DNA from: Hypomesus transpacificus
Lineage: Eukaryota > Chordata > Actinopteri > Osmeriformes > Osmeridae
DNA length: 64,000 bases
Assembly (NCBI RefSeq): GCF_021917145.1
Contig: NW_025813938.1
Coordinates: forward strand, 310,001 to 374,000
Direction: 5' to 3'
In this document: piece by piece, positions 1 through 64,000 of the stretch
Layout: the number at the start of each line of letters is the position of its first letter
How positions within the stretch are numbered: position 1 is the stretch's first letter
The notes under the pieces: model-generated
The model's database searches: none
What the model saw: the letters and a program-made list of their open reading frames with translations, nothing else
Told to the model about the DNA's origin: nothing
Made by a program: the position numbers and the translations under genes

Positions 1-103
1 CAGTTTGCATTGCAGAGCATGAAAAAGGTACTGTAGGAACGATCCAGAAGACAGTAGGGAGGAGCTGGGGATGGTGGAAGGGGATCGCTGCACATGTGGG
101 TAC

Positions 104-577
104 GCAGCAACACCTGGGCATGTGGGTCTGGGTCATCAGGTCCCCTCAGGGGCAGCAACACCTGGGCATGTGGGTCTGGGTCATCAGGTCCCCTCAGGGG
201 CAGCAACACCTGGGCATGTGGGTCTGGGTCATCAGGTCCCCTCAGGGGCAGCAACACCTGGGCATGTGGGTCTGGGTCATCAGGTCCCCTCAGGGGCAGC
301 AACACCTGGGCATGTGGGTCTGGGTCATCAGGTCCCCTCAGGGGCAGCAACACCTGGGCATGTGGGTCTGGGTCATCAGGTCCCCTCAGGGGCAGCAACA
401 CCTGGGCATGTGGGTCTGGGTCATCAGGTCCCCTCAGGGGCAGCAACACCTGGGCATGTGGGTTAGGGTCATCAGGTCCCCTCAGGGGCAGCAACACCTG
501 GGCATGTGGGTCTGGGTCATCAGGGGCAGCAACACCTGGGCATGTGGGTCTGGGTCATCAGGTCCCCTCAGGGGGAT
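104..577. repeat. 48-bp minisatellite, about 10 copies
   Basis: The motif GCAGCAACACCTGGGCATG recurs every 48 bp with almost no divergence. One late copy is shortened and one carries GTTAGG for GTCTGG. Because 48 is a multiple of three, all plus frames stay open, but nothing suggests a protein. Near-identity points to recent expansion. Confidence 0.95.
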
Positions 578-677
578 CCTGACCAGTGTGAAGTGGAGGA
601 AGAATGGGAGAATCTGTGCAACTTGATGTGTGGAAAGATGATGGTATACGCTAGCTGTTCAGTGTTCATTTGCTACA

Positions 678-808
678 ATTTACATTTACATTTAGTCATT
701 TAGCAGACGCTCTTATCCAGAGCGACTTACAGTAAGTACAGGGACATTCCCCCCGAGGCAAGTAAGGTGAAGTGCCTTGCCCAAGGACACAACGTCATTT
801 GGCAAAAA
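678..808 (-). mobile_element. tRNA-derived SINE, 3' part (fish common tail)
   Basis: Contains the tail (TTTAGTCATTTAGCAGACGC, then CTTATCCAGAGCGACTTACA) and body (GTGCCTTGCCCAAGGACACA) shared with copies at 23433 and 50768. The tRNA-like head seen in those copies is missing here, so this is a 5'-truncated copy whose 3' end faces low coordinates. Confidence 0.8.
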
Positions 809-1963
809 CCACTGTGTATGGCAAAAACCACTGGCGCATGCAGTGGTTTCAGTTGGAACCCAGACATACGTCTCATGAGCAGTGGAGTTCTGCAACACTT
901 TCACACATTTGATACCAACCCGAGAAACAGCAGGTGACAGACGCTCAAAGCAAATGGCAAAATGTGAGCTTTAGTTTCGAAGACAAACTGGCATGAATGC
1001 ACTTGTGTTGATGCAGGATATTTGCATCACTGTGTTTTCACTGTACTTATGACTGATACAGGGGCCAGGATGGACAGTGATGGAGCCCCTGTAGCTCACC
1101 CGGTACCTGGGTTCAAATCCGGCCTGGACCCTTTGCTACACGTCTTCCTCTCTTCCTGCCTTTCCCATCACACTTCAATTAAAACTGTTCAATAAAGCAT
1201 AAAAAATGCTACAAAAAATATCTTTAAAGAACTGACAGTTATCAGTGTGCTTGCCAGACAAGCTATTCCGCTGATTTATCAAACAGACCAAAACACCAAG
1301 ACAGGAAAACACTTCAGAGTTCACTTTCTCCACCACCAGAATTAGAACAGAAAGCATGTTCCTAGAACTGAAGTGCACTTCCCCATGAGGGGAACTTGAC
1401 AGTTTCATACTGGCACAGGCCACTCCTGAACACAGGCCACTCCTGAACACAGCCAACACAGGCTCTCCTGCAGCCCGAAGAAGAGCTCTGGAAAACACAA
1501 CCTGAACGAAGTCAGTTGTTCAACTCATAATCCACCTGACAACTGAAAGGCTAATGTAAATCACATAAATATGTCATCACTGTATTCGTTCCCCCTCAAA
1601 CTCCCTCAAATAAAACACCGCAACCACCCTCCCCTCTCTCGCAGACACCAGTTTGAACAAGCATGTGTCAGAGGTCACCAGAAGGAGTTTCCCAACCTGG
1701 TATGCCATTCTGGTCTGTGCATGCGTGTGTTCGCAACAGTTTCCTCCTCCCCTGTCCCCCTCCTCTGAGGCAGGAAACATTCACCACACAAGAAGCCACG
1801 CGGGGCCTGGGTCCTGAACTGGAAACTATTAGACATGTTATTCTGACTCTCACAGGCAGCCAGTGGTTTCCAGTGTATCAAAGACAACTGAAATGTATCA
1901 ACTCCATAACTTCACCCAGAACACGGCCACCCACCTGGAGAACAGCCCCCACCAGCCCCCAAT
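809..1963. other. Intergenic, no gene found
   Basis: No exon with recognisable protein similarity was seen on either strand. It contains the SINE listed at 1079 and otherwise unremarkable unique sequence. Short open frames here have no supporting splice or family features. Confidence 0.6.
1079..1225 (+). mobile_element. tRNA-derived SINE, second family
   Basis: A tRNA-like head (CTGTAGCTCACCCGGTA, then GGGTTCAAATCCGGCC, resembling A and B boxes with shortened spacing) is followed by a C/T-rich body (TTTGCTACACGTCTTCCTCT) and an A-rich end. A reverse copy of the same family lies at 18090-18236. Confidence 0.65.
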
Positions 1964-2762
1964 CCTGAGGTGACGAGCCAGGCCCCAGCACAGGGTCCTG
2001 AGGTGACGAGCCAGACCCCAGCACAGGGTCCTGAGGTGACAAGCCAGACCCCAGCACAGGGTCCTGAGGTGACGAGCCAGACCCCAGCACAGGGTCCTGA
2101 GGTGACAAGCCAGGCCCCAGCACAGGGTCCTGAGGTGACAAGCCAGGCCCCAGCACAGGGTCCTGAGGTGACGAGCCAGACCCCAGCACAGGGTCCTGAG
2201 GTGACAAGCCAGACCCCAGCACACAGCCCTGAGGTGACAAGCCAGACCCCAGCACAGGGTCCTGAGGTGACAAGCCAGACCCCAGCACAGGGTCCTGAGG
2301 TGACAAGCCAGACCCCAGCACAGGGTCCTGAGGTGACAAGCCAGACCCCAGCACAGGGTCCTGAGGTGACAAGCCAGACCCCAGCACAGGGTCCTGAGGT
2401 GACGAGCCAGACCCCAGCACACAGCCCTGAGGTGACAAGCCAGACCCCAGCACAGGGTCCTGAGGTGACAAGCCAGACCCCAGCACAGGGTCCTGAGGTG
2501 ACAAGCCAGACCCCAGCACACAGCCCTGAGGTGACAAGCCAGACCCCAGCACAGGGTCCTGAGGTGACAAGCCAGGCCCCAGCACAGGGTCCTGAGGTGA
2601 CAAGCCAGGCCCCAGCACAGGGTCCTGAGGTGACAAGCCAGACCCCAGCACAGGGTCCTGAGGTGACGAGCCAGACCCCAGCACAGGGTCCTGAGGTGAC
2701 GAGCCAGACCCCAGCACAGGGTCCTGAGGTGACAAGTCAGGCCCCAGCACAGGGTCCTGACG
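1964..2762. repeat. 33-bp minisatellite, about 24 copies
   Basis: The unit contains CCTGAGGTGACAAGCCAGAC then CCCAGCACAGGGT. Copies differ at a few fixed positions (GACGAGC or GACAAGC, CCAGACC or CCAGGCC, AGGGTCCT or ACAGCCCT). The period is a multiple of three, so an open frame encoding PEVTSQTPAQG repeats runs 1970-2815. I treat that as a by-product: the opposite strand is equally open and there is no signal peptide or flanking exon. Confidence 0.95.
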
Positions 2763-4894
2763 ATGGGGAAACTCAGATGTCGTCAGACGGGGCTTTCACA
2801 CTCCTGCAGATTTAAATAGGCTGCATATGAGAAGTCTCTAAATACTCTGCAGTGGGGAATGCTAGGATGTGTTCATCGCAAAATATCATTTTTCAGAACG
2901 ATACCCTACTGCAAGGCAATAGAATACACGAATGATCAGTAAGCACCTGATAATAGACTTGGTTGTTTACAATGCGTTAAAGTCTCAAAATAAGTATTCT
3001 AACTTTATTTCAATATTTTTCTAATATGTTTATATTTGATTAAAGAATTCTGAACTGGACTGTCCTTGTACAGGATATTTCAAAGGGACAAATGGTTTGC
3101 TGTGGTTTGCTGTGGTTTGCTGTCTCCACCAGATCAGACTGCTGCTGGCTTCTACCAAAGGGTCCGTAACACCTGACAGGTGCTGAACACATGCTCTACA
3201 TTACACTCTCTGGGATATTTACATTTATGCATTTAGCAGACGCTTTTATCCAAAGCCACTTCCAAGAGAGAGCTTTACAAAAGAGCATAGGTCACTGATC
3301 ATAACAACGAGGTAGTCCCAAACATTGCAAGCAGCCAAAACATGAAGCATACATTGTGAAAAAACTAAACAAGTGCCAAAAGGGAAGACCCATAAGAGCA
3401 TGCAGTTATACAAGTTAGAAACTAAAACAACATGAACCACAAAAAGTGAACCACAAAAAGTGCAGGACTGTACCTGTAGAAGAACAATCAACAGTAAAAT
3501 ATTTCACAGTGTAGCAGAGAGTCAAAAGACAAAGCTTGGTACCATCCACACCTTTCTCCTACCCCCGAAAAGGGGGAAGGGTCCTTCCCCTTTGTCCTTA
3601 TCTCCCAAAAGTAGATGCTTCAAAGCCCTGACCCAGCATGGGGTCAGGAACAGAGACCACATGGTCACACAGTATCAGACAATGGAGTATAAGGTAGAAC
3701 TTTCTTTCGTGGATTTACAAACATATTTCTCAAGGACTACATGGCTCATGGACACTTATTCAATGACAGTAGTCGATGTGTTATAATGTGTGTTTTCTCA
3801 TTTACCTAGAACGTGTTTAATTGATGTTTGATTATAACTCCCCTTCAGATATAGTTAAATCAGTCAATCTTGATATCAAAATAATTGTATCATACTAACA
3901 AAACCAGTTATGAACGTTGTATTGCTCTATTCTGAAGTTTAAGCATTTCATGGACATTTGAGATAATGGAATTTAAACTATCAGCCACTTCACACCTCTG
4001 GGCAGATCTCAAGACGACGCCCAGGAGGAAGTAACTGACCAATGAGAGAGGTCACCTTCACACGGATGACCCCCTGTTCTTTGGAGTATAAAACACCCAA
4101 ACGTACAATCACCCCTGCTTGTTCGTAGGATTAACTTGGGGTGAACGCGTCACTCTCTAACCTTTACCTCATAACCTGCATATTTACTTTGCGCCCGGAA
4201 CTTTGACGAGAGATTCCGTTTCCTATTCGTTGGATATAACGAACCATTGACTCCGTTCTTCAAACCGACAAAAGTAACTGCGATTTGCAATATTTCTTAC
4301 TTGTGACATATTGGCATGTTGTGATTGAATTGTCGATGTTTGATTGTATTTTACAAATGATTTAACTTGACCATTGTTAGGTCAGTTGCTATTGATCGTC
4401 CATTGTTACTATAGAAGCCTCTTCCTCTGTACCTCTTCCTCACTCTCTCTCTCCCCTTCCTCTCCACACGCGCTCTACGCAGCCATTGTGTAGTGCTTTC
4501 ATTAGAATTTAGGCCTACTGTACTGTTGTAGCCCAACTAACCCATAACTTGTCTGGTATGTGTTCACTATAATTACATTCTCTTAAATAAATCATCGTGT
4601 ATAATACTCGCTTATCTCTCACGTTATATGATCTGCTCTACTTTTATAGAATTCCCTACTTAAGATTAGACTGATTATTACGAGTGCTATTATTATTGAA
4701 TATTATTAAAGAAGGTTTCCTCTGTCCCTTTCACAAATCAGAGGTGGTGTCCCCAAGAACTACTATACTTTATTATAAACTAAGTATTGCTAATCTTAAC
4801 CGTGCAAATCACGCTACAACAGCGAGTACAAGACTTAACTTCTTTATAACTAACCTACAAGAGCAACAAGTCACTCAATAAGAGTCATTGTGAT
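2763..4894. other. No gene; possible LTR-like stretch
   Basis: Holds a SINE tail fragment at about 3219-3262. A TATA box (TATAAAA, 4087-4093) lies in sequence unlike its surroundings, followed about 500 bp later by AATAAA (4586-4591). That order resembles a solo LTR, but I could not find matching TG..CA ends or a target duplication, so the call is weak. No protein-coding exon was seen. Confidence 0.3.
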
Positions 4895-5285
4895 CCTGGA
4901 GGAAACTAACATCAGGTCCAGCCAAGCATTCCTAAGTGCCGTTGTACTCCCGGAACAAGTGTGTCTTGAGGCTTTTCTTGAAGGTGGGGAGACAGTCAGT
5001 GTCCCTGATGGAGGTGGGGAGTTGATTCCACCACTGGGGGGCCAGGCAGGAGAAGAGCTTGTGTTGGGACAGGGCGGTCTTGAGAGGTGGGACCACCAGG
5101 CGATTGTCAGAAGAAGACCGTAGGTTGCAGGTGGGGGTGTAAGGCTGGAAGAGAGACTTGATGTAGTCGGGTGCAGTCCCGTTCACCACTTGGAAGGTCA
5201 GTACCAGGGTCTTGAATCTGATATGGGCCGTGATGGGTAGCCAGTGAAAGGAGATGAGGAGCGGGGATATGGGTTTCAAAATACC
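4895..5285 (-). mobile_element. Non-LTR retrotransposon ORF2 C-terminal fragment
   Basis: On the minus strand an open frame of about 115 codons reads through the tail typical of fish non-LTR retrotransposon reverse transcriptases: SFHWLPITAHIRFKTLVLTF, then NGTAPDYIKSLFQPY, then LAPQWWNQLPTSIR. The catalytic reverse transcriptase core and endonuclease are absent, so this is a 5'-truncated dead copy. The HWLP..RI.FK.L.L pattern fits the L2/Rex1-like branch; I cannot assign the clade exactly. Confidence 0.8.
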
Positions 5286-6014
5286 TGATCAAATCTATTC
5301 AGGTGAACCATCCCCTTCAGGAGTGTGTTGTTGTGGTGTTTGAGATTGTTTAACAGAGTTGTCAGTAGAGTCTCAGAAACATGCAAAGCAGAGGGGGTTT
5401 CCTTGCTATGTGAAGTGACTAAAATCAGGACTTTATCTTTCAGCTTCTGACACTTGCAAGTAGCCCCCTCTAGTGTTCACTATGAGTATGACAATGCATA
5501 AGGAGCTCTCAAGGGATTAATGTCAGTTAAACAATGCCTGGGTTGTCCCGGATACATCTGTTATGACATTGTCACCTATGACGCAATCGGAATGCTGTCC
5601 AAACTTTATGACTTTTATCTATGACCTTGTTTTCAATAATTCCCTTTGTTATATTTGTTGCTTGATCTTTACAATAACAATAACTTACTTTTTTTTTTAC
5701 TTTTTCAAATCTTTTTTACCCTCTTGGTACATGTTTTTTAAACACAATTTCACCATGTCTCATTTGGCTATGATAAAACCGGTCAACTCAATCTATACAA
5801 AGTTAATGACAAACCAAGTTTGTGTAAATCCAAGTTTGTATGCGTAAGAGAATGTTTTCACAGGGGCATACCATATGTGTTGAAGCATTTTGGGGGAACT
5901 CCCTTAAAAAAATGAAAGAAAGTACCTTTAAATTTGTAAATCTTGTGTTGCAACAGGTCCTTTAAGTGTGTCACTCACCAGAACATTCTCTTAGCCTTAA
6001 AATAAGGAAATCTC
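5286..6014. other. Intergenic, no gene found
   Basis: AT-rich unique sequence with homopolymer T and A runs near 5690-5710. No exon, RNA gene or repeat of note was recognised. Confidence 0.5.
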
Positions 6015-6032
6015 TGAGTTTATAACCCTGGC

Positions 6033-6197
6033 TAAAGACAGGCAGAGAGACGACACAGGCAGAGACACGACACAGGCAGAGAGACGACACAGGAAGGGAG
6101 ACGACACAGGCAGGGAGACGACACAGGCAGGGAGACGACACAGGCAGGGAGACGACACAGGCAGGGAGACGACACAGGCAGAGAGACGACACGGGAC
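6033..6197. repeat. 19-bp minisatellite, about 8 copies
   Basis: The unit is close to GGGAGACGACACAGGCA, repeated with G/A variation. It ends beside a degraded SINE tail (6203-6240). Confidence 0.9.
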
Positions 6198-6605
6198 AGT
6201 AACATTACATTTTATTCATTTGGCATATGCTTTCACCAACAATAACATACAAAAAATCCATACTGCAGAAGATGAACAGACGGAAGTGTTCTAACAGTAT
6301 TTAGGTGGTCAGAGTCAAGGAATGGTCTGTATTTACCAAGCACAGTACAGAGTAACCACATCTCAGCTACCAGGCACAGTGAACAATGTTGCAACAATAA
6401 CATCTCAACTACAACATTACATCGCAGCAAAAACCAAACCATCCTGGCTTCAAACAACCACTCATTCATATAACCACTAAAGCCTTTATAGGAGAACTTT
6501 GTTCCTCCTCCCTTGCCTCTTCTTCACCCCTGCCTCCTGCCTCCTCCTCGCCCCTGCCTCCTGCCTACGCCTCGCCACTGCCTCCTGCCTCTTCCACACA
6601 TCTTC

Positions 6606-7381
6606 TTAATACCATCCCACTGACCACTTCTTCAAGATGTCTTTGCCCTGGTCAGAGTTCGGGTTCAGGCACACTTTGATGGATGGTTTGATCAACTGCA
6701 GTCTGTGGAAAGGATCAAATAAGACAGGTGAAGACTTCTGTCACAAATGGACTGTGTTTGAATGAAGATGAGTGACTCACACTATCTCGCTGTGGTCACA
6801 CCACAGGCTGGGCTGGAAGACCCTGTGGTTCAGGATGTTCCTGCTCCGCACTCGGCGGAGTGTACCAGTGCAGAGGCATCGCCCACCTCCATGGACCGGC
6901 AAGGCTGACCAACAGAAGCAATCACAGTTCATCACTTATATAATGTTATACATATGTAGATTATACATATGTATAACATACATACAGTCCCAGTCAAATG
7001 TTTGGACACATTTTCCCATTAAAACTTTGACTGGTACTGTATGTATAACTGTCTATCAGCACCCAGCAAGTTAAGACACCAGCTATGAGAAGTAATCATA
7101 ATTACATGCAATATTTTTATTAAATACATTTTACGCCTACATTTTACCTTGATGTTATTCTACCTTATACTTAAGAATACTGTATGATATATTATGGCAC
7201 CTTCAGATAAAGCTATTCCGTTATATTTCAGTCAATAAATGTTACTTATTGCTGTGGATAATTTCTTATAATTGAGCAATATAAATCAATCTTCCTCACA
7301 TTACTTGCACATCAAATATATCTTACCTTGTATTGAGATCATCAATGTGGCCAACAGCAGGACAACAACAAGAGCTCTCAT
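6606..7381 (-). CDS. CXC chemokine, divergent member (three exons)
   Basis: Predicted secreted chemokine of 91 residues. Exons: 7327-7381, 6781-6904, 6606-6702; each junction has GT..AG and the frame carries through. Exon 1 is a signal peptide (MRALVVVLLLATLMISIQ). Exon 2 has the CXC pair in GGRCLCTG and a third cysteine in SLWCDHSEIV. Exon 3 has the fourth in IKVCLNPNS and ends in a short basic tail (ILKKWSVGWY). There is no ELR motif before the CXC. Exon 2 is 124 nt, the same length as in the other two chemokines here, which supports a tandem family. It should attract leukocytes through a CXCR-type receptor; which one cannot be told. It is more divergent than its neighbours and might be a teleost-specific CXCL rather than CXCL11-like. 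Confidence 0.87.
6982..7042. mobile_element. Tiny Tc1/mariner-type palindromic element
   Basis: ATACAGTCCCAGTCAAA at 6982-6998 is the near-perfect reverse complement of TTTGACTGGTACTGTAT at 7026-7042. The sequence CAGTCAAATGTTTGGACACA resembles the terminal repeat of fish Tc1-like transposons. It sits in intron 1 of the chemokine gene and looks like two terminal repeats with nothing between. Confidence 0.65.
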
Positions 7382-7471
7382 AGTGGAAGGTTCTCACTTC
7401 TCAGAAGATCAAGTGGAACTGAAGTGTAGCAGAGCGGCTGTCCTCCTCTACTACAGGAGCGGGGGAGGAGC

Positions 7472-7490
7472 GGGGGGGGGGGGGGGGGGG
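7472..7490. repeat. Homopolymer of 19 G
   Basis: An uninterrupted G run lies just upstream of the minus-strand chemokine gene. Length is likely variable and its exact count is unreliable in any assembly. Confidence 0.9.
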
Positions 7491-7582
7491 CGGGGCCTTC
7501 CTGACTCAGGGAAAGTCCAGGCGTGTGAGGGAGATTTCGGTCACATGGAGGAAGTCACTGACACGGTAGTGATGAAGTCACT

Positions 7583-8151
7583 AGGTGCGTTCGACATGGA
7601 CTGCGGCTGCATGAAACGACCGGCGAGAGTAGCCGCTTGCAGTCGGGGAGGAGTTGAAAACGGCTCTGTGAAGTCGGACATTCCAGCTTCACGTGGTTTG
7701 CTGCGTTGATGTCAGCCATGGCCAATCAAGCGCTGTTTGCTTAGTTAAATTATAAATAAAGTAAAGTTAGTCTTTCCGTTAGTGAAGAGGCTGACTAAAA
7801 CCCTTTCTTCAACACATTTTTTATTCAATTAAACTTTTTTGAGCGTTGGCGAAACTGAAGGTGTCCGAATATTCCAAAACGCGTCAAAGTTGTCGTGTGT
7901 GAGTCTGACCAATCATGAAATAGCTGTGTCGTCACTTGAACCCGTGCAGTTGCTCTTGAGAAAATGCGCTCGGCTACACAGCCGGCAGTTCTCGAATCGA
8001 TCTCACGGTACTTTGATGGCGACGTCACAGTGACGTGTCCTCGGCGCCGTCTCAAGTCGGACAAAAAGTCTAACCAGAATGCACTTTTTCAAGTCAGCCG
8101 CCTGCAGCCGGCTGAGGCGCCGCATGAAGTCGGGTCATGTCGAACGCACCA
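7583..8151. mobile_element. Non-autonomous DNA transposon, 569 bp
   Basis: The left end AGGTGCGTTCGACATG and right end CATGTCGAACGCACCA form terminal inverted repeats that mismatch only at the outermost base. Further in, CTGCGGCTGCATGAA and TGCAGCCGGCTGAGG continue the partial inverted symmetry. ACT flanks both ends (7580-7582 and 8152-8154), a candidate 3-bp target duplication. That suits PIF/Harbinger-like elements, but the superfamily is unproven. It interrupts a short tandem array (GTCACTGACACGGTAGTGAT...) whose units continue on both sides. No transposase is encoded. Confidence 0.75.
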
Positions 8152-8154
8152 ACT

Positions 8155-8266
8155 GACACGGTATTGATGAAGTCACTGACACGGTATTGATGAAGTCACT
8201 GACACAGTAGTGAAGAAGTCACTGACACAGTAGTGATGAAGTCACTGACACAGTAGTGATGAAGTC
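8155..8266. repeat. Short tandem array split by the DNA element
   Basis: About five units of CTGACACGGTATTGATGAAG-type sequence; further units lie left of the element at 7556-7582. The array must have existed before the insertion at 7583-8151. Confidence 0.8.
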
Positions 8267-8755
8267 AGAGGGTAGGGGGGTTCGGCCTCCAGCGAACATG
8301 AATATACTTGCAAGTATATTTAGTTCTAGTAACTAGTAATAGTTAGATGTACTAGGGACATCTAAAATTAGACCAATGTTGGCAGTGAATATAAAAAGCA
8401 CTAGAAGAAACAGAATGTAACAGAAAGTGAACAGTTTATTAAGTTGTACATGTTAACTATTTATAAATAGTCCAAGTCTACAATGACAAACATGTCATGA
8501 TGACAATAATAAAAACACATTAATTTAAATAAGAACAAAAGTCTATACTGGCCAAGTAAAACAATACTCTTATGACACTAACATCAGTTTTTCATTCAAA
8601 TGAATGTTTCCTTTAACAGCACCTTACACACACACAAGGATGCTTTACAAAGGCATATAAAAGAAGCCACACACAGACAAACATATATAAATAACCAGAC
8701 ATTCACATTCTCACAAGGCAACACAAAGCCCGCCAACAGCAGGACAGGGACGGTG

Positions 8756-9436
8756 AACAGCAGTCAGGCTGAGGGGAACCGCAGTCAGGGCTGAGGGGAA
8801 CAGCAGTCTGGGCTGAGGGGAACAGCAGTCTGGGCTGAGGGGAACAGCAGTCAGGGCTGAGGGGAACAGCAGTCAGGGCTGAGGTGAACAGCAGTCAGGG
8901 CTGAGGGGAACAGCAGTCAGGGCTGAGGTGAACAGCAGTCAGGGCTGAGGGGAACAGCAGTCAGGGCTGAGGGGAACAGCAGTCTGGGCTGAGGGGGAAA
9001 GCAGTCATGGCTGAGGGGAACGGCAGTCATGGCTGAGGGGAACGGCAGTCAGGGCTGAGGGGAACAGCAGTCAGAGCTGAGGGGAACAGCAGTCAGAGCT
9101 GAGGGGAACAGCAGTCAGGGCTGAGGGGAACAGCAGTCTGGGCTGAGGGGGAAAGCAGTCATGGCTTAGGGGAACGGCAGTCATGGCTGAGGGGAACAAC
9201 AGTCAGGGCTGAGGTGAACAGCAGTCAGAGCTGAGGTGAACAGCAGTCAGAGCTGAGGTGAACAGCAGTCAGAGCTGAGGGGAACAGCAGTCAGGGCTGA
9301 GGGGAACAGCAGTCAGGGCTGAGGGGAACAGCAGTCTGGGCTGAGGGGAACAGCAGTCTGGGCTGAGGGGAACAGCAGTCTGGGCTGAGGGGAACAGCAG
9401 TCAGGGCTGAGGGGAACAGCAGTCAGGGCTGAGGTG
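8756..9436. repeat. 23-bp minisatellite, about 30 copies
   Basis: The unit is close to GGGGAACAGCAGTCAGGGCT followed by GAG. Variants (GTCTGG, GTCATG, GTCAGAG, GAGGTGAAC) recur in blocks, so several units were probably copied together. It lies 3' of the minus-strand chemokine at 9759. Confidence 0.95.
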
Positions 9437-9758
9437 CATGGTGACATTTACAGTTTCCGCTTGTCCAGTGAAACCCACGGAATGCAGAGTGTACAATGAT
9501 GAACTCAAATGCACTTTGGTCAAGGTCAGAACCTCACATCCCTCCTCAGGCGGGTCCAGTCTGAAGGTCACAGGACTTCACGGTCCTTACAATGATACTA
9601 CAATGTTAAGTATCATTCTAAGGAATAAAAAAAAGCATAATTTAGTACATTAACATGACAATAAAATTACAATAAAATGTTATTATATCATAGAACAGAA
9701 ATGTAAGCGTAACCTTTGTTAGTCTTTGTGTGATGATATCATTCTTACCCGTGTTCTC

Positions 9759-10427
9759 TTAAGTGCTGTATTTGTTTTCAATGAACTTTGCAAACTTAGA
9801 CTCTGGGTTCAGACACCTTCTTGTTCCATTCTTCAGAGTCACACTGAAAACAGACAAGCTGCTATTAAAACTAATTATACCTGAACCCTTATCCTTCAGT
9901 TCATGGAGGTGCCCCCCCCCCCCCCTCCCCACCCACACCCCCAAATGTAATGTCACAGTCACAATGTTTCTTTAATAATAATAATAATAATATATTTGAC
10001 CAAAATCTAGAGTTTCTACTTACATGACCTCCTTGTGTGGGCAGAAGATGCTGGAGGGGTGCACCTCCACCTGGGTCACTAGCTTTGGGTTGATCCGCCT
10101 GGCTTCATCCCGGCACAAGCACTTACTCTGGAGACCACCCAGCTGCCCTGTGCAACACCAACATTACATTTTAAAGGACTTTCGGTATTAAACTTAGGCT
10201 AAAGCAGGCTAACATGCAAGGTGAATTTCTCTCTAAGACACTTAATTACAGTCCCCATTACACTTAATACTGATGATACCTCACCAAAAAAACTACAATT
10301 GAACCAAGCTTTACAAAACACTTTGTAAACTGCTGAATTTGACGAATATTAATGCTGAAGTATTACCTTGTACTAGGATCAGACTGGAAACCAGGAGCAG
10401 GACAGCAGTCTTCATAGTGTCGGCCAT
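9759..10427 (-). CDS. CXC chemokine, CXCL11-like (three exons)
   Basis: Predicted secreted chemokine of 89 residues. Exons: 10367-10427, 10024-10147, 9759-9843. I use the first ATG (10427); a second ATG at 10415 would give MKTAVLLLVSSLILVQ, an equally good signal peptide. Exon 2 has SKCLCRDEARRINPKLVTQV and SSIFCPHKEVM. Exon 3 has VTLKNGTRRCLNPESKFAKF. The spacing of four cysteines, absence of ELR and the RCLNPES motif fit the interferon-inducible CXCL9/10/11 group, whose members act through CXCR3 to recruit T cells. The gene ends with TAA at 9759. A run of C lies in intron 2 near 9907-9926. The plus-strand relative at 12134 is its closest neighbour. Confidence 0.94.
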
Positions 10428-10504
10428 GACAGTGCTTCTTCAGTGTGTGTGTTTGCAGCTCAGATGGTCAGCAGTGTGTGGTGAAGTCAGAGGAGGACTG
10501 GTGA

Positions 10505-10511
10505 ATTTATA
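10505..10511 (-). promoter_or_regulatory. TATA box of the minus-strand CXCL11-like gene
   Basis: TATAAAT on the minus strand, about 80 bp upstream of the ATG at 10427, leaving room for a short 5' UTR. Position and match are good; no transcript evidence. Confidence 0.6.
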
Positions 10512-11947
10512 CCATCGGTGTACAAGTAAGGGACGTCTGGGGATTCCCCCCAACAGGGTTATAAGCTTTTTCATCATGTCCTCTTGGGAAGCACTTTCAT
10601 TTCTGAGAAGTGCATCCTCTTAAAATAAGAGTAGCCACACCTCAGAAAGGGATTTATTTGACCTTTTTTCCCCTTTTCTTTTTTTATAAACTGGACACAT
10701 TGATCCAGTGTTCATTGTTATTCTTTGATCCATTTCATGGAGCGTTTTTTTTACCTCACTCCGGAACCCAGTGTCACTCCAGAACATGTACAAGATGCCC
10801 CTTCTCCAAAAAACACACTTTCTATCATTTCATCTACATGTTTATACACATTAAAATCGTAGTTATGACTGACTATTAATTCCTTATGCTTATTTGCGCG
10901 TCGAGATTACATGCAAAGTCAACGCAACATGCAAATCCGCCTCATTCGCGTGTTTGCATTTACTTTAGTATATGTAATTTCGAGGCGCGAATAATTCGCT
11001 AAGCGTTTGGTGTGAACACAGCATTAACCTTTCAAATGTTATGAACTATTAATTGACCTCAATACGTTCATTCAAAACATGCACATAACATCATACTTTA
11101 GTATGTTTATTTATTTGTGTAGAGCTAGGGAAAATGCTGAGTTAATGTAGAATTAGCCTATCATCTCAGATTTCTTGTAAATCCGATGGCCATGTGAAAG
11201 TAAAACTGAACAAAAAAAGCGTTGATTCATTTATTATTATATCTTTTTGTTTAAACGAGACTGGCACGAGAGGTATTAGGATACAAAGCCAATTGAAGAA
11301 GTGAAACTACATTCTCAGCGCTTCAACTCTCACTTGGACGGCTTCCACAAACGTTTCTGTCTGAAAGGACAATGCCGTTTACAAGAAATCACTGTCCATG
11401 GAACAGCAGCTCCGAGGCAAACTACTTACTTTAGAAAAGGTCTGTCTTCAACCACTGTTCAATTAACAACAATTAAAGATTACAACTAATGATTACTTTA
11501 TCACTTATACTGAACCTGTACTTGGCAAATGAATTCATTGACTTGGTAGTTTCACAGCAATAAGGTCAAACAAGAGATGTCTTCACTTTGTAGCAGGGAA
11601 AACAATAAACTGGAGTACAACAGTATATTGTGTGTAGCACAGTATATACACACACTGTAGTATACACATTCCTGCTTTAGTTCCTACCGTTTCTAAAGGT
11701 CATGGATTTCTGGAAAACAAATGGTTTGTTTCTTATTTAGCTTATATTCTGCAGAATGGGTACTAAATTGTTATATTGTAATATATTGACCATGCAACAT
11801 GCATTTTCATAATATTTCATGCGTTAGGATTAGTAGTTGTGTTGACATTGGTTTCAGTAGGTCAGTCTATTATTTCTGTCTTCTAGCTTCCCCATTTAAG
11901 GTGTCCTTTCTGAACGACATCATTCCTTTTCCTCTAGAAGAGAGTGT
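10512..11947. other. Intergenic between divergent chemokine genes
   Basis: Mostly AT-rich unique sequence. Around 10885-11025 an unusually CpG-rich patch (GCGCGTCGAGATTACATG ... GGTGTGAACACAGC) looks like part of an old DNA transposon; I could not find its partner end. No coding exon was seen. Confidence 0.45.
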
Positions 11948-12066
11948 TTCTGGGAAATTGAAGTGTGTGGGTGTGTTTGTGTGAGAAAGAGAAAGGAGAA
12001 GACACACTCCAGCAGGAAAGGGGGAAGGTCTACAGACTTTGTGTGGCAGAGTAAGCACATAAATAC
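11948..12066 (+). promoter_or_regulatory. Candidate promoter of the plus-strand CXCL11-like gene
   Basis: TTCTGGGAA (11948-11956) matches the STAT GAS consensus TTCNNNGAA. A TATA-like CATAAATA lies near 12058-12066, about 70 bp before the ATG. A STAT site would suit interferon induction, typical of this chemokine group. Both are short matches that could occur by chance. Confidence 0.4.
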
Positions 12067-12133
12067 CAGCATTCCTCTCCTTCTCTCATCCCTCCAGCTA
12101 CCCAGACCAGGACAGTCATCCATCAACAGCACC

Positions 12134-13729
12134 ATGCAGTCAGTCACACTGGTCATCCTTGCATGCATCCTCGTTGCTCATGTTGAAGGTAAGATCTCTT
12201 ACATAACTTCAAAAGCTAACTGCATTGTAAGGAACTTGCAAACCCAGTGTTATAGGCATAAATGTGAATTTGAATGACTGATTCAGATGATGGTCATGGG
12301 GGTTATGCATTTTTCATACACAAACAAAAGGTACTACTGTAAAGACAATCAAACAAGCTAAATTTTCACACACACATGGTGGCTGACAACATTAAATATG
12401 CATTTACATGTATTCATTTAGCAGACGCTTTTGGCTTTGTAGGTCATATTAGGTCAGTATTAATTTGTTAAATGTTCCATTGTAAACACAAGTTTTATAA
12501 ATGAAAAATACTTTCTCCACAGGTAAAGGAAGTAACGTCATGAAATGCTTCTGCCAGGATAAAGGAGTTGACCGCGTGAACCGCAAGCTCGTGGGGAAGC
12601 TGGAGGTCCACGCGCCCAGCAGCTACTGTCCTCAGCTGGAAATTATGTACGTGTGTAATGTAAACATACCGACCTCTGTGCTGTGTAACCTGGAACTGAG
12701 ATGGATGACACGTGTGCGTGTAGATAGGAGAGCACGGAGGCCGACAGTCTCAACAACATGATTGATTGTATCTTACATTGAATTGAATCTAATCAGATGT
12801 AATTGAATCCAATCAGTTTGTTCAGTAATATTGTGTGGGATGCTGACTACTGTGCTGACTACTCTACTACAGTCGTACCTGTCTGGTGTGTGTTTTAATG
12901 TGAGGTTGTAGCCTACTAATAATATAAAATAACTTTCCCACGAAAGAAAAGACCGGTTTAGTATCTGACGATTTACCACAGGGGCGAGGCTTAATTACCT
13001 TCCGCGAAGCAAGGACGGCCTGTCACGTCCTTTTGGCCACCTGCGACAAGCCCCAGAGATTTCCAGTCTTGCTCAGTTTTCGTTTATATTTTAGTACAAT
13101 TATTTGTAGTATTTTTGTACAAAAATGAAAGTAGTAAACGTGTAGCGTGGGCTACCTGAAGGGGTCTCTACCAGAACACCTGAAGTGTCATCCCGCTGTA
13201 ACATTTAAAAAAAACACACACGCTCTCTCCCGTTTGACCTACGTCACAGTTAAAGGGATAGCTCCGCCCCTACTGAGGAACCGTCAATAAATGACGTAGC
13301 CGGTGCCAGTATAAAACAAATATGTAAACCCCAAACAAATGTATATGTAACATTATTATAACACAAGGAGGGCTACTGTTTTACCAACAACGGTGCGGTT
13401 AGTTACATGGGTGTGTATGTGCGTGTGTGTAATAGCTTCCTCAGCGTCTAACTGTCTCTGTCCTGTATATTCAGAATCTTCTTTAATAAAGGAGGGAAAG
13501 TCTGCCTGAATCCGGAGTCTCAGATGGCCAAGAACTTAGTGCAGAAAGCCAGCAGGAACAGGTGAGGTTAATGACTGTAGTGCATCTCAATAACCTACAG
13601 TTTAAAACTTTACTCATACCCTCAGACAGTTGTTTTTGACGCTGTAATCGGCTTCTATCATAGTACAATAACTTTGTAATATTTGACCTTCCTTTTTTTA
13701 GGAGTGTAATTTATGTGAGCTGGACCTGA
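12134..13729 (+). CDS. CXC chemokine, CXCL11-like (four exons)
   Basis: Predicted secreted chemokine of 97 residues. Exons: 12134-12188, 12523-12646, 13475-13561, 13702-13729; all junctions are GT..AG with matching phases. Exon 1 is a signal peptide (MQSVTLVILACILVAHVEG). Exon 2 holds MKCFCQDKGVDRVNRKLVGK and the third cysteine in SSYCPQLEIM. Exon 3 has GGKVCLNPESQMAKNLVQKA. Exon 4 adds SVIYVSWT. It lacks ELR, and its CLNPES motif and basic C-terminal helix place it with the CXCL9/10/11 group, expected to bind CXCR3-type receptors and glycosaminoglycans. The four-exon layout is usual for CXC genes; the two minus-strand paralogues end within exon 3. Intron 2 (828 bp) contains a GC-rich patch of unknown origin near 12980-13320. 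Confidence 0.95.
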
Positions 13730-16031
13730 GGAGGAGAAACTGAAGATGTTGTTTGTGGTTCACAAAACATACTGTGGTTGTATCACTGAGTAAAACATGT
13801 AAATATGTGCAGTTTAGTGTAGTTAACGATTCCACTTTGTAAATACTGTGTACGTTGAGCTTTTCTATGAAACCATTTATTTCTATGAACAGATTTAGTT
13901 TTACATTTTGTGGAATTTTGAGAAACCACAAGTATGTCTCTTAAGGAAATAATTAATAATTAAATTAAGGTATGGTAAAAAAATTGAAGTTGTTTGAACT
14001 CGCAGTGCCTTGAATGTGACACAAGCTTAAGTTAAGAGACCAGCCCACATCTTCATGCCCTCAGTTAGGCTCTGTAACATGAGACACCAGGACTGTCTCA
14101 GTAGGAACATGGGAGATACAGTCAATCTGGGCTGAATTACATCTTTCATTATTAAGATATTTCTTCTACACAGCATGGTTTGACTTCCTCAGAGAGGAAA
14201 TGGTTCTAGTGAGTCCCTGTCATGTCCACAGGGGGCAGTATCGGATCATAAGACAGGGTTTTATTACCAACAGTGTTGCGTCTTTATCATTAGTTTTTAG
14301 AAAGAAACAACCTTTCTGTATCAGAGAGACCTGGTTGGGGCCCAATGAACAATACCTTTTATTATCATATTGTTAATCTTTTCCATTCAGAGGTGTGTGG
14401 CTCTGTAGCTGTCATCAGTCCTGAGCTGCTGGGAAGCTGGGTCTGTAGGGGCTATGAGAGTAATACCACTACCTGACGCTAGGGGCGCTGTGATATAAAG
14501 AAAACTTCTCAGCTGCTCAACGTGGCCTAAAATGCTGAAATGTAAAACCACAACCATCATTTTTCTTCCTGTGTAACAAAATCTTGTGAGGAGTTCAGGG
14601 TTTATGAACCCAGTGTCCAAGCTGCAGTCCTGTCCGTGGACAATGCTTTGGGTCTGTTACTGCTTTTTACTCAATAAATGAAACATTACCACTGAAACGG
14701 TACAGTAGCCAGGTCCACTTAAAGATGACATAGTGAGAGATGAGATGTTAAATCTTGGAAATGTAAATACAAATGTTTAATACAGTGCTAAATGTCATAA
14801 AACTACAAAATATTGGCAAGGCGTATGGCAGGAGGGTCCAAACTGTATGAAGATGAGCTGTTATCAAGTGATTACAGTTAAGAGGTGCCATGATGTTACT
14901 GTACAATGATAATGGAAACACTTAATAGGAAACAATAATACTGTCAGTTAAGAATCAAGTACATGTATAAAATTGGGAATTTCAAATCATTAACATACCA
15001 TGGTGCAATCATGTCACAGCTAGTTACAAAGTGCTGAACACTCAACACAATTTAACTTTGACCTCTCACATGTACACACGTGTGATCCTGTCATAAAGAC
15101 ACATGGAGGACCTAGACAGGGTAAAACATGGCTGAAAATGACAGATCACAACTACACTTCCACAACTAGCAGGCAGTCACTAATAACTCCAGAGACAGTT
15201 TGCACCAAGTGAACCATCCTAAAGGCTGAGCACAAGACGAGCACCATCTTGGAACGCCGTCTCCAACCAATCATAGAGCAGACATTTTATAACACCGATT
15301 CTGCTCTGTGGGTTTGTGGGAGAGGAGCATGAGACGATCAACAACACTAATGCACAGTTCCTGCGTGCTAGCTACAGGCCCGGCTCTGCCGCTAGCTACA
15401 GGTCCGGCTCTGAAGCTAGCTCCAGGCCCGGCTCTGCCGCTAGCTACAGGTCCGGCTCTGCCGCTAGCTACAGGTCCGGCTCTGCCGCTAGCTACAGGCC
15501 CGGTTCTGCAGGCCTTTGTGATGCCAGGTTTGAGACATGAATAACAACATTTCTTTATGGCACCTACGAATGTGAGGTCACATGTTGGGAAACACAATGT
15601 GGTTAAGAGACCCCATAGCTGTGATTGTTAAAGAATCATAACACAAAACCGAGAGCTTCTCTTTCAGCTCATTAAATTGTTTCTTCAGCAACTGGAGGAT
15701 ATGGCACAGAGATGGCTATTTGTTTGTAACAGTGAGAAAAAAGAGAAAAATGGAAAAGGCAGAAGGCCAGTGATAAAACTGCCAACGTCCTGTTATTAAC
15801 AGTGGTCAAATCTGATCAGTTTTTCATGCATCATTGAAGGTGTTACAATAAAAATAGGTTGTGTTAAGTTTAGTTTTACCATGATATTAGCTTCAGTAGT
15901 CTGTTAGTTGTCCACATGTAGCACAACTTACATTTTTTGCGTATCAGTAGTTTGGCACCAGCACATCATACACAACCTCCCGTTTTAGTTTTCCATTCCC
16001 TTTATGCTGATAGGTTAGTGGTCTTCCTGAC
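13730..16031. other. Intergenic, probably includes 3' UTRs; no gene found
   Basis: Contains the 24-bp array at 15360-15506 and the likely 3' UTR of ppm1f (below 16032). I found no further exons. I did not find a clear poly(A) signal for ppm1f. Confidence 0.5.
15360..15506. repeat. 24-bp minisatellite, 6 copies
   Basis: The unit is close to GCTAGCTACAGGCCCGGCTC followed by TGCC; T/C and GAA variants distinguish copies. The period keeps short open frames on both strands, which I do not regard as genes. Confidence 0.9.
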
Positions 16032-19000
16032 TCACTGCCCCTGTGCATCCTGGGAGTTGGAGTCTTTGGCCCCTCCCACCAGCAGCAGTTCAGGCGAGCG
16101 CAGGAACACCACCATGACGGTGATGTTGTCACTGGAGCCAGCAGCCTTGGCATGAGCCACCAGCTGCCGGGCTACGTCCTCACCCAACAGGCCCAGAGGC
16201 TCCTCTCCCTGAGGCTCCTCCCCCTCCCCCCGAGGCTCCTCCCCCTCCAGGGGCTCCCTGTGCTTGCGGAGCGCCCCAAGGACCAGTTGCGGGACTTCTT
16301 CTGAACTCACGGTGTCAAAAAAGCCATCGCACGCCAGGAGAACATAGTCCTCGTCGCCGGTCAGCTGTGTGGACGAGCAGTCAGCGTCTCCGGACACGTA
16401 CGGCTTCTGGTCAAAGTCCCCTGCAGAGAGACAGGATCCTCACAGAGAGCAGGGTCCAACCATGTCTAACAGCAATTATGTTTGTTACAAAAGGAAACCT
16501 CCAGGTGTGGCACCTAGCAGTGATATCCAAACAATACAAACCACAACATTTCTCTGAAGATTGGACGCACGGTCCTGTGATACGGAACACAGAGTACGTG
16601 TGACGCTACTGACCGATGGCCCTGGAGACGGCGTATGTGACGCTACTGACCGATGGCCCTGGAGACGGCGTATGTGCCGTTGACACGCCAGCAGCCCATG
16701 AAGGTGATGCAGCCGCCCAGACCCTCGATCCTCTCTCTCTCGTCCTGGACACGGGAGGGGTGGAGGAGGGAGGGGTGGAGGAGGGAGAGAGAGGGAGGGA
16801 TGGAGTAGGGAGGGGAGGAGGAGGGAGAGAGAGGGAGGGGTGGAGGAGGGAGAGAGGGAGGGGTGGAGGTGGCATTCAGAGAGGGAGGAGGAGACACTGA
16901 ATGGAGGGCCACTGTAGGTTGTATTCATGTTGTAACAGAATCCCACATATCCAGCAGTTGGAGCAATCTGCCGGAGATGGCATTCAGAGAGGGAGGAGGA
17001 GACACTGAATGGAGGGCCACTGTAGGTTGTATTCATGTTGTAACAGAATCCCACATATCCAGCAGTCGGAGCAATCTGCCGGAGATGGCATTCAGAGAGG
17101 GAGGAGGAGACACTGAATGGAGGGCCACTGTAGGTTGTATTCATGTTGTAACAGAATCCCACATATCCAGCAGTCTAACTGTACCACAGGGAAGGAGAGT
17201 GTGTGTCTCACCTCTCTCTCAGGCTTGTGTGTGTGTGTCTCACCTCTCTCAGGCTTGTGTGTGTGTGTGTCTTACCTCTCTCTCAGGCTTGTGTGTGTGT
17301 GTGTGTCTCACCTCTCTCTCAGGCTTGTGTGTGTGTGTGTTTGTGTGTCTCACCTCTCTCTCAGGCTTGTGTGTGTGTGTGTGTGTCTTACCTCTCTCTC
17401 AGGCTTGTGTGTGTGTGTGTCTCACCTCTCTCTCAGGCTTGTGTGGCTCCATGAGCGGGACAGCCTGCCCCCCCCTCACCAGCAGGGCCTGAGAGTCACC
17501 CAGCCAGGCCACCGTCAGAGCCCCGCCCTGCAGGAGCACGGCCACGCCCGTACTGCCGCTACGCAGACGCTGCACACACACACACACACACACAGAGTCA
17601 AACACCACACACAGTCAGCCCTTCTCAGTGTCATCTGACCCTTAAATCATTCCTGACCCTTAAATGGGCCTGACCATATCTGCTCCATGAACATGTTGCT
17701 CCAGGAAACCCATCCCAACATGAAAATACAAACATCCCTGAACCCCAGGAGACCCAGGAGACCCAGGCCCAGCTGGTTCAGGTGTTGTTATGCAGCGTAC
17801 CTCCCTCCTGGCTTTGCCTCTGAACATGTGGTCTGTGCGTGTGAAGGCCTCCTTGAAGGCAGTGTCTGGGTCCGAGGCCAGCGCCCCCTGCTGGCCCAGC
17901 AGCACGTGCAGGTGGGTGGCAGCGTAGTTGGCTGCGTCCACGCCCCCGTGCCCGTCGAACACAGCGTAGTACTGGCGAGACGTCCCATCCTGCAGAGAGA
18001 CCAGCACAGTATTGAGGACACTAACAAGCTCCCAGCAGGTTCGAGAACAACTTTTAAGGCTTTTCTATGCTTTAATGGACAGTTTGAAGTGTGACAGGAC
18101 AGGCAGGGCGAGACAGAGAGGGGAGGACATGCAGCAAAGTGCCCAGGCTGTATATGAACCCAGGTGGCTGCGGTGAGGCCTCAGCCTACATGGCACGCTC
18201 AGTTATCTGGTGAACTACCGGGACACCCTGGATGGAGCAGATGAAACACCCTGACCCTGACTGACCCTAACCCTGACTGACCCTAACCCTGACTGACCCT
18301 AACCCTAACCCTGACTTACCCTAACCCTGACTGACCCTAACCCTAACCCTAACCCTGACTGACCCTAACCCTAACCCTAAACCTGACTGACCCTAACCCT
18401 GACTGACCCTAACCCTGACTGACCCTAACCCTGACCCTAACCTTGACCCTAACCCTGACTGACCCTAACCCTGACTGACCCTGACCCTGACTGACCCTAA
18501 CCCTGACCACGTCTGACCTGGGGGAGATCGTACCTGAAGGCCGAGGAGCTGGTTGAAGTGGGCGAGCGCCACATGGCGGTCCTCCATCTTCCTGCGGGAG
18601 TTCCTGATGGCGTGAGCGGAGCACAGTGGGACGAGGGGCGGGGCTTCGGGGTGGGCGGGGAGATGTTGGTGCCAGGCCACACCCACCTCCCGCAGCTTGT
18701 TGAAGAACAGACGCTGGACAGGCTCCGAATGGAGCACTGCAGACGAGAGTTAGGACGAGAGTCAGAACGAGAGTCAGGACCAGAGTCAGGACCAGAGTCA
18801 GGACCAGAGTCAGGACCAGAGTCAGGACCAGAGTTAGGGCTACAGCTCTGTGGAGGGGGAGCTGTTTAATCACTGGAGAGAGCTGAATTATTGTGGTTTA
18901 CCAGAGGGCACACATGGGTAGTCAAATGAGTACTGTAGCATAGAGCTCTGAGCCAACACGAGATTAACATGGACGGATTAACATGGTGAATTTATAGTAT

Positions 19001-20932
19001 TGATAAGGACACAACAATCTCTCTGCTCGTAACCAAATCAGGCTTTTACAGAAATTTGACTACACACTGAACACACATTTAGGTTAGCGATTAGCTTGCT
19101 TATCGTGCCAACGGCACTCAACTATGAAACTCAAGCTGGAGGGGGCAAGGGACTCACATAAGGTCAGGGTTGTGGAGGAGGGGGAGGTTGGCTCGGTTTG
19201 GAAGGGGCTTAGATTAGGGTTAGAGGTTAGCAGGTGGGGGACTAACATAATACTTCCTGTTCTCCGTCCTGCTGCTGGGCATCTTGGGGGCAGTGGAGAG
19301 GTGAAAGGTCACTCTTCAGGAGCTCTGACAGGGCAGCCTCACACAGGGCAGCAGCCAGCGACCCCGGGGCCTTCCTGGACCAGACAGCAGGGTGGAAGAC
19401 AACAGGATGAGACTAAAGGTATCAAACACACAGAGGCACACAAGCCTGGGGAAATGTAGACCTCTCCAGGTAAAACACTAATGTTACAGAGATGTGATAG
19501 TCATACAACATCAAGGGAGCAGAATACAGATCTAGTAACTTTAGCTCCATGTGTATGAGTTTACAGAATTAACTAGGAATATATCTGACATTCACTTCTT
19601 TATACAGTCTTTGTGCTATAACTGGCCGGTAGGTGAGTGTAATGACAAGTCTGTATTACTCTACTACTACCAGAGAATAGCAGCAAACTAGAAACACTGA
19701 GGGGAGAATCAGGAAGTGGGTGGAACAATGGTGATTCCAGACAGGAAATGAGGTCTTGCCGACAGGAAATAGCCCACAGGAATATATACAAAAGGCCAGA
19801 TGATGTTCTGCTGCGTAGAGTGAGCCTCTCTGGCCTGAACGTTTGGGTCTAAACGGATCTTTCACATCTGACAGAAAGCTTCCCAAGGCTCTCAATGCCA
19901 AGTTTCTATCCCTTCCCCATCTCCCTCCTCCCATTGGCTGAGTCACTACAGCCTTCCTCATCTCCATCCTCCCATTGGCTGAGACACTACAGCCTTCTCT
20001 ACTTGTGGAGGGCGGGACATAGGCAGGGATCAGCTTGCTTTCTCGAGGCAGGAATGTGAGGAATGCTCTCTGTGAACACCAAAACACACAGCTGTAGGTT
20101 GATATCTAAGAACTCTAATGTAACGTTTCTTTTAACTTAAAAATGCAAAATGATGTCCTATGAATCACATGCGCACCTTGTTGGCACTAATGATCGTTTT
20201 GACACAAATTTGGGGATTTAGTCTAATCTTAGCTACTGCCTGGCTAATTGTTCTAGTTACATTTTAGCTGCATTTTTACTTTTAGCCTAGGTAATATCAC
20301 GGCAGGTTTATTTCTGCTTATATCAGAATCAGAAGGGATTTTATTCGCCATGAGTGTTTGCACAAACAAGGAATTTACTTTGGCAGGGAGGTGCATACAT
20401 TAAACATATAGGAATATTGAAACTTAAATATGTGGACTAACTATACAAAAGGAGCAAAGTCTAGCTAATACTAAGAGGGGTCTAGCTAAAACTAAGAGGA
20501 ATAAAAAATATAAGTAGCCATAATTTACAATTCAACCTAAAAATACCAAAAAATACAGATACAATAGTGCAAATATAGTCTACCTGTGATGATATATATA
20601 TATAGGATGTTTTATTTTACTAAATCTTCTTTTTAGTAAACTAAATAAATATATATATATAATACAAGTTGGCTACTTCAGTCTAATGATAAGATACGTT
20701 TGTCTTTCTTCATGTAGATGGAGATGCATCACACCCACACCCACACACACCCTCACCTGGCAGCCAGCAGGCGCAGGCCCAGGTCCAGACTGTCCCCCCT
20801 CAGCTCATCCAGGGTGGGGGGTCGGCTGGGGGGGGCGAGGGGCAGGGCGACCCCAGGGCCCACGGGAACAGGGAACTCCTCCACGAACCTCGACAGGAAA
20901 CATCTGGCCTCCTCCTCCGCTGTGCTGCCCAT
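16032..20932 (-). CDS. ppm1f: Protein phosphatase 1F (PP2C family, POPX2-like)
   Basis: Metal-dependent Ser/Thr phosphatase; the mammalian enzyme dephosphorylates PAK and CaMKII. Coding exons: 20757-20932, 19247-19374, 18534-18736, 17801-17989, 17426-17569, 16651-16744, 16032-16420. Phases agree throughout and give 440 residues, close to the human length of about 454. PP2C motifs appear in order: [25 protein letters not shown] (Asp181 and Gly182 bind metal), [73 protein letters not shown]. All expected metal-binding aspartates are present, so it should be active. The N-terminal 100 residues are the least conserved; the donor of exon 2 (TTAT|GTTAGT) is the weakest call and was chosen by phase. 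The last exon has a Glu/Pro/Gly-rich insert. top3b follows upstream on the same strand, as in human. Confidence 0.95.
16193..16257 (-). repeat. ppm1f: Coding repeat: Glu/Pro/Gly insert in ppm1f
   Basis: GAGGCTCCTC and CCCTCC blocks repeat within the last exon and encode [19 protein letters not shown], between [10 protein letters not shown] and [11 protein letters not shown]. The frame is kept. It falls in a surface loop near the C-terminal end of the PP2C fold, where length variation is tolerated. Confidence 0.75.
16613..16690 (-). repeat. 39-bp duplication of ppm1f exon 6 end with its donor
   Basis: The sequence coding TYAVSRAIG plus the donor GTCAGTAG occurs twice in tandem. Splicing at the first donor (after 16651) keeps the frame into exon 7. 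Use of the second (after 16614) would read AIGQ and then a stop. Confidence 0.85.
16745..17190. repeat. GA-rich array followed by 108-bp triplicate
   Basis: 16757-16870 is GGGAGGGGTGGAGGAGGGAG-type sequence that forms the pyrimidine tract of the exon 6 acceptor. It is followed by nearly three copies of a 108-bp unit starting GGCATTCAGAGAGGGAGGAG at 16871, 16979 and 17087. The third copy is cut short. Confidence 0.92.
17205..17440. repeat. Array containing repeated ppm1f exon 5 donors
   Basis: CTCACCTCTCTCTCAGGCTT plus a (GT)n tail recurs about eight times. On the gene strand each unit reads AAGCCTGAGAGAGAG|GTGAGA(CA)n, which is the last 15 coding bases of exon 5 (KPERE) with its donor. The true exon end is 17426, the first copy in transcription order. 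Confidence 0.92.
18090..18236 (-). mobile_element. tRNA-derived SINE, second family, in ppm1f intron
   Basis: On the minus strand: CGGTAGTTCACCAGATAACT (A-box region), GGGTTCATATACAGCC (B-box-like), then TTTGCTGCATGTCCTCCCCT. It matches the organisation of the copy at 1079-1225 and is more complete between the boxes. Confidence 0.65.
18237..18528. repeat. Telomere-like (CCCTAA)n / CCCTGACTGA array in ppm1f intron 3
   Basis: Units of CTGACCCTAACC mix with runs of perfect CCCTAA. On the gene strand it is TTAGGG-like, so G-quadruplex-prone. It ends about 20 bp from the exon 3 donor at 18534. Confidence 0.92.
18737..18840. repeat. 12-bp array forming the ppm1f exon 3 acceptor tract
   Basis: GACCAGAGTCAG-type units; on the gene strand (CTGACTCTGGTC)n leads straight into CGTCTGCAG at exon 3. 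It supplies a long pyrimidine-rich tract with branch-like CTGAC/CTAAC motifs. Confidence 0.85.
20324..20580. mobile_element. Interspersed repeat fragment (fish non-LTR 3' type)
   Basis: ATCAGAATCAGAAGGGATTT then TATTCGCCATGAGTGTTTGC, ACAAACAAGGAATTTACTTT is a sequence I recognise as a common dispersed repeat in fish genomes. Family unassigned. An AT palindrome (TTTAGTAAACTAAA region) follows near 20590-20660. Confidence 0.45.
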
Positions 20933-21546
20933 GCCTGATGTCTGGTGGCGTCACAGGGACCAATAGGGAGGTTGGTTAGATCAGAAGAATGTGGGTCTAT
21001 TTCTCAACCTCTGTCAACCAGTCAGGTGACGGGGTGGGGAAGACTAGTCTTGCAGTGTAACAAACACAACCTACAGCCCTCCCAAGGTTCATGTTGTCAT
21101 TGTGGTCATAACACCGGATGAGTTAGCAAACCTCAGGGAAAGCCAGCAGGCCATTTTTAAGTGATGCATACAGCACGCAACCGTGTTGAAATGTACAGGA
21201 GCTGCTAATCGCTTTAGCTCCACTGACGTTGAGCAATGGCAATACTTTAAATGTTGAAAGAGTTGGCCAATTCTTAATAATACAGGTTCTCTAACTGAAT
21301 TATTTGGAACTTAGCCTAGCAGAACACCACATCATACAACGATAACATGTTGCACTGGGACGTTCAATCGCAAGGGGAAATATTTACTTTTAGTTGTTGA
21401 CAGAATGTTTCAATTGCTAGGGCAAGAAGCAGTTCGCTTCGCGGCTAACTTTATATACAAAAGGCAACGAACAACTCACTTCAGCAAGATCGTGTACATA
21501 ACGTTACTATTTACATGTGCACACAAGTACAATGACAAGATCGTAC

Positions 21547-21700
21547 CTTTGACTATCTCAGCGAGGACACTCCTTTCCCGTGTAGAACAGCCAGAGTTAT
21601 ACAGCTTCTAGTATATAAGTCAATATAGCAGCAGCCCCTCCCTCTGCAAAGCAGCAGACAGCCTCAATAAGGAATCCCATTTCCGGTTGAGTCGTCAAAC
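21547..21700 (-). promoter_or_regulatory. ppm1f promoter and 5' UTR exon end
   Basis: On the minus strand, GCTGAGATAGTCAAAG|GTACGATC gives a good splice donor at 21547, and an acceptor sits just before the coding ATG (20932). Upstream are TATATACT near 21610 and an ETS-type CCGGAAAT near 21680. Together these suggest a short non-coding first exon. Confidence 0.5.
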
Positions 21701-22682
21701 CTTTTTTCAAAATAAAAAGGTCATGATACAAAAGTCATTTTACTGATAAAGTTAACCCAGAGAAATAATAATATGTAAAATGTCTGGTGTATTTATAGTC
21801 AACATCGGTATGAGAGGCTTTTTATTACAGCTTTCACTCGCAATCTGTGGCCGGCTGCAGAGAAAAACAGCTCTGTAAGAGATTATCACTGGAAAATTGA
21901 ATCAGAATGTGTTAGCAGTATTAGTAAATGTGTCCTAAATATTACTGGGGAGAGTATTTAGTGTAGCCTCTTTACAAAACTGAGATTGACGATATAGGAT
22001 TTTCTAAACCTAACCTGGCCATAGTAAAATTGTAGGCTACTGTGAGGAGTGGATTGTTCCACCGAATTCACGCCTCGGACACATCTCAGCTCATGCTCTT
22101 ATTCTGAACCCAAATTCGCAAAACAGGAAAAACTATTGAGGTACAAAAACACGATACGAAAATAGGTGCGTTTGACACAACCCCCCACCCCTCACCCCTC
22201 GGCTTGAAGCAACGGCCCCGGTGGATGTAGGTGGTATTGCATGTACGGTTAGGTTTCCGACTCTTCCGGTCATTTTTATTCTATTAACTCCATTCAACAT
22301 TTACAAAACTATCTCCCCCAATAATTTTTGTTTGATTCTCGAACCTGGCTCATACTACTAGCTTTTTCAAGGCTAGACATAATGCAAAGGTGGTGAAATG
22401 TCATTTGCATTTTCCATGCAAAGGTCCACACCAGGGACCATTCATGGACTAGGCCTTGTGGTGCTAAACTTAGTATACGCCTACAGGTGAGACAGGGTGT
22501 GAAGAAAACATGTTCAATATTGATCAATTTTTATTATATTTTTAATTGAGACTAAAAAAACAAAGGCCAACAGGCCATGATGACAATTTCACAAAGTACA
22601 TGTTCATTTGTATTTCATGCCGCTGTATTGATAAAAGCTATGCATTCACATAAACTGTTGTTACGGATGATTGCAGGTGTAG

Positions 22683-23894
22683 GACCCAAACGCAGAAGAT
22701 GGACAGGGTTCCAAAAACAATGGCTGTGTACAACCAGCTGTGGGTGACACAGTGAAGATCGCAGGCTGGGCTGCAACAACTTATATTCCAAACACCAACT
22801 TCCCTGGGAATGACCAATGTGGTAGGTAACACACCTGCATGACAGGCCACTGTAACCCAACATAACCCATATTCTTAAGTAGGCCTACATATCAAAGTTT
22901 CAGAAGCAGTGGGTTAGCAAGTTTCAGTGTCATGTAAGGGATAATGTTTGACGATATGTTCATTGTCAGGAATTCCGTAGTCCAATTCCTGACATGGGAA
23001 TGATCCCTTAGCTACATATTCGCTTGTTAAATTAAAGTGTAAATGTTGCTCATTCTAGATACAGGCTCAACAGCGAACAGACAGTTTCACTGGAAGTAGG
23101 CTACTTAGGTGTTCATTATCAGAAAATAATGGATACCTGTATCCCATCTGAATCGAGTATTTACCCAGAACATGGTAAACATTTTAAATTTGAACCCACA
23201 GGAAACGATCGACCTCCTAAACTACAGTGTGCTGAAACGCAAGTCCACAGCTATACGAATAACCCAGAACATTACTTACGTACCATGAAGTATGGTGTGC
23301 AGGAATGTTGTGTAAGACATTTTGATATATCCTCATGAATACTGTTGCTTTTTGTATTAACAGGGATTTTAGTTTATCTTGAGAGGTGGGAGGGATGTCA
23401 GTGAGAGAGACAGGGTTAGGGTGCCACTTCTTTACATTTACAATTAGCCATTTAGTAGACGCTCTTATCCAGGGCGATTTACAGTAAGTACAGGGACATT
23501 CCCCCGAGGCAAGTAGGGTGAAGTGCCTTGCCCAAGGACACAACGTCATCTGGCAATGCCGGGAATCGAACCGGCAAACTTCTTATTAATAGCCCAACTC
23601 CTTAACCGTAGAGATATCAGATTTTAAACGTAACAAAAATAAAATATTTAAAAAACTTTTCTTAATTGTTGTATTATAATTGTATTTTTGTAGGCCTGCT
23701 ACATGCACATTTTGGTTTTCACTCCTATCTGCTTCTTATAGGGAGACTCAGGAGCAGGTCTTGAGTACGATGGGAAGCTGTATGGAGTTCTGTCCTCTGG
23801 TTGTCCAGAATTTATCTTTAATGAACCATCAGACTACATGAATCTCTGCCATACAGAATACCGAACATGGATTCATGCCACAGCTGGGGTGTAA
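22683..23894 (+). CDS. Trypsin-family (S1A) serine protease, 3' half only
   Basis: Three exons join in frame: 22683-22821 (phase 0 in, 1 out), 23202-23311 (ends phase 0), 23742-23894 with stop TAA. They encode about 133 residues with S1A landmarks in order: NNGCVQPAVGDTVKIAGWAA, then PPKLQCAETQV, then ECC|GDSGAGLEYDGKLYGVLS around the catalytic serine, and ending YRTWIHATAGV, the usual C-terminal helix. GDSGAG replaces the common GDSGGP. I could not find exons for the signal peptide, the IVGG activation site, the catalytic His or Asp between 21.7 and 22.7 kb. A poly(A) signal AATAAA (23930-23935) follows the stop. Either the 5' exons are too divergent for me to see or the gene is a 5'-truncated remnant; intact splice sites and frame suggest recent decay or a missed 5' part. 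A SINE occupies the last intron. Confidence 0.78.
23433..23615 (-). mobile_element. tRNA-derived SINE, near full length
   Basis: The tail TTTAGTAGACGCTCTTATCC, body GTGCCTTGCCCAAGGACACA and head GGGAATCGAACCGGCAAACT (reverse of a B box) are all present. It is inserted in the last intron of the serine protease remnant. Confidence 0.85.
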
Positions 23895-24172
23895 CTGCTT
23901 CACCAGCTAGGCTGCTGCTGCTGTCTGATAATAAAGAGATCTCAGATCTCCCTGCATGAACTTCCTGTCTGTGTCTCTGTGCTCAACAACATCACTAAGT
24001 TATCAACATATCTCTGAGTTACCAACATCACTAAGTTATCAACATCCCTGTTATTAACATATCTCTGAGTTACCAACATGACTAAGTTATCCTTTCAGCA
24101 ACATCCAGGGGTCTCAAAGGGCTAAAAATGGGAAACAAATGAAACACTTAGATTAAACAAGAAAAAAAGACA

Positions 24173-24178
24173 TTTAAT
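24173..24178 (-). terminator. top3b poly(A) signal candidate
   Basis: ATTAAA on the minus strand, about 47 nt beyond the conserved stop (24225-24227). It gives a very short 3' UTR; a more distal signal could also be used. Confidence 0.45.
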
Positions 24179-24224
24179 TCCACATGATGAAATCATACTA
24201 CAGCTGGTTCAACACTGTAGACCT

Positions 24225-27200
24225 CTACACAAAGTAAGCGGCTAGGGCGGCCATCTTGTCTCTGGGTTTCTTGGGGTTGCCCCTGCGCCCCCTGCCCCTG
24301 CCCCGGCCCCCCCGCCTGGCGCCCCCCCCCCCGGTGCATGGGGTGTCTCATGGTGGCGTGCTTCAGCTCCACCAGGTCCTGGAACACCGGGTCACAGAAC
24401 ACACAGCCGCTGTGCTGCGTCTCTCCTGCCGGCAGCGGGGAGCGCGTCTTGTTGAAGTCCACCGCCACCAGGGAGGCGTCACAGGCCTCACAGCTCTCCT
24501 GCGCCACCTGCAGGACCGGAGGGGAACAGGAGGGAGATAAGGAGGGGAAGATAATCAGTCAACTTTGAATAGTCCCACACACACAGTATCCATACATGGA
24601 ACACATCCTACAAAAAAACAAAATAATAAAAACAGATGAAGTTATGAAGTACCAAAACAGAACCAGAACTCCAGTTAAAACTCCAGATTGCAGAGCATTC
24701 CATATTGAATTAAAAAACACAAGGCCAGTGGTGTTCTTACCTGCACCCTGTGAGCATGCTCAAAGAAGTGCACCAGCACGTTACACCTGTTACAGGCCAT
24801 CCTCCACTTGGGTGCTGAGGTGGGGTCCAGCACCAGCACCCCCCCCTCACACTCCACACACTGAGAGATGCCCAGAGAGCCCAGGGAGTGCTGGCAGGAC
24901 GGGTGGGTGCACTCATTACACCCCATACCTGACAGGGGGGGGAGAGAGAGAGGGGAAGGGAGAGAGAGGAGAGAGGGGCAGGGGAGAGAGACGAGAGAGG
25001 TGCAGGGGAGAGCGAGGAGAGAGGGGCAGGGAGAGAGACGAAAAAGGGGCAGAGGAGAGAGAGGCGCAGAGGTGCAGGGGAGAGAGAGGAGAGAAGGGCA
25101 GGGAGAGAGACGAGAGAGGGGCAGAGGAGAGAGAGGGGCAGAGGTAAAGGGGAGAGAGAGGAGAGAGGGGCAGGGGAGAGAGAGATGGAAGAGAGACAAG
25201 AAAAAGATGGAGGTAGCATTATATAAAAGCAGAACATGATCAGACTCAAGTGTTTATGTGCCTGAAATGGTTCATGTACCAAACCCCATTAACCCCAGAT
25301 AGACAGACCTTTCTTCATGTCTCTGAAGGGGGGGTTGCTGAAGCAGTAGGGGCAGAGGGGGTAGCTCTTCCCCCGGGAGCCGGAGGTCCACAGCACCAGC
25401 TCAAAGTCGTCCAGAGGGCAGCGCAGCTCCTTGTACAGCTTGATGGCTCCGTTCTGAGGCAGGCTGTACGTCTCATCACAGTGGGAGCAGTGGAGCCTGC
25501 TGGGCCTGGCCTGCACACACCAGGGGGGAACTGCCTTATCAGCTCAACGGCCAATGACAAACTGCTTTCTCAGCTGGTCAGCCAATCAGAAACTGCTTCA
25601 TTCACAAGTCAACAAACATGAAGTGGTAAAGAACACAGACACGACCAGGCCTCTACACCTACTGTAGGAGAAGGAGGGGCCTCTACACCTACTGTAGGAG
25701 AGGGAGGGGCCTCTACACCTACTGTAGGAGAGGGAGGGGCCTCTACACCTACTGTAGGAGAAGGAAGGGCCTCTACACCTACTGTAGGAGAGGGAGGGGC
25801 CTCAACACCTACTGTAGGAGAGGGAGGGGCCTCTACATCTACTGTAGGAGGGAGGGGCCTCTACACCTACAGTAGGAGAGGGAGGGGCCTCTTCACCTAC
25901 AGTAGAAAAGGGAGGGGCATCTACATCTACTGTAGGAGTGGGAGGGGCCTCTACATCTACTGTAGGAGAGGGAGGGGCCTCAACACCTACTGTAGGAGAG
26001 GGAGGGGCCTCTACACCTACTGTAGGAGAGGGAGGGGCCTCTACACCTACTGTAGGAGAGGGAGGGGCCTCAACACCTACTGTAGGAGAGGGAGGGCCAG
26101 CAGGAGGGGAAATAACACAGACAAGCTAAGGTGTGTTGGCAGTCAGACCCAATTAGCATCGGGGACGAGTTAGCATCGGGGAAGGTTAGCAGGGCTGACC
26201 TGGATGTACTTCATGAAGCGGTGGCACTTGCCACAGCGGGACAGGGGCTTCCCGCTGGCAGCGATGGGAGAGAAGGAGACCTCCATCAGCTCGTCCATAC
26301 CTGGAGACCAAGAGAGACAGGAACAGGAACCATGCAGACACAACTCCCCTGATCAACCTCTCATTCTAACATCACAGGATGGGGGAGGGGTCAACCTCTC
26401 ATTCTAACATCACAGGATGGGGGAGGGGTCTACCTCTCATTCTAACATCACAGGATGGGGGAGGGGTCAACCTCTCATTCTAACCATCACAGGATGGGGG
26501 AGGGGTCAACCTCTCATTCTAACATCACAGGATGGGGGAGGGGTCAACCTCTCATTCTAACCATCACAGGATGGGGGAGGGGTCAACCTCTCATTCTATC
26601 ATCACAGGATGGGGGAGGGGTCAACCTCTCATTCTAACATCACAGGATGGGGGAGGGGTCAACCTCTCATTCTAACCATCACAGGATGGGGGAGGGGTCA
26701 ACCTCTCATTCTAACATCACAGGATGGGGGAGGGGTCAACCTCTCATTCTAACATCACAGGATGGGGGAGGGGTCAACCTCTCATTCTAACATCACAGGA
26801 TGGGGGAGGGGTCAACCTCTCATTCTAACATCACAGGGTGGGGGAGGGGTCTACCTCTCATTCTAACATCACAGGATGGGTGGAGGAGGGTCTGACTCAC
26901 TGGGGATGGAGTCAACAAAGTAGTGGAACTTCCTCTTGAAGATGTCCAGCGTGTGCTGCAGGACCTGCTGGAAGTTGGCCTGGCCCTGCGCTATCAGGGT
27001 CAGCTGCTTCTCCACAGCACTGCGGATGGTAGGGAGGACCAGCTCTGCATCTGAGGGAAGGAGGGAGGGAAGGAGGGAGGGAGGGAGGGAGGGAGGGAGG
27101 GAAGGAGGGAGGGAGGGAAGGAGGGAGGGAAGGAGGGAGGGAAGGAGGGAGGGAAGGAGGGAGGGAAAGCATCAAACAGAGAGGTACACTAAAGGCATAC

Positions 27201-30200
27201 TCTGTCATTATTTTGTCATGTAAGAAAATGTGGCTTTTAATAACACCTGCACAACCTGTGTTCCACACACCCTGTGCTCCACACACCCTGTGCTCCCCAC
27301 ACCCTGTGCTCCACACCCTGTGCTCCACACACCCTGTGCTCCACACACCCTGTGCTCCCACCCTGTGCTCCACACACCCTGTGCTCCCCACACCCTGTGC
27401 TCCACACACCCTGTGCTCCCCACCCTGTGCTCCACACACCCTGTGCTCCCCACACCCTGTGCTCCCCACCCTGTGCTCCACACACCCTGTGCTCCACACA
27501 CCCTGTGCTCCACACCCTGTGCTCCACACACCCTGTGCTCCACACACCCTGTGCTCCCCACCCTGTGCTCCACACACCCTGTGCTCCCCACCCTGTGCTC
27601 CACACACCCTGTGCTCCACACACCCTGTGCTCCACACCCTGTGCTCCACACCCTGTGCTCCCCACACCCTGTGCTCCACACCCTGTGCTCCACACCCTGT
27701 GCTCCACACACCCTGTGCTCCACACCCTGTGCTCCCCACCCTGTGCTCCACACCCTGTGCTCCACACCCTGTGCTCCACACCTTGTGCTCCACACCCTGT
27801 GCTCCACACCCTGTGCTCCCCACCCTGTGCTCCACACCCTGTGCTCCACACCTTGTGTTCCCCACACCCTGTGCTCCACACCCTGTGCTCCACACCCTGT
27901 GCTCCACACCCTGTGCTCCCCACACCCTGTGCTCCACACCCTGTGCTCCACACCCTGTGCTCCCCACCCTGTGCTCCACACCCTGTGCTCCCCACACCCT
28001 GTGCTCCACACCTTGTGTTCCCCACACCCTGTGCTCCACACCCTGTGCTCCACACCCTGTGCTCCACACCCTGTGCTCCCCACACCCTGTGCTCCACACC
28101 CTGTGCTCCCCACCCTGTGCTCCACACCCTGTGCTCCCCACACCCTGTGCTCCACACCTTGTGTTCCCCACACCCTGTGCTCCACACCCTGTGCTCCACA
28201 CCCTGTGCTCCCCACACCCTGTGCTCCACACCCTGTGTTCCACACCCTGTGCTCCACACCCTGTGCTCCACACCCTGTGCTCCCCACCCTGTGCTCCACA
28301 CCCTGTGCTCCCCACACCCTGTGCTCCACACCTTGTGTTCCCCACACCCTGTGCTCCACACCCTGTGCTCCACACCCTGTGCTCCCCACACCCTGTGCTC
28401 CACACCCTGTGTTCCACACCCTGTGCTCCACACCCTGTGCTCCACACACCCTGTGTTCCACACCCTGTGCTCCCCACACCCTGTGCTCCACACCCTGTGC
28501 TCCACACCCTGTGCTCCACACACCCTGTGCTCCACACCCTGTGCTCCACACCCTGTGCTCCACACCCTGTGCTCCCCACACCCTGTGCTCCACACCCTGT
28601 GCTCCACACCCTGTGCTCCCCACACCCTGTGCTCCACACCCTGTGCTCCCCACACCCTGTGCTCCACACACCCTGTGCTCCACACACCCTGTGCTCCACA
28701 CCCTGTGCTCCCCACACCCTGTGCTCCACACACCCTGTGCTCCACACACCTGTCTTGTAGTAGCCGTGCACCAGCACGATGCCGAGGTTGGTGGGTTTGA
28801 GCTTGCGTCCGTTCTCCACCGTCACATAGTTCCTCTGACACACGTTGTTGATGTGGACAGGGATGCTGGCGTCGGTGCCTGGAGGGTTAGGGTTAGGGTT
28901 AGTGCCTGGAGGGTTAGGGTTAGGGTTAGTGCCTGGAGGGTTAGGGTTAGTGCCTGGAGGGTTAGGGTTAGGGTTAGTGCCTGGAGGGTTAGGGTTAGGG
29001 TTAGTGCCTGGAGGGTTAGGGTTAGGGTTAGTGCCTGGAGGACAGGAGCACGTGTGTGTTAGGGTCCAGGTACTAACTCTTTTATAACTGAATCTATAGA
29101 CTTGTTGTTATAGAATGTGTTATAATAACAGTGCAGAGAAATAAATACAGTAAATAGATTACATAAAAAGTATATAATAAAAATAGAAAGGAGAAGAATC
29201 TAGGAGGTCTGCTGGTGTGGGCTGAACACAGCTGAGCTGACTGACCGATGCCATGTTTCTGAACACAGGTGAACACAGCTGAGCTGACTGACCGATGCCA
29301 TGTTTCTCCATGAGGGTGATGAGCTCAGACTCAGTCAGGTAGTCTGGAGGGCTGGTCTGCTTCTCCACCAGCCTGATGTCCTCCACGCTGAACACGTCCC
29401 CACACTCACACACCGGCATGGCCTCCTCCAGGGGGATGCCCTGCCACGGCATCACCTCCGTGAACCCTGGAGGGTCACACACACACACACACACTGAACT
29501 ACACGCACAGGTTAATGAACTACACACACACACACACACACACACACACTGAACTACACGCACACGTTAATGAACTACACACACATACACACACACACAC
29601 ACACACGTTACTAAACTACAAGCACAAACATTACTGAACCACACACACACGTTTGTTTACGTTACTTGATGAGTAAAAACAGCCAATCAGCTACATCATC
29701 TGGTTGATAATATGGACCCAGACCTTACCAGTAGATCTGGAGTCAGACCTTACCAGTAGGTCTGGAGTCAGACCTTACCAGTAGATCTGGAGTCAGACCT
29801 AACCAGTAGATCTGGAGTCAGACCTAACCAGTAGATCTGGAGTCAGACCTTACCGGCTGAGATGAGCGTCTTTCCGCTGCAGGAGAAGATCTCGGAGGCG
29901 ATGGTGAAGGTGATGGTGGTCTGGAGATACTTGCAGTCCTGGCTGATGGTGGCGATGAAGTGTCGGGTGATGTACTCAAACAGGCGCCAGCCATCACTTC
30001 CTGCAGGGAGAGACAAACCCCTCTGCATTAGCTATGTACTCAAACAGGCGCCAGCCATCACTTCCTGCAGGGAGAGACAAACCCCTCTGCATTAGCTATG
30101 TACTCAAACAGGCACCAGACATCACTTCCTGCAGGGAGAGACAAACCCCTCTGCATTAGCTATGTACTCAAACAGGCACCAGCCATCACTTCCTGCAGGG

Positions 30201-33200
30201 AGAGACAAACCCCTCTGCATTAGCTATGTACTCAAACAGGCGCCAGCCATCACTTCCTGCAGGGAGAGGCAGTTTGTCTGCATTAGCTTTAAATGCAGTA
30301 TCAAGATAACTGAAGAGGTCTGTCAACACGAGCATTACACATGCATAATATCTCATCTCTATGTCCATGTAGAGGCGCCCACCCAGCTCGCTCTCTGAGG
30401 CTGCCCTCATGGGGGTGATGGGGGGGTGGTCGCCCGCGTCTGACCCCTTCCTGGGCCGGTTCAGACCCTCCGACAGCAGGGCCTTCACCTGGGGGGACAA
30501 ACCATCACCATTCATGCACCTGTATCGGGTTTTCAAGGATGTGTGTGTGTGTGACTGTGTCCTGGCCATGCTCACCTCCTGAGCCCAGTAGGGGTGGCTG
30601 GCCTGCTGCTTCAGCGCCCCCTTCAGGTCAAAGTTGTCATGGTACTGCGTGGTCTCTGTGCGGGGGTAGCTGATGTAGCCCTGAGTGTACAGGCGCTCCG
30701 CTATCTGCATGGTGTGCTGGGGACCCATCCCTGCAACACACACACAGTCACTAACACACACACACCCTGCAGCAACACACACACAGTCACTAACACACAC
30801 ACACCCTGCAGCAACACACACACAGTCACTAACACACACACACCCTGCAGCAACACACACACAGTCACTAACACACACACACCCTGCAGCAACACACACA
30901 CCAGTCACTAACACACACACACCCTGCAGCAACACACACACAGTCACTAACACACACACACCCTGCAGCAACACACACACAGTCACTAACACACACACAC
31001 CCTGCAGCAACACACACACAGTCACTAACACACACACACCCTGCAGCAACACACACACCAGTCACTAACCCACACACACCCTGCAGCAACACACACACAG
31101 TCACTAACACACACACACCCTGCAGCAACACACACACAGTCACTAACACACACACACCCTGCAGCAACACACACCAGTCACTAACACACACACACCCTGC
31201 AGCAACACACACACACAGTCACTAACACACACACACCCTGCAGCAACACACACACCAGTCACTAACACACACACACCCTGCAGCAACACACACACCAGTC
31301 ACTAACACACACACACCCTGCAGCAACACACACACAGTCACTAACACACACACACCCTGCAGCAACACACACACAGTCACTAACACACACACACCCTGCA
31401 GCAACACACACACCAGTCACTAACACACACACACCCTGCAGCAACACACACACAGTCACTAACACACACACACCCTGCAGCAACACACACACCAGTCACT
31501 AACACACACACACCCTGCAGCAACACACACACAGTCACTAACACACACACACCCTGCAGCAACACACACACCAGTCACTAACACACACACACCCTGCAGC
31601 AACACACACACAGTCACTAACACACACACACCCTGCAGCAACACACACACAGTCACTAACACACACACACCCTGCAGCAACACACACACAGTCACTAACA
31701 CACACACACCCTGCAGCAACACACACACAGTCACTAACACACACACACCCTGCAGCAACACACACACCAGTCACTAACACACACACACCCTGCAACAACA
31801 CACACACAGTCACTAACACACACACACCCTGCAGCAACACACACACCAGTCACTAACACACACACACCCTGCAGCAACACACACACAGTCACTAACACAC
31901 ACACACCCTGCAGCAACACACACACCAGTCACTAACACACACACACCCTGCAGCAACACACACACAGTCACTAACACACACACACCCTGCAGCAACACAC
32001 ACACAGTCACTAACACACACACACCCTGCAGCAACACACACACAGTCACTAACACACACACACCCTGCAGCAACACACACACAGTCACTAACACACACAC
32101 ACCCTGCAGCAACACACACACCAGTCACTAACCCACACACACCCTGCAGCAACACACACACCAGTCACTAACCCACACACACCCTGCAGCAACACACACA
32201 CCAGTCACTAACCCACACACACCCTGCAGCAACACACACCAGTCACGAACATAAACATAAATTATTCCAAAACAACACTACTGTATAAGCACTTCAAACA
32301 TGTAAGGCCATATGTTTCACTGTCTGCTGGCTATGATGTTCTCCTACACAAAGGGATCCTAAATGCCTGAATGATTCACTGCCCTTAAATGGATTGACGG
32401 CACTAAAAGCCCAGACGGCTGCTCTTCATTTAGTTGAATAGAAGCACAGCGGAAGGTAGAAGCGGTGTGACCCTGACTGAGCTAATGGACCTGACGTCCC
32501 AGCAGGCGCTTGTTACCCAGAGAGGAGCTGGCCACGCGCAGCATCTCCACCGTGTTCAGGGCCTGGGGCCGAGGCTTGGCCTTCTCCTTCTTGCTCACAG
32601 ACTCCACCTGCAGGACAGAAGACAGCATGACGGGGGGAGAAGCCTTGGGATTGGAAAAGCCAGAGCAACAAGTTCACACTCTGTACAGCTGACACTTTAG
32701 GTGAGATTAATGACTTGTGAAGCCATGCCTTCCATGTGTCTAATCAGTTGTCAGAAGGGCATGTTCTCAACAGTGGTTTGACAACAGGTGCCAGTAGAGG
32801 GGGTGATGTCGGAGTGAGGTGAGGTGGTGATGTCAGAGTGAGGTGAGGTGGTGATGTCAGAGTGAGGTGAGGTGGTGATGTCAGAGTGAGGTGAGGTGGG
32901 GATGTCGGGGTGAGGTGGTGATGTCGGAGTAAGGTGAGGTGGTGATGTCGGGGTGAGGTGAGGAAGTGATGTCAGAGTGAGGTGAGGTGGTGATGTTGGG
33001 GTGAGGTGAGGTGGAGATGTCGGGATGAGGTGAGGTGGTGCTGTTGAGTCCTGTGTGACGGTCTCACCTTGGCTTCTCTGGAGGTCTTGACTAAGTTGAC
33101 AAACATCTGCCCCACGTCCCTGTCGAAGACCCTCCCTCTGTCCCAGTCCAGAGTCAAGGGGCTGTCCTTCCCCTTGAACACCTACACACACACAGTTTAA

Positions 33201-36200
33201 ACCTTAGCTTTTTGCGGTGGTTATAGGTCAGGCAAGGCTGATGATCACAACAAATCCCAACAATCTGAGCTGTGAGCATGTTGATGATGCCAGGTTCTCA
33301 CCTTGGGCTGGAGGACCCAGTAGGTTTCTGGTTTGAAGGACTGGATCTTGTCGTGGCGCTCCACACAGAAGCCCAGTGTGGGGGTCTGGCAGGGCCCGAA
33401 CGAGATGAGCGACGAGTCCAGATTCCCATATTTACCCTGGAAGTACTTGGTCTGGAACCTGGTAATAACAAAGAGGCACCCGGAAGCAACAAGTTTGATT
33501 CAAGTCCGGAATTATCTAACTTACACATCTGGAAATAGGCCTCTCATGCTCTAAACTGGATAAAATGAGGTCCCGCTTCTAACCAGTTTCATGCCTTCCC
33601 CCGGCAGGTTCCCTGAGGGGGCAGGTTCCCTAAGGGGGCAGGTTCCCTAAGGGGGCAAGTTCCCTAAGGGGGCAAGTTCCCTAAGGGGGCAGGTTCCCTG
33701 AGGGGGCAGGTTCCCTAAGGGGGCAGGTTCCCTGAGGGGGCAAGTTCCCTGAGGGGGCAGGTTCCCTAAGGGGGCAGGTTCCCTGAGGGGGCAAGTTCCC
33801 TAAGGGGGCAAGTTCCCTAAGGGGGCAGGTTCCCTGAGGGGGCAGGTTCCCTAAGGGGGCAGGTTCCCTAAGGGGGCAGGTTCCCTGAGGGGGCAGGTTC
33901 CCTGATGGGGCAGGTTCCCAAAGGGGGCAGGTTCCCTAAGGGGGCAGGTTCCCTGAGGGGGCAGGTTCCCTGATGGGGCAGGTTCCCTAAGGGGGCAGGT
34001 TCCCTAAGGGGGCAGGTTCCCTGAGGGGGCAGGTTTCCTGTGGGGGCAGGTTTCCAGGGGGGGCAGGTTCCCTAAGGGGGCAGGTTCCCTGAGGGGGCAG
34101 GTTTCCTGTGGGGGCAGGTTTCCTGTGGGGGCAGTTTTCCTGGGGGGGCAGGTTCCCTAAGGGGGCAGGTTCCCTGAGGGGGCAGGTTTCCTGTGGGGGC
34201 AGGTTCCCTAAGGGGGCAGGTTTCCTGAGGGGGCAGGTTTCCTGAGGGGGCATGTTTCCTGTGGGGGCATGTTTCCTGGGGGGGCATGTTTCCTGTGGGG
34301 GCAGGTTCCCTAAGGGGGCAGGTTCCCTGAGGGGGCAGGTTCCCTGAGGGGGCAGGTTCTCTGAGGGGGCAGGTTCCCTGAGGGGGCAGGTTCCCTAAGG
34401 GGGCAGGTTCCCTGAGGGGGCAGGTTCCCTGAGGGGGCAGGTTCCCTAAGGGGGCAGGTTCTCTGAGGGGGCAGGTTCCCTAAGGGGGCAGGTTTCCTGA
34501 GGGGGCAGGTTCCCTGAGGGGGCAGGTTCCCTGAGGGGGCAGGTTCCCTAAGGGGGCAGGTTCCCTGAGGGGGCAGGTTCCCTGAGGGGGCAGGTTTCCT
34601 AAGGGGGCAGGTTCTCTGAGGGGGCAGGTTCCCTGAGGGGGCAGGTTTCCTGAGGGGGCAGGTTCCCTGAGGGGGCAGGTTCCCTAAGGGGGCAGGTTCT
34701 CTAAGGGGGCAGGTTCTCTAAGGGGGCAGGTTCTCTGAGGGGGCAGGTTCTCTAAGGGGGCAGGTTCTCTAAGGGGGCAGGTTCTCTGAGGGGGCAGGTT
34801 CTCTAAGGGGGCAGGTTCTCTGAGGGGGCAGGTTCCCTGAGGGGGCAGGTTCTCTAAGGGGGCAGGTTCTCTGAGGGGGCAGGTTCCCTGAGGGGGCAGG
34901 TTCCCTGAGGGGGCAGGTTCTCTGAGGGGGCAGGTTCTCTAAGGGGGCAGGTTCTCTAAGGGGGCAGGTTCTCTGAGGGGGCAGGTTCTCTGAGGGGGCA
35001 GGTTCTCTGAGGGGGCAGGTTCCCTGAGGGGGCAGGTTCTCTAAGGGGGCAGGTTCTCTGAGGGGGCAGGTTCCCTGAGGGGGCAGGTTCCCTGAGGGGG
35101 CAGGTTCTCTAAGGGGGCAGGTTCTCTAAGGGGGCAGGTTCTCTAAGGGGGCAGGTTCCCTGAGGGGGCAGGTTCTCTAAGGGGGCAGGTTCTCTAAGGG
35201 GGCAGGTTCCCTGAGGGGGCAGGTTCTCTAAGGGGGCAGGTTCTCTAAGGGGGCAGGTTCCCTGAGGGGGCAGGTTCTCTAAGGGGGCAGGTTCTCTAAG
35301 GGGGCAGGTTCTCTAAGGGGGCAGGTTCTCTGAGGGGGCAGGTTCTCTGAGGGGGCAGGTTCTCTAAGGGGGCAGGTTCTCTAAGGGGGCAGGTTCTCTA
35401 AGGGGGCAGGTTCCCTGAGGGGGCAGGTTCTCTAAGGGGGCAGGTTCTCTAAGGGGGCAGGTTCTCTAAGGGGGCAGGTTCCCTGAGGGGGCAAGTTCCC
35501 TGAGGGGGCAGGTTCTCTAAGGGGGCAGGTTCTCTAAGGGGGCAGGTTCTCTAAGGGGGCAGGTTCTCTGAGGGGGCAGGTTCCCTGAGGGGGCAGGTTC
35601 TCTAAGGGGGCAGGTTCTTTAAGGGGGCAGGTTCTCTAAGGGGGCAGGTTCTCTAAGGGGGCAGTACCGTGTGAAGGCACAGCCGATGCGCAGGTCCAGC
35701 TCCTGCCGAGCGTCCACAGACAGCGCCTCGTTGCGGTTGGGCTCACCCAACCGGCTCATGGCGCTAAAGATGTCTGTGTCGGTGATGGAGCTGAACTTGG
35801 CACGGAAGACGCTCTGCTCCGAGTTGTAGGACCTGTTCATCACGGGCTGGATGGCATCCAGGACCTGGAGGCAGGAAGGGGGAGAGAGGAGGAGGGAGAG
35901 GGGAGGAGGGAGGGGGGAGAGCGGATCACATGCTGGGTTTAGCTCGGCGATGAAGCATTTGACTGAAGTTGTGTGAGTACAGAAAAACAGAGTATTTAGA
36001 AATCCGTAATTTGTGATTACCTCAAAACAGATGTTCTCTCCCTCTTTGTCGCAGTCCAGCCACAGAACCACACAGTCACAACCTTTAGCTTCCACCTGGA
36101 GACACACCCAGGACCAACAGGGGTTGTTATGATCAGTGACCTTTGCACTTTTGTAAAGCTCTCTCTTGAAAGTCGATTTGGATAAAATCGTCTGCTAAAT

Positions 36201-38012
36201 GAATAAATGTAAACGTTACACCCGACCAGCAGAACACCACGGGTGGTGGCCAACACATTTCAGGCATGAGTTATTAACTCAATCTGGACAGAGCGCACCT
36301 CCTGAAGGCTCAGAGCAGACCCCAGGTGAGACTCACCTCCTGAAGGCTCAGAGCAGACCCCAGGTGAGACTCACCTCCTGAAGGCTCAGAGCAGACCCCA
36401 GGTGAGACTGACCTCCTGAAGGCTCAGAGCAGACCCCAGGTGAGACTCACCTCCTGAAGGCTCAGAGCAGACCCCAGGTGAGACTCACCTCCTGAAGGCC
36501 CAGAGCAGACCCCAGGTGAGACTCACCTCCTGAAGGCTCAGAGCAGACCCCAGGTTAGACTCACCTCCTGAAGGCTCAGAGCAGACCCCAGGTGAGACTC
36601 ACCTCCTGAAGGCTCAGAGCAGACCCCAGGTGAGACTGACCTCCTGAAGGCTCAGAGCAGACCCCAGGTGAGACTCACCTCCTGAAGGCTCAGAGCAGAC
36701 CCCAGGTGAGACTCACCTCCTGAAGGCTCAGAGCAGACCCCAGGTGAGACTCACCTCCTGAAGGCTCAGAGCAGACCCCAGGTGAGACTGACCTCCTGAA
36801 GGCTCAGAGCAGACCCCAGGTGAGACTCACCTCCTGAAGGCTCAGAGCAGACCCCAGGTGAGACTCACCTGCAGGAACTTGACCATGTTGAGTTTGGGGT
36901 TGGCCTCCTTCTTCTCCGTGGGAGCCGTACTGAAGAGCTCAGCAGGGTCCACCTTGTCCCAGTTGTTGTACTTCCCTGGAAACAGACGACAGTGAGAAGC
37001 ACCGTTAGGTAGGCTGACGAGACACAGGAAGTGGATCTGGGGGTTCAAGACACAGGAAGTGGATCTGGGGGTTCAAGACACAGGAAGTGGATCTGGGGGT
37101 TCAGAGACACAGTAAGTGGATCTGGGGGTTCAGAGACACAGGAAGTGGATCTGGGGGTTCAGAGACACACCTATGAAGTCCAGGCTCATGACGTGTCCAC
37201 ACACGGAGGTCATCTTGAATCGTGCACTTTGACCCTGGAAGCTGCCAACGTACTCATGCACTGAGCATGCTCCGTTGAGTCCTTTGCGACTGGAGCAGGA
37301 TCCTGTTGAACAGCGGATGAGTATGGTTACATTTGGTAAACATGTTAGAAAATATCAGTGACAATAATTGAATGACAGGCCTCTTTCCTTCCAACATCAG
37401 TTTATCTTTGTGACATTTGTGCAATTTGATTTGATAGATGTGGACAAGCATTTAAACTCTGACCAAAAGACCATTACTACGGTGAGAACGCTCCTCCATT
37501 CTCATCAAACAGTCATGCCGTCCCCTCTGACGTCTCTAAAGTCTGGATGCAGCTCAGTACTTCCGGTCGGAAGTACACAGACATAAACTAAACTGAACTT
37601 TTACCTGTAATCTTTACAACTGACCGATCTAAACCGATTTGAGGCGGAACTCCCTTTTAGTGTATTAATGGGGCTAATACGAAGGCTAAATGCAAAATTG
37701 TGAATCGTTTAATGAAATGCTCATCCCAAGCCAGGGCTATGTGCTAATGGGAGGCCTTGAAAAGCGCATCGTGAATGGAGAGCCAGTGACTAAGCGACGA
37801 GACTCATCCCCGCCCTCAAGTTAAAGGTTGAGGATAGTTTGTATAGTGCTTTGAGCCTAGACCAGACCATTCCCTCACACTGCCTGAAAATGCCTTTCCA
37901 CGATGTGCAACAATCAATGAAAAAATCCAAATTCTCACTCACCTTTTGACAATATTTTGGCAATGGACTGTGCCAATGAAGGCTTCTCTGCTACCATCAA
38001 TATAGTTTTCAT
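24225..38012 (-). CDS. top3b: DNA/RNA topoisomerase III beta
   Basis: Type IA topoisomerase that relaxes DNA and also acts on mRNA with TDRD3/FMRP. Eighteen exons, all phases agreeing: 37943-38012, 37171-37302, 36869-36975, 36021-36095, 35668-35864, 33302-33458, 33068-33181, 32517-32607, 30576-30730, 30383-30488, 29854-30000, 29293-29466, 28750-28878, 26901-27050, 26200-26300, 25309-25510, 24741-24928, 24225-24507. Expected length is about 858 residues (human 862). TOPRIM domain: [20 protein letters not shown] and [14 protein letters not shown]. The catalytic tyrosine in [10 protein letters not shown] is residue 336, as in human. C-terminal zinc-binding pairs include CGKC, CSHC, CPYC, CNEC, CVEC, CNRC and CEAC. 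The last exon has an RG-rich box and ends MAALAAYFV, but an 11-G run puts that end one base out of frame. Introns are unusually full of minisatellites. Confidence 0.97.
24321..24331 (-). pseudogene. top3b: Frameshift in top3b last exon at an 11-G run
   Basis: Upstream of the run the frame reads [16 protein letters not shown]. After it, the conserved RG box and terminal YFV are found only one frame over. Ten or thirteen G would join them. As written, translation leaves the conserved frame and runs to a stop at about 24193. A homopolymer sequencing or assembly error is the simplest cause; a real polymorphism is possible. Confidence 0.85.
24930..25195. repeat. GA-rich minisatellite in top3b intron 16
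   Basis: GAGAGACGAGAGAGGGGCAG-type units. On the gene strand it is a long CT tract running into the exon 17 acceptor (CTGTCAG|GTATGG). Confidence 0.9.
25645..26098. repeat. 30-bp minisatellite in top3b intron 15, about 15 copies
   Basis: Units of GGCCTCTACACCTACTGTAG followed by GAGAGGGAGG, with CAACACC and CTACATC variants. It keeps a 30-bp period except for one short copy near 25845. Confidence 0.95.
26345..26890. repeat. 36/37-bp minisatellite in top3b intron 14, about 15 copies
   Basis: The unit includes CATCACAGGATGGGGGAGGG and GTCAACCTCTCATTCTAA. A single C insertion (TAACCATC for TAACATC) recurs in scattered copies. Confidence 0.95.
27052..27170. repeat. GGAGGGA/GGAAGGA array abutting top3b exon 14 acceptor
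   Basis: A pure purine array on plus; on the gene strand (TCCC)n runs straight into TTCCCTCAG|ATGC. Confidence 0.9.
27248..28748. repeat. 1.5-kb minisatellite beginning at top3b exon 13 donor
   Basis: Units of CACACCCTGTGCTCC with lengths of about 13-17 bp (CACCC, CACACCC, CACACACCC, CCCCACACCC) occur roughly a hundred times. Larger blocks marked by CACCTTGTGTTCC recur, showing multi-unit duplication. On the gene strand the array starts at intron base +1 (ACAG|GTGTGTGGAGCACAGG). It leaves very long open frames in four frames, all artefacts. Confidence 0.96.
28874..29042. repeat. Telomere-like array with repeated top3b exon 13 acceptors
   Basis: Six to seven units of GTGCCTGGAGGG(TTAGGG)n. 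On the gene strand: CTAACCCTAACCCTCCAG|GCAC, i.e. the real acceptor plus the first four exon bases, repeated. Each unit also carries CTAAC, the branch-point consensus. Confidence 0.93.
29215..29306. repeat. Partial duplication of top3b exon 12 end and donor
   Basis: CTGACTGACCGATGCCATGT occurs twice. The outer copy (about 29240) repeats the last exon bases GAAACATGGCATCG and the donor GTCAGT of the true site at 29293. Confidence 0.85.
29470..29650. repeat. (CA)n microsatellite cluster in top3b intron 11
   Basis: Several CA runs separated by GAACTACACGCACA-like spacers, beginning next to the exon 12 acceptor (CCTCCAG|GG). Confidence 0.9.
29725..29856. repeat. 25-bp array of top3b exon 11 donors
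   Basis: ACCAGTAGATCTGGAGTCAG plus ACCTT recurs five times. On the gene strand each unit reads CTG|GTAAGGTCTGACTCC or GTTAGG, copying the real donor GCCG|GTAAGGTCTGAC at 29854. Confidence 0.93.
29971..30275. repeat. 64-bp array copying the start of top3b exon 11
   Basis: Almost five copies at 64-bp spacing (29971, 30035, 30099, 30163, 30227). Each carries the acceptor CTGCAG and the first 29 exon bases (encoding SDGWRLFEY). Only the copy nearest low coordinates continues into the full exon. Some copies have CAGGCACCAG for CAGGCGCCAG. Confidence 0.95.
30731..32238. repeat. 1.5-kb minisatellite ending at top3b exon 9 acceptor
   Basis: About 38 units of ACACACCCTGCAGCAACACA plus CACACAGTCACTA, with 39/40-bp alternation (CACAGTCA or CACCAGTCA). 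On the gene strand each unit ends TGTTGCTGCAG, matching the real acceptor GTGTTGCAG|GGATGG. Confidence 0.96.
32785..33050. repeat. 24-bp minisatellite in top3b intron 7
   Basis: About ten units of GAGGTGAGGTGGTGATGTCA plus GAGT, with GGGG and GGAG variants. Confidence 0.92.
33598..35664. repeat. 2.07-kb 17-bp minisatellite at top3b exon 5 donor
   Basis: About 120 copies of GGGGGCAGGTTCCCTGA, with C/T and G/A alternatives at two positions (TTCYCTRA). It ends four bases inside intron 5 (ACACG|GTACTGCCCCCTT on the gene strand). TTCTCTAA types dominate near the exon and TTCCCTGA types further away. The plus (template) strand is G-rich. Confidence 0.97.
36155..36213 (+). mobile_element. SINE tail fragment
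   Basis: GATTTGGATAAAATCGTCTG and CTAAATGAATAAATGTAAAC match the shared SINE tail; no head is present. It lies in top3b intron 3. Confidence 0.65.
36290..36868. repeat. 38-bp array of top3b exon 3 donors, 15 copies
   Basis: CAGGTGAGACTCACCTCCTG plus AAGGCTCAGAGCAGACCC repeats to the exon boundary. On the gene strand every unit reads TTCAG|GAG|GTGAGTCTCACC: an acceptor-like AG, three bases, then a consensus donor identical to the true one (CTGCAG|GTGAGT at 36869). Confidence 0.95.
37018..37168. repeat. 27/28-bp array at top3b exon 2 donor, 5 copies
   Basis: GACACAGGAAGTGGATCTGG plus GGGTTCA repeats. It reaches the donor of exon 2 (TTCATAG|GTGTGTCTC) at 37171. Confidence 0.9.
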
Positions 38013-38331
38013 GCTGAAATTGAAAACGATATATCTTCGGGATTTCTCGATTAAAAAAATATGTCTAGTAAGTAAGCTACTGTTGCTAGCTAGCATTAAC
38101 TAGCCTAGCTATCAAACGAGCTACAGTAGATAGATATACCTAGTGCTACATCTGCAAGATAAGTTAACTAGCTACCTTGACCTGTTGGTAAAACGTTAGG
38201 TTTTAGCCAGCTGTTTTGTGTCCTATCTCGACAATGCCAATGTATCCGTCCAGCTTCAAATGCTATTTATCGCCCAAATTAAAGAAAGCATCAATATGAT
38301 AGAAAATATTGGTCGTTGTTGTCAATTTTAC

Positions 38332-38400
38332 CGGTACGGGCGGCCATGATGGTATAGATGTGTTTCCGGGTGAAAGGCTTGACTGGTGCTGAGAAAGTTA
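38332..38400 (-). promoter_or_regulatory. top3b promoter and 5' UTR exon
   Basis: On the minus strand CCCGTACCG|GTAAAATT is a donor at 38332, pairing with the acceptor TTTCAATTTCAG just before the ATG at 38012. ATGGCCGCC (YY1-like) at about 38341-38349 and an ETS-type CCGGAA near 38364 fit a TATA-less housekeeping promoter. Confidence 0.5.
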
Positions 38401-39246
38401 GCTAGCTAGCCAAGTTCAGTGCATGGTTTAACCAGACATTCTCTGGTTTAACGTTAAATGGCCACAGCATCTGGACTGGATTTTTCCGTGTACTTGGGGA
38501 GGCTTAAAGGAGTAAAGGCAAAAAATGAGCTTATTTGGGGGTATTTTGGGCATATTCAATTAGTGTATAGCTCATTAGCATATTAAAATTCATTTTTAAA
38601 AGAAACTTGTAATACAACACATTTTACTATTCATGGATAGTTTCATTGTGTAAAGTTTTATTTTGATAGGAGTCAAGGAAAAAAATAGCCCCATTAGGGT
38701 GTAATGTTGCCTGGCCTTATTGGCACACATCTTGGTTTGATGAGAATTTAACATATTTCCTCAACTAGGATTTCTTAGAACTTTTAGTATGTTGTTTTGG
38801 ACACCTCATAGAAATGATCTAAGTTGCCAAAAAATATTTTACAATTAGTCTGTTGTAAACCGCTACTTTGACTGGACTATTAGAGCAAGTGAAACACATT
38901 GGAAATCTCTGTTTAGGTGGATCAGACGGCATGGCCTGGACTGAATCTTAGGTGTGTACTATGGGACGATGTAGGCCTGGAGAAGAGGGCTTGGTAGTCC
39001 AGAAGGCAGCAGGGTGGGGTAGGAGGGTGGGGCAGGAGGGTGGGGCAGGTGGGGCAGGTTTGGTCAACTTTAGAGGTTTTATTTCAATGGATGTTCCAGT
39101 GAACTGTTTTTTTTTTTAATTTAAATTTCAAACGTTATGACGCACATATGAACTCATTAAATGCCTTTGCCAAGGCTAAATGGTAATGATGGATATTCTA
39201 TCACAATAGAATATCCTCCCCCCATCCAGACTCTCCTTCCCTGGAG
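38401..39246. other. Intergenic, top3b / il17-like divergent spacer
   Basis: AT-rich; no coding exon. A GGGGCAGG-type short repeat lies at about 39010-39060. It would carry regulatory sequence for both divergent genes. Confidence 0.5.
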
Positions 39247-39253
39247 TATAAAT
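39247..39253 (+). promoter_or_regulatory. TATA box of the IL-17 family gene
   Basis: TATAAAT in CTGGAGTATAAATGTCG, about 140 bp before the ATG at 39389. A TATA box is usual for an inducible cytokine gene. Confidence 0.6.
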
Positions 39254-39388
39254 GTCGCCACAGTCCGACACGATGGACACCGAACTGGATCAATCTGAAA
39301 GGAGACCTGAGGTATCCACGAGCCCCAGACAACATCCGTCCAGAACCTCCTGCTCCGAAACAACCTCCAAGACCATCATCATCCCAGC

Positions 39389-40469
39389 ATGCAACAGATC
39401 CAGGTGAGCCACTGTGTGGGGATGACTTGCTACCTGGAGTAATAGCTTGATAAGGATGTGATGGTGTACAGGTGATGGGAGGTAAGTGATTCCCACTGAT
39501 GAACTATAGACTATGAGGTGATTGTGTTTGATGTGACTTTGTGAAGGAGTTTGGCTTTCCCTTAGACAAGTAATATCCCACATCACTTCTCACTGGTGGG
39601 TAAGAACTTGCAGTTAGTATTTAATTTTAAAACTATAAATCTTTATAGCATCATCTAAGTCTATCAGATCAAATGATACCCTCCGCTATTCCAGCCACAG
39701 AGCTGAAACCAAACCCTCCTCCTCCTCCTCCTGCAGGTCTTTCGGCTGCTCGTGGTCTGCTCGCTGGTCCTGCGCCAGTGCCTGGCAGGGCCCCTGGGGG
39801 GCCAATGTGTAGATGAGGCCTACTGCACCAGCAGCCTGGAGGAGTACCACGCCCAGCTTGTCAGCCTGCCCAACAGCATCAACAAGCGCAGTGTAGCCCC
39901 CTGGAGCTATGTGTGAGTAGCTGACTCAGGACACTCCTACATGGGATAACTAGGTTCCTATCCTACCCTGTAGACAATAAAGGGTGAATGCAACATAGTC
40001 AAGGACTGTTGTGAATATTCTTAATTCACCAGCATGGTGGTTGAGTAAGTATTCAGCTTAGGTTTCAGTTACATTTTTAAAACGGTAAATCTGTCCCCCA
40101 CACTTTGTTTAGATTTTTTTTGTACGGCCGCATCCTCGGTTACAAAAAGACAAAACTGCCCCACCCACCTGTAAAAACCAACCTTCACCCCTGGTTCAGC
40201 TGGAGGAGAATTGGTACCTTGATTTAACACGTTTCTCTCTCTTTCCAAGGGAGCACATTGACCTGAACAGGGTCCCTCAGGTCATCTATGAGGCTAACTG
40301 CCTGACCAGCCACTCCTGCAGAGGACTGGACAGCAGCCTGGAGACCCTCCCCATCACCTTGAGGATGCCTGTTCTCAGGAAGAGCACCCGCTGTGCCACC
40401 TACTCTCTGGAATATGAAGCCATTAACATAGCCTGTATATGCGCTACATCTAGACAAGGCTTATTCTAA
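39389..40469 (+). CDS. Interleukin-17 family cytokine
   Basis: Predicted secreted cytokine of 136 residues. Exons: 39389-39403 (only MQQIQ), 39737-39912, 40250-40469; phases match. Exon 2 opens with a hydrophobic signal segment (VFRLLVVCSLVLRQCLAG) and runs to RSVAPWSYV. Exon 3 holds the IL-17 signature DLNRVPQVIYEANC, then SHSCRGL, STRCATYS and a CxC end (ACICATSRQ). The W-Y...D.NR.P..I.EA.C pattern and the cysteine set match the IL-17 cystine-knot fold, which signals as a dimer through IL-17 receptors. The subfamily is uncertain. A locus beside top3b is not one I can link to il17a/f, so a teleost-specific member such as il17n is worth testing. It is divergent to top3b. AATAAA at 40947 gives a 3' UTR of about 500 nt. 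Confidence 0.93.
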
Positions 40470-40589
40470 GCATGGGATATTAAACTGTATATTTTTGTTT
40501 TACATTATGTATTCATGTTGATGTTGAGAATATTATGTTCACCTGAGGGGAGTTAGAATCAGTTGTTAAATGCAGGATGCTCAAGCACC

Positions 40590-40861
40590 CCTAAATTTAA
40601 TCTCAGCACCCCTAAAAATAATAATAAATGTTATTTTTTTATGATTATGGTTTATTATCATTTGATGCTGGTAGTTCATGAAGGGACATACTTAGTTTTT
40701 TCATTAATTCAATATTTTGCATAATAAATAATGTATTAATTGTTATCCAGTAAATTAGGGATTTATTAGCAAGGGGTTTAACACTTTTGCAAGGCACTGT
40801 ATTCATGTCACATTATCATTGGGGGCTGAGCACCCCTAATGGTCTGATCCTAGAATTGCCC
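40590..40861. mobile_element. Possible hAT-type DNA element fragment in il17-like 3' UTR
   Basis: The right end, read in reverse, is CAGGGGCAATTCTAGGATCA, which resembles a hAT terminal repeat. CAGCACCCCTAA-type motifs recur at 40574, 40602 and 40830. No matching left end was found. Confidence 0.35.
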
Positions 40862-40946
40862 CTGGTTAGTTGTTTTGTTGTGTTGCAAATGTCACTTATA
40901 AGTATTATGATTTATAATCATGAACCCATGTCAACTTCCTATAATC

Positions 40947-40952
40947 AATAAA
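40947..40952 (+). terminator. Poly(A) signal of the IL-17 family gene
   Basis: AATAAA in AATCAATAAATTTCCC, about 480 nt after the stop codon. Confidence 0.6.
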
Positions 40953-42351
40953 TTTCCCACCTCACAGAAAAAAATATGTAGGTGTTTTATATGTTCTTTG
41001 AATACAGCTGGATTTAGAACGAGTCCCTTTCAGAAAAGCACAGAGGACTATGAGCTTGGAGTCTACAAACATCATTGCACTGCCAGATTCTTTTCATAAT
41101 TTGCCATATTATGGTCAAGGTGCACAAATCCAGGGTGTCCAATTCAGATACTTAAAAAGAATAAGAATAATCACACACATATGTGGATCCAAGACACCAT
41201 GGTTTCCCTTTGTCCTAAGGTTTCCTGCACTACTGTTGCATAAGGCAACCTTCTAAACAGCCTGTTCTGTAGCTGCAGAGTTTTATGAATATAATTTGTC
41301 GATTACTTTACTGTTTACTTTTTTGATTACTTTTCGAGCAACTTTTACTTTTCAATAGGGATCCCCTTATCACTGTCTTCACACCCTCTCTTGATGTGAG
41401 TCATTGTTTAACAATAAAAACCTTGTCAATTAATTCCTTTATCGTACACAAATAAGGGAATCTGTATTTCTAACTTTTTAGATATCGGTCATAATGAACA
41501 CCTATTTGACAAGATTTGCCCCCAAAACATGCGCTGTAGAAACTGGTTCGAGTTAAGGGATGCGCTTCAATGCCGCTATCTATTGGTTTATTGTGAGCAG
41601 TACAAGTGCAGTTTTAACAGTCAACCACGAGAGAGCAGTATTAAAGCTGCAAGTCGCTTTGGATAAGACTGTCTGCTAAATGACTAAATGTAAATAAATG
41701 TAAAGCGCTGCCCTATGACTCTGTTTAATTAGTTTGTATTTAAAGAGAGTAAATATAACATGTAATGCTCACATCAAACCACTGGATAGCGGTATGGGTC
41801 TTTTATGGAAATGTTTTTCTAAAATGTCTTTCATTAAATTACCAAGACCAGTAAATAAAGAGATTCTGTTTCAAAGTCAGGTGTTGAGCCCTTACAGTAC
41901 ACAGGACTAATGATAAGAAACTATGACCACAATTCCAACCTAACTCTTGAGACTGTCACATGAATCCACCGACCTGCTCCATCCAAACCTGCTCCATCCA
42001 GACCTGTTCACCCAGACCTGCTCCACCCAGACCTGCTCCACCCTGACCTGCTCCACCCAGACCTGCTCCTGGAAGCTGCAGCCGGTTGATTCAGCTCCTC
42101 CAGGCTGCAGGCCTCAGTAGGACCTCCAGGCTGCAGGGCTCAATCAGATCAGGATGGAGGACAGGGGTACGTGTGCAGGGGGGCAAAGAAAGGAGGTCGG
42201 CTCTGTATCTTTTGGGATGGTGATGGGGTGGTGACCCACAGGCAGATGGTTGGGGGTTGGGGGGGCGTTGGGGGTTGGGAGGGGGGAGAAGGGAGGGGTA
42301 ATAAGACAGATTTATTTTCCTTCCCTGTCCCTTGAAAGTCAATTAAATGCA
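40953..42351. other. Intergenic, no gene found
   Basis: Contains a reverse-orientation SINE tail at 41648-41702 (GTCGCTTTGGATAAGACTGT...) and a short array at 41985-42070 (CCTGCTCCACCCAGACCTG). G-rich near 42240-42295. No exon was recognised. Confidence 0.55.
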
Positions 42352-43886
42352 TCCTCCAGCTCCCAGCCTGCTGCAGGGTCCTCTAGCTCCCAGCCTGCTG
42401 CAGGGTCCTCTAGCTCCCAGCCTGCCTGCTGCAGGGTCCTCTAGCTCCCAGCCTGCCTGCTGCAGGGTCCTCTAGCTCCCAGCCTGCCTGCTGCAGGGTC
42501 CTCTAGCTCCCAGCCTGCTGCAGGGTCCTCTAGCTCCCAGCCTGCTGCAGGGTCCTCTAGCTCCCAGCCTGCTGCAGGGTCCTCTAGCTCCCAGCCTGCT
42601 GCAGGGTCCTCTAGCTCCCAGCCTGCTGCAGGGTCCTCTAGCTCCCAGCCTGCCTGCTGCAGGGTCCTCTAGCTCCCAGCCTGCCTGCTGCAGGGTCCTC
42701 TAGCTCCCAGCCTGCCTGCTGCAGGGTCCTCTAGCTCCCAGCCTGCCTGCTGCAGGGTCCTCTAGCTCCCAGCCTGCTGCAGGGTCCTCTAGCTCCCAGC
42801 CTGCTGCAGGGTCCTCTAGCTCCCAGCCTGCTGCAGGGTCCTCTAGCTCCCAGCCTGCTGCAGGGTCCTCTAGCTCCCAGCCTGCCTGCTGCAGGGTCCT
42901 CTAGCTCCCAGCCTGCCTGCTGCAGGGTCCTCTAGCTCCCAGCCTGCCTGCTGCAGGGTCCTCTAGCTCCCAGCCTGCCTGCTGCAGGGTCCTCTAGCTC
43001 CCAGCCTGCTGCAGGGTCCTCTAGCTCCCAGCCTGCCTGCTGCAGGGTCCTCTAGCTCCCAGCCTGCCTGCTGCAGGGTCCTCTAGCTCCCAGCCTGCTG
43101 CAGGGTCCTCTAGCTCCCAGCCTGCCTGCTGCAGGGTCCTCTAGCTCCCAGCCTGCTGCAGGGTCCTCTAGCTCCCAGCCTGCCTGCTGCAGGGTCCTCT
43201 AGCTCCCAGCCTGCTGCAGGGTCCTCTAGCTCCCAGCCTGCTGCAGGGTCCTCTAGCTCCCAGCCTGCTGCAGGGTCCTCTAGCTCCCAGCCTGCTGCAG
43301 GGTCCTCTAGCTCCCAGCCTGCTGCAGGGTCCTCTAGCTCCCAGCCTGCCTGCTGCAGGGTCCTCTAGCTCCCAGCCTGCCTGCTGCAGGGTCCTCTAGC
43401 TCCCAGCCTGCCTGCTGCAGGGTCCTCCAGCTCCCAGCCTGCTGCAGGGTCCTCTAGCTCCCAGCCTGCTGCAGGGTCCTCTAGCTCCCAGCCTGCCTGC
43501 TGCAGGGTCCTCTAGCTCCCAGCCTGCTGCAGGGTCCTCTAGCTCCCAGCCTGCTGCAGGGTCCTCTAGCTCCCAGCCTGCCTGCTGCAGGGTCCTCTAG
43601 CTCCCAGCCTGCTGCAGGGTCCTCTAGCTCCCAGCCTGCTGCAGGGTCCTCTAGCTCCCAGCCTGCCTGCTGCAGGGTCCTCTAGCTCCCAGCCTGCCTG
43701 CTGCAGGGTCCTCTAGCTCCCAGCCTGCCTGCTGCAGGGTCCTCTAGCTCCCAGCCTGCCTGCTGCAGGGTCCTCTAGCTCCCAGCCTGCCTGCTGCAGG
43801 GTCCTCTAGCTCCCAGCCTGCCTGCTGCAGGGTCCTCTAGCTCCCAGCCTGCTGCAGGGTCCTCTAGCTCCCAGGCTGCTGCAGGG
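42352..43886. repeat. 1.5-kb minisatellite with 27/31-bp units
   Basis: About 52 units of CTAGCTCCCAGCCTGCTGCA plus GGGTCCT. Long units carry one extra CCTG (GCCTGCCTGCTG). Long and short units come in runs, giving a binary pattern along the array. A PstI-like CTGCAG core is in every unit. Confidence 0.96.
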
Positions 43887-44217
43887 TGGACGGGCTGACA
43901 GGTTGCAGCAGATGCATGCGTATGCTAATGAATGACTGGGCTGTTTTACGTGCGTAGAAAGGGGGGAGGGGTCCACTAGTTTTCATGAAATGGGCTAAAT
44001 ATTAAATGTGTTCAAAGTAAAATACAATTTTGCTCAGAAAGTATGTCCAGCTGACATACTTTCTGAAAGATAGTGAGAACTCCTGAACACAGTCTAAATC
44101 ACAGTGTTCTCTGGTGTTACACACACTGTGTGTGTGTGTGTGACAGTGGAGGGGAGATGGGGGATGTATATCACAGTCAGCTGGTGACTCCGAACCCCCT
44201 TCTAACTCACCACTGAA

Positions 44218-45246
44218 ATGGCCACCCACCCTCACAGCCTCACAGCCTCACAGCCTCACAGCCACCCACCCTCACAGCCTCACAGCCTCACAGCCTCACA
44301 ACCACCCACCCTCACAGCCACCCACCCTCACAGCCTCACAGCCACCCACCCTCACAGCCACTCACCCTCACAGCCTCACAGCCTCACAGCCACCCACCCT
44401 CACAGCCTCACAGCCACCCACCCTCACAGCCTCACAGCCTCACAGCCTCACAGCCACCCACCCTCACAGCCTCACAGCCTCACAGCCTCACAGCCTCACA
44501 GCCTCACAGCCTCACAGCCTCACAGCCACCCACCCTCACAGCCTCACAGCCTCACAGCCTCACAGCCACCCACCCTCACAGCCACCCACCCTCACAGCCT
44601 CACAGCCACCCACCCTCACAGCCACCCACCCTCACAGCCTCACAGCCTCACAGCCTCACAGCCACCCACCCTCACAGACTCACAGCCACCCACCCTCACA
44701 GCCTCACAGCCTCACAGCCTCACAGCCTCACAGCCACCCACCCTCACAGCCTCACAGCCTCACAGCCTCACACCCTCACACCCTCACAGCCTCACAGCCA
44801 CCCACCCTCACAGCCTCACAGCCTCACAGCCTCACAGCCACCCACCCTCACAGCCTCACAGCCTCACAGCCACCCACCCTCACAGCCTCACAGCCTCACA
44901 GCCACCCACCCTCACAGCCTCACAGCCTCACAGCCACCCACCCTCACAGCCTCACAGCCTCACAGCCACCCACCCTCACAGCCTCACAGCCTCACAGCCA
45001 CCCACCCTCACAGCCTCACAGCCTCACAGCCACCCACCCTCACAGCCTCACAGCCTCACAGCCACCCACCCTCACAGCCTCACAGCCTCACAGCCACCCA
45101 CCCTCACAGCCTCACAGCCTCACAGCCTCACAGCCACCCACCCTCACAGCCTCACAGCCTCACAGCCTCACAGCCACCCACCCTCACAGCCTCACAGCCT
45201 CACAGCCTCACAGCCTCACAGCCACCCACCCTCATAGCCTCACAGC
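44218..45246. repeat. 1.0-kb composite array of CCTCACAG and CCACCCAC
   Basis: A 9-bp CTCACAGCC unit and a CACCCACC spacer alternate. The second half settles into a regular larger unit (two CTCACAGC plus one CACCCACC). It leaves a 339-codon open frame of Ser/Gln/Pro/His repeats that I regard as artefact. Confidence 0.95.
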
Positions 45247-45304
45247 CGATGAAATCCTATAGATCCTAACTGATCACGGTCCAGCAGCGTCAGTATGGAT
45301 CTGC

Positions 45305-45625
45305 AGCTCTGCATGTGGAGCCCACAGCACAGAGAGCCCACAGCACTGAGAGCCCACAGCACAGAGAGCCCACAGCACAGAGAGCCCACAGCACCGAGAG
45401 CCCACAGCACAGAGAGCCCACAGCACAGAGAGCCCACAGCACAGAGAGCCCAGAGAGCCCACAGCACAGAGCCCACAGCACAGAGAGCCCACAGCACAGA
45501 AAGCCCACAGCACAGAGAGCCCACAGCACAGAGCTCACAGCACAGAGAGCCCACAGCACAGAGAGCCCACAGCACAGAGAGCCCACAGCACAGAGAGCCC
45601 ACAGTACAGAGCCCACAGCACAGAG
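45305..45625. repeat. 15-17-bp array, GAGAGCCCACAGCACAG
   Basis: About twenty units of GAGAGCCCACAGCACA with occasional loss of GAGA. It follows the previous array after about 60 bp of unique sequence. Confidence 0.93.
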
Positions 45626-45639
45626 GGGAATGGTGGCCC

Positions 45640-46336
45640 CTCATCCCCCTGCCCCTTCTCCACCTGCCTCTCCTCTCCCTGCCTCTCCCTGCCCCTCCTC
45701 CCCCTGCCCCTGCCCCTGCCCCTCCTCCCCCTGCCTCTCCTCTCCCTGCCCCTCCTCCCCCTACCTCTCCTCTCCCTGCCCCTCCTCCCCCTGCTCCTCC
45801 TCTCCCTGCCCCTCCTCGCCCTGCTCCTCCTCCCCCTGCCTCTCCTCTCCCTGCCTCTCATCTCCCTGCTCCTCCTCTCCCTGCCCCTCCTCCCCCTGCC
45901 CCTTCTCCCCCTGCCCCTCCTCGCCCTGCTCCTCCTCCCCCTGCCCCTCCTCTCCCTGCTCCTCCTCTCCCTGCCCCTCCTCCCCCTGCCCCTGCCCCTC
46001 CTCGCCCTGCTCCTCCTCCCCCTGCCCCTCCTCTCCCTGCTCCTCCTCTCCCTGCCCCTCCTCCCCCTGCCCCTGCCCCTCCTCGCCCTGCTCCTCCTCT
46101 CCCTGCCCCTCCTCCCCCTGCCCCTGCCCCTCCTCGCCTTGCTCCTCCTCCCCCTGCCCCTCCTCTCCCTGCTCCTCCTCTCCCTGCCCCTCCTCCCCCT
46201 GCCCCTGCCTCTCCTCTCCCTGCTCCTCTTCGCCCTGCCCCTCCTCCCCCTGGCCCTCCTCCCCCTGCCTTCCTCCCCCTGCCCCTCCTCGCCCTGCTCC
46301 TCCTCCCCCTGACCCTCCTCCCCCTGCCCCACACCC
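45640..46336. repeat. 700-bp C/T-rich (CCCTGCCCCTCCTC)n tract
   Basis: Pyrimidine-rich with G only in CCTG and TCGCC positions; units group into larger blocks around CCCTGCCCCTGCCCCTCC. Proline-rich or arginine/glycine-rich open frames on either strand come from composition. Confidence 0.93.
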
Positions 46337-46874
46337 CTCGTTGTGATTGGGTAGAACAGTGCTGTGACTCTGTGGACGTGTGGTTGCGCCGTTCTCCTGT
46401 TACGCTGCCTTATGAGGTCTGTGGCGGCGTTGCCATGGCGACGTGCTCCAGTTTCTTGCCTCTCACCGGATCCAGTAGAATGGAACACGACGCACAGCCT
46501 TAGTGCCCGTGCTTAGATCAAACAGGGATGTTGTTGGCCGAGAGGGGGCTCCCTGGGTTATGAGAAGAGACAGGATGAACCTTACAAACATCAGTAGACG
46601 CACAGACAGAAAGGGGAAGCAGCTTCGCCATGACAACTGCTAACGTGCACGCGTGGGGAGATGGGCTCACATGCACTAATCAGTCACGCACAGAGCTGAA
46701 GGAACTGGCTCCAAGATGGCAGTGTGTATGTCTGTGTATGTGGCCAGAGCATTCAGCAGTCAGAGGGTATTGGGCTGAAGGGGGAGTGTTAGGAGATGTA
46801 GAAAGATCTGGAACACAGAAGGAGAAACAGAGAGATGGACACAGGGAGAGAAACAGAGAGAAAAAAGGGAGGGT

Positions 46875-46876
<2 letters not shown>
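46337..46876. other. Unique spacer between arrays, no gene found
   Basis: Moderately CpG-rich (GTTGCCATGGCGACGTG near 46429) but no exon or RNA recognised. Confidence 0.4.
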
Positions 46877-46954
<78 letters not shown>

Positions 46955-46958
46955 GAGA

Positions 46959-47041
<83 letters not shown>
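46877..47041. repeat. (GA)n microsatellite, about 165 bp
   Basis: Nearly pure GA with short GACA and GAAA interruptions near 46946-46966. It is long enough to form triplex DNA. Confidence 0.95.
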
Positions 47042-47043
<2 letters not shown>

Positions 47044-47342
47044 CGTGTGAACAAAGCCCTGATTGCTGAGTCACAGCTTTCTCTCCCCCTGCACCTCTAC
47101 TTGTCATCTATCACAGAGAGGCTGTTCCTCCTGTTCACTCCTGCTCACCTCACTCTTCTCCTTCCTCTGCTCACCTCACTCTTCTCCTTCCTCTGTGGGT
47201 TCTCCCCTTCCACACTGCCCTCTCTACTGAGTTACCACATTCTGTCCTTCATTTGAGTGGCTTCATCTCTCTGTTCTACCCCTCTTGTTCTCTGTCTCAT
47301 CCTGCGCCTTCTCGTTCTCTGCCTCCTCTTTTCCCAACTTTC

Positions 47343-47516
47343 GCCTACTCCCTCCCTCTCTTCACCCTGTATCTCCATCCTCCTATGCTCTCCTCTCCTC
47401 CCTCCCCCTCTTCACCCTGTATCTCCATCCTCCTATGCTCTCCTCTCCTCCCTCCCCCTCTTCACCCTGTATCTCCATCCTCCTATGCTCTCCTCTCCTC
47501 CCTCCACCTCTTCCTT
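47343..47516. repeat. 50-bp triplicate, C/T-rich
   Basis: Three copies of TTCACCCTGTATCTCCATCC plus TCCTATGCTCTCCTCTCCTC; the last diverges after CCTCCACCTC. Confidence 0.9.
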
Positions 47517-50500
47517 CTTCTCATCCAGTCCACCTCTAGTTCTCCTCCACCCAGTGTTGCCTGAAGAAAATGGTTCTATATGTCGTTAGAGTTAGAAAGT
47601 TCTTTAGACTAGCTGTGGGCATTCTGCTGCCAAAGTATGGATTGTAGCACGTAGCTGTTAGAAAGGTCAGTGAGGGTCCAGAAACATGGCCCCTGAAAGG
47701 GAACTGAACACACCCCTTAGATAAACCAACATCTTTCAAAATGAACAAGGTAGGAGTCCGACAAGGTAACAGCTATTGGAGGACCACAACAGCCCCCCAT
47801 TCCCTCGTTGGAATATTGATTTGATTTGATGAGGGTAGCTTCATGCATATCCCCTCTATCCCTCACCACACACCCCTGACCCCTGGCAACCCCCTCCCCC
47901 TCTCCTCTCTTCCTCTGTGTGGATGGAAACCATCCCCCCCCACCTCTCTCCCACCCTGCCTTCTCTTTTCCGAGTTCTAACCTAGAATTCCAGAGTTGTT
48001 TGAACAGAGTCCTCTCGCCATTGCAATTGGTGCTCTTTGACCTTTCCAGTCATGGTGAGGAGGTATGTGGACAGTAAGGGTGGAATTCCTCTGAAGTTCC
48101 AAGTTATGTACATTCTCTCTCTCAGGAGACCAGCAGGAACAGACACATAAACACGCTCACACATTCATTACATACACTCACAAGCAAACACACACATCAA
48201 TGAATACAATACAATATGGAAGTTTAACACACATAAAAGCAATCATGCTAACATATGAAAACCAATACAGATTTTTTGGGTGACATGCAGACTTAAGTGT
48301 ATCACCTCACATGGCAACACAACATGTTTGTTCATTCTTTCTCTGGAACCCAAATCTCTTAAATTCCTTGTATGTATTTTTGCTAAAAATCTTCCCAAAC
48401 ATTCCATGTAGAGGAGACAGTGTCCTGAACAGGGGACAATACAAACAGCATTTCAGGAAAAACAAGAGATGGAAAGAGACTGCAGTTACATTGAACAATT
48501 TCTTATAATTGTCAGTTATTTTTATCTCTAAAACAACTCTGTTTAAAGGTACTTGTGAATCCTTTTAAATTAAGATTGAAACCACATTTAACCAAAAAGT
48601 ACCTATTTTCATAGTTCTGATTCAATTTGACTAAAGAAAAAAACGTTGAATGATTTATCAAAAAACTGATTATGTATTTTTCCAAAATGTTTGAATCAAC
48701 ATCAATCTGCCTAAACCATTTGTGATAATTAGTTACTTAAGAAAGCAAGGCCTTTAACATTTTGAGTTACAAAGCTATAAATAACAATAGAGGTGATTTG
48801 TAACATGTTTTCATTAGTTGTATTTTATATTATTCCACAAGAAAACAGAAACTGAAGTTATTGATTATCTGTAGCATCTGGTTATTCCATCAAATATTTA
48901 GAAGAGATCCAGATCATTTATTTGATGATGGAAGTTTGTTATTTTCCAGTAAAACTTTGCCATACAAATCTCAACAAGCAAATGTGGTGTTATGTTTTTG
49001 ACATTGATAATGTTCATTGTTCGCTTTTTTTTATTGGTTTTAATTCCTCTAGACAATAACATATTGGTATTTCCTCTAGACAATCTGAAACAATAACATT
49101 CTTATTTAATAGCTTACTTAATACCCTCTATAATCTATCAAAACGTAGCTATTCATAACAGAAGTATGTTTGTAAAGGCAACAATTCAATCATTTTGTAG
49201 GACATAAAAATAAATGAAAATTATTGTTAAGATATATTTGAAAGGTACAAACATCATAACTTGCATGCTGTTTTCCAAAACAGTCAAATCACAATACTAC
49301 CAAAATTGTTATCAGTAATTCCTCAATATTTTGGAATTCGTTAAAGACAATTTACATTTGAATATTAGTAAAAAAATGAATTCACTATGACAACAACATT
49401 TTATATTTTTCCAATTTCATGTGTTAGTAGTGTAGTGTAAATACTGAACAGGCCTTTTAAGTACAACCACTCTTCAGGTTAATTTCATGCTAATATTACG
49501 GTAAGATATGTTGGTCAATCGTAGCCTCATACAAGCCTGTATAGTCAATTGTCCAAAAATAATTAACCCTAAAATATCTTGTTTGAGGTTACAGAATTCA
49601 CTTCTCTTCTTCTTTGATTATGTCGGCTTGTCCACCAACAGAAATAAGAGATCTATGGTAAATCGTCAAAAAGTATATGACGAAACGTTCTTGTTTTAAG
49701 GCGGAAAAGGGAGTACCAAAATAGTAGTTAAGCAGCTACGGTGGGACCAGTCAGGAAACAGAATCCGGAGGCTACAAATGTAGTCACGCCCCTTGGAATG
49801 CGAGTATACAACGCCTCTTCGCGGAAGATATAGGCCTCCATTTGTGGCTGCCTTCAAAAACTCATGCAGATATGCGCAGTGAAAAGGAGAGGAGAGGGGA
49901 GGGGACTTTGTGGAGAAAAACTCTCCGCCAAATACGTCCTCATTCTCCCCCCTTGGCTGGCAAATGATTTAAAGTAAACATTGTTATTTAAAAAATACGT
50001 AACCATTCCTCATTCAATTATTCGAAATACCTGCGGTTGTATCTGTGTATGTTTCTGCATACAAAAAATAGCTAAATAATTGTTTAGTTATAAGTCAACT
50101 CTACTCAGATTGCATTTAGTTCATCTTCATATTGCATTCGATTTTAGGCAACTAGTTACTAGCATAGTTTATGATAACTCTGTAACTGGTAAGAAAAGAG
50201 GTTGAAACAAGGACTTAAAAACAAACAAAGAGTTTCAGAGGTGCTGAGTCTATTCACTGCAAACATGCCCCGAGTCCAGCACGTCCCTGAATGTAAAAGG
50301 AGAATATATAGATTTCTGAAGGAATTAATTCAGATGTCAGCTTTGTCATAGTTTGGACAACACCAAAACAGAAAACCAAAAATAGCAGATTTCTAAATGA
50401 CTCAAAAATGAATTCGTTTGTTTGTAAAGGAATAAGTGTGCTTCCAGAAAGCCACCCTGGGTGTTTATAGCAGGTTCTCATCTGACCTCTGACATCATGG

Positions 50501-50767
50501 AAAGGGCGGGGCTTGAGGAGGATGTGATGATGTAACCAAGAAAACTTGTTTGGGAGATGGTGTGGCAGTGGGAGCAGGTTACTACGCTGGTCTAGGTTCA
50601 GTTTTAGTTGAATTTCACAATATTATTTTCAGTGTTTCACATATTTATTTGCTGTTGGCAGTTGGGGAGGTTAATCTGATGCTTGACCTGAGATCCTAAA
50701 ATCAAGTTGTACCTGGTTAGGGTTAGCTGGTTAGGGTAAGCTGGTTATGGTTTGCTGGTTAGGGTTA
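47517..50767. other. Gene-poor AT-rich sequence
   Basis: No coding exon, tRNA or known hairpin seen. Near 49690-49930 base composition turns GC-richer (AGTCACGCCCCTTGGAATGC), which may be a promoter. I cannot link it to a transcript. Confidence 0.45.
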
Positions 50768-50963
50768 GATTTACATTTAGTCATTTAGCAGACGCTCTTA
50801 TTCAGAGCGACTTACAGTAAGTACAGGGACATTCCCCCCAAGGCAAGTAGGGTGAAGTGCCTTGCCCAAGGACACAACATCATTTGGCTTGGGGGGAATC
50901 GATCCGGCAACCTTCTGATTACTAGTCCGACTCCCTCACCGCTCAGCCATCTGACTCCCTAGG
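50768..50963 (-). mobile_element. tRNA-derived SINE, full length
   Basis: Read on minus: head TGGCTGAGCGGTGAGGGAGT (A box) and GGATCGATTCC (B box), body CCTTGGGCAAGGCACTTCAC, tail TCGCTCTGAATAAGAGCGTC then TAAATGACTAAATG. This is the most complete copy and shows that the family is tRNA-derived, with a leucine- or serine-like head. Confidence 0.88.
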
Positions 50964-52448
50964 GTTAGCTGTCAGCGCTGCAGGCTGAGCCCAGGATGAG
51001 GCTGCTGGGGGGGGGGGGGGGGTCAGGATGAGGCTGGTTAATAGTTTGTTTTGTTCTTTGTTTGTGTTTCATGAAGTTTTACATTTAAAATGTTCTTCTT
51101 TTAGCAGATACTTTTATCCAAATGAAGTATTATTAGAAAAGTTTACATGATTTGTAACATCACAGAAAATCTGAATGAAAACCAATGTCACAGTGATCTT
51201 CAATTAAAACAAACAACCACAGAAGTATAATCAATTTACATAAATGCAATATCGTTATGATATAGCAAACCCATGTGAAACTACAGTACAACAGCTTTTT
51301 GACATCTCACAGGAAGACATTAGCAGTGTGATGTCAGTGTTATGCCAAGGAATACCACTATGACATCACAAATAACCAACATGACACCAAAACTAAGCTG
51401 GCAGCCAGGAATCGTGCCACCTACTGTAGTCATCACAGACAAGCACTGTGACACCACATTGGACAGTACCATTGTGATCTCACAATCACCCCCGCTGACA
51501 AACAAGGTGAACCATAATGCCATTATGAAACACATTATTGCAACCCTCTGGGCATGTTTTGATTGAAATATTATGGAATATTAGGACACTGTAAATTAAA
51601 TGCAATCACCGCAAATTATATTACTAGAATACAAGGAGGAAATATCAACATAACACATGTAATTGTTTTGTGTGTCCACAACAAAAATGTTTGCATTTTG
51701 AAGTTTATACTATCACAAAAGGCTGCTTATAAGCAAGTATACCAGTAGCTTTAGTTGGAAGGCTGGATTTCAGGTATGCTCCATTCTAACACACTCTCTC
51801 TCCCTCTCTCTCCCACTTTTTCTCTCTCAGTCTCTCGTTCCCCCCTCTCCCTCTCTGTCTCTCTCCCCCCCTCCCTCTCTCTCTCTGGCGCCACGTTGCC
51901 CAGGGTAACCTGAGCCACCCAGCATTCCACACCGTGACATCTGGGTATTCTACGGTTGCTGACCCCTTAGGGGTCAAAGGTCATTTTTGGGAGGAGGAGA
52001 GTGAGGGCTAGTTTGGGGGAGGAGGGCCTTCTCTAGGGAAGAAGGGTACAAAGACACGAGGGTAACTGGAGGGGGGAGGGGGAGGGAGGGGGGGGTGACG
52101 TAATTATTTTAGAATCGACTCCGCTTTCTTTTTTGTGATACAGTGTTGTGTGAAGAGCAGGCTGATGATGCTAGCAGAGTTGAGATAGGGGGAGGAAGAG
52201 GAGGAGGCAAAAGGTAAGGTTTGTGTGTGTGCTGTGTGTGTATATAGCACACACCTCCCATGCATGTGTACAAAACAAACCGCAGCTCCTTAGTGATTGG
52301 TCAGATTTACCGAAATGATGTCATCTATAAGGCAAGAGTATTTCTACCACGTCAAACCGTCTTCAGATAAAGAGTTTGATCTGGTTTCTGACTCCTTTTA
52401 TTTCCTGACAATAACACACTTTACACATGTGGAGACCCTTCAGATAGT
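50964..52448. other. No gene found
   Basis: Holds a G run at about 51007-51022, a C/T-rich patch at 51790-51890 and a G-rich patch at 52068-52098. GGAGGAGGCAAAAG|GTAAGG near 52213 would be an acceptable donor for a non-coding exon, but nothing else supports it. Confidence 0.45.
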
Positions 52449-52838
52449 GTTAGGATGTGTGTTTATAGGATGTGTGTTTATAGGATGTGTGTCTATAGGA
52501 TGTGTGTTTATAGGATGTGTGTTTATAGGATGTGTGTTTATAGGATGTGTGTTTATAGGATGTGTGTCTATAGGATGTGTGTTTATAGGATGTGTGTTTA
52601 TAGGATGTGTGTTTATAGGATGTGTGTCTATAGGATGTGTGTTTATAGGATGTGTGTTTATAGGATGTGTGTTTATAGGATGTGTGTTTATAGGATGTGT
52701 GTTTATAGGGTGTGTGTTTATAGGATGTGTGTTTATAGGATGTGTGTTTATAGGATGTGTGTCTATAGGATGTGTGTTTATAGGATGTGTGTCTATAGGA
52801 TGTGTGTCTATAGGATGTGTGTTTATAGGATGTGTGTG
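52449..52838. repeat. 15-bp minisatellite, about 26 copies
   Basis: GATGTGTGTTTATAG repeated, with TCTATAG variants in a non-random subset. The period is a multiple of three, hence long open frames (CVFIG and MCVYR repeats) that are not genes. Confidence 0.96.
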
Positions 52839-53025
52839 TGTGCTTTATACCTTCCTGTGGGTCAGTTCACTGCTGTTTACAGTGTGGCTTGCACACCTAT
52901 TATAGACCATGTAAACAAGGGCTTAATGCATCATAAAACTAACAGAAATGAAGACTTTAGGGGTCAGTCATGTGTGAGTCTTAAACCCAACATGGGGGAG
53001 AGTGTGGAAGTAAAGTATGTCTGTG

Positions 53026-53560
53026 CACGTGTGTGTCTGACTGTGTGTGTGTCTATGTGTCTGACTGTGTGTGTCTGACTGTGTGTGTGCGTGTGTGTCT
53101 GACTGTGTGTGTGCACATGTGTGTGTCTGACTGTGTGTGTGCGTGTGTGTCTGACTGTGTGTGTGCGTGTCTGACTGTGTGTGTGCGTGTGTGTCTGACT
53201 GTGTGTGCGCGTGTGTGTCTGACTGTGTGTGCGCGTGTGTGTCTGACTGTGTGTGCGCGTGTGTGTCTGACTGTGTGTGCACGTGTGTGTCTGACTGTGT
53301 GTGCACGTGTGTGTCTGACTGTGTGTGTGCGTGTGTGTCTGACTGTGTGTGCACGTGTGTGTCTGACTGTGTGTGCACGTGCGTGTCTGACTGTGTGTGT
53401 GCGTGTGTGTCTGACTGTGTGTGTGTCTGACTGTGTGTGTGCGTGTGTGTCTGACTGTGTGTGTGTCTGACTGTGTGTGTGTCTGACTGTGTGTGTGCGT
53501 GTGTGTCTGACTGTGTGTGTGTCTGTGTGTGTCTGACTGTGTGTGTGTCTGTGTGTGCAC
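53026..53560. repeat. About 22-bp GT-rich minisatellite, about 24 copies
   Basis: GTGTGTCTGACTGTGTGTGT with GC insertions (GTGCGTGTGTGT, GCACGTGT). Alternating purine-pyrimidine runs could adopt Z-DNA. Confidence 0.95.
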
Positions 53561-53947
53561 ACATCTGCCAGAGGTGTGTCGCATGTTAGCATGTGGCTGG
53601 TCAGGTGACCGGCGTGGGGGCAAAGGAAAGACCAACAGAAATGTTTCATCAGCATTCTTTCGGTTCTCATTGGCTTAAAGGAACAGTTTGACAAGTTGAC
53701 ACGTGATTGACACAATGACGCCAACATTGTTGATTTTGACCAAACCAAGAGAGACTCGTTCAGAGCTTGTAGGACAGGTTTGTTTCAAAACTATCAACAC
53801 ACGACTACATATATAGATTGGCCTACATATAACACTCTGGGCTACAAACAGGAGTAATGCTTGTGAATCCAAAATCCTCAGCTGAATAGAAATGCATGTA
53901 TCTGAGGTCCAATGTTCCGTGGGAGCAGGTGGGACTGAGTGTGGGCT

Positions 53948-54092
53948 GTGAGCCAGGACGAGACCCCCAGCCCCCTTGAGCCAGGACGAGACCCCTAGCC
54001 CCCTTGAGCCAGGACGAGACCCCCAGCCCCCTTGAGCCAGGACGAGACCCCCAGCCTCCTGTGAGCCAGGACGAGACCCCCAGCCTCCTGAC
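53948..54092. repeat. 28-bp minisatellite, 5 copies
   Basis: GAGCCAGGACGAGACCCCCA plus GCCCCCTT; the last copies have GCCTCCTG. Confidence 0.93.
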
Positions 54093-55467
54093 AGCCGGGC
54101 CGTGGCCCACCTTCACTCTGAACACGGACCACAGAATGGATGGCTGTGTGTGTGATGGACAGTTGGTTTACTTTGCTCAGCCTTCCAAAGATTTTCTAAC
54201 CACAGTTATTCATATTACTCTTAGCTAACAACGGAGAATGCTGAAACACTTCCAGTGTAATCACATTGCAAATAAACGAACATAAATCTATCACTGATTA
54301 ACATCAAATGTATTTATGCTGTGTATAAATAGTTATTGCTGATATAATAATTTTTCAAAAAAATGTATTTGTTATTTCAGTTTTGATTTGTCTTAGTATT
54401 TCCCTCGGTTTCTAATAGTTTTTTATTTGGTTATTAATGAGCTGTAACCTAATACAGACACCCCAAATCATTTCATTCATAACTTCCTGCAGCATCATGC
54501 AGTGAGGAAGTGACAACACTTGATCCCGTTTGGTTTGAAGTCAACCCTCTGGACGCATTTCTTCATTTGATTACTTTATTAAGTTTTCATCTCGTTTCCA
54601 TCAGTTTATTAGAGAAAGCTCACGTGATTTTAATTAATATTGAATTATATTCAGAGTAAAGCCCTGCTTGCTACGTCTGTCAAGTCATTTACCGGTATGC
54701 GATTGCACAATTACTTGTACTATATATCAACTTTGGCAAACAAGTTTCTAGTCTCTTGACACGCCTTACTTTCAAAAGCTGTTTCTTCCTAAGTAGAATG
54801 TGTTTTGTAACCTGTAAAAACAACTCTTCGTTATGTGAACAGCAAAGCAAGTAAGCCTATGATTACATCTTTGGTGGAGTTGACAAATGGTGATGATATA
54901 GCATATCAACAGAATTAGACCGGGGGCCTCATGACTAAATATGGGCATTTACACCACCTTCCTCTGTCCCACATACCTCGCTCTGTGATTTATTCCTTCT
55001 GCCCCGCCCCCGTTCTACACTTCAGCCACACAGGCTGCTCACGCGCGCCTGGTTCAAACTCCTATCCCGTGCGCGTGCACACAGACGAACATTCCTTACA
55101 TAGCGTTTCAAACACATAACAGGCTGGTTTAATCTGTATTTAGAGGAGAGGGTGAGCTCGGTTTAAGCAAGTTTTTGTATGAAAGTCAGTGGGAGAGCGG
55201 GAGAGATACTGAAGGCGCAGATAGAAGTGTCCCCTCTTTCGCTCCTCTCGCAGCTTTCGGAATTCATTCTGCCTGACATCAAACGTTCTCCGCCGATTAG
55301 CTGCACAATCAGGTCCCCGCAGAACCGGGAGGGGGGAGTGTGGTAGCGAAAGGCAAGTTCTTTTCCGCTGGACAATGCCATTAGTTCAGCACCATTGGTC
55401 AGGAATGCCAGATTTCACAGCCCGCTGCCCTACTCCAAGCGTAAACCAAAGTGCCTTCATCACGCCA
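54093..55467. other. No gene found; GC-box region near 55000-55390
   Basis: AT-rich until about 54950, then CpG- and GC-box-containing sequence (TGCCCCGCCCCCGTTC, CACGCGCGCCTGG, GTGCGCGTGCAC). It may be an upstream promoter or enhancer of the miRNA transcript. Confidence 0.4.
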
Positions 55468-56066
55468 GTCCCCTACCCCAGCTCTCTACCCCTGCTACCC
55501 TACCCCAGCTCTCTACCCCTGCTACCCTACCCCAGCTCTCTACCCCTGCTACCCTACCCCAGCTCTCTACCCCTGCTACCCTACCCCAGCTCTCTACCCC
55601 TGCTACCCTACCCCAGCTCTCTACCCCTGCTACCCTACCCCAGCTCTCTACCCCTGCTACCCTACCCCAGCTCTCTACCCCTGCTACCCTACCCCAGCTC
55701 TCTACCCCTGCTACCCTACCCCAGCTCTCTACCCTGCTGCCCTACCCCAGCTCTCTACCCCTGCTACCCTACCCCAGCTCTCTACCCCTGCTACCCTACC
55801 CCAGCTCTCTACCCCTGCTACCCTACCCCAGCTCTCTACCCCTGCTACCCTACCCCAGCTCTCTACCCCTGCTACCCTACCCCAGCTCTCTACCCCTGCT
55901 ACCCTACCTCTGCTACCCTGCCCCAGCACTGTACCCCTGCTACCCTACCCCTGCTACCCTACCCCCAGCCCTGCACCCCTGCTACCCTACTCCAGCTCTC
56001 TACCCCTGCTACCCTACCCCAGCTCTTTACCCCCGCTACCCTACCCCAGCTCTCTACCCCTGCTAC
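55468..56066. repeat. 26-bp minisatellite, about 22 copies
   Basis: CCCAGCTCTCTACCCCTGCT plus ACCCTA, with late variants (CAGCACTGT, CCAGCCCTG). The period is not a multiple of three, so the three plus frames carry the same peptide repeats in rotation. Confidence 0.95.
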
Positions 56067-56636
56067 ATGAGTTGCATATACGAAAAAACGTCCATTGTCA
56101 GGGCATTTGTTTAGCCTAACAAACTGGTTACCAGGGTTACCATGACACTATAAGCGAATGCTGAAAAGGTCTCTCAGCCTTGCCCACACTGTTTTCTGGT
56201 GAAGTCTGAAATATGTGTAGCCTATGTATTGGTGTATGAATAACATCGAAATTGTCGTGCGTACGTGGATATATAGGCTATATCTTGTGCTAATTACACG
56301 CAGTACAAATGTGCATGCTCACTTCTGATCGTTAATTGGAGGTTAGGATGTGATTACATTAATTTATGTTCTATCCCATGGAACAGTAAATTCATAGATA
56401 ATTTCTCTACATGTAGGTTATTCTGTAGATCGAATACAATATATTTGGCTTTACACAAAAGTACAAATCCAGGGGATATAGAGTAGTACAGAATAGCTTT
56501 TCTGGCAAACTTTTATAGAGAAGTTAAATGACTATCTCGCAACCTCCACGCGAGTATTCAGAAATTTGTGAATGGAAGACAGAATGTAGGTTCATTGTTA
56601 AAAGAAAACTATACAGTGACGTTCCTTGGTACGCGA

Positions 56637-56745
56637 CCAATCCTAGAGGTGATAAGATAGTTAAAGACCGACAGATTCAACCAATGGCTCGTCACGCGGC
56701 AAAGACTAGCGCAGAAACAGGCCAATCGGAAACTGGCATGCAAAT
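56637..56745 (+). promoter_or_regulatory. Promoter with three CCAAT boxes and an octamer
   Basis: CCAAT occurs at 56637, 56681 and 56722, all in one orientation and 44 and 41 bp apart. The octamer ATGCAAAT follows at 56738-56745. Regularly spaced CCAAT boxes are a hallmark of NF-Y promoters. A probable first exon ending at a donor (CTCCGT|GTGAGT, about 57061) lies downstream, and the miRNA hairpins start 1.6 kb further on. Confidence 0.6.
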
Positions 56746-56759
56746 AAGGAATTTGCCTC

Positions 56760-57061
56760 AGCAAGAGCTGAATGTCAACTAGTCAAAGATGGAGTCCAGA
56801 GCTTGGAGGCCGTGAGGGTTGGCCATGGACGAAATGCAATTTCTATTTTAGAGACAATGCATGCGACAGCCTGCCATGCTTGATGGAACAACTTAACACT
56901 GCAATGGATGTTCGTTTGGGGAATACGCCGGATAAATGCAGAACATTTACCTGCCATCACTTAAACAACTTTTGCTCATTTTCTCGTTCTCCTTTTCTGT
57001 CTTCCAAGGATTGTCCCTCCCATGGCAAGGTACCATTCATGAACTGAGGAGCTCATCTCCG
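56760..57061 (+). ncRNA. Putative first exon of the miR-130/301/454 primary transcript
   Basis: Begins just past the CCAAT cluster and ends at CATCTCCGT|GTGAGTAG, a strong donor. It has no convincing coding frame. Assignment to the miRNA transcript is inference from position and strand. Confidence 0.35.
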
Positions 57062-58702
57062 TGTGAGTAGCATCCTCGTGAGTGGGAGAAATGGCGGGAG
57101 CTCACGGCGATACCGGGATGTTGGTTCGGGTATTCAGGATAGGGAGGGGTACGCACTCGGCTGAAGTAGTTTTTAATATTTTGTGTGTGTGTGTGCGTGT
57201 ATGTGTGTGTTGGCCCGCGCTGTGATACAGGGGCAGAGAAAGGGGTGTGATTGACAAGTGAATGCACATGCATTATGTGTGAACGCAGAGGTGGTCATGA
57301 CTATTGACGTGTAAGGGTTATGTCAAGTATGAGGTTCATTCTTGTACTTATAATGTATTCTTACAACATTAAGATATAACTGTTCATTGAAAGCCCCGTG
57401 TAGCCTCTGTTGAATACTGGCGGGGGTGGGCAGAAGATTCCCATTTTCGAATTAAATGTAGCCTGTTTTTACACGAATTAAACCTAGTCCTGTTGGGCCT
57501 TAGCCTTTTTGGTGGATGTTTTCTTATAAGACAAAGATTGGCTGTAAGTTGGCAGGAGTCGTTTTTCAGCCCCCAAATATATTATACAGTCACGGTATCC
57601 AAATAGTTTATTTGGAGTTATTGACACACGGTAATGCTGTAGGTGATTAGCCTATTGCAACCCCTGAAATTGGAAAATGGTCTCTAAACAGTTTGCTGTA
57701 CTTATTCATGAGGTGGATCTAAAGGTCTTAGAAATAGTTGGTGGTCCACGGTCTGAAGTCAACGTGCGGCTAATTATTTTAATGGAAGGTTACAAAGAGT
57801 TTACATGTAGACACAGTCTTAAGTGTGAATTGATTACAAAATGTCTTAAACCTAAATATAAGTTCTGCAACTCTGAAGGTTCACTTTGGCGGCGACTTTT
57901 TTGTGTGATTCAAACCTCATCTGAACATTGGAAATAACAACCCGCCCCCGCCCCTTCCTCTATAAAACGAGGAAGGGTTTCAAATTGCCACTTTGGCCAA
58001 GGGGACAAGAATAGTACGTATTAAATGAAGGTTTCTGGTATTGTATCGCGGAATGTGCTCTTTGCCCCACATAGCATATGCTGACCCCTCCCTCATTTCC
58101 TATGTCTAGTGTTTGCAGTTTTTACCTGACTCAAACATAAAAATTGTTTCAACTTTTATTTCGAAAACAGGATATATTTTTTTCTTCACTATTTGACGTT
58201 TTGTGCACGTTGCTTGGAATTGTATAGTTAGATGCATTCCGGTTTAATGTATTGGTCCATTTATTCGGAACAACAATGTGACTAAAGTAGACAATTGAAG
58301 ATAATATGACTAACAGGTTAAACGTCTATTTGCAACATATCAGACTTCAACTATTCGACGTGCTTTCTCAACAAACTTAGGCACACACTGTCCTAAATAT
58401 GATTATTTTCGACCTTTCGTTTTCATTCCTTCTTTTTCATCGAGTAGGTGTTATTTTCAAACATTGTGTCAGATGTTCGCCAAAGGCCCATAACCGGCTA
58501 TTAAAATCAAATCAAAACTAAGATGGCAGTGTTAGATGACACGTGCAATTGTATGTGTGAAATTTAAATTCTAGCAAATTAAACGTAGCATATAGGCAGT
58601 AATCCCATACTGTCAAAATGTGTTAGGACTGTTAATATAGTTGACGGCCTGCATTCAGGGATTTGGAAATATTTTCAATGGATTTAACGAGACCGCATAA
58701 AT

Positions 58703-58787
58703 GTTGTTGTCCAAAGCCCTTTTTCTGTTGTACTACTGTGAAATCAGATGAGCAGTGCAATATTAAAAGGGCATTGGTTGACATAAA
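58703..58787 (+). ncRNA. mir130c: pre-miR-130 (miR-130c type)
   Basis: The 3p arm at 58753-58774 is CAGTGCAATATTAAAAGGGC followed by AT, which I recall as fish miR-130c exactly. The 5p arm at 58716-58738 (GCCCTTTTTCTGTTGTACTA...) pairs with it across a loop around GTGAAATCAGATGAG. Seed AGUGCAA. miR-130 family members repress TGF-beta pathway, PTEN-type and growth-control mRNAs. Confidence 0.95.
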
Positions 58788-59309
58788 AGACCCCCACCCT
58801 TAATCTTCACCCTCCTCCCCCAACTTCCTGAACTCCTCTCTTCTGGATGGATACGACACCTTATCTCCGCTTACACAAATTAGGTTATCACATAAAGGAA
58901 ACAAAAACCAAGTTGATTGTGTGATTTACGTTTAATTGTGACAGCCTTTAACGATGCATTGGGCCGATATACATGAAACATATGTAGAACTATAATTATA
59001 AAGTAATTTAGGCATCTAAATGTGGAAGGAGGAAGGTTCAACGCGGTCCATAGGTCGTGTTCAGACCTAGTTCGACATTTAGATTAAAAACTGTTAACGG
59101 ATTTAGTTTAGAAATGAAAGTAGGCCTATGTATCATGTCCTCTTTGTTAAATGACATAATATGTTGCATTTTAGCCATTGTGACACAATGAAGTGGGACT
59201 TTTTTTTATGGAGAAATTTGTGTTTGCTATGTGTGTGTCTGGTGTGCGCGCGTGAATGAGTGTGTGTGTGTGGTTGTGTATGCGCGCACTCCGATTAGCC
59301 GTGAGCAGA

Positions 59310-59392
59310 GGTCAGCTGCTTTGACGATGTTGCACTACTGTTCCATCCGCTGAAGCAGTGCAATAGTATTGTCATAGCATTCGGCCTTCGCC
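59310..59392 (+). ncRNA. mir301: pre-miR-301
   Basis: The 3p arm at 59356-59380 starts CAGTGCAATAGTATTGTCAT and continues AGCAT, the fish miR-301b/c form (AUAGC rather than AAAGC). The 5p arm at 59318-59340 (GCTTTGACGATGTTGCACTA...) pairs with it; loop TTCCATCCGCTGAAG. It lies 0.6 kb after miR-130, as the pair does in human 22q11 in the other order. Same seed AGUGCAA. Confidence 0.95.
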
Positions 59393-62300
59393 AGAGCCTC
59401 GCTGGAAGCGGATGCTGTCACTTATGGACGGAGGGATGGACGGAGGGGTGTATGGAGCGTTTGCACGGTTCTGCTGTGGGCCTCTTGTGTTTCACGTCTC
59501 CCGCTTCCGAGACCAGCCTGCTCAACGTATCGAAACTCAGACAAAAATGCAGCCATATGTCATAAGTTTACTGATGTTTCTATCTTAATGCTTCCGCCTG
59601 TGTTGTGAATCTACACTTTGCGTAGCTACTCCCATGACACCAACACCAGGCTGTAGAATCAGTCAATGGACTTGTTTTCAACCAAACTTGCTTTTTTTTT
59701 TTTTACTGTAGTAGATAGGGCCTCTATTGACCACGCCTCCAAAAAAAGAACATTTTGTTCGACAGAACTTCAGAGGTCGTCTTCGTTTGCATTGGAAACC
59801 ACGTGTCAGATAAAGTAACATTCAAACAATGCTTTGAAGTCAGTTTCACAACTTTTCACACGTTTTGAAAATAGTGTAATATACACATTGGTTTAACCCA
59901 AACCACTGCGCCTCGTGGTGTTTTCTTGTATTGGTAAGGGGTTAGATTTAGGCAAGCTAAAATGTACTATCCTAGAAAAAAGACATCGATGTTTAAATAT
60001 CAGCTGTGCTAGAAAGGGCAGATTCACAGCCAATAAAGGAAGTACCTGTTATTACCTAGACCTAAAAGCCTAGTAAATTCACTGTAGAACTAAAGATAAA
60101 ATAACAGTTTTGCAGGCAGATTAGACTAGGCCCAAACTACTCATTTCAATCGAACAAATTGAAGTCATAGGCTACAATTTAAGACGTTAAATGTCCACAA
60201 ATGGGATTGTTATACTAAAATGATTTCATACTCAATTAATCATGAAACAAATATTTGTCTAAATGTTTGCTGTTGGCTATTTATGTTGGAACATGTACAA
60301 ATAGGCCCACTAAAAAGTACCAGTGAAAAAACAGTCATGTTGTCACAATTTTAAGATATTGTTATTTATGCACTAAAATAACTTCCCACAAGGATGGTAA
60401 CAGAAGAAGAACTGATTCTGCCATTTTTCAGTTGACCAATAACACTGTTTTGTTGCAGTTACGGGTATGACATAAATGAAAGAATTTCCGGCTATTCGTT
60501 TTTGTCTCTTGCAAACCAATAATTTGAGTGGAACTTTGTAAAAAATAATTGCATATATATATATAATATATAATTTTTTTTAAGCACTACCTAATTGTTC
60601 TTCCCGGCGGATCCCATCCTCTGCTTGTAAGGCTCAGCAGTGTGGGTGAAGGGGCTACATGTTAGTGGCTGGTCGCATGGGGGAGGGGGCTTCCTCTGAG
60701 GAATGCAGAGGGCAAGTCCTGCTCTGGAACAGGGAGGAGGGGAACCGCCTTGGGATACGTTTCATCCCTGCTGTAGACTGCTGCTATAGACTGCTGCTAT
60801 AGACTGCTGCTATAGACTGCTGCTGTAGACTGCTGCTTGCTGTGGCCAGAGGGGTTAGCTGCCTGTGTGTGTGTTCGTGTGTGTGTGTGTTCGTGTGGGA
60901 GTTTGTGTTAGTGTGTGTGTGTGTGACGAACACCCTAGGCAGCCCCATTCCCCATGTATACGCTCACTCCTTACTCAGTGTTGTTTACAATATGGCGCCA
61001 TGAGTTTATGTGCAAAATAGGGTGAGATCCTTGGGTACGATCATGAGAGTGTGCAGTTGATAGACTACTGCATGTAGATTTGTCAGTGAGTCAGATGTGT
61101 CTGTGCTGGTGTTGATGTAGCCCTGGATCACAGGCAGGTTGGCTGGCGGCAGCCGTTCGGCCCTAGGCCAGGTTTTGTTGATACGGCCACTGGGTTGATG
61201 TTACCTGTAGAACGTGAAGGATTATTAGGGCGGGAGTTTAGGGCGGGTAAAATATTTGTAGTCTGTTTTCCAGGAGTCCACTATAAAAACTGCAAGTAGG
61301 AGCCTGTCCTTGCATGAATGCTGGCAGGCAAATACCAGAATATATGATGTTTAAGTCATGAAGCCAATTGGATGTAACTGAATAGACCACTACAGCCAGT
61401 GGTGGTGTTTATCACATCCTAGAAATGCATTTAGGAGCAATGCTAATGATCCTTCTAAGGATTATTTGTTGTTTTTCTTACTGGACAATGTATCAGTTGG
61501 TCTGACATTATGGAAAAACAACTATATTTCAGTGATGTGATTAGAGTATCTTCAAACAGGAGCATAAAACAAAAAGAAACTCTAGGATAGGTCTACGTTG
61601 CCTTGAATCAGAGTATGTTAACATCCAGTATGTTTTCGGAACATTGCTGGGGCCCCTTCGAAATTCTAAGAAAAAGGCACTGCGGAATTTCTCCCATCTG
61701 TTGTCTCCAAAGTCTATGGTTTTAATGGGGGTCAAAGTTCACTGTTTCTGCCACTGAAAATAATAGTGCCTCCTTGGAAGCTGTTTCTGTTTAAAATGAC
61801 CCAAACGTTTCCTTATTCTTGATAAATGGAAACAACGTGAAGACTATGGATTTTTAGCTCGAATGTCCCTCAGAAACACTGCATTGAAAACCTCTATCGC
61901 TTTTCAGTGGCTTGTCTGTGCTGATTGATTTAATAGGCCAGATAACGTGAATTATTGTGAACCTACAGCAGCTTTAAGTCACTTATTACCCAAGTAGGCT
62001 TTAAATATTGGGGTTTTGCTATTCCTGTTTGGCTGCAATTGACAAGTGTGCTTGATTATTTAGGTGGATACTAAGTGGTTATAAAGAATTGTTTGTTATA
62101 ATATCCATTTCTTTAAATTTGAGATTTTGAAAAGCTCAATTTTGAATAAATGCATCCCCCTCCCTTTCTCCCTCTCTCTCTCTCTCTCCCTCCCTCCCTC
62201 CCTCCCTCCCTTGCTCAATCCGTCTCTCTCTCTCGCTCCCTCCCTCCCTCTCAGGAAACCATGTGCACCAAGCGTGTTCAGTACGACATACGACTGCTGG

Positions 62301-62990
62301 ATATTAACAGTCCAGACAGGATCAAACTGAAATCTTTTTAAATAAGACAATGTGGTTGACTGTAGAATTTGACAGGCAAGAAGCAGGAATGGTGGTTGAT
62401 TGGTTTGTGCCTGAGTGGGACTCATTGCGTGTTTACAAGTGTTTAACAGGAGGATGGGACACTTCTGCCAGGCTGTATGCTCTGCGTCGTATGAAAAGCT
62501 AGTAGGTCTATTGATTTCGGTCTTTACCTGTTTTCTCGGAAATGTCGGATTAGCTGTCACTTGTCAGCCGTGATTAGGTGTTCTGTGTTCTGAAACTGGA
62601 GGTTGTGCTAGAGATAACACACAGCCGGTGGTGGAACTGCTATCTGATGGGTGCTTTAAGAAATCAGGAAGAAGAAAACTGAGGATTGATAAACAGCAAA
62701 TAGAAGACAGAAAACAGAACAAATGGTTGAACTGGGAGCCTCAGAACCCTGTGTGCCCAGCTCCAGAGCTGCTGAGAGTTTGGAATTCACACGACGTCAG
62801 CAACCCTGCCACGTGACGAGAGCCATCGCAGGAGACGGGCCGTCTAATTGGACATTCTTTTCTCAAAATGCGCAGGTATGTTGTGTGCCTTAATAATCAT
62901 CTCTACGTTGGCTGCCATGTGTGTCTCCTGCTTGTCCTCGAGGCTGCTGGTGTGCTGCTCATATCATCATTTATATACATTTGATGCCTT
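59393..62990. other. Intron-like sequence between miR-301 and miR-454
   Basis: Contains a T run (59693-59704), TA-rich patch (60553-60585), a 15-bp array (60773-60842), GT repeats (60857-60925) and a TC-rich tract (62157-62250). A small open frame at 62261 (MCTKRVQYDIRLLDINSPDR...) has no recognised relative. No further miRNA hairpin was recognised. Confidence 0.5.
60773..60842. repeat. 15-bp array, about 5 copies
   Basis: TAGACTGCTGCTATAGACTG-type repeats (TAGACTGCTGCTATA unit). Confidence 0.9.
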
Positions 62991-62992
62991 GC

Positions 62993-63068
62993 AGACGTGA
63001 CCCTATCAATATTGCCTCTGCTTTGAGTGTTAACAGAGCAGTGCAATATTGCTTATAGGGTCTCGACT
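62993..63068 (+). ncRNA. mir454: pre-miR-454
   Basis: The 5p arm at 63000-63021 is ACCCTATCAATATTGCCTCT plus GC. The 3p arm at 63039-63061 is CAGTGCAATATTGCTTATAG plus GGT. These match vertebrate miR-454 except that the first 3p base is C where U is usual. Arms pair well, with loop TTTGAGTGTTAACAGAG. Seed AGUGCAA is shared with miR-130/301. In mammals miR-454 sits with miR-301a on another chromosome, so all three together fit an ancestral cluster. Confidence 0.94.
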
Positions 63069-63266
63069 TCAGGGAAGGTCCTCTGGGCGGCTCAACTTCA
63101 GGGAAGGTCCTATTGGGCGGCTCAACTTCAGGGAAGGTCCTATTGGGCGGCTCAACTTCAGGGAAGGTCCTATTGGGCGGCTCAACTTCAGGGAAGGTCC
63201 TATTGGGCGGCTCAACTTCAGGGAAGGTCCTATTGGGCGGCTCAACTTCAGGGAAGGTCCTATTGG
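63062..63266. repeat. 30-bp minisatellite abutting pre-miR-454
   Basis: Seven units of GGCTCAACTTCAGGGAAGGT plus CCTATTGGGC. The first, divergent unit (TCTCGACTTCAGGGAAGGTC) begins at the last base of the miRNA stem. Confidence 0.94.
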
Positions 63267-64000
63267 CGGCTCCTGCCTTGTTTTCCTGGTATTGAGTTAT
63301 TGTTAGTTGTTTGTGAAGGTTGTTTAATTAAGTATGTAATTTAAAAGCAAAGACTTAACAACTTTTGCAGGCCATACGTTTGTTATAGTCTTGCTCTGTG
63401 TTTTTATAAAGAAAACCAGATGAATGATGATACAGTGTGAGTTAAGCTGACACAACACCACACCAGCACCATGTATACTAAACACTGAAACACTGTGAAA
63501 TAATTCATTAGAAGCTTTAACAAAAAGCAGTGAAAGACAATCAAATGAAAAATATGAATTGTTCATGGAAGGTTATTCCAGTGTAACTCACAAATCAAAA
63601 AGGACTTACGTTACATTGTGTCAATTAACTTGTTGTTGTTCATTGTGTTGTTGGTCTTAAACTCATCTTGTCATTTTTGTCTATCTGAAATGTATTTTAC
63701 TATAAGAGTTCGTAATTATGGAAATTATTCTAAGTATACTTCTGACAAAGACTATTTTAAATGTAAAAACCTTCAGGAAGAGTTGTATATTGTAAGTTTC
63801 AGTATAACTCATTTATTGCCATACCCAATTGTTATTAAGCATGTGTAAAAAATCACATTAGTTCAGAACCATATATTTGCCTAATCATAGGAATGTATGG
63901 TCATTAAGCAAGTGTAAAATCTGTTTCAGATTATTGTGTATAAAACTGTCATAGATAGAGAAGGGGCTTGTGTCAACATAATTTCAAGATTAAATGTAAT
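63267..64000. other. AT-rich, no gene found
   Basis: No exon, hairpin or repeat recognised. The miRNA host transcript may continue beyond the window. Confidence 0.5.

Follow-up and report, generated by a model that had tools for sequence, protein, structure and literature searches.

Minisatellites Flush with or Repeating Splice Sites in the Neighbouring ppm1f and top3b Genes of Hypomesus transpacificus

In a 64,000-bp window of the Hypomesus transpacificus genome (contig NW_025813938.1, positions 310,001 to 374,000), the ends of tandem arrays are found at the splice junctions of two neighbouring genes, ppm1f and top3b, more frequently than expected under random placement. Nineteen of the 46 junctions of their coding introns have an array within 10 bp, donors and acceptors alike, and some of the arrays repeat the splice signal itself. 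This kind of structure is known from amphioxus under the name of mirage; what is notable here is its density in one vertebrate gene pair.

Genes and Tandem Arrays in the Window

Both genes are on the minus strand, and their coding parts are at 16030-20934 (ppm1f) and 24.2-38.0 kb (top3b). Exon limits were fixed from the GT...AG junctions and the reading frame, with the limit of the last ppm1f coding exon at 16420. The ppm1f model is a single 440-residue open frame with a PP2C domain. The top3b model aligns to human TOP3B without gaps over 717 residues, of which 587 are identical. There are 23 coding introns, as the original prediction had counted, and all 23 have GT...AG ends. In the last exon of top3b, the frame is lost close to 11 consecutive C (24322-24332), and the expected C-terminus (MAALAAYFV and a stop) is found in another frame. 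This is either a base error of the assembly or a genuine frameshift.

Arrays were taken from TRF with a score of at least 50, unless another score is given. The coding introns contain 26 such arrays, spread over 19 of the 23 introns. Arrays cover 65% of the coding introns and 4% of the exons, compared with 22% of the rest of the window beyond 16030-38014. Such coverage is as expected if exons are protected. It does not suggest the removal of arrays elsewhere, which had been proposed as one reason for their position at exon edges.

No array of score 50 is close to a junction in the first coding introns (19375-20756 in ppm1f and 37303-37942 in top3b); lowering the score to 30 reveals a simple tract of 27 bp (20730-20756) that adjoins the donor of the ppm1f first intron. 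Outside both genes, dense large arrays occupy 42366-47555, where the plus strand is C-rich. Two UnaL2 LINE 3' elements (690-743 and 50775-50828) and a cluster of mir-130, mir-301, and mir-454 hairpins (58705-63078, plus strand) were also observed; the hairpins, like the TOP3B identity, indicate vertebrate DNA. Of 248 reading frames, 10 were scanned, all of them outside both genes, and none had a Pfam match (0/10); the window may thus contain a third gene.

Arrays Repeating Splice Junctions

About fifteen exon borders had been predicted to carry arrays, and this observation is confirmed. Each of the 15 has a tandem repeat that either crosses the junction or comes within 10 bp of it. At 14 of them, the end of a TRF array is within 10 bp or inside the exon, and the fifteenth, the donor of top3b exon 12, has a two-copy duplication. 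Four more junctions with an array within 10 bp at score 50 were detected: the acceptors at 35865, 29467, and 17570, and the donor at 26199. The acceptor at 24508 joins them when the score is lowered to 40. The cases are of three kinds.

In the first kind, the unit includes the junction together with exon sequence. The acceptor of top3b coding exon 11 (29854-30000) is crossed by a 64-bp array of 4.7 copies (29970-30268), which repeats 31 exon bases, the AG, and the pyrimidine tract. At top3b coding exon 12 (29293-29466), the donor is crossed by a two-copy duplication with 15 exon bases (29223-29307), in which 38 identical bases at 29223-29260 and 29270-29307 have an offset of 47 bp. In ppm1f, seven copies in a 34-bp array (17199-17445) contain the donor of coding exon 5 (17426-17569) with 18-20 exon bases, and a 37-bp two-copy duplication (16599-16676; TRF matches 100%) spans the donor of coding exon 6 (16651-16744) with 26 exon bases. 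The acceptor of top3b coding exon 13 (28750-28878) is crossed by a 27-bp array (28875-29041) with only 4 exon bases. The units of the latter are telomere-like (TAACCC); telomere-like arrays are also present at 18248-18508 and 50713-50768.

The presence of exon bases in several units was thus borne out, with at least 15 exon bases at 4 of the 15 listed borders and 4 bases at the top3b exon 13 acceptor. At the other listed borders, TRF extends 1-4 bases into the exon at three flush donors and does not reach the exon at seven.

Arrays Flush with Donors

The second kind is flush with donors and is seen at coding exons 2, 3, 5, 11, and 13 of top3b. GT is kept in the copies at exons 3, 11, and 13. 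A 38-bp array of ~15 copies (36296-36870) starts at the donor GT of exon 3 (36869-36975); 13 more donor-like copies were found by pattern, and the printed ones read GAG-GT[G/C]AGT. A 25-bp array of 5.4 copies (29719-29854) extends from the GTAAGG donor of exon 11. A 14-16-bp array of ~100 copies (27250-28753) is flush at the donor of exon 13.

The copies displayed at exons 2 and 5 do not keep GT. The 29-bp array (37019-37169) at exon 2 (37171-37302) is 1 bp from the donor, and CT replaces GT in its copies. The 17-bp array at exon 5 (35668-35864) has ~121 copies (33603-35664) and its first base is 3 bp into the intron, at about +4; the displayed copies lack GT. The claim that arrays begin exactly at the splice site therefore holds for some borders but not for these two donors. 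Outside the list, the top3b coding exon 15 donor (26199) has a 17-bp array of 2.4 copies (26153-26191) at a distance of 8 bp. Only the units carrying a junction and part of the donor-flush arrays fully match the picture originally drawn.

Arrays next to Acceptors

The third kind lies against acceptors, and several of its members are pyrimidine- or GT-rich. In ppm1f, a 12-bp array (18742-18838) is 5 bp from the acceptor of coding exon 3 (18534-18736), a pyrimidine-rich tract with a 108-bp array (16753-17175) is 8 bp from that of coding exon 6, and a GT-rich simple array (17573-17617), one of the unlisted cases, is 3 bp from that of coding exon 5 (17570). In top3b, a 39-bp array of ~39 copies (30733-32251), whose units contain TGCAG-GG, is 2 bp from the acceptor of coding exon 9 (30576-30730). 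A simple array of GAGG/GAAGG (27053-27167), which is all pyrimidine on the sense strand, is 2 bp from the acceptor of coding exon 14 (26901-27050). A pyrimidine-rich array (24933-25183; 92% C/T on the sense strand) is 4 bp from that of coding exon 17 (24741-24928). The two remaining unlisted acceptors are those of top3b coding exon 5 (35865), with a simple array of 97% pyrimidine at a distance of 2 bp (35867-35925), and of coding exon 12 (29467), with a GT-rich array at 9 bp (29476-29653).

Of the seven ends that are flush with acceptors, four belong to simple tracts that might function as a pyrimidine or GT-rich tract, and all four simple-unit arrays are flush with acceptors. The pyrimidine fraction on the sense strand is 0.69 in acceptor-side arrays, versus 0.51 in donor-side arrays and 0.49 elsewhere (one-sided p = 0.03). 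This richness is as expected if chiefly compatible units can sit at acceptors.

Copies of Splice Signals

GT is repeated in 6 of the 8 donor cases. Donors were scored by the number of matches to the U1 consensus (of 9). The decoy copies score close to the real donor at top3b exon 3 (7 in the decoys versus 8 in the real donor), exon 11 (6-7 versus 7), and exon 12 (6 versus 6), and at ppm1f exon 5 (6-7 versus 6) and exon 6 (6 versus 6). Weaker decoys are seen at top3b exon 13 (4-5 versus 7, with 35 copies found by pattern) and exon 2 (3 versus 6).

The extension of the exon predicted from the use of a decoy donor contains a stop in all copies at top3b exon 3 (13/13) and exon 11 (5/5), and at ppm1f exon 5 (6/6) and exon 6 (1/1). 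The same is predicted for the decoys at the top3b exon 11 acceptor (4/4). Open extensions are predicted for the donors of top3b exon 12 (1/1) and exon 13 (35/35), and for 4 of the 7 nearest decoys of the exon 9 acceptor. At the top3b exon 13 acceptor, the decoys are in frame and stop-free (5/5) and would add peptide repeats to TOP3B.

The exon-proximal copies give a continuous reading frame up to the point where the frame is lost in the last exon of top3b. They are probably the copies that are used, because the protein is continuous with them.

Three arrays with donor copies show a shared variant at intron base 3: GTG/GTC in 36296-36870, GTA/GTT in 29719-29854, and GTG/GTA in 17199-17445. The idea that decoy donors are disarmed by mutation at +3 was rejected, since the variant improves the consensus match in one of the three arrays.

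Excess of Array Ends at Junctions

Under a uniform placement that admits intrusion into the exon up to one unit and takes arrays of the same intron as independent, 2.09 array ends are expected within 5 bp of a junction, and 12 were observed (p = 1.1e-7). The excess holds for complex units alone, for which the 4 simple-unit arrays among the 26 are left out (22 arrays; 8 ends versus 1.72, p = 1.2e-4). For donors, 5 ends were observed versus 1.05 expected (p = 3.1e-3), or 5 versus 0.86 with complex units (p = 1.2e-3). For acceptors, the numbers are 7 versus 1.05, with 4 of the 7 being simple tracts, and 3 versus 0.86 with complex units (p = 0.05).

Shuffling within introns, in which array lengths are retained and exon parts are clipped, gave 5.1 ends within 10 bp and 2.0 within 3 bp, compared with 18 and 13 in the real arrangement; none of 10,000 shuffles was as high. 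The density of ends per kb is 17-29 within 5 bp, 13 at 6-10 bp, and 0.7-4.4 deeper in introns. When 46 sites were slid across the array ends outside genes, where arrays are sparser, the mean was 0.77 and the maximum 7, versus the real 12. Accordingly, the statement that the cases are too many for chance stands for the examined window, both by shuffling and by uniform placement. It is a single window, picked out by a reader, so the p values overstate the evidence at the genome level.

Array ends lying inside exons are not clearly in excess. Seven were observed versus 4.99 expected under the tolerant null (p = 0.21), and 7 versus 4.35 for complex units (p = 0.11).

Copy Number and Array Edges

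Flushness is associated with copy number. Among complex-unit arrays, 8 of 14 with at least four copies are flush within 5 bp, versus none of 10 smaller ones (0.5 expected; Fisher p = 0.006). This comparison leaves out 11 of 35 rows with units shorter than 10 bp or of low complexity, five of which are flush. With all 35 rows, 12 of 18 larger and 1 of 17 smaller arrays are flush (p = 0.0003). When the two-copy duplication at the exon 12 donor is added, 10 of 14 versus 2 of 11 are flush or spanning (p = 0.015). These contrasts are small and were picked after the data had been seen, and short arrays give TRF less for the definition of ends.

Small complex arrays are found within 10 bp of a junction in 4 of 10 cases, versus 0.95 expected (p = 0.009). 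Nine of the 12 flush arrays end 125-408 bp short of the opposite junction, which indicates that erosion of unique sequence is uneven.

If the flush arrays had once spanned the junction, traces of the exon would be expected in them. There is no significant trace in the five flush donors: the sum of similarity to their exons is no higher than that of other exon ends (p = 0.16). Residual exon similarity was therefore rejected as a sign of former junction-spanning units.

Outside both genes, the mir-454 hairpin (62978-63078) contains in its 3' end the start of a 30-bp minisatellite (63062-63272); this is a constrained edge as well, and one that does not necessarily involve splicing.

Origin of the Arrays

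The reading that we favour, at a probability of roughly 45%, is that these are mirage-type minisatellites which are tolerated at junctions, grow, and have their edges arrested at constrained sequence. A short duplication that touches or spans a junction would spare both the coding sequence and the splice site nearest the exon, and may persist as a neutral change. Duplications within exons would be purged by selection. The array would then add copies through slippage or unequal exchange. Growth, or the loss of neighbouring unique intron sequence, would shift the outer edge until the splice site, which cannot change, stops it. Arrays closest to acceptors would be largely those whose units can double as a tract rich in pyrimidine or GU. 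Splicing presumably uses the exon-proximal copy, and the remaining copies would be decoys. The excess of ends at junctions, the low array cover of exons, the flushness of larger arrays, the exon-lying ends near the rate of the tolerant null, the simple and pyrimidine-rich arrays at acceptors, and the apparently undisturbed splicing of amphioxus mirages agree with this reading. The small arrays within 10 bp of junctions, the uneven erosion of unique sequence, and the lack of significant exon traces in the flush donors speak against it.

Next comes mutational seeding, in which exon edges are the favoured starting points of duplication. The routes could be, for example, microhomology in CAG-GTRAG and YAG-G, nucleosome or GC steps at borders, or pausing linked to transcription. 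The 12 ends within 5 bp versus 2.1 expected and the GT repeated in 6 of 8 donor cases are in line with it. So is the fact that flushness is one-sided: beyond the far end of 9 of 12 flush arrays, 125-408 bp of other sequence follow. Together with the small arrays within 10 bp of junctions (4/10 versus 0.95), these far-end distances leave room for initiation close to junctions. However, none of the 10 small complex arrays is exactly flush, and flushness confined to larger arrays is a poor fit to simple initiation at exon edges. Moreover, ends inside exons show no clear excess, and arrays of at least 10 copies arise outside genes as well (11 of 32 outside arrays). The preferential start at exon edges that had been put forward is thus not demonstrated by these data, and we consider seeding a tentative alternative to arrested growth. 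The interpretation in the original prediction is, as a whole, partly supported.

Selection acting alone as a sieve is improbable. Under it, duplications would occur anywhere, and those near junctions would survive when they keep or mimic the splice signal. Where acceptors have simple tracts of pyrimidine or GT, the polypyrimidine tract would then have grown in the usual manner of a microsatellite. The position of all four simple-unit arrays at acceptors, the exon-lying ends near the rate of the tolerant null, and the weak excess of complex acceptor arrays (3 versus 0.86) agree with such a sieve. By itself, it does not concentrate complex arrays within 5 bp of donors (5 versus 0.86).

Duplication by R-loops or paused splicing, as originally proposed, is very unlikely. 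A G-rich nontemplate strand is seen in some arrays, such as 27250-28753 (skew 0.58) and 30733-32251 (0.71), but the expected signature of a G-rich nontemplate strand was not found, with a positive skew in only 3 of 9 donor-side arrays and 11 of all 26, and in the largest array (33603-35664) this strand is rich in C (skew -0.36). Equally improbable is an artefact in which the assembler collapsed or expanded repeats at exon edges; the frame break by the 11-C run may mean local base errors, but the copies differ in substitutions and lengths, and the duplications include sequence from either side of the junction.

Comparison with Known Systems

In amphioxus, mirages are described as tandem duplications of exon-intron boundaries with length instability, and are reported in Adh3, the globins BflGb6 and BflGb9, troponin C, and PGBD5 (PMC3087553, PMC3902484). 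Data on Adh3 and RT-PCR of globins suggest that splicing is undisturbed by them (PMC3087553). The arrays in ppm1f and top3b are similar in being minisatellite-like duplications of boundaries, at both donors and acceptors, with many copies containing AG or GT (PMC3087553, PMC3902484). They differ in belonging to a vertebrate gene pair, in the share of junctions with an array within 10 bp (19 of 46), and in that most of them contain little exon sequence and lie flush with the junction or close to it. Judged by structure, part of the junctions qualify as mirages.

In a model of intron gain, the tandem genomic duplication of an exonic segment containing AGGT creates a new intron (PMC3443670). Tandem copies of splice signals within genes are common to that model and to the present arrays. 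In contrast, the copies here are intronic, and their removal yields a protein gapless against human TOP3B. GC-rich chicken genes have introns composed largely of tandem repeats (PMC6792250), and top3b and ppm1f are similar in this respect; the accessible part of that report describes no repeats that abut splice sites exactly or duplicate them. The 38-bp VNTR in TERT intron 6 is likewise an intronic minisatellite tied to splicing (PMC3948165). In a killifish, centromeric minisatellites have been described (PMC2688266). Among the titles and abstracts of the matches listed, none concerned vertebrate minisatellites at splice junctions; subscription literature was mostly outside this coverage, and the result is weak evidence of absence.

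It is possible, though doubtful, that exon borders in this vertebrate are points of nucleation or capture of minisatellites genome-wide, with introns growing outward from splice sites and genes holding extended series of competing splice signals. If the pattern is genome-wide, H. transpacificus would be a vertebrate in which mirages are common and the growth of introns is tied to exon borders. It would offer a source of splice-site duplications, a proposed route to new introns, that is testable with long reads from populations, and would raise the question of how splicing selects one of several near-equal copies. If nucleation at exon borders is true, competing splice signals, some of them in frame, could feed alternative splicing and the formation of new introns.
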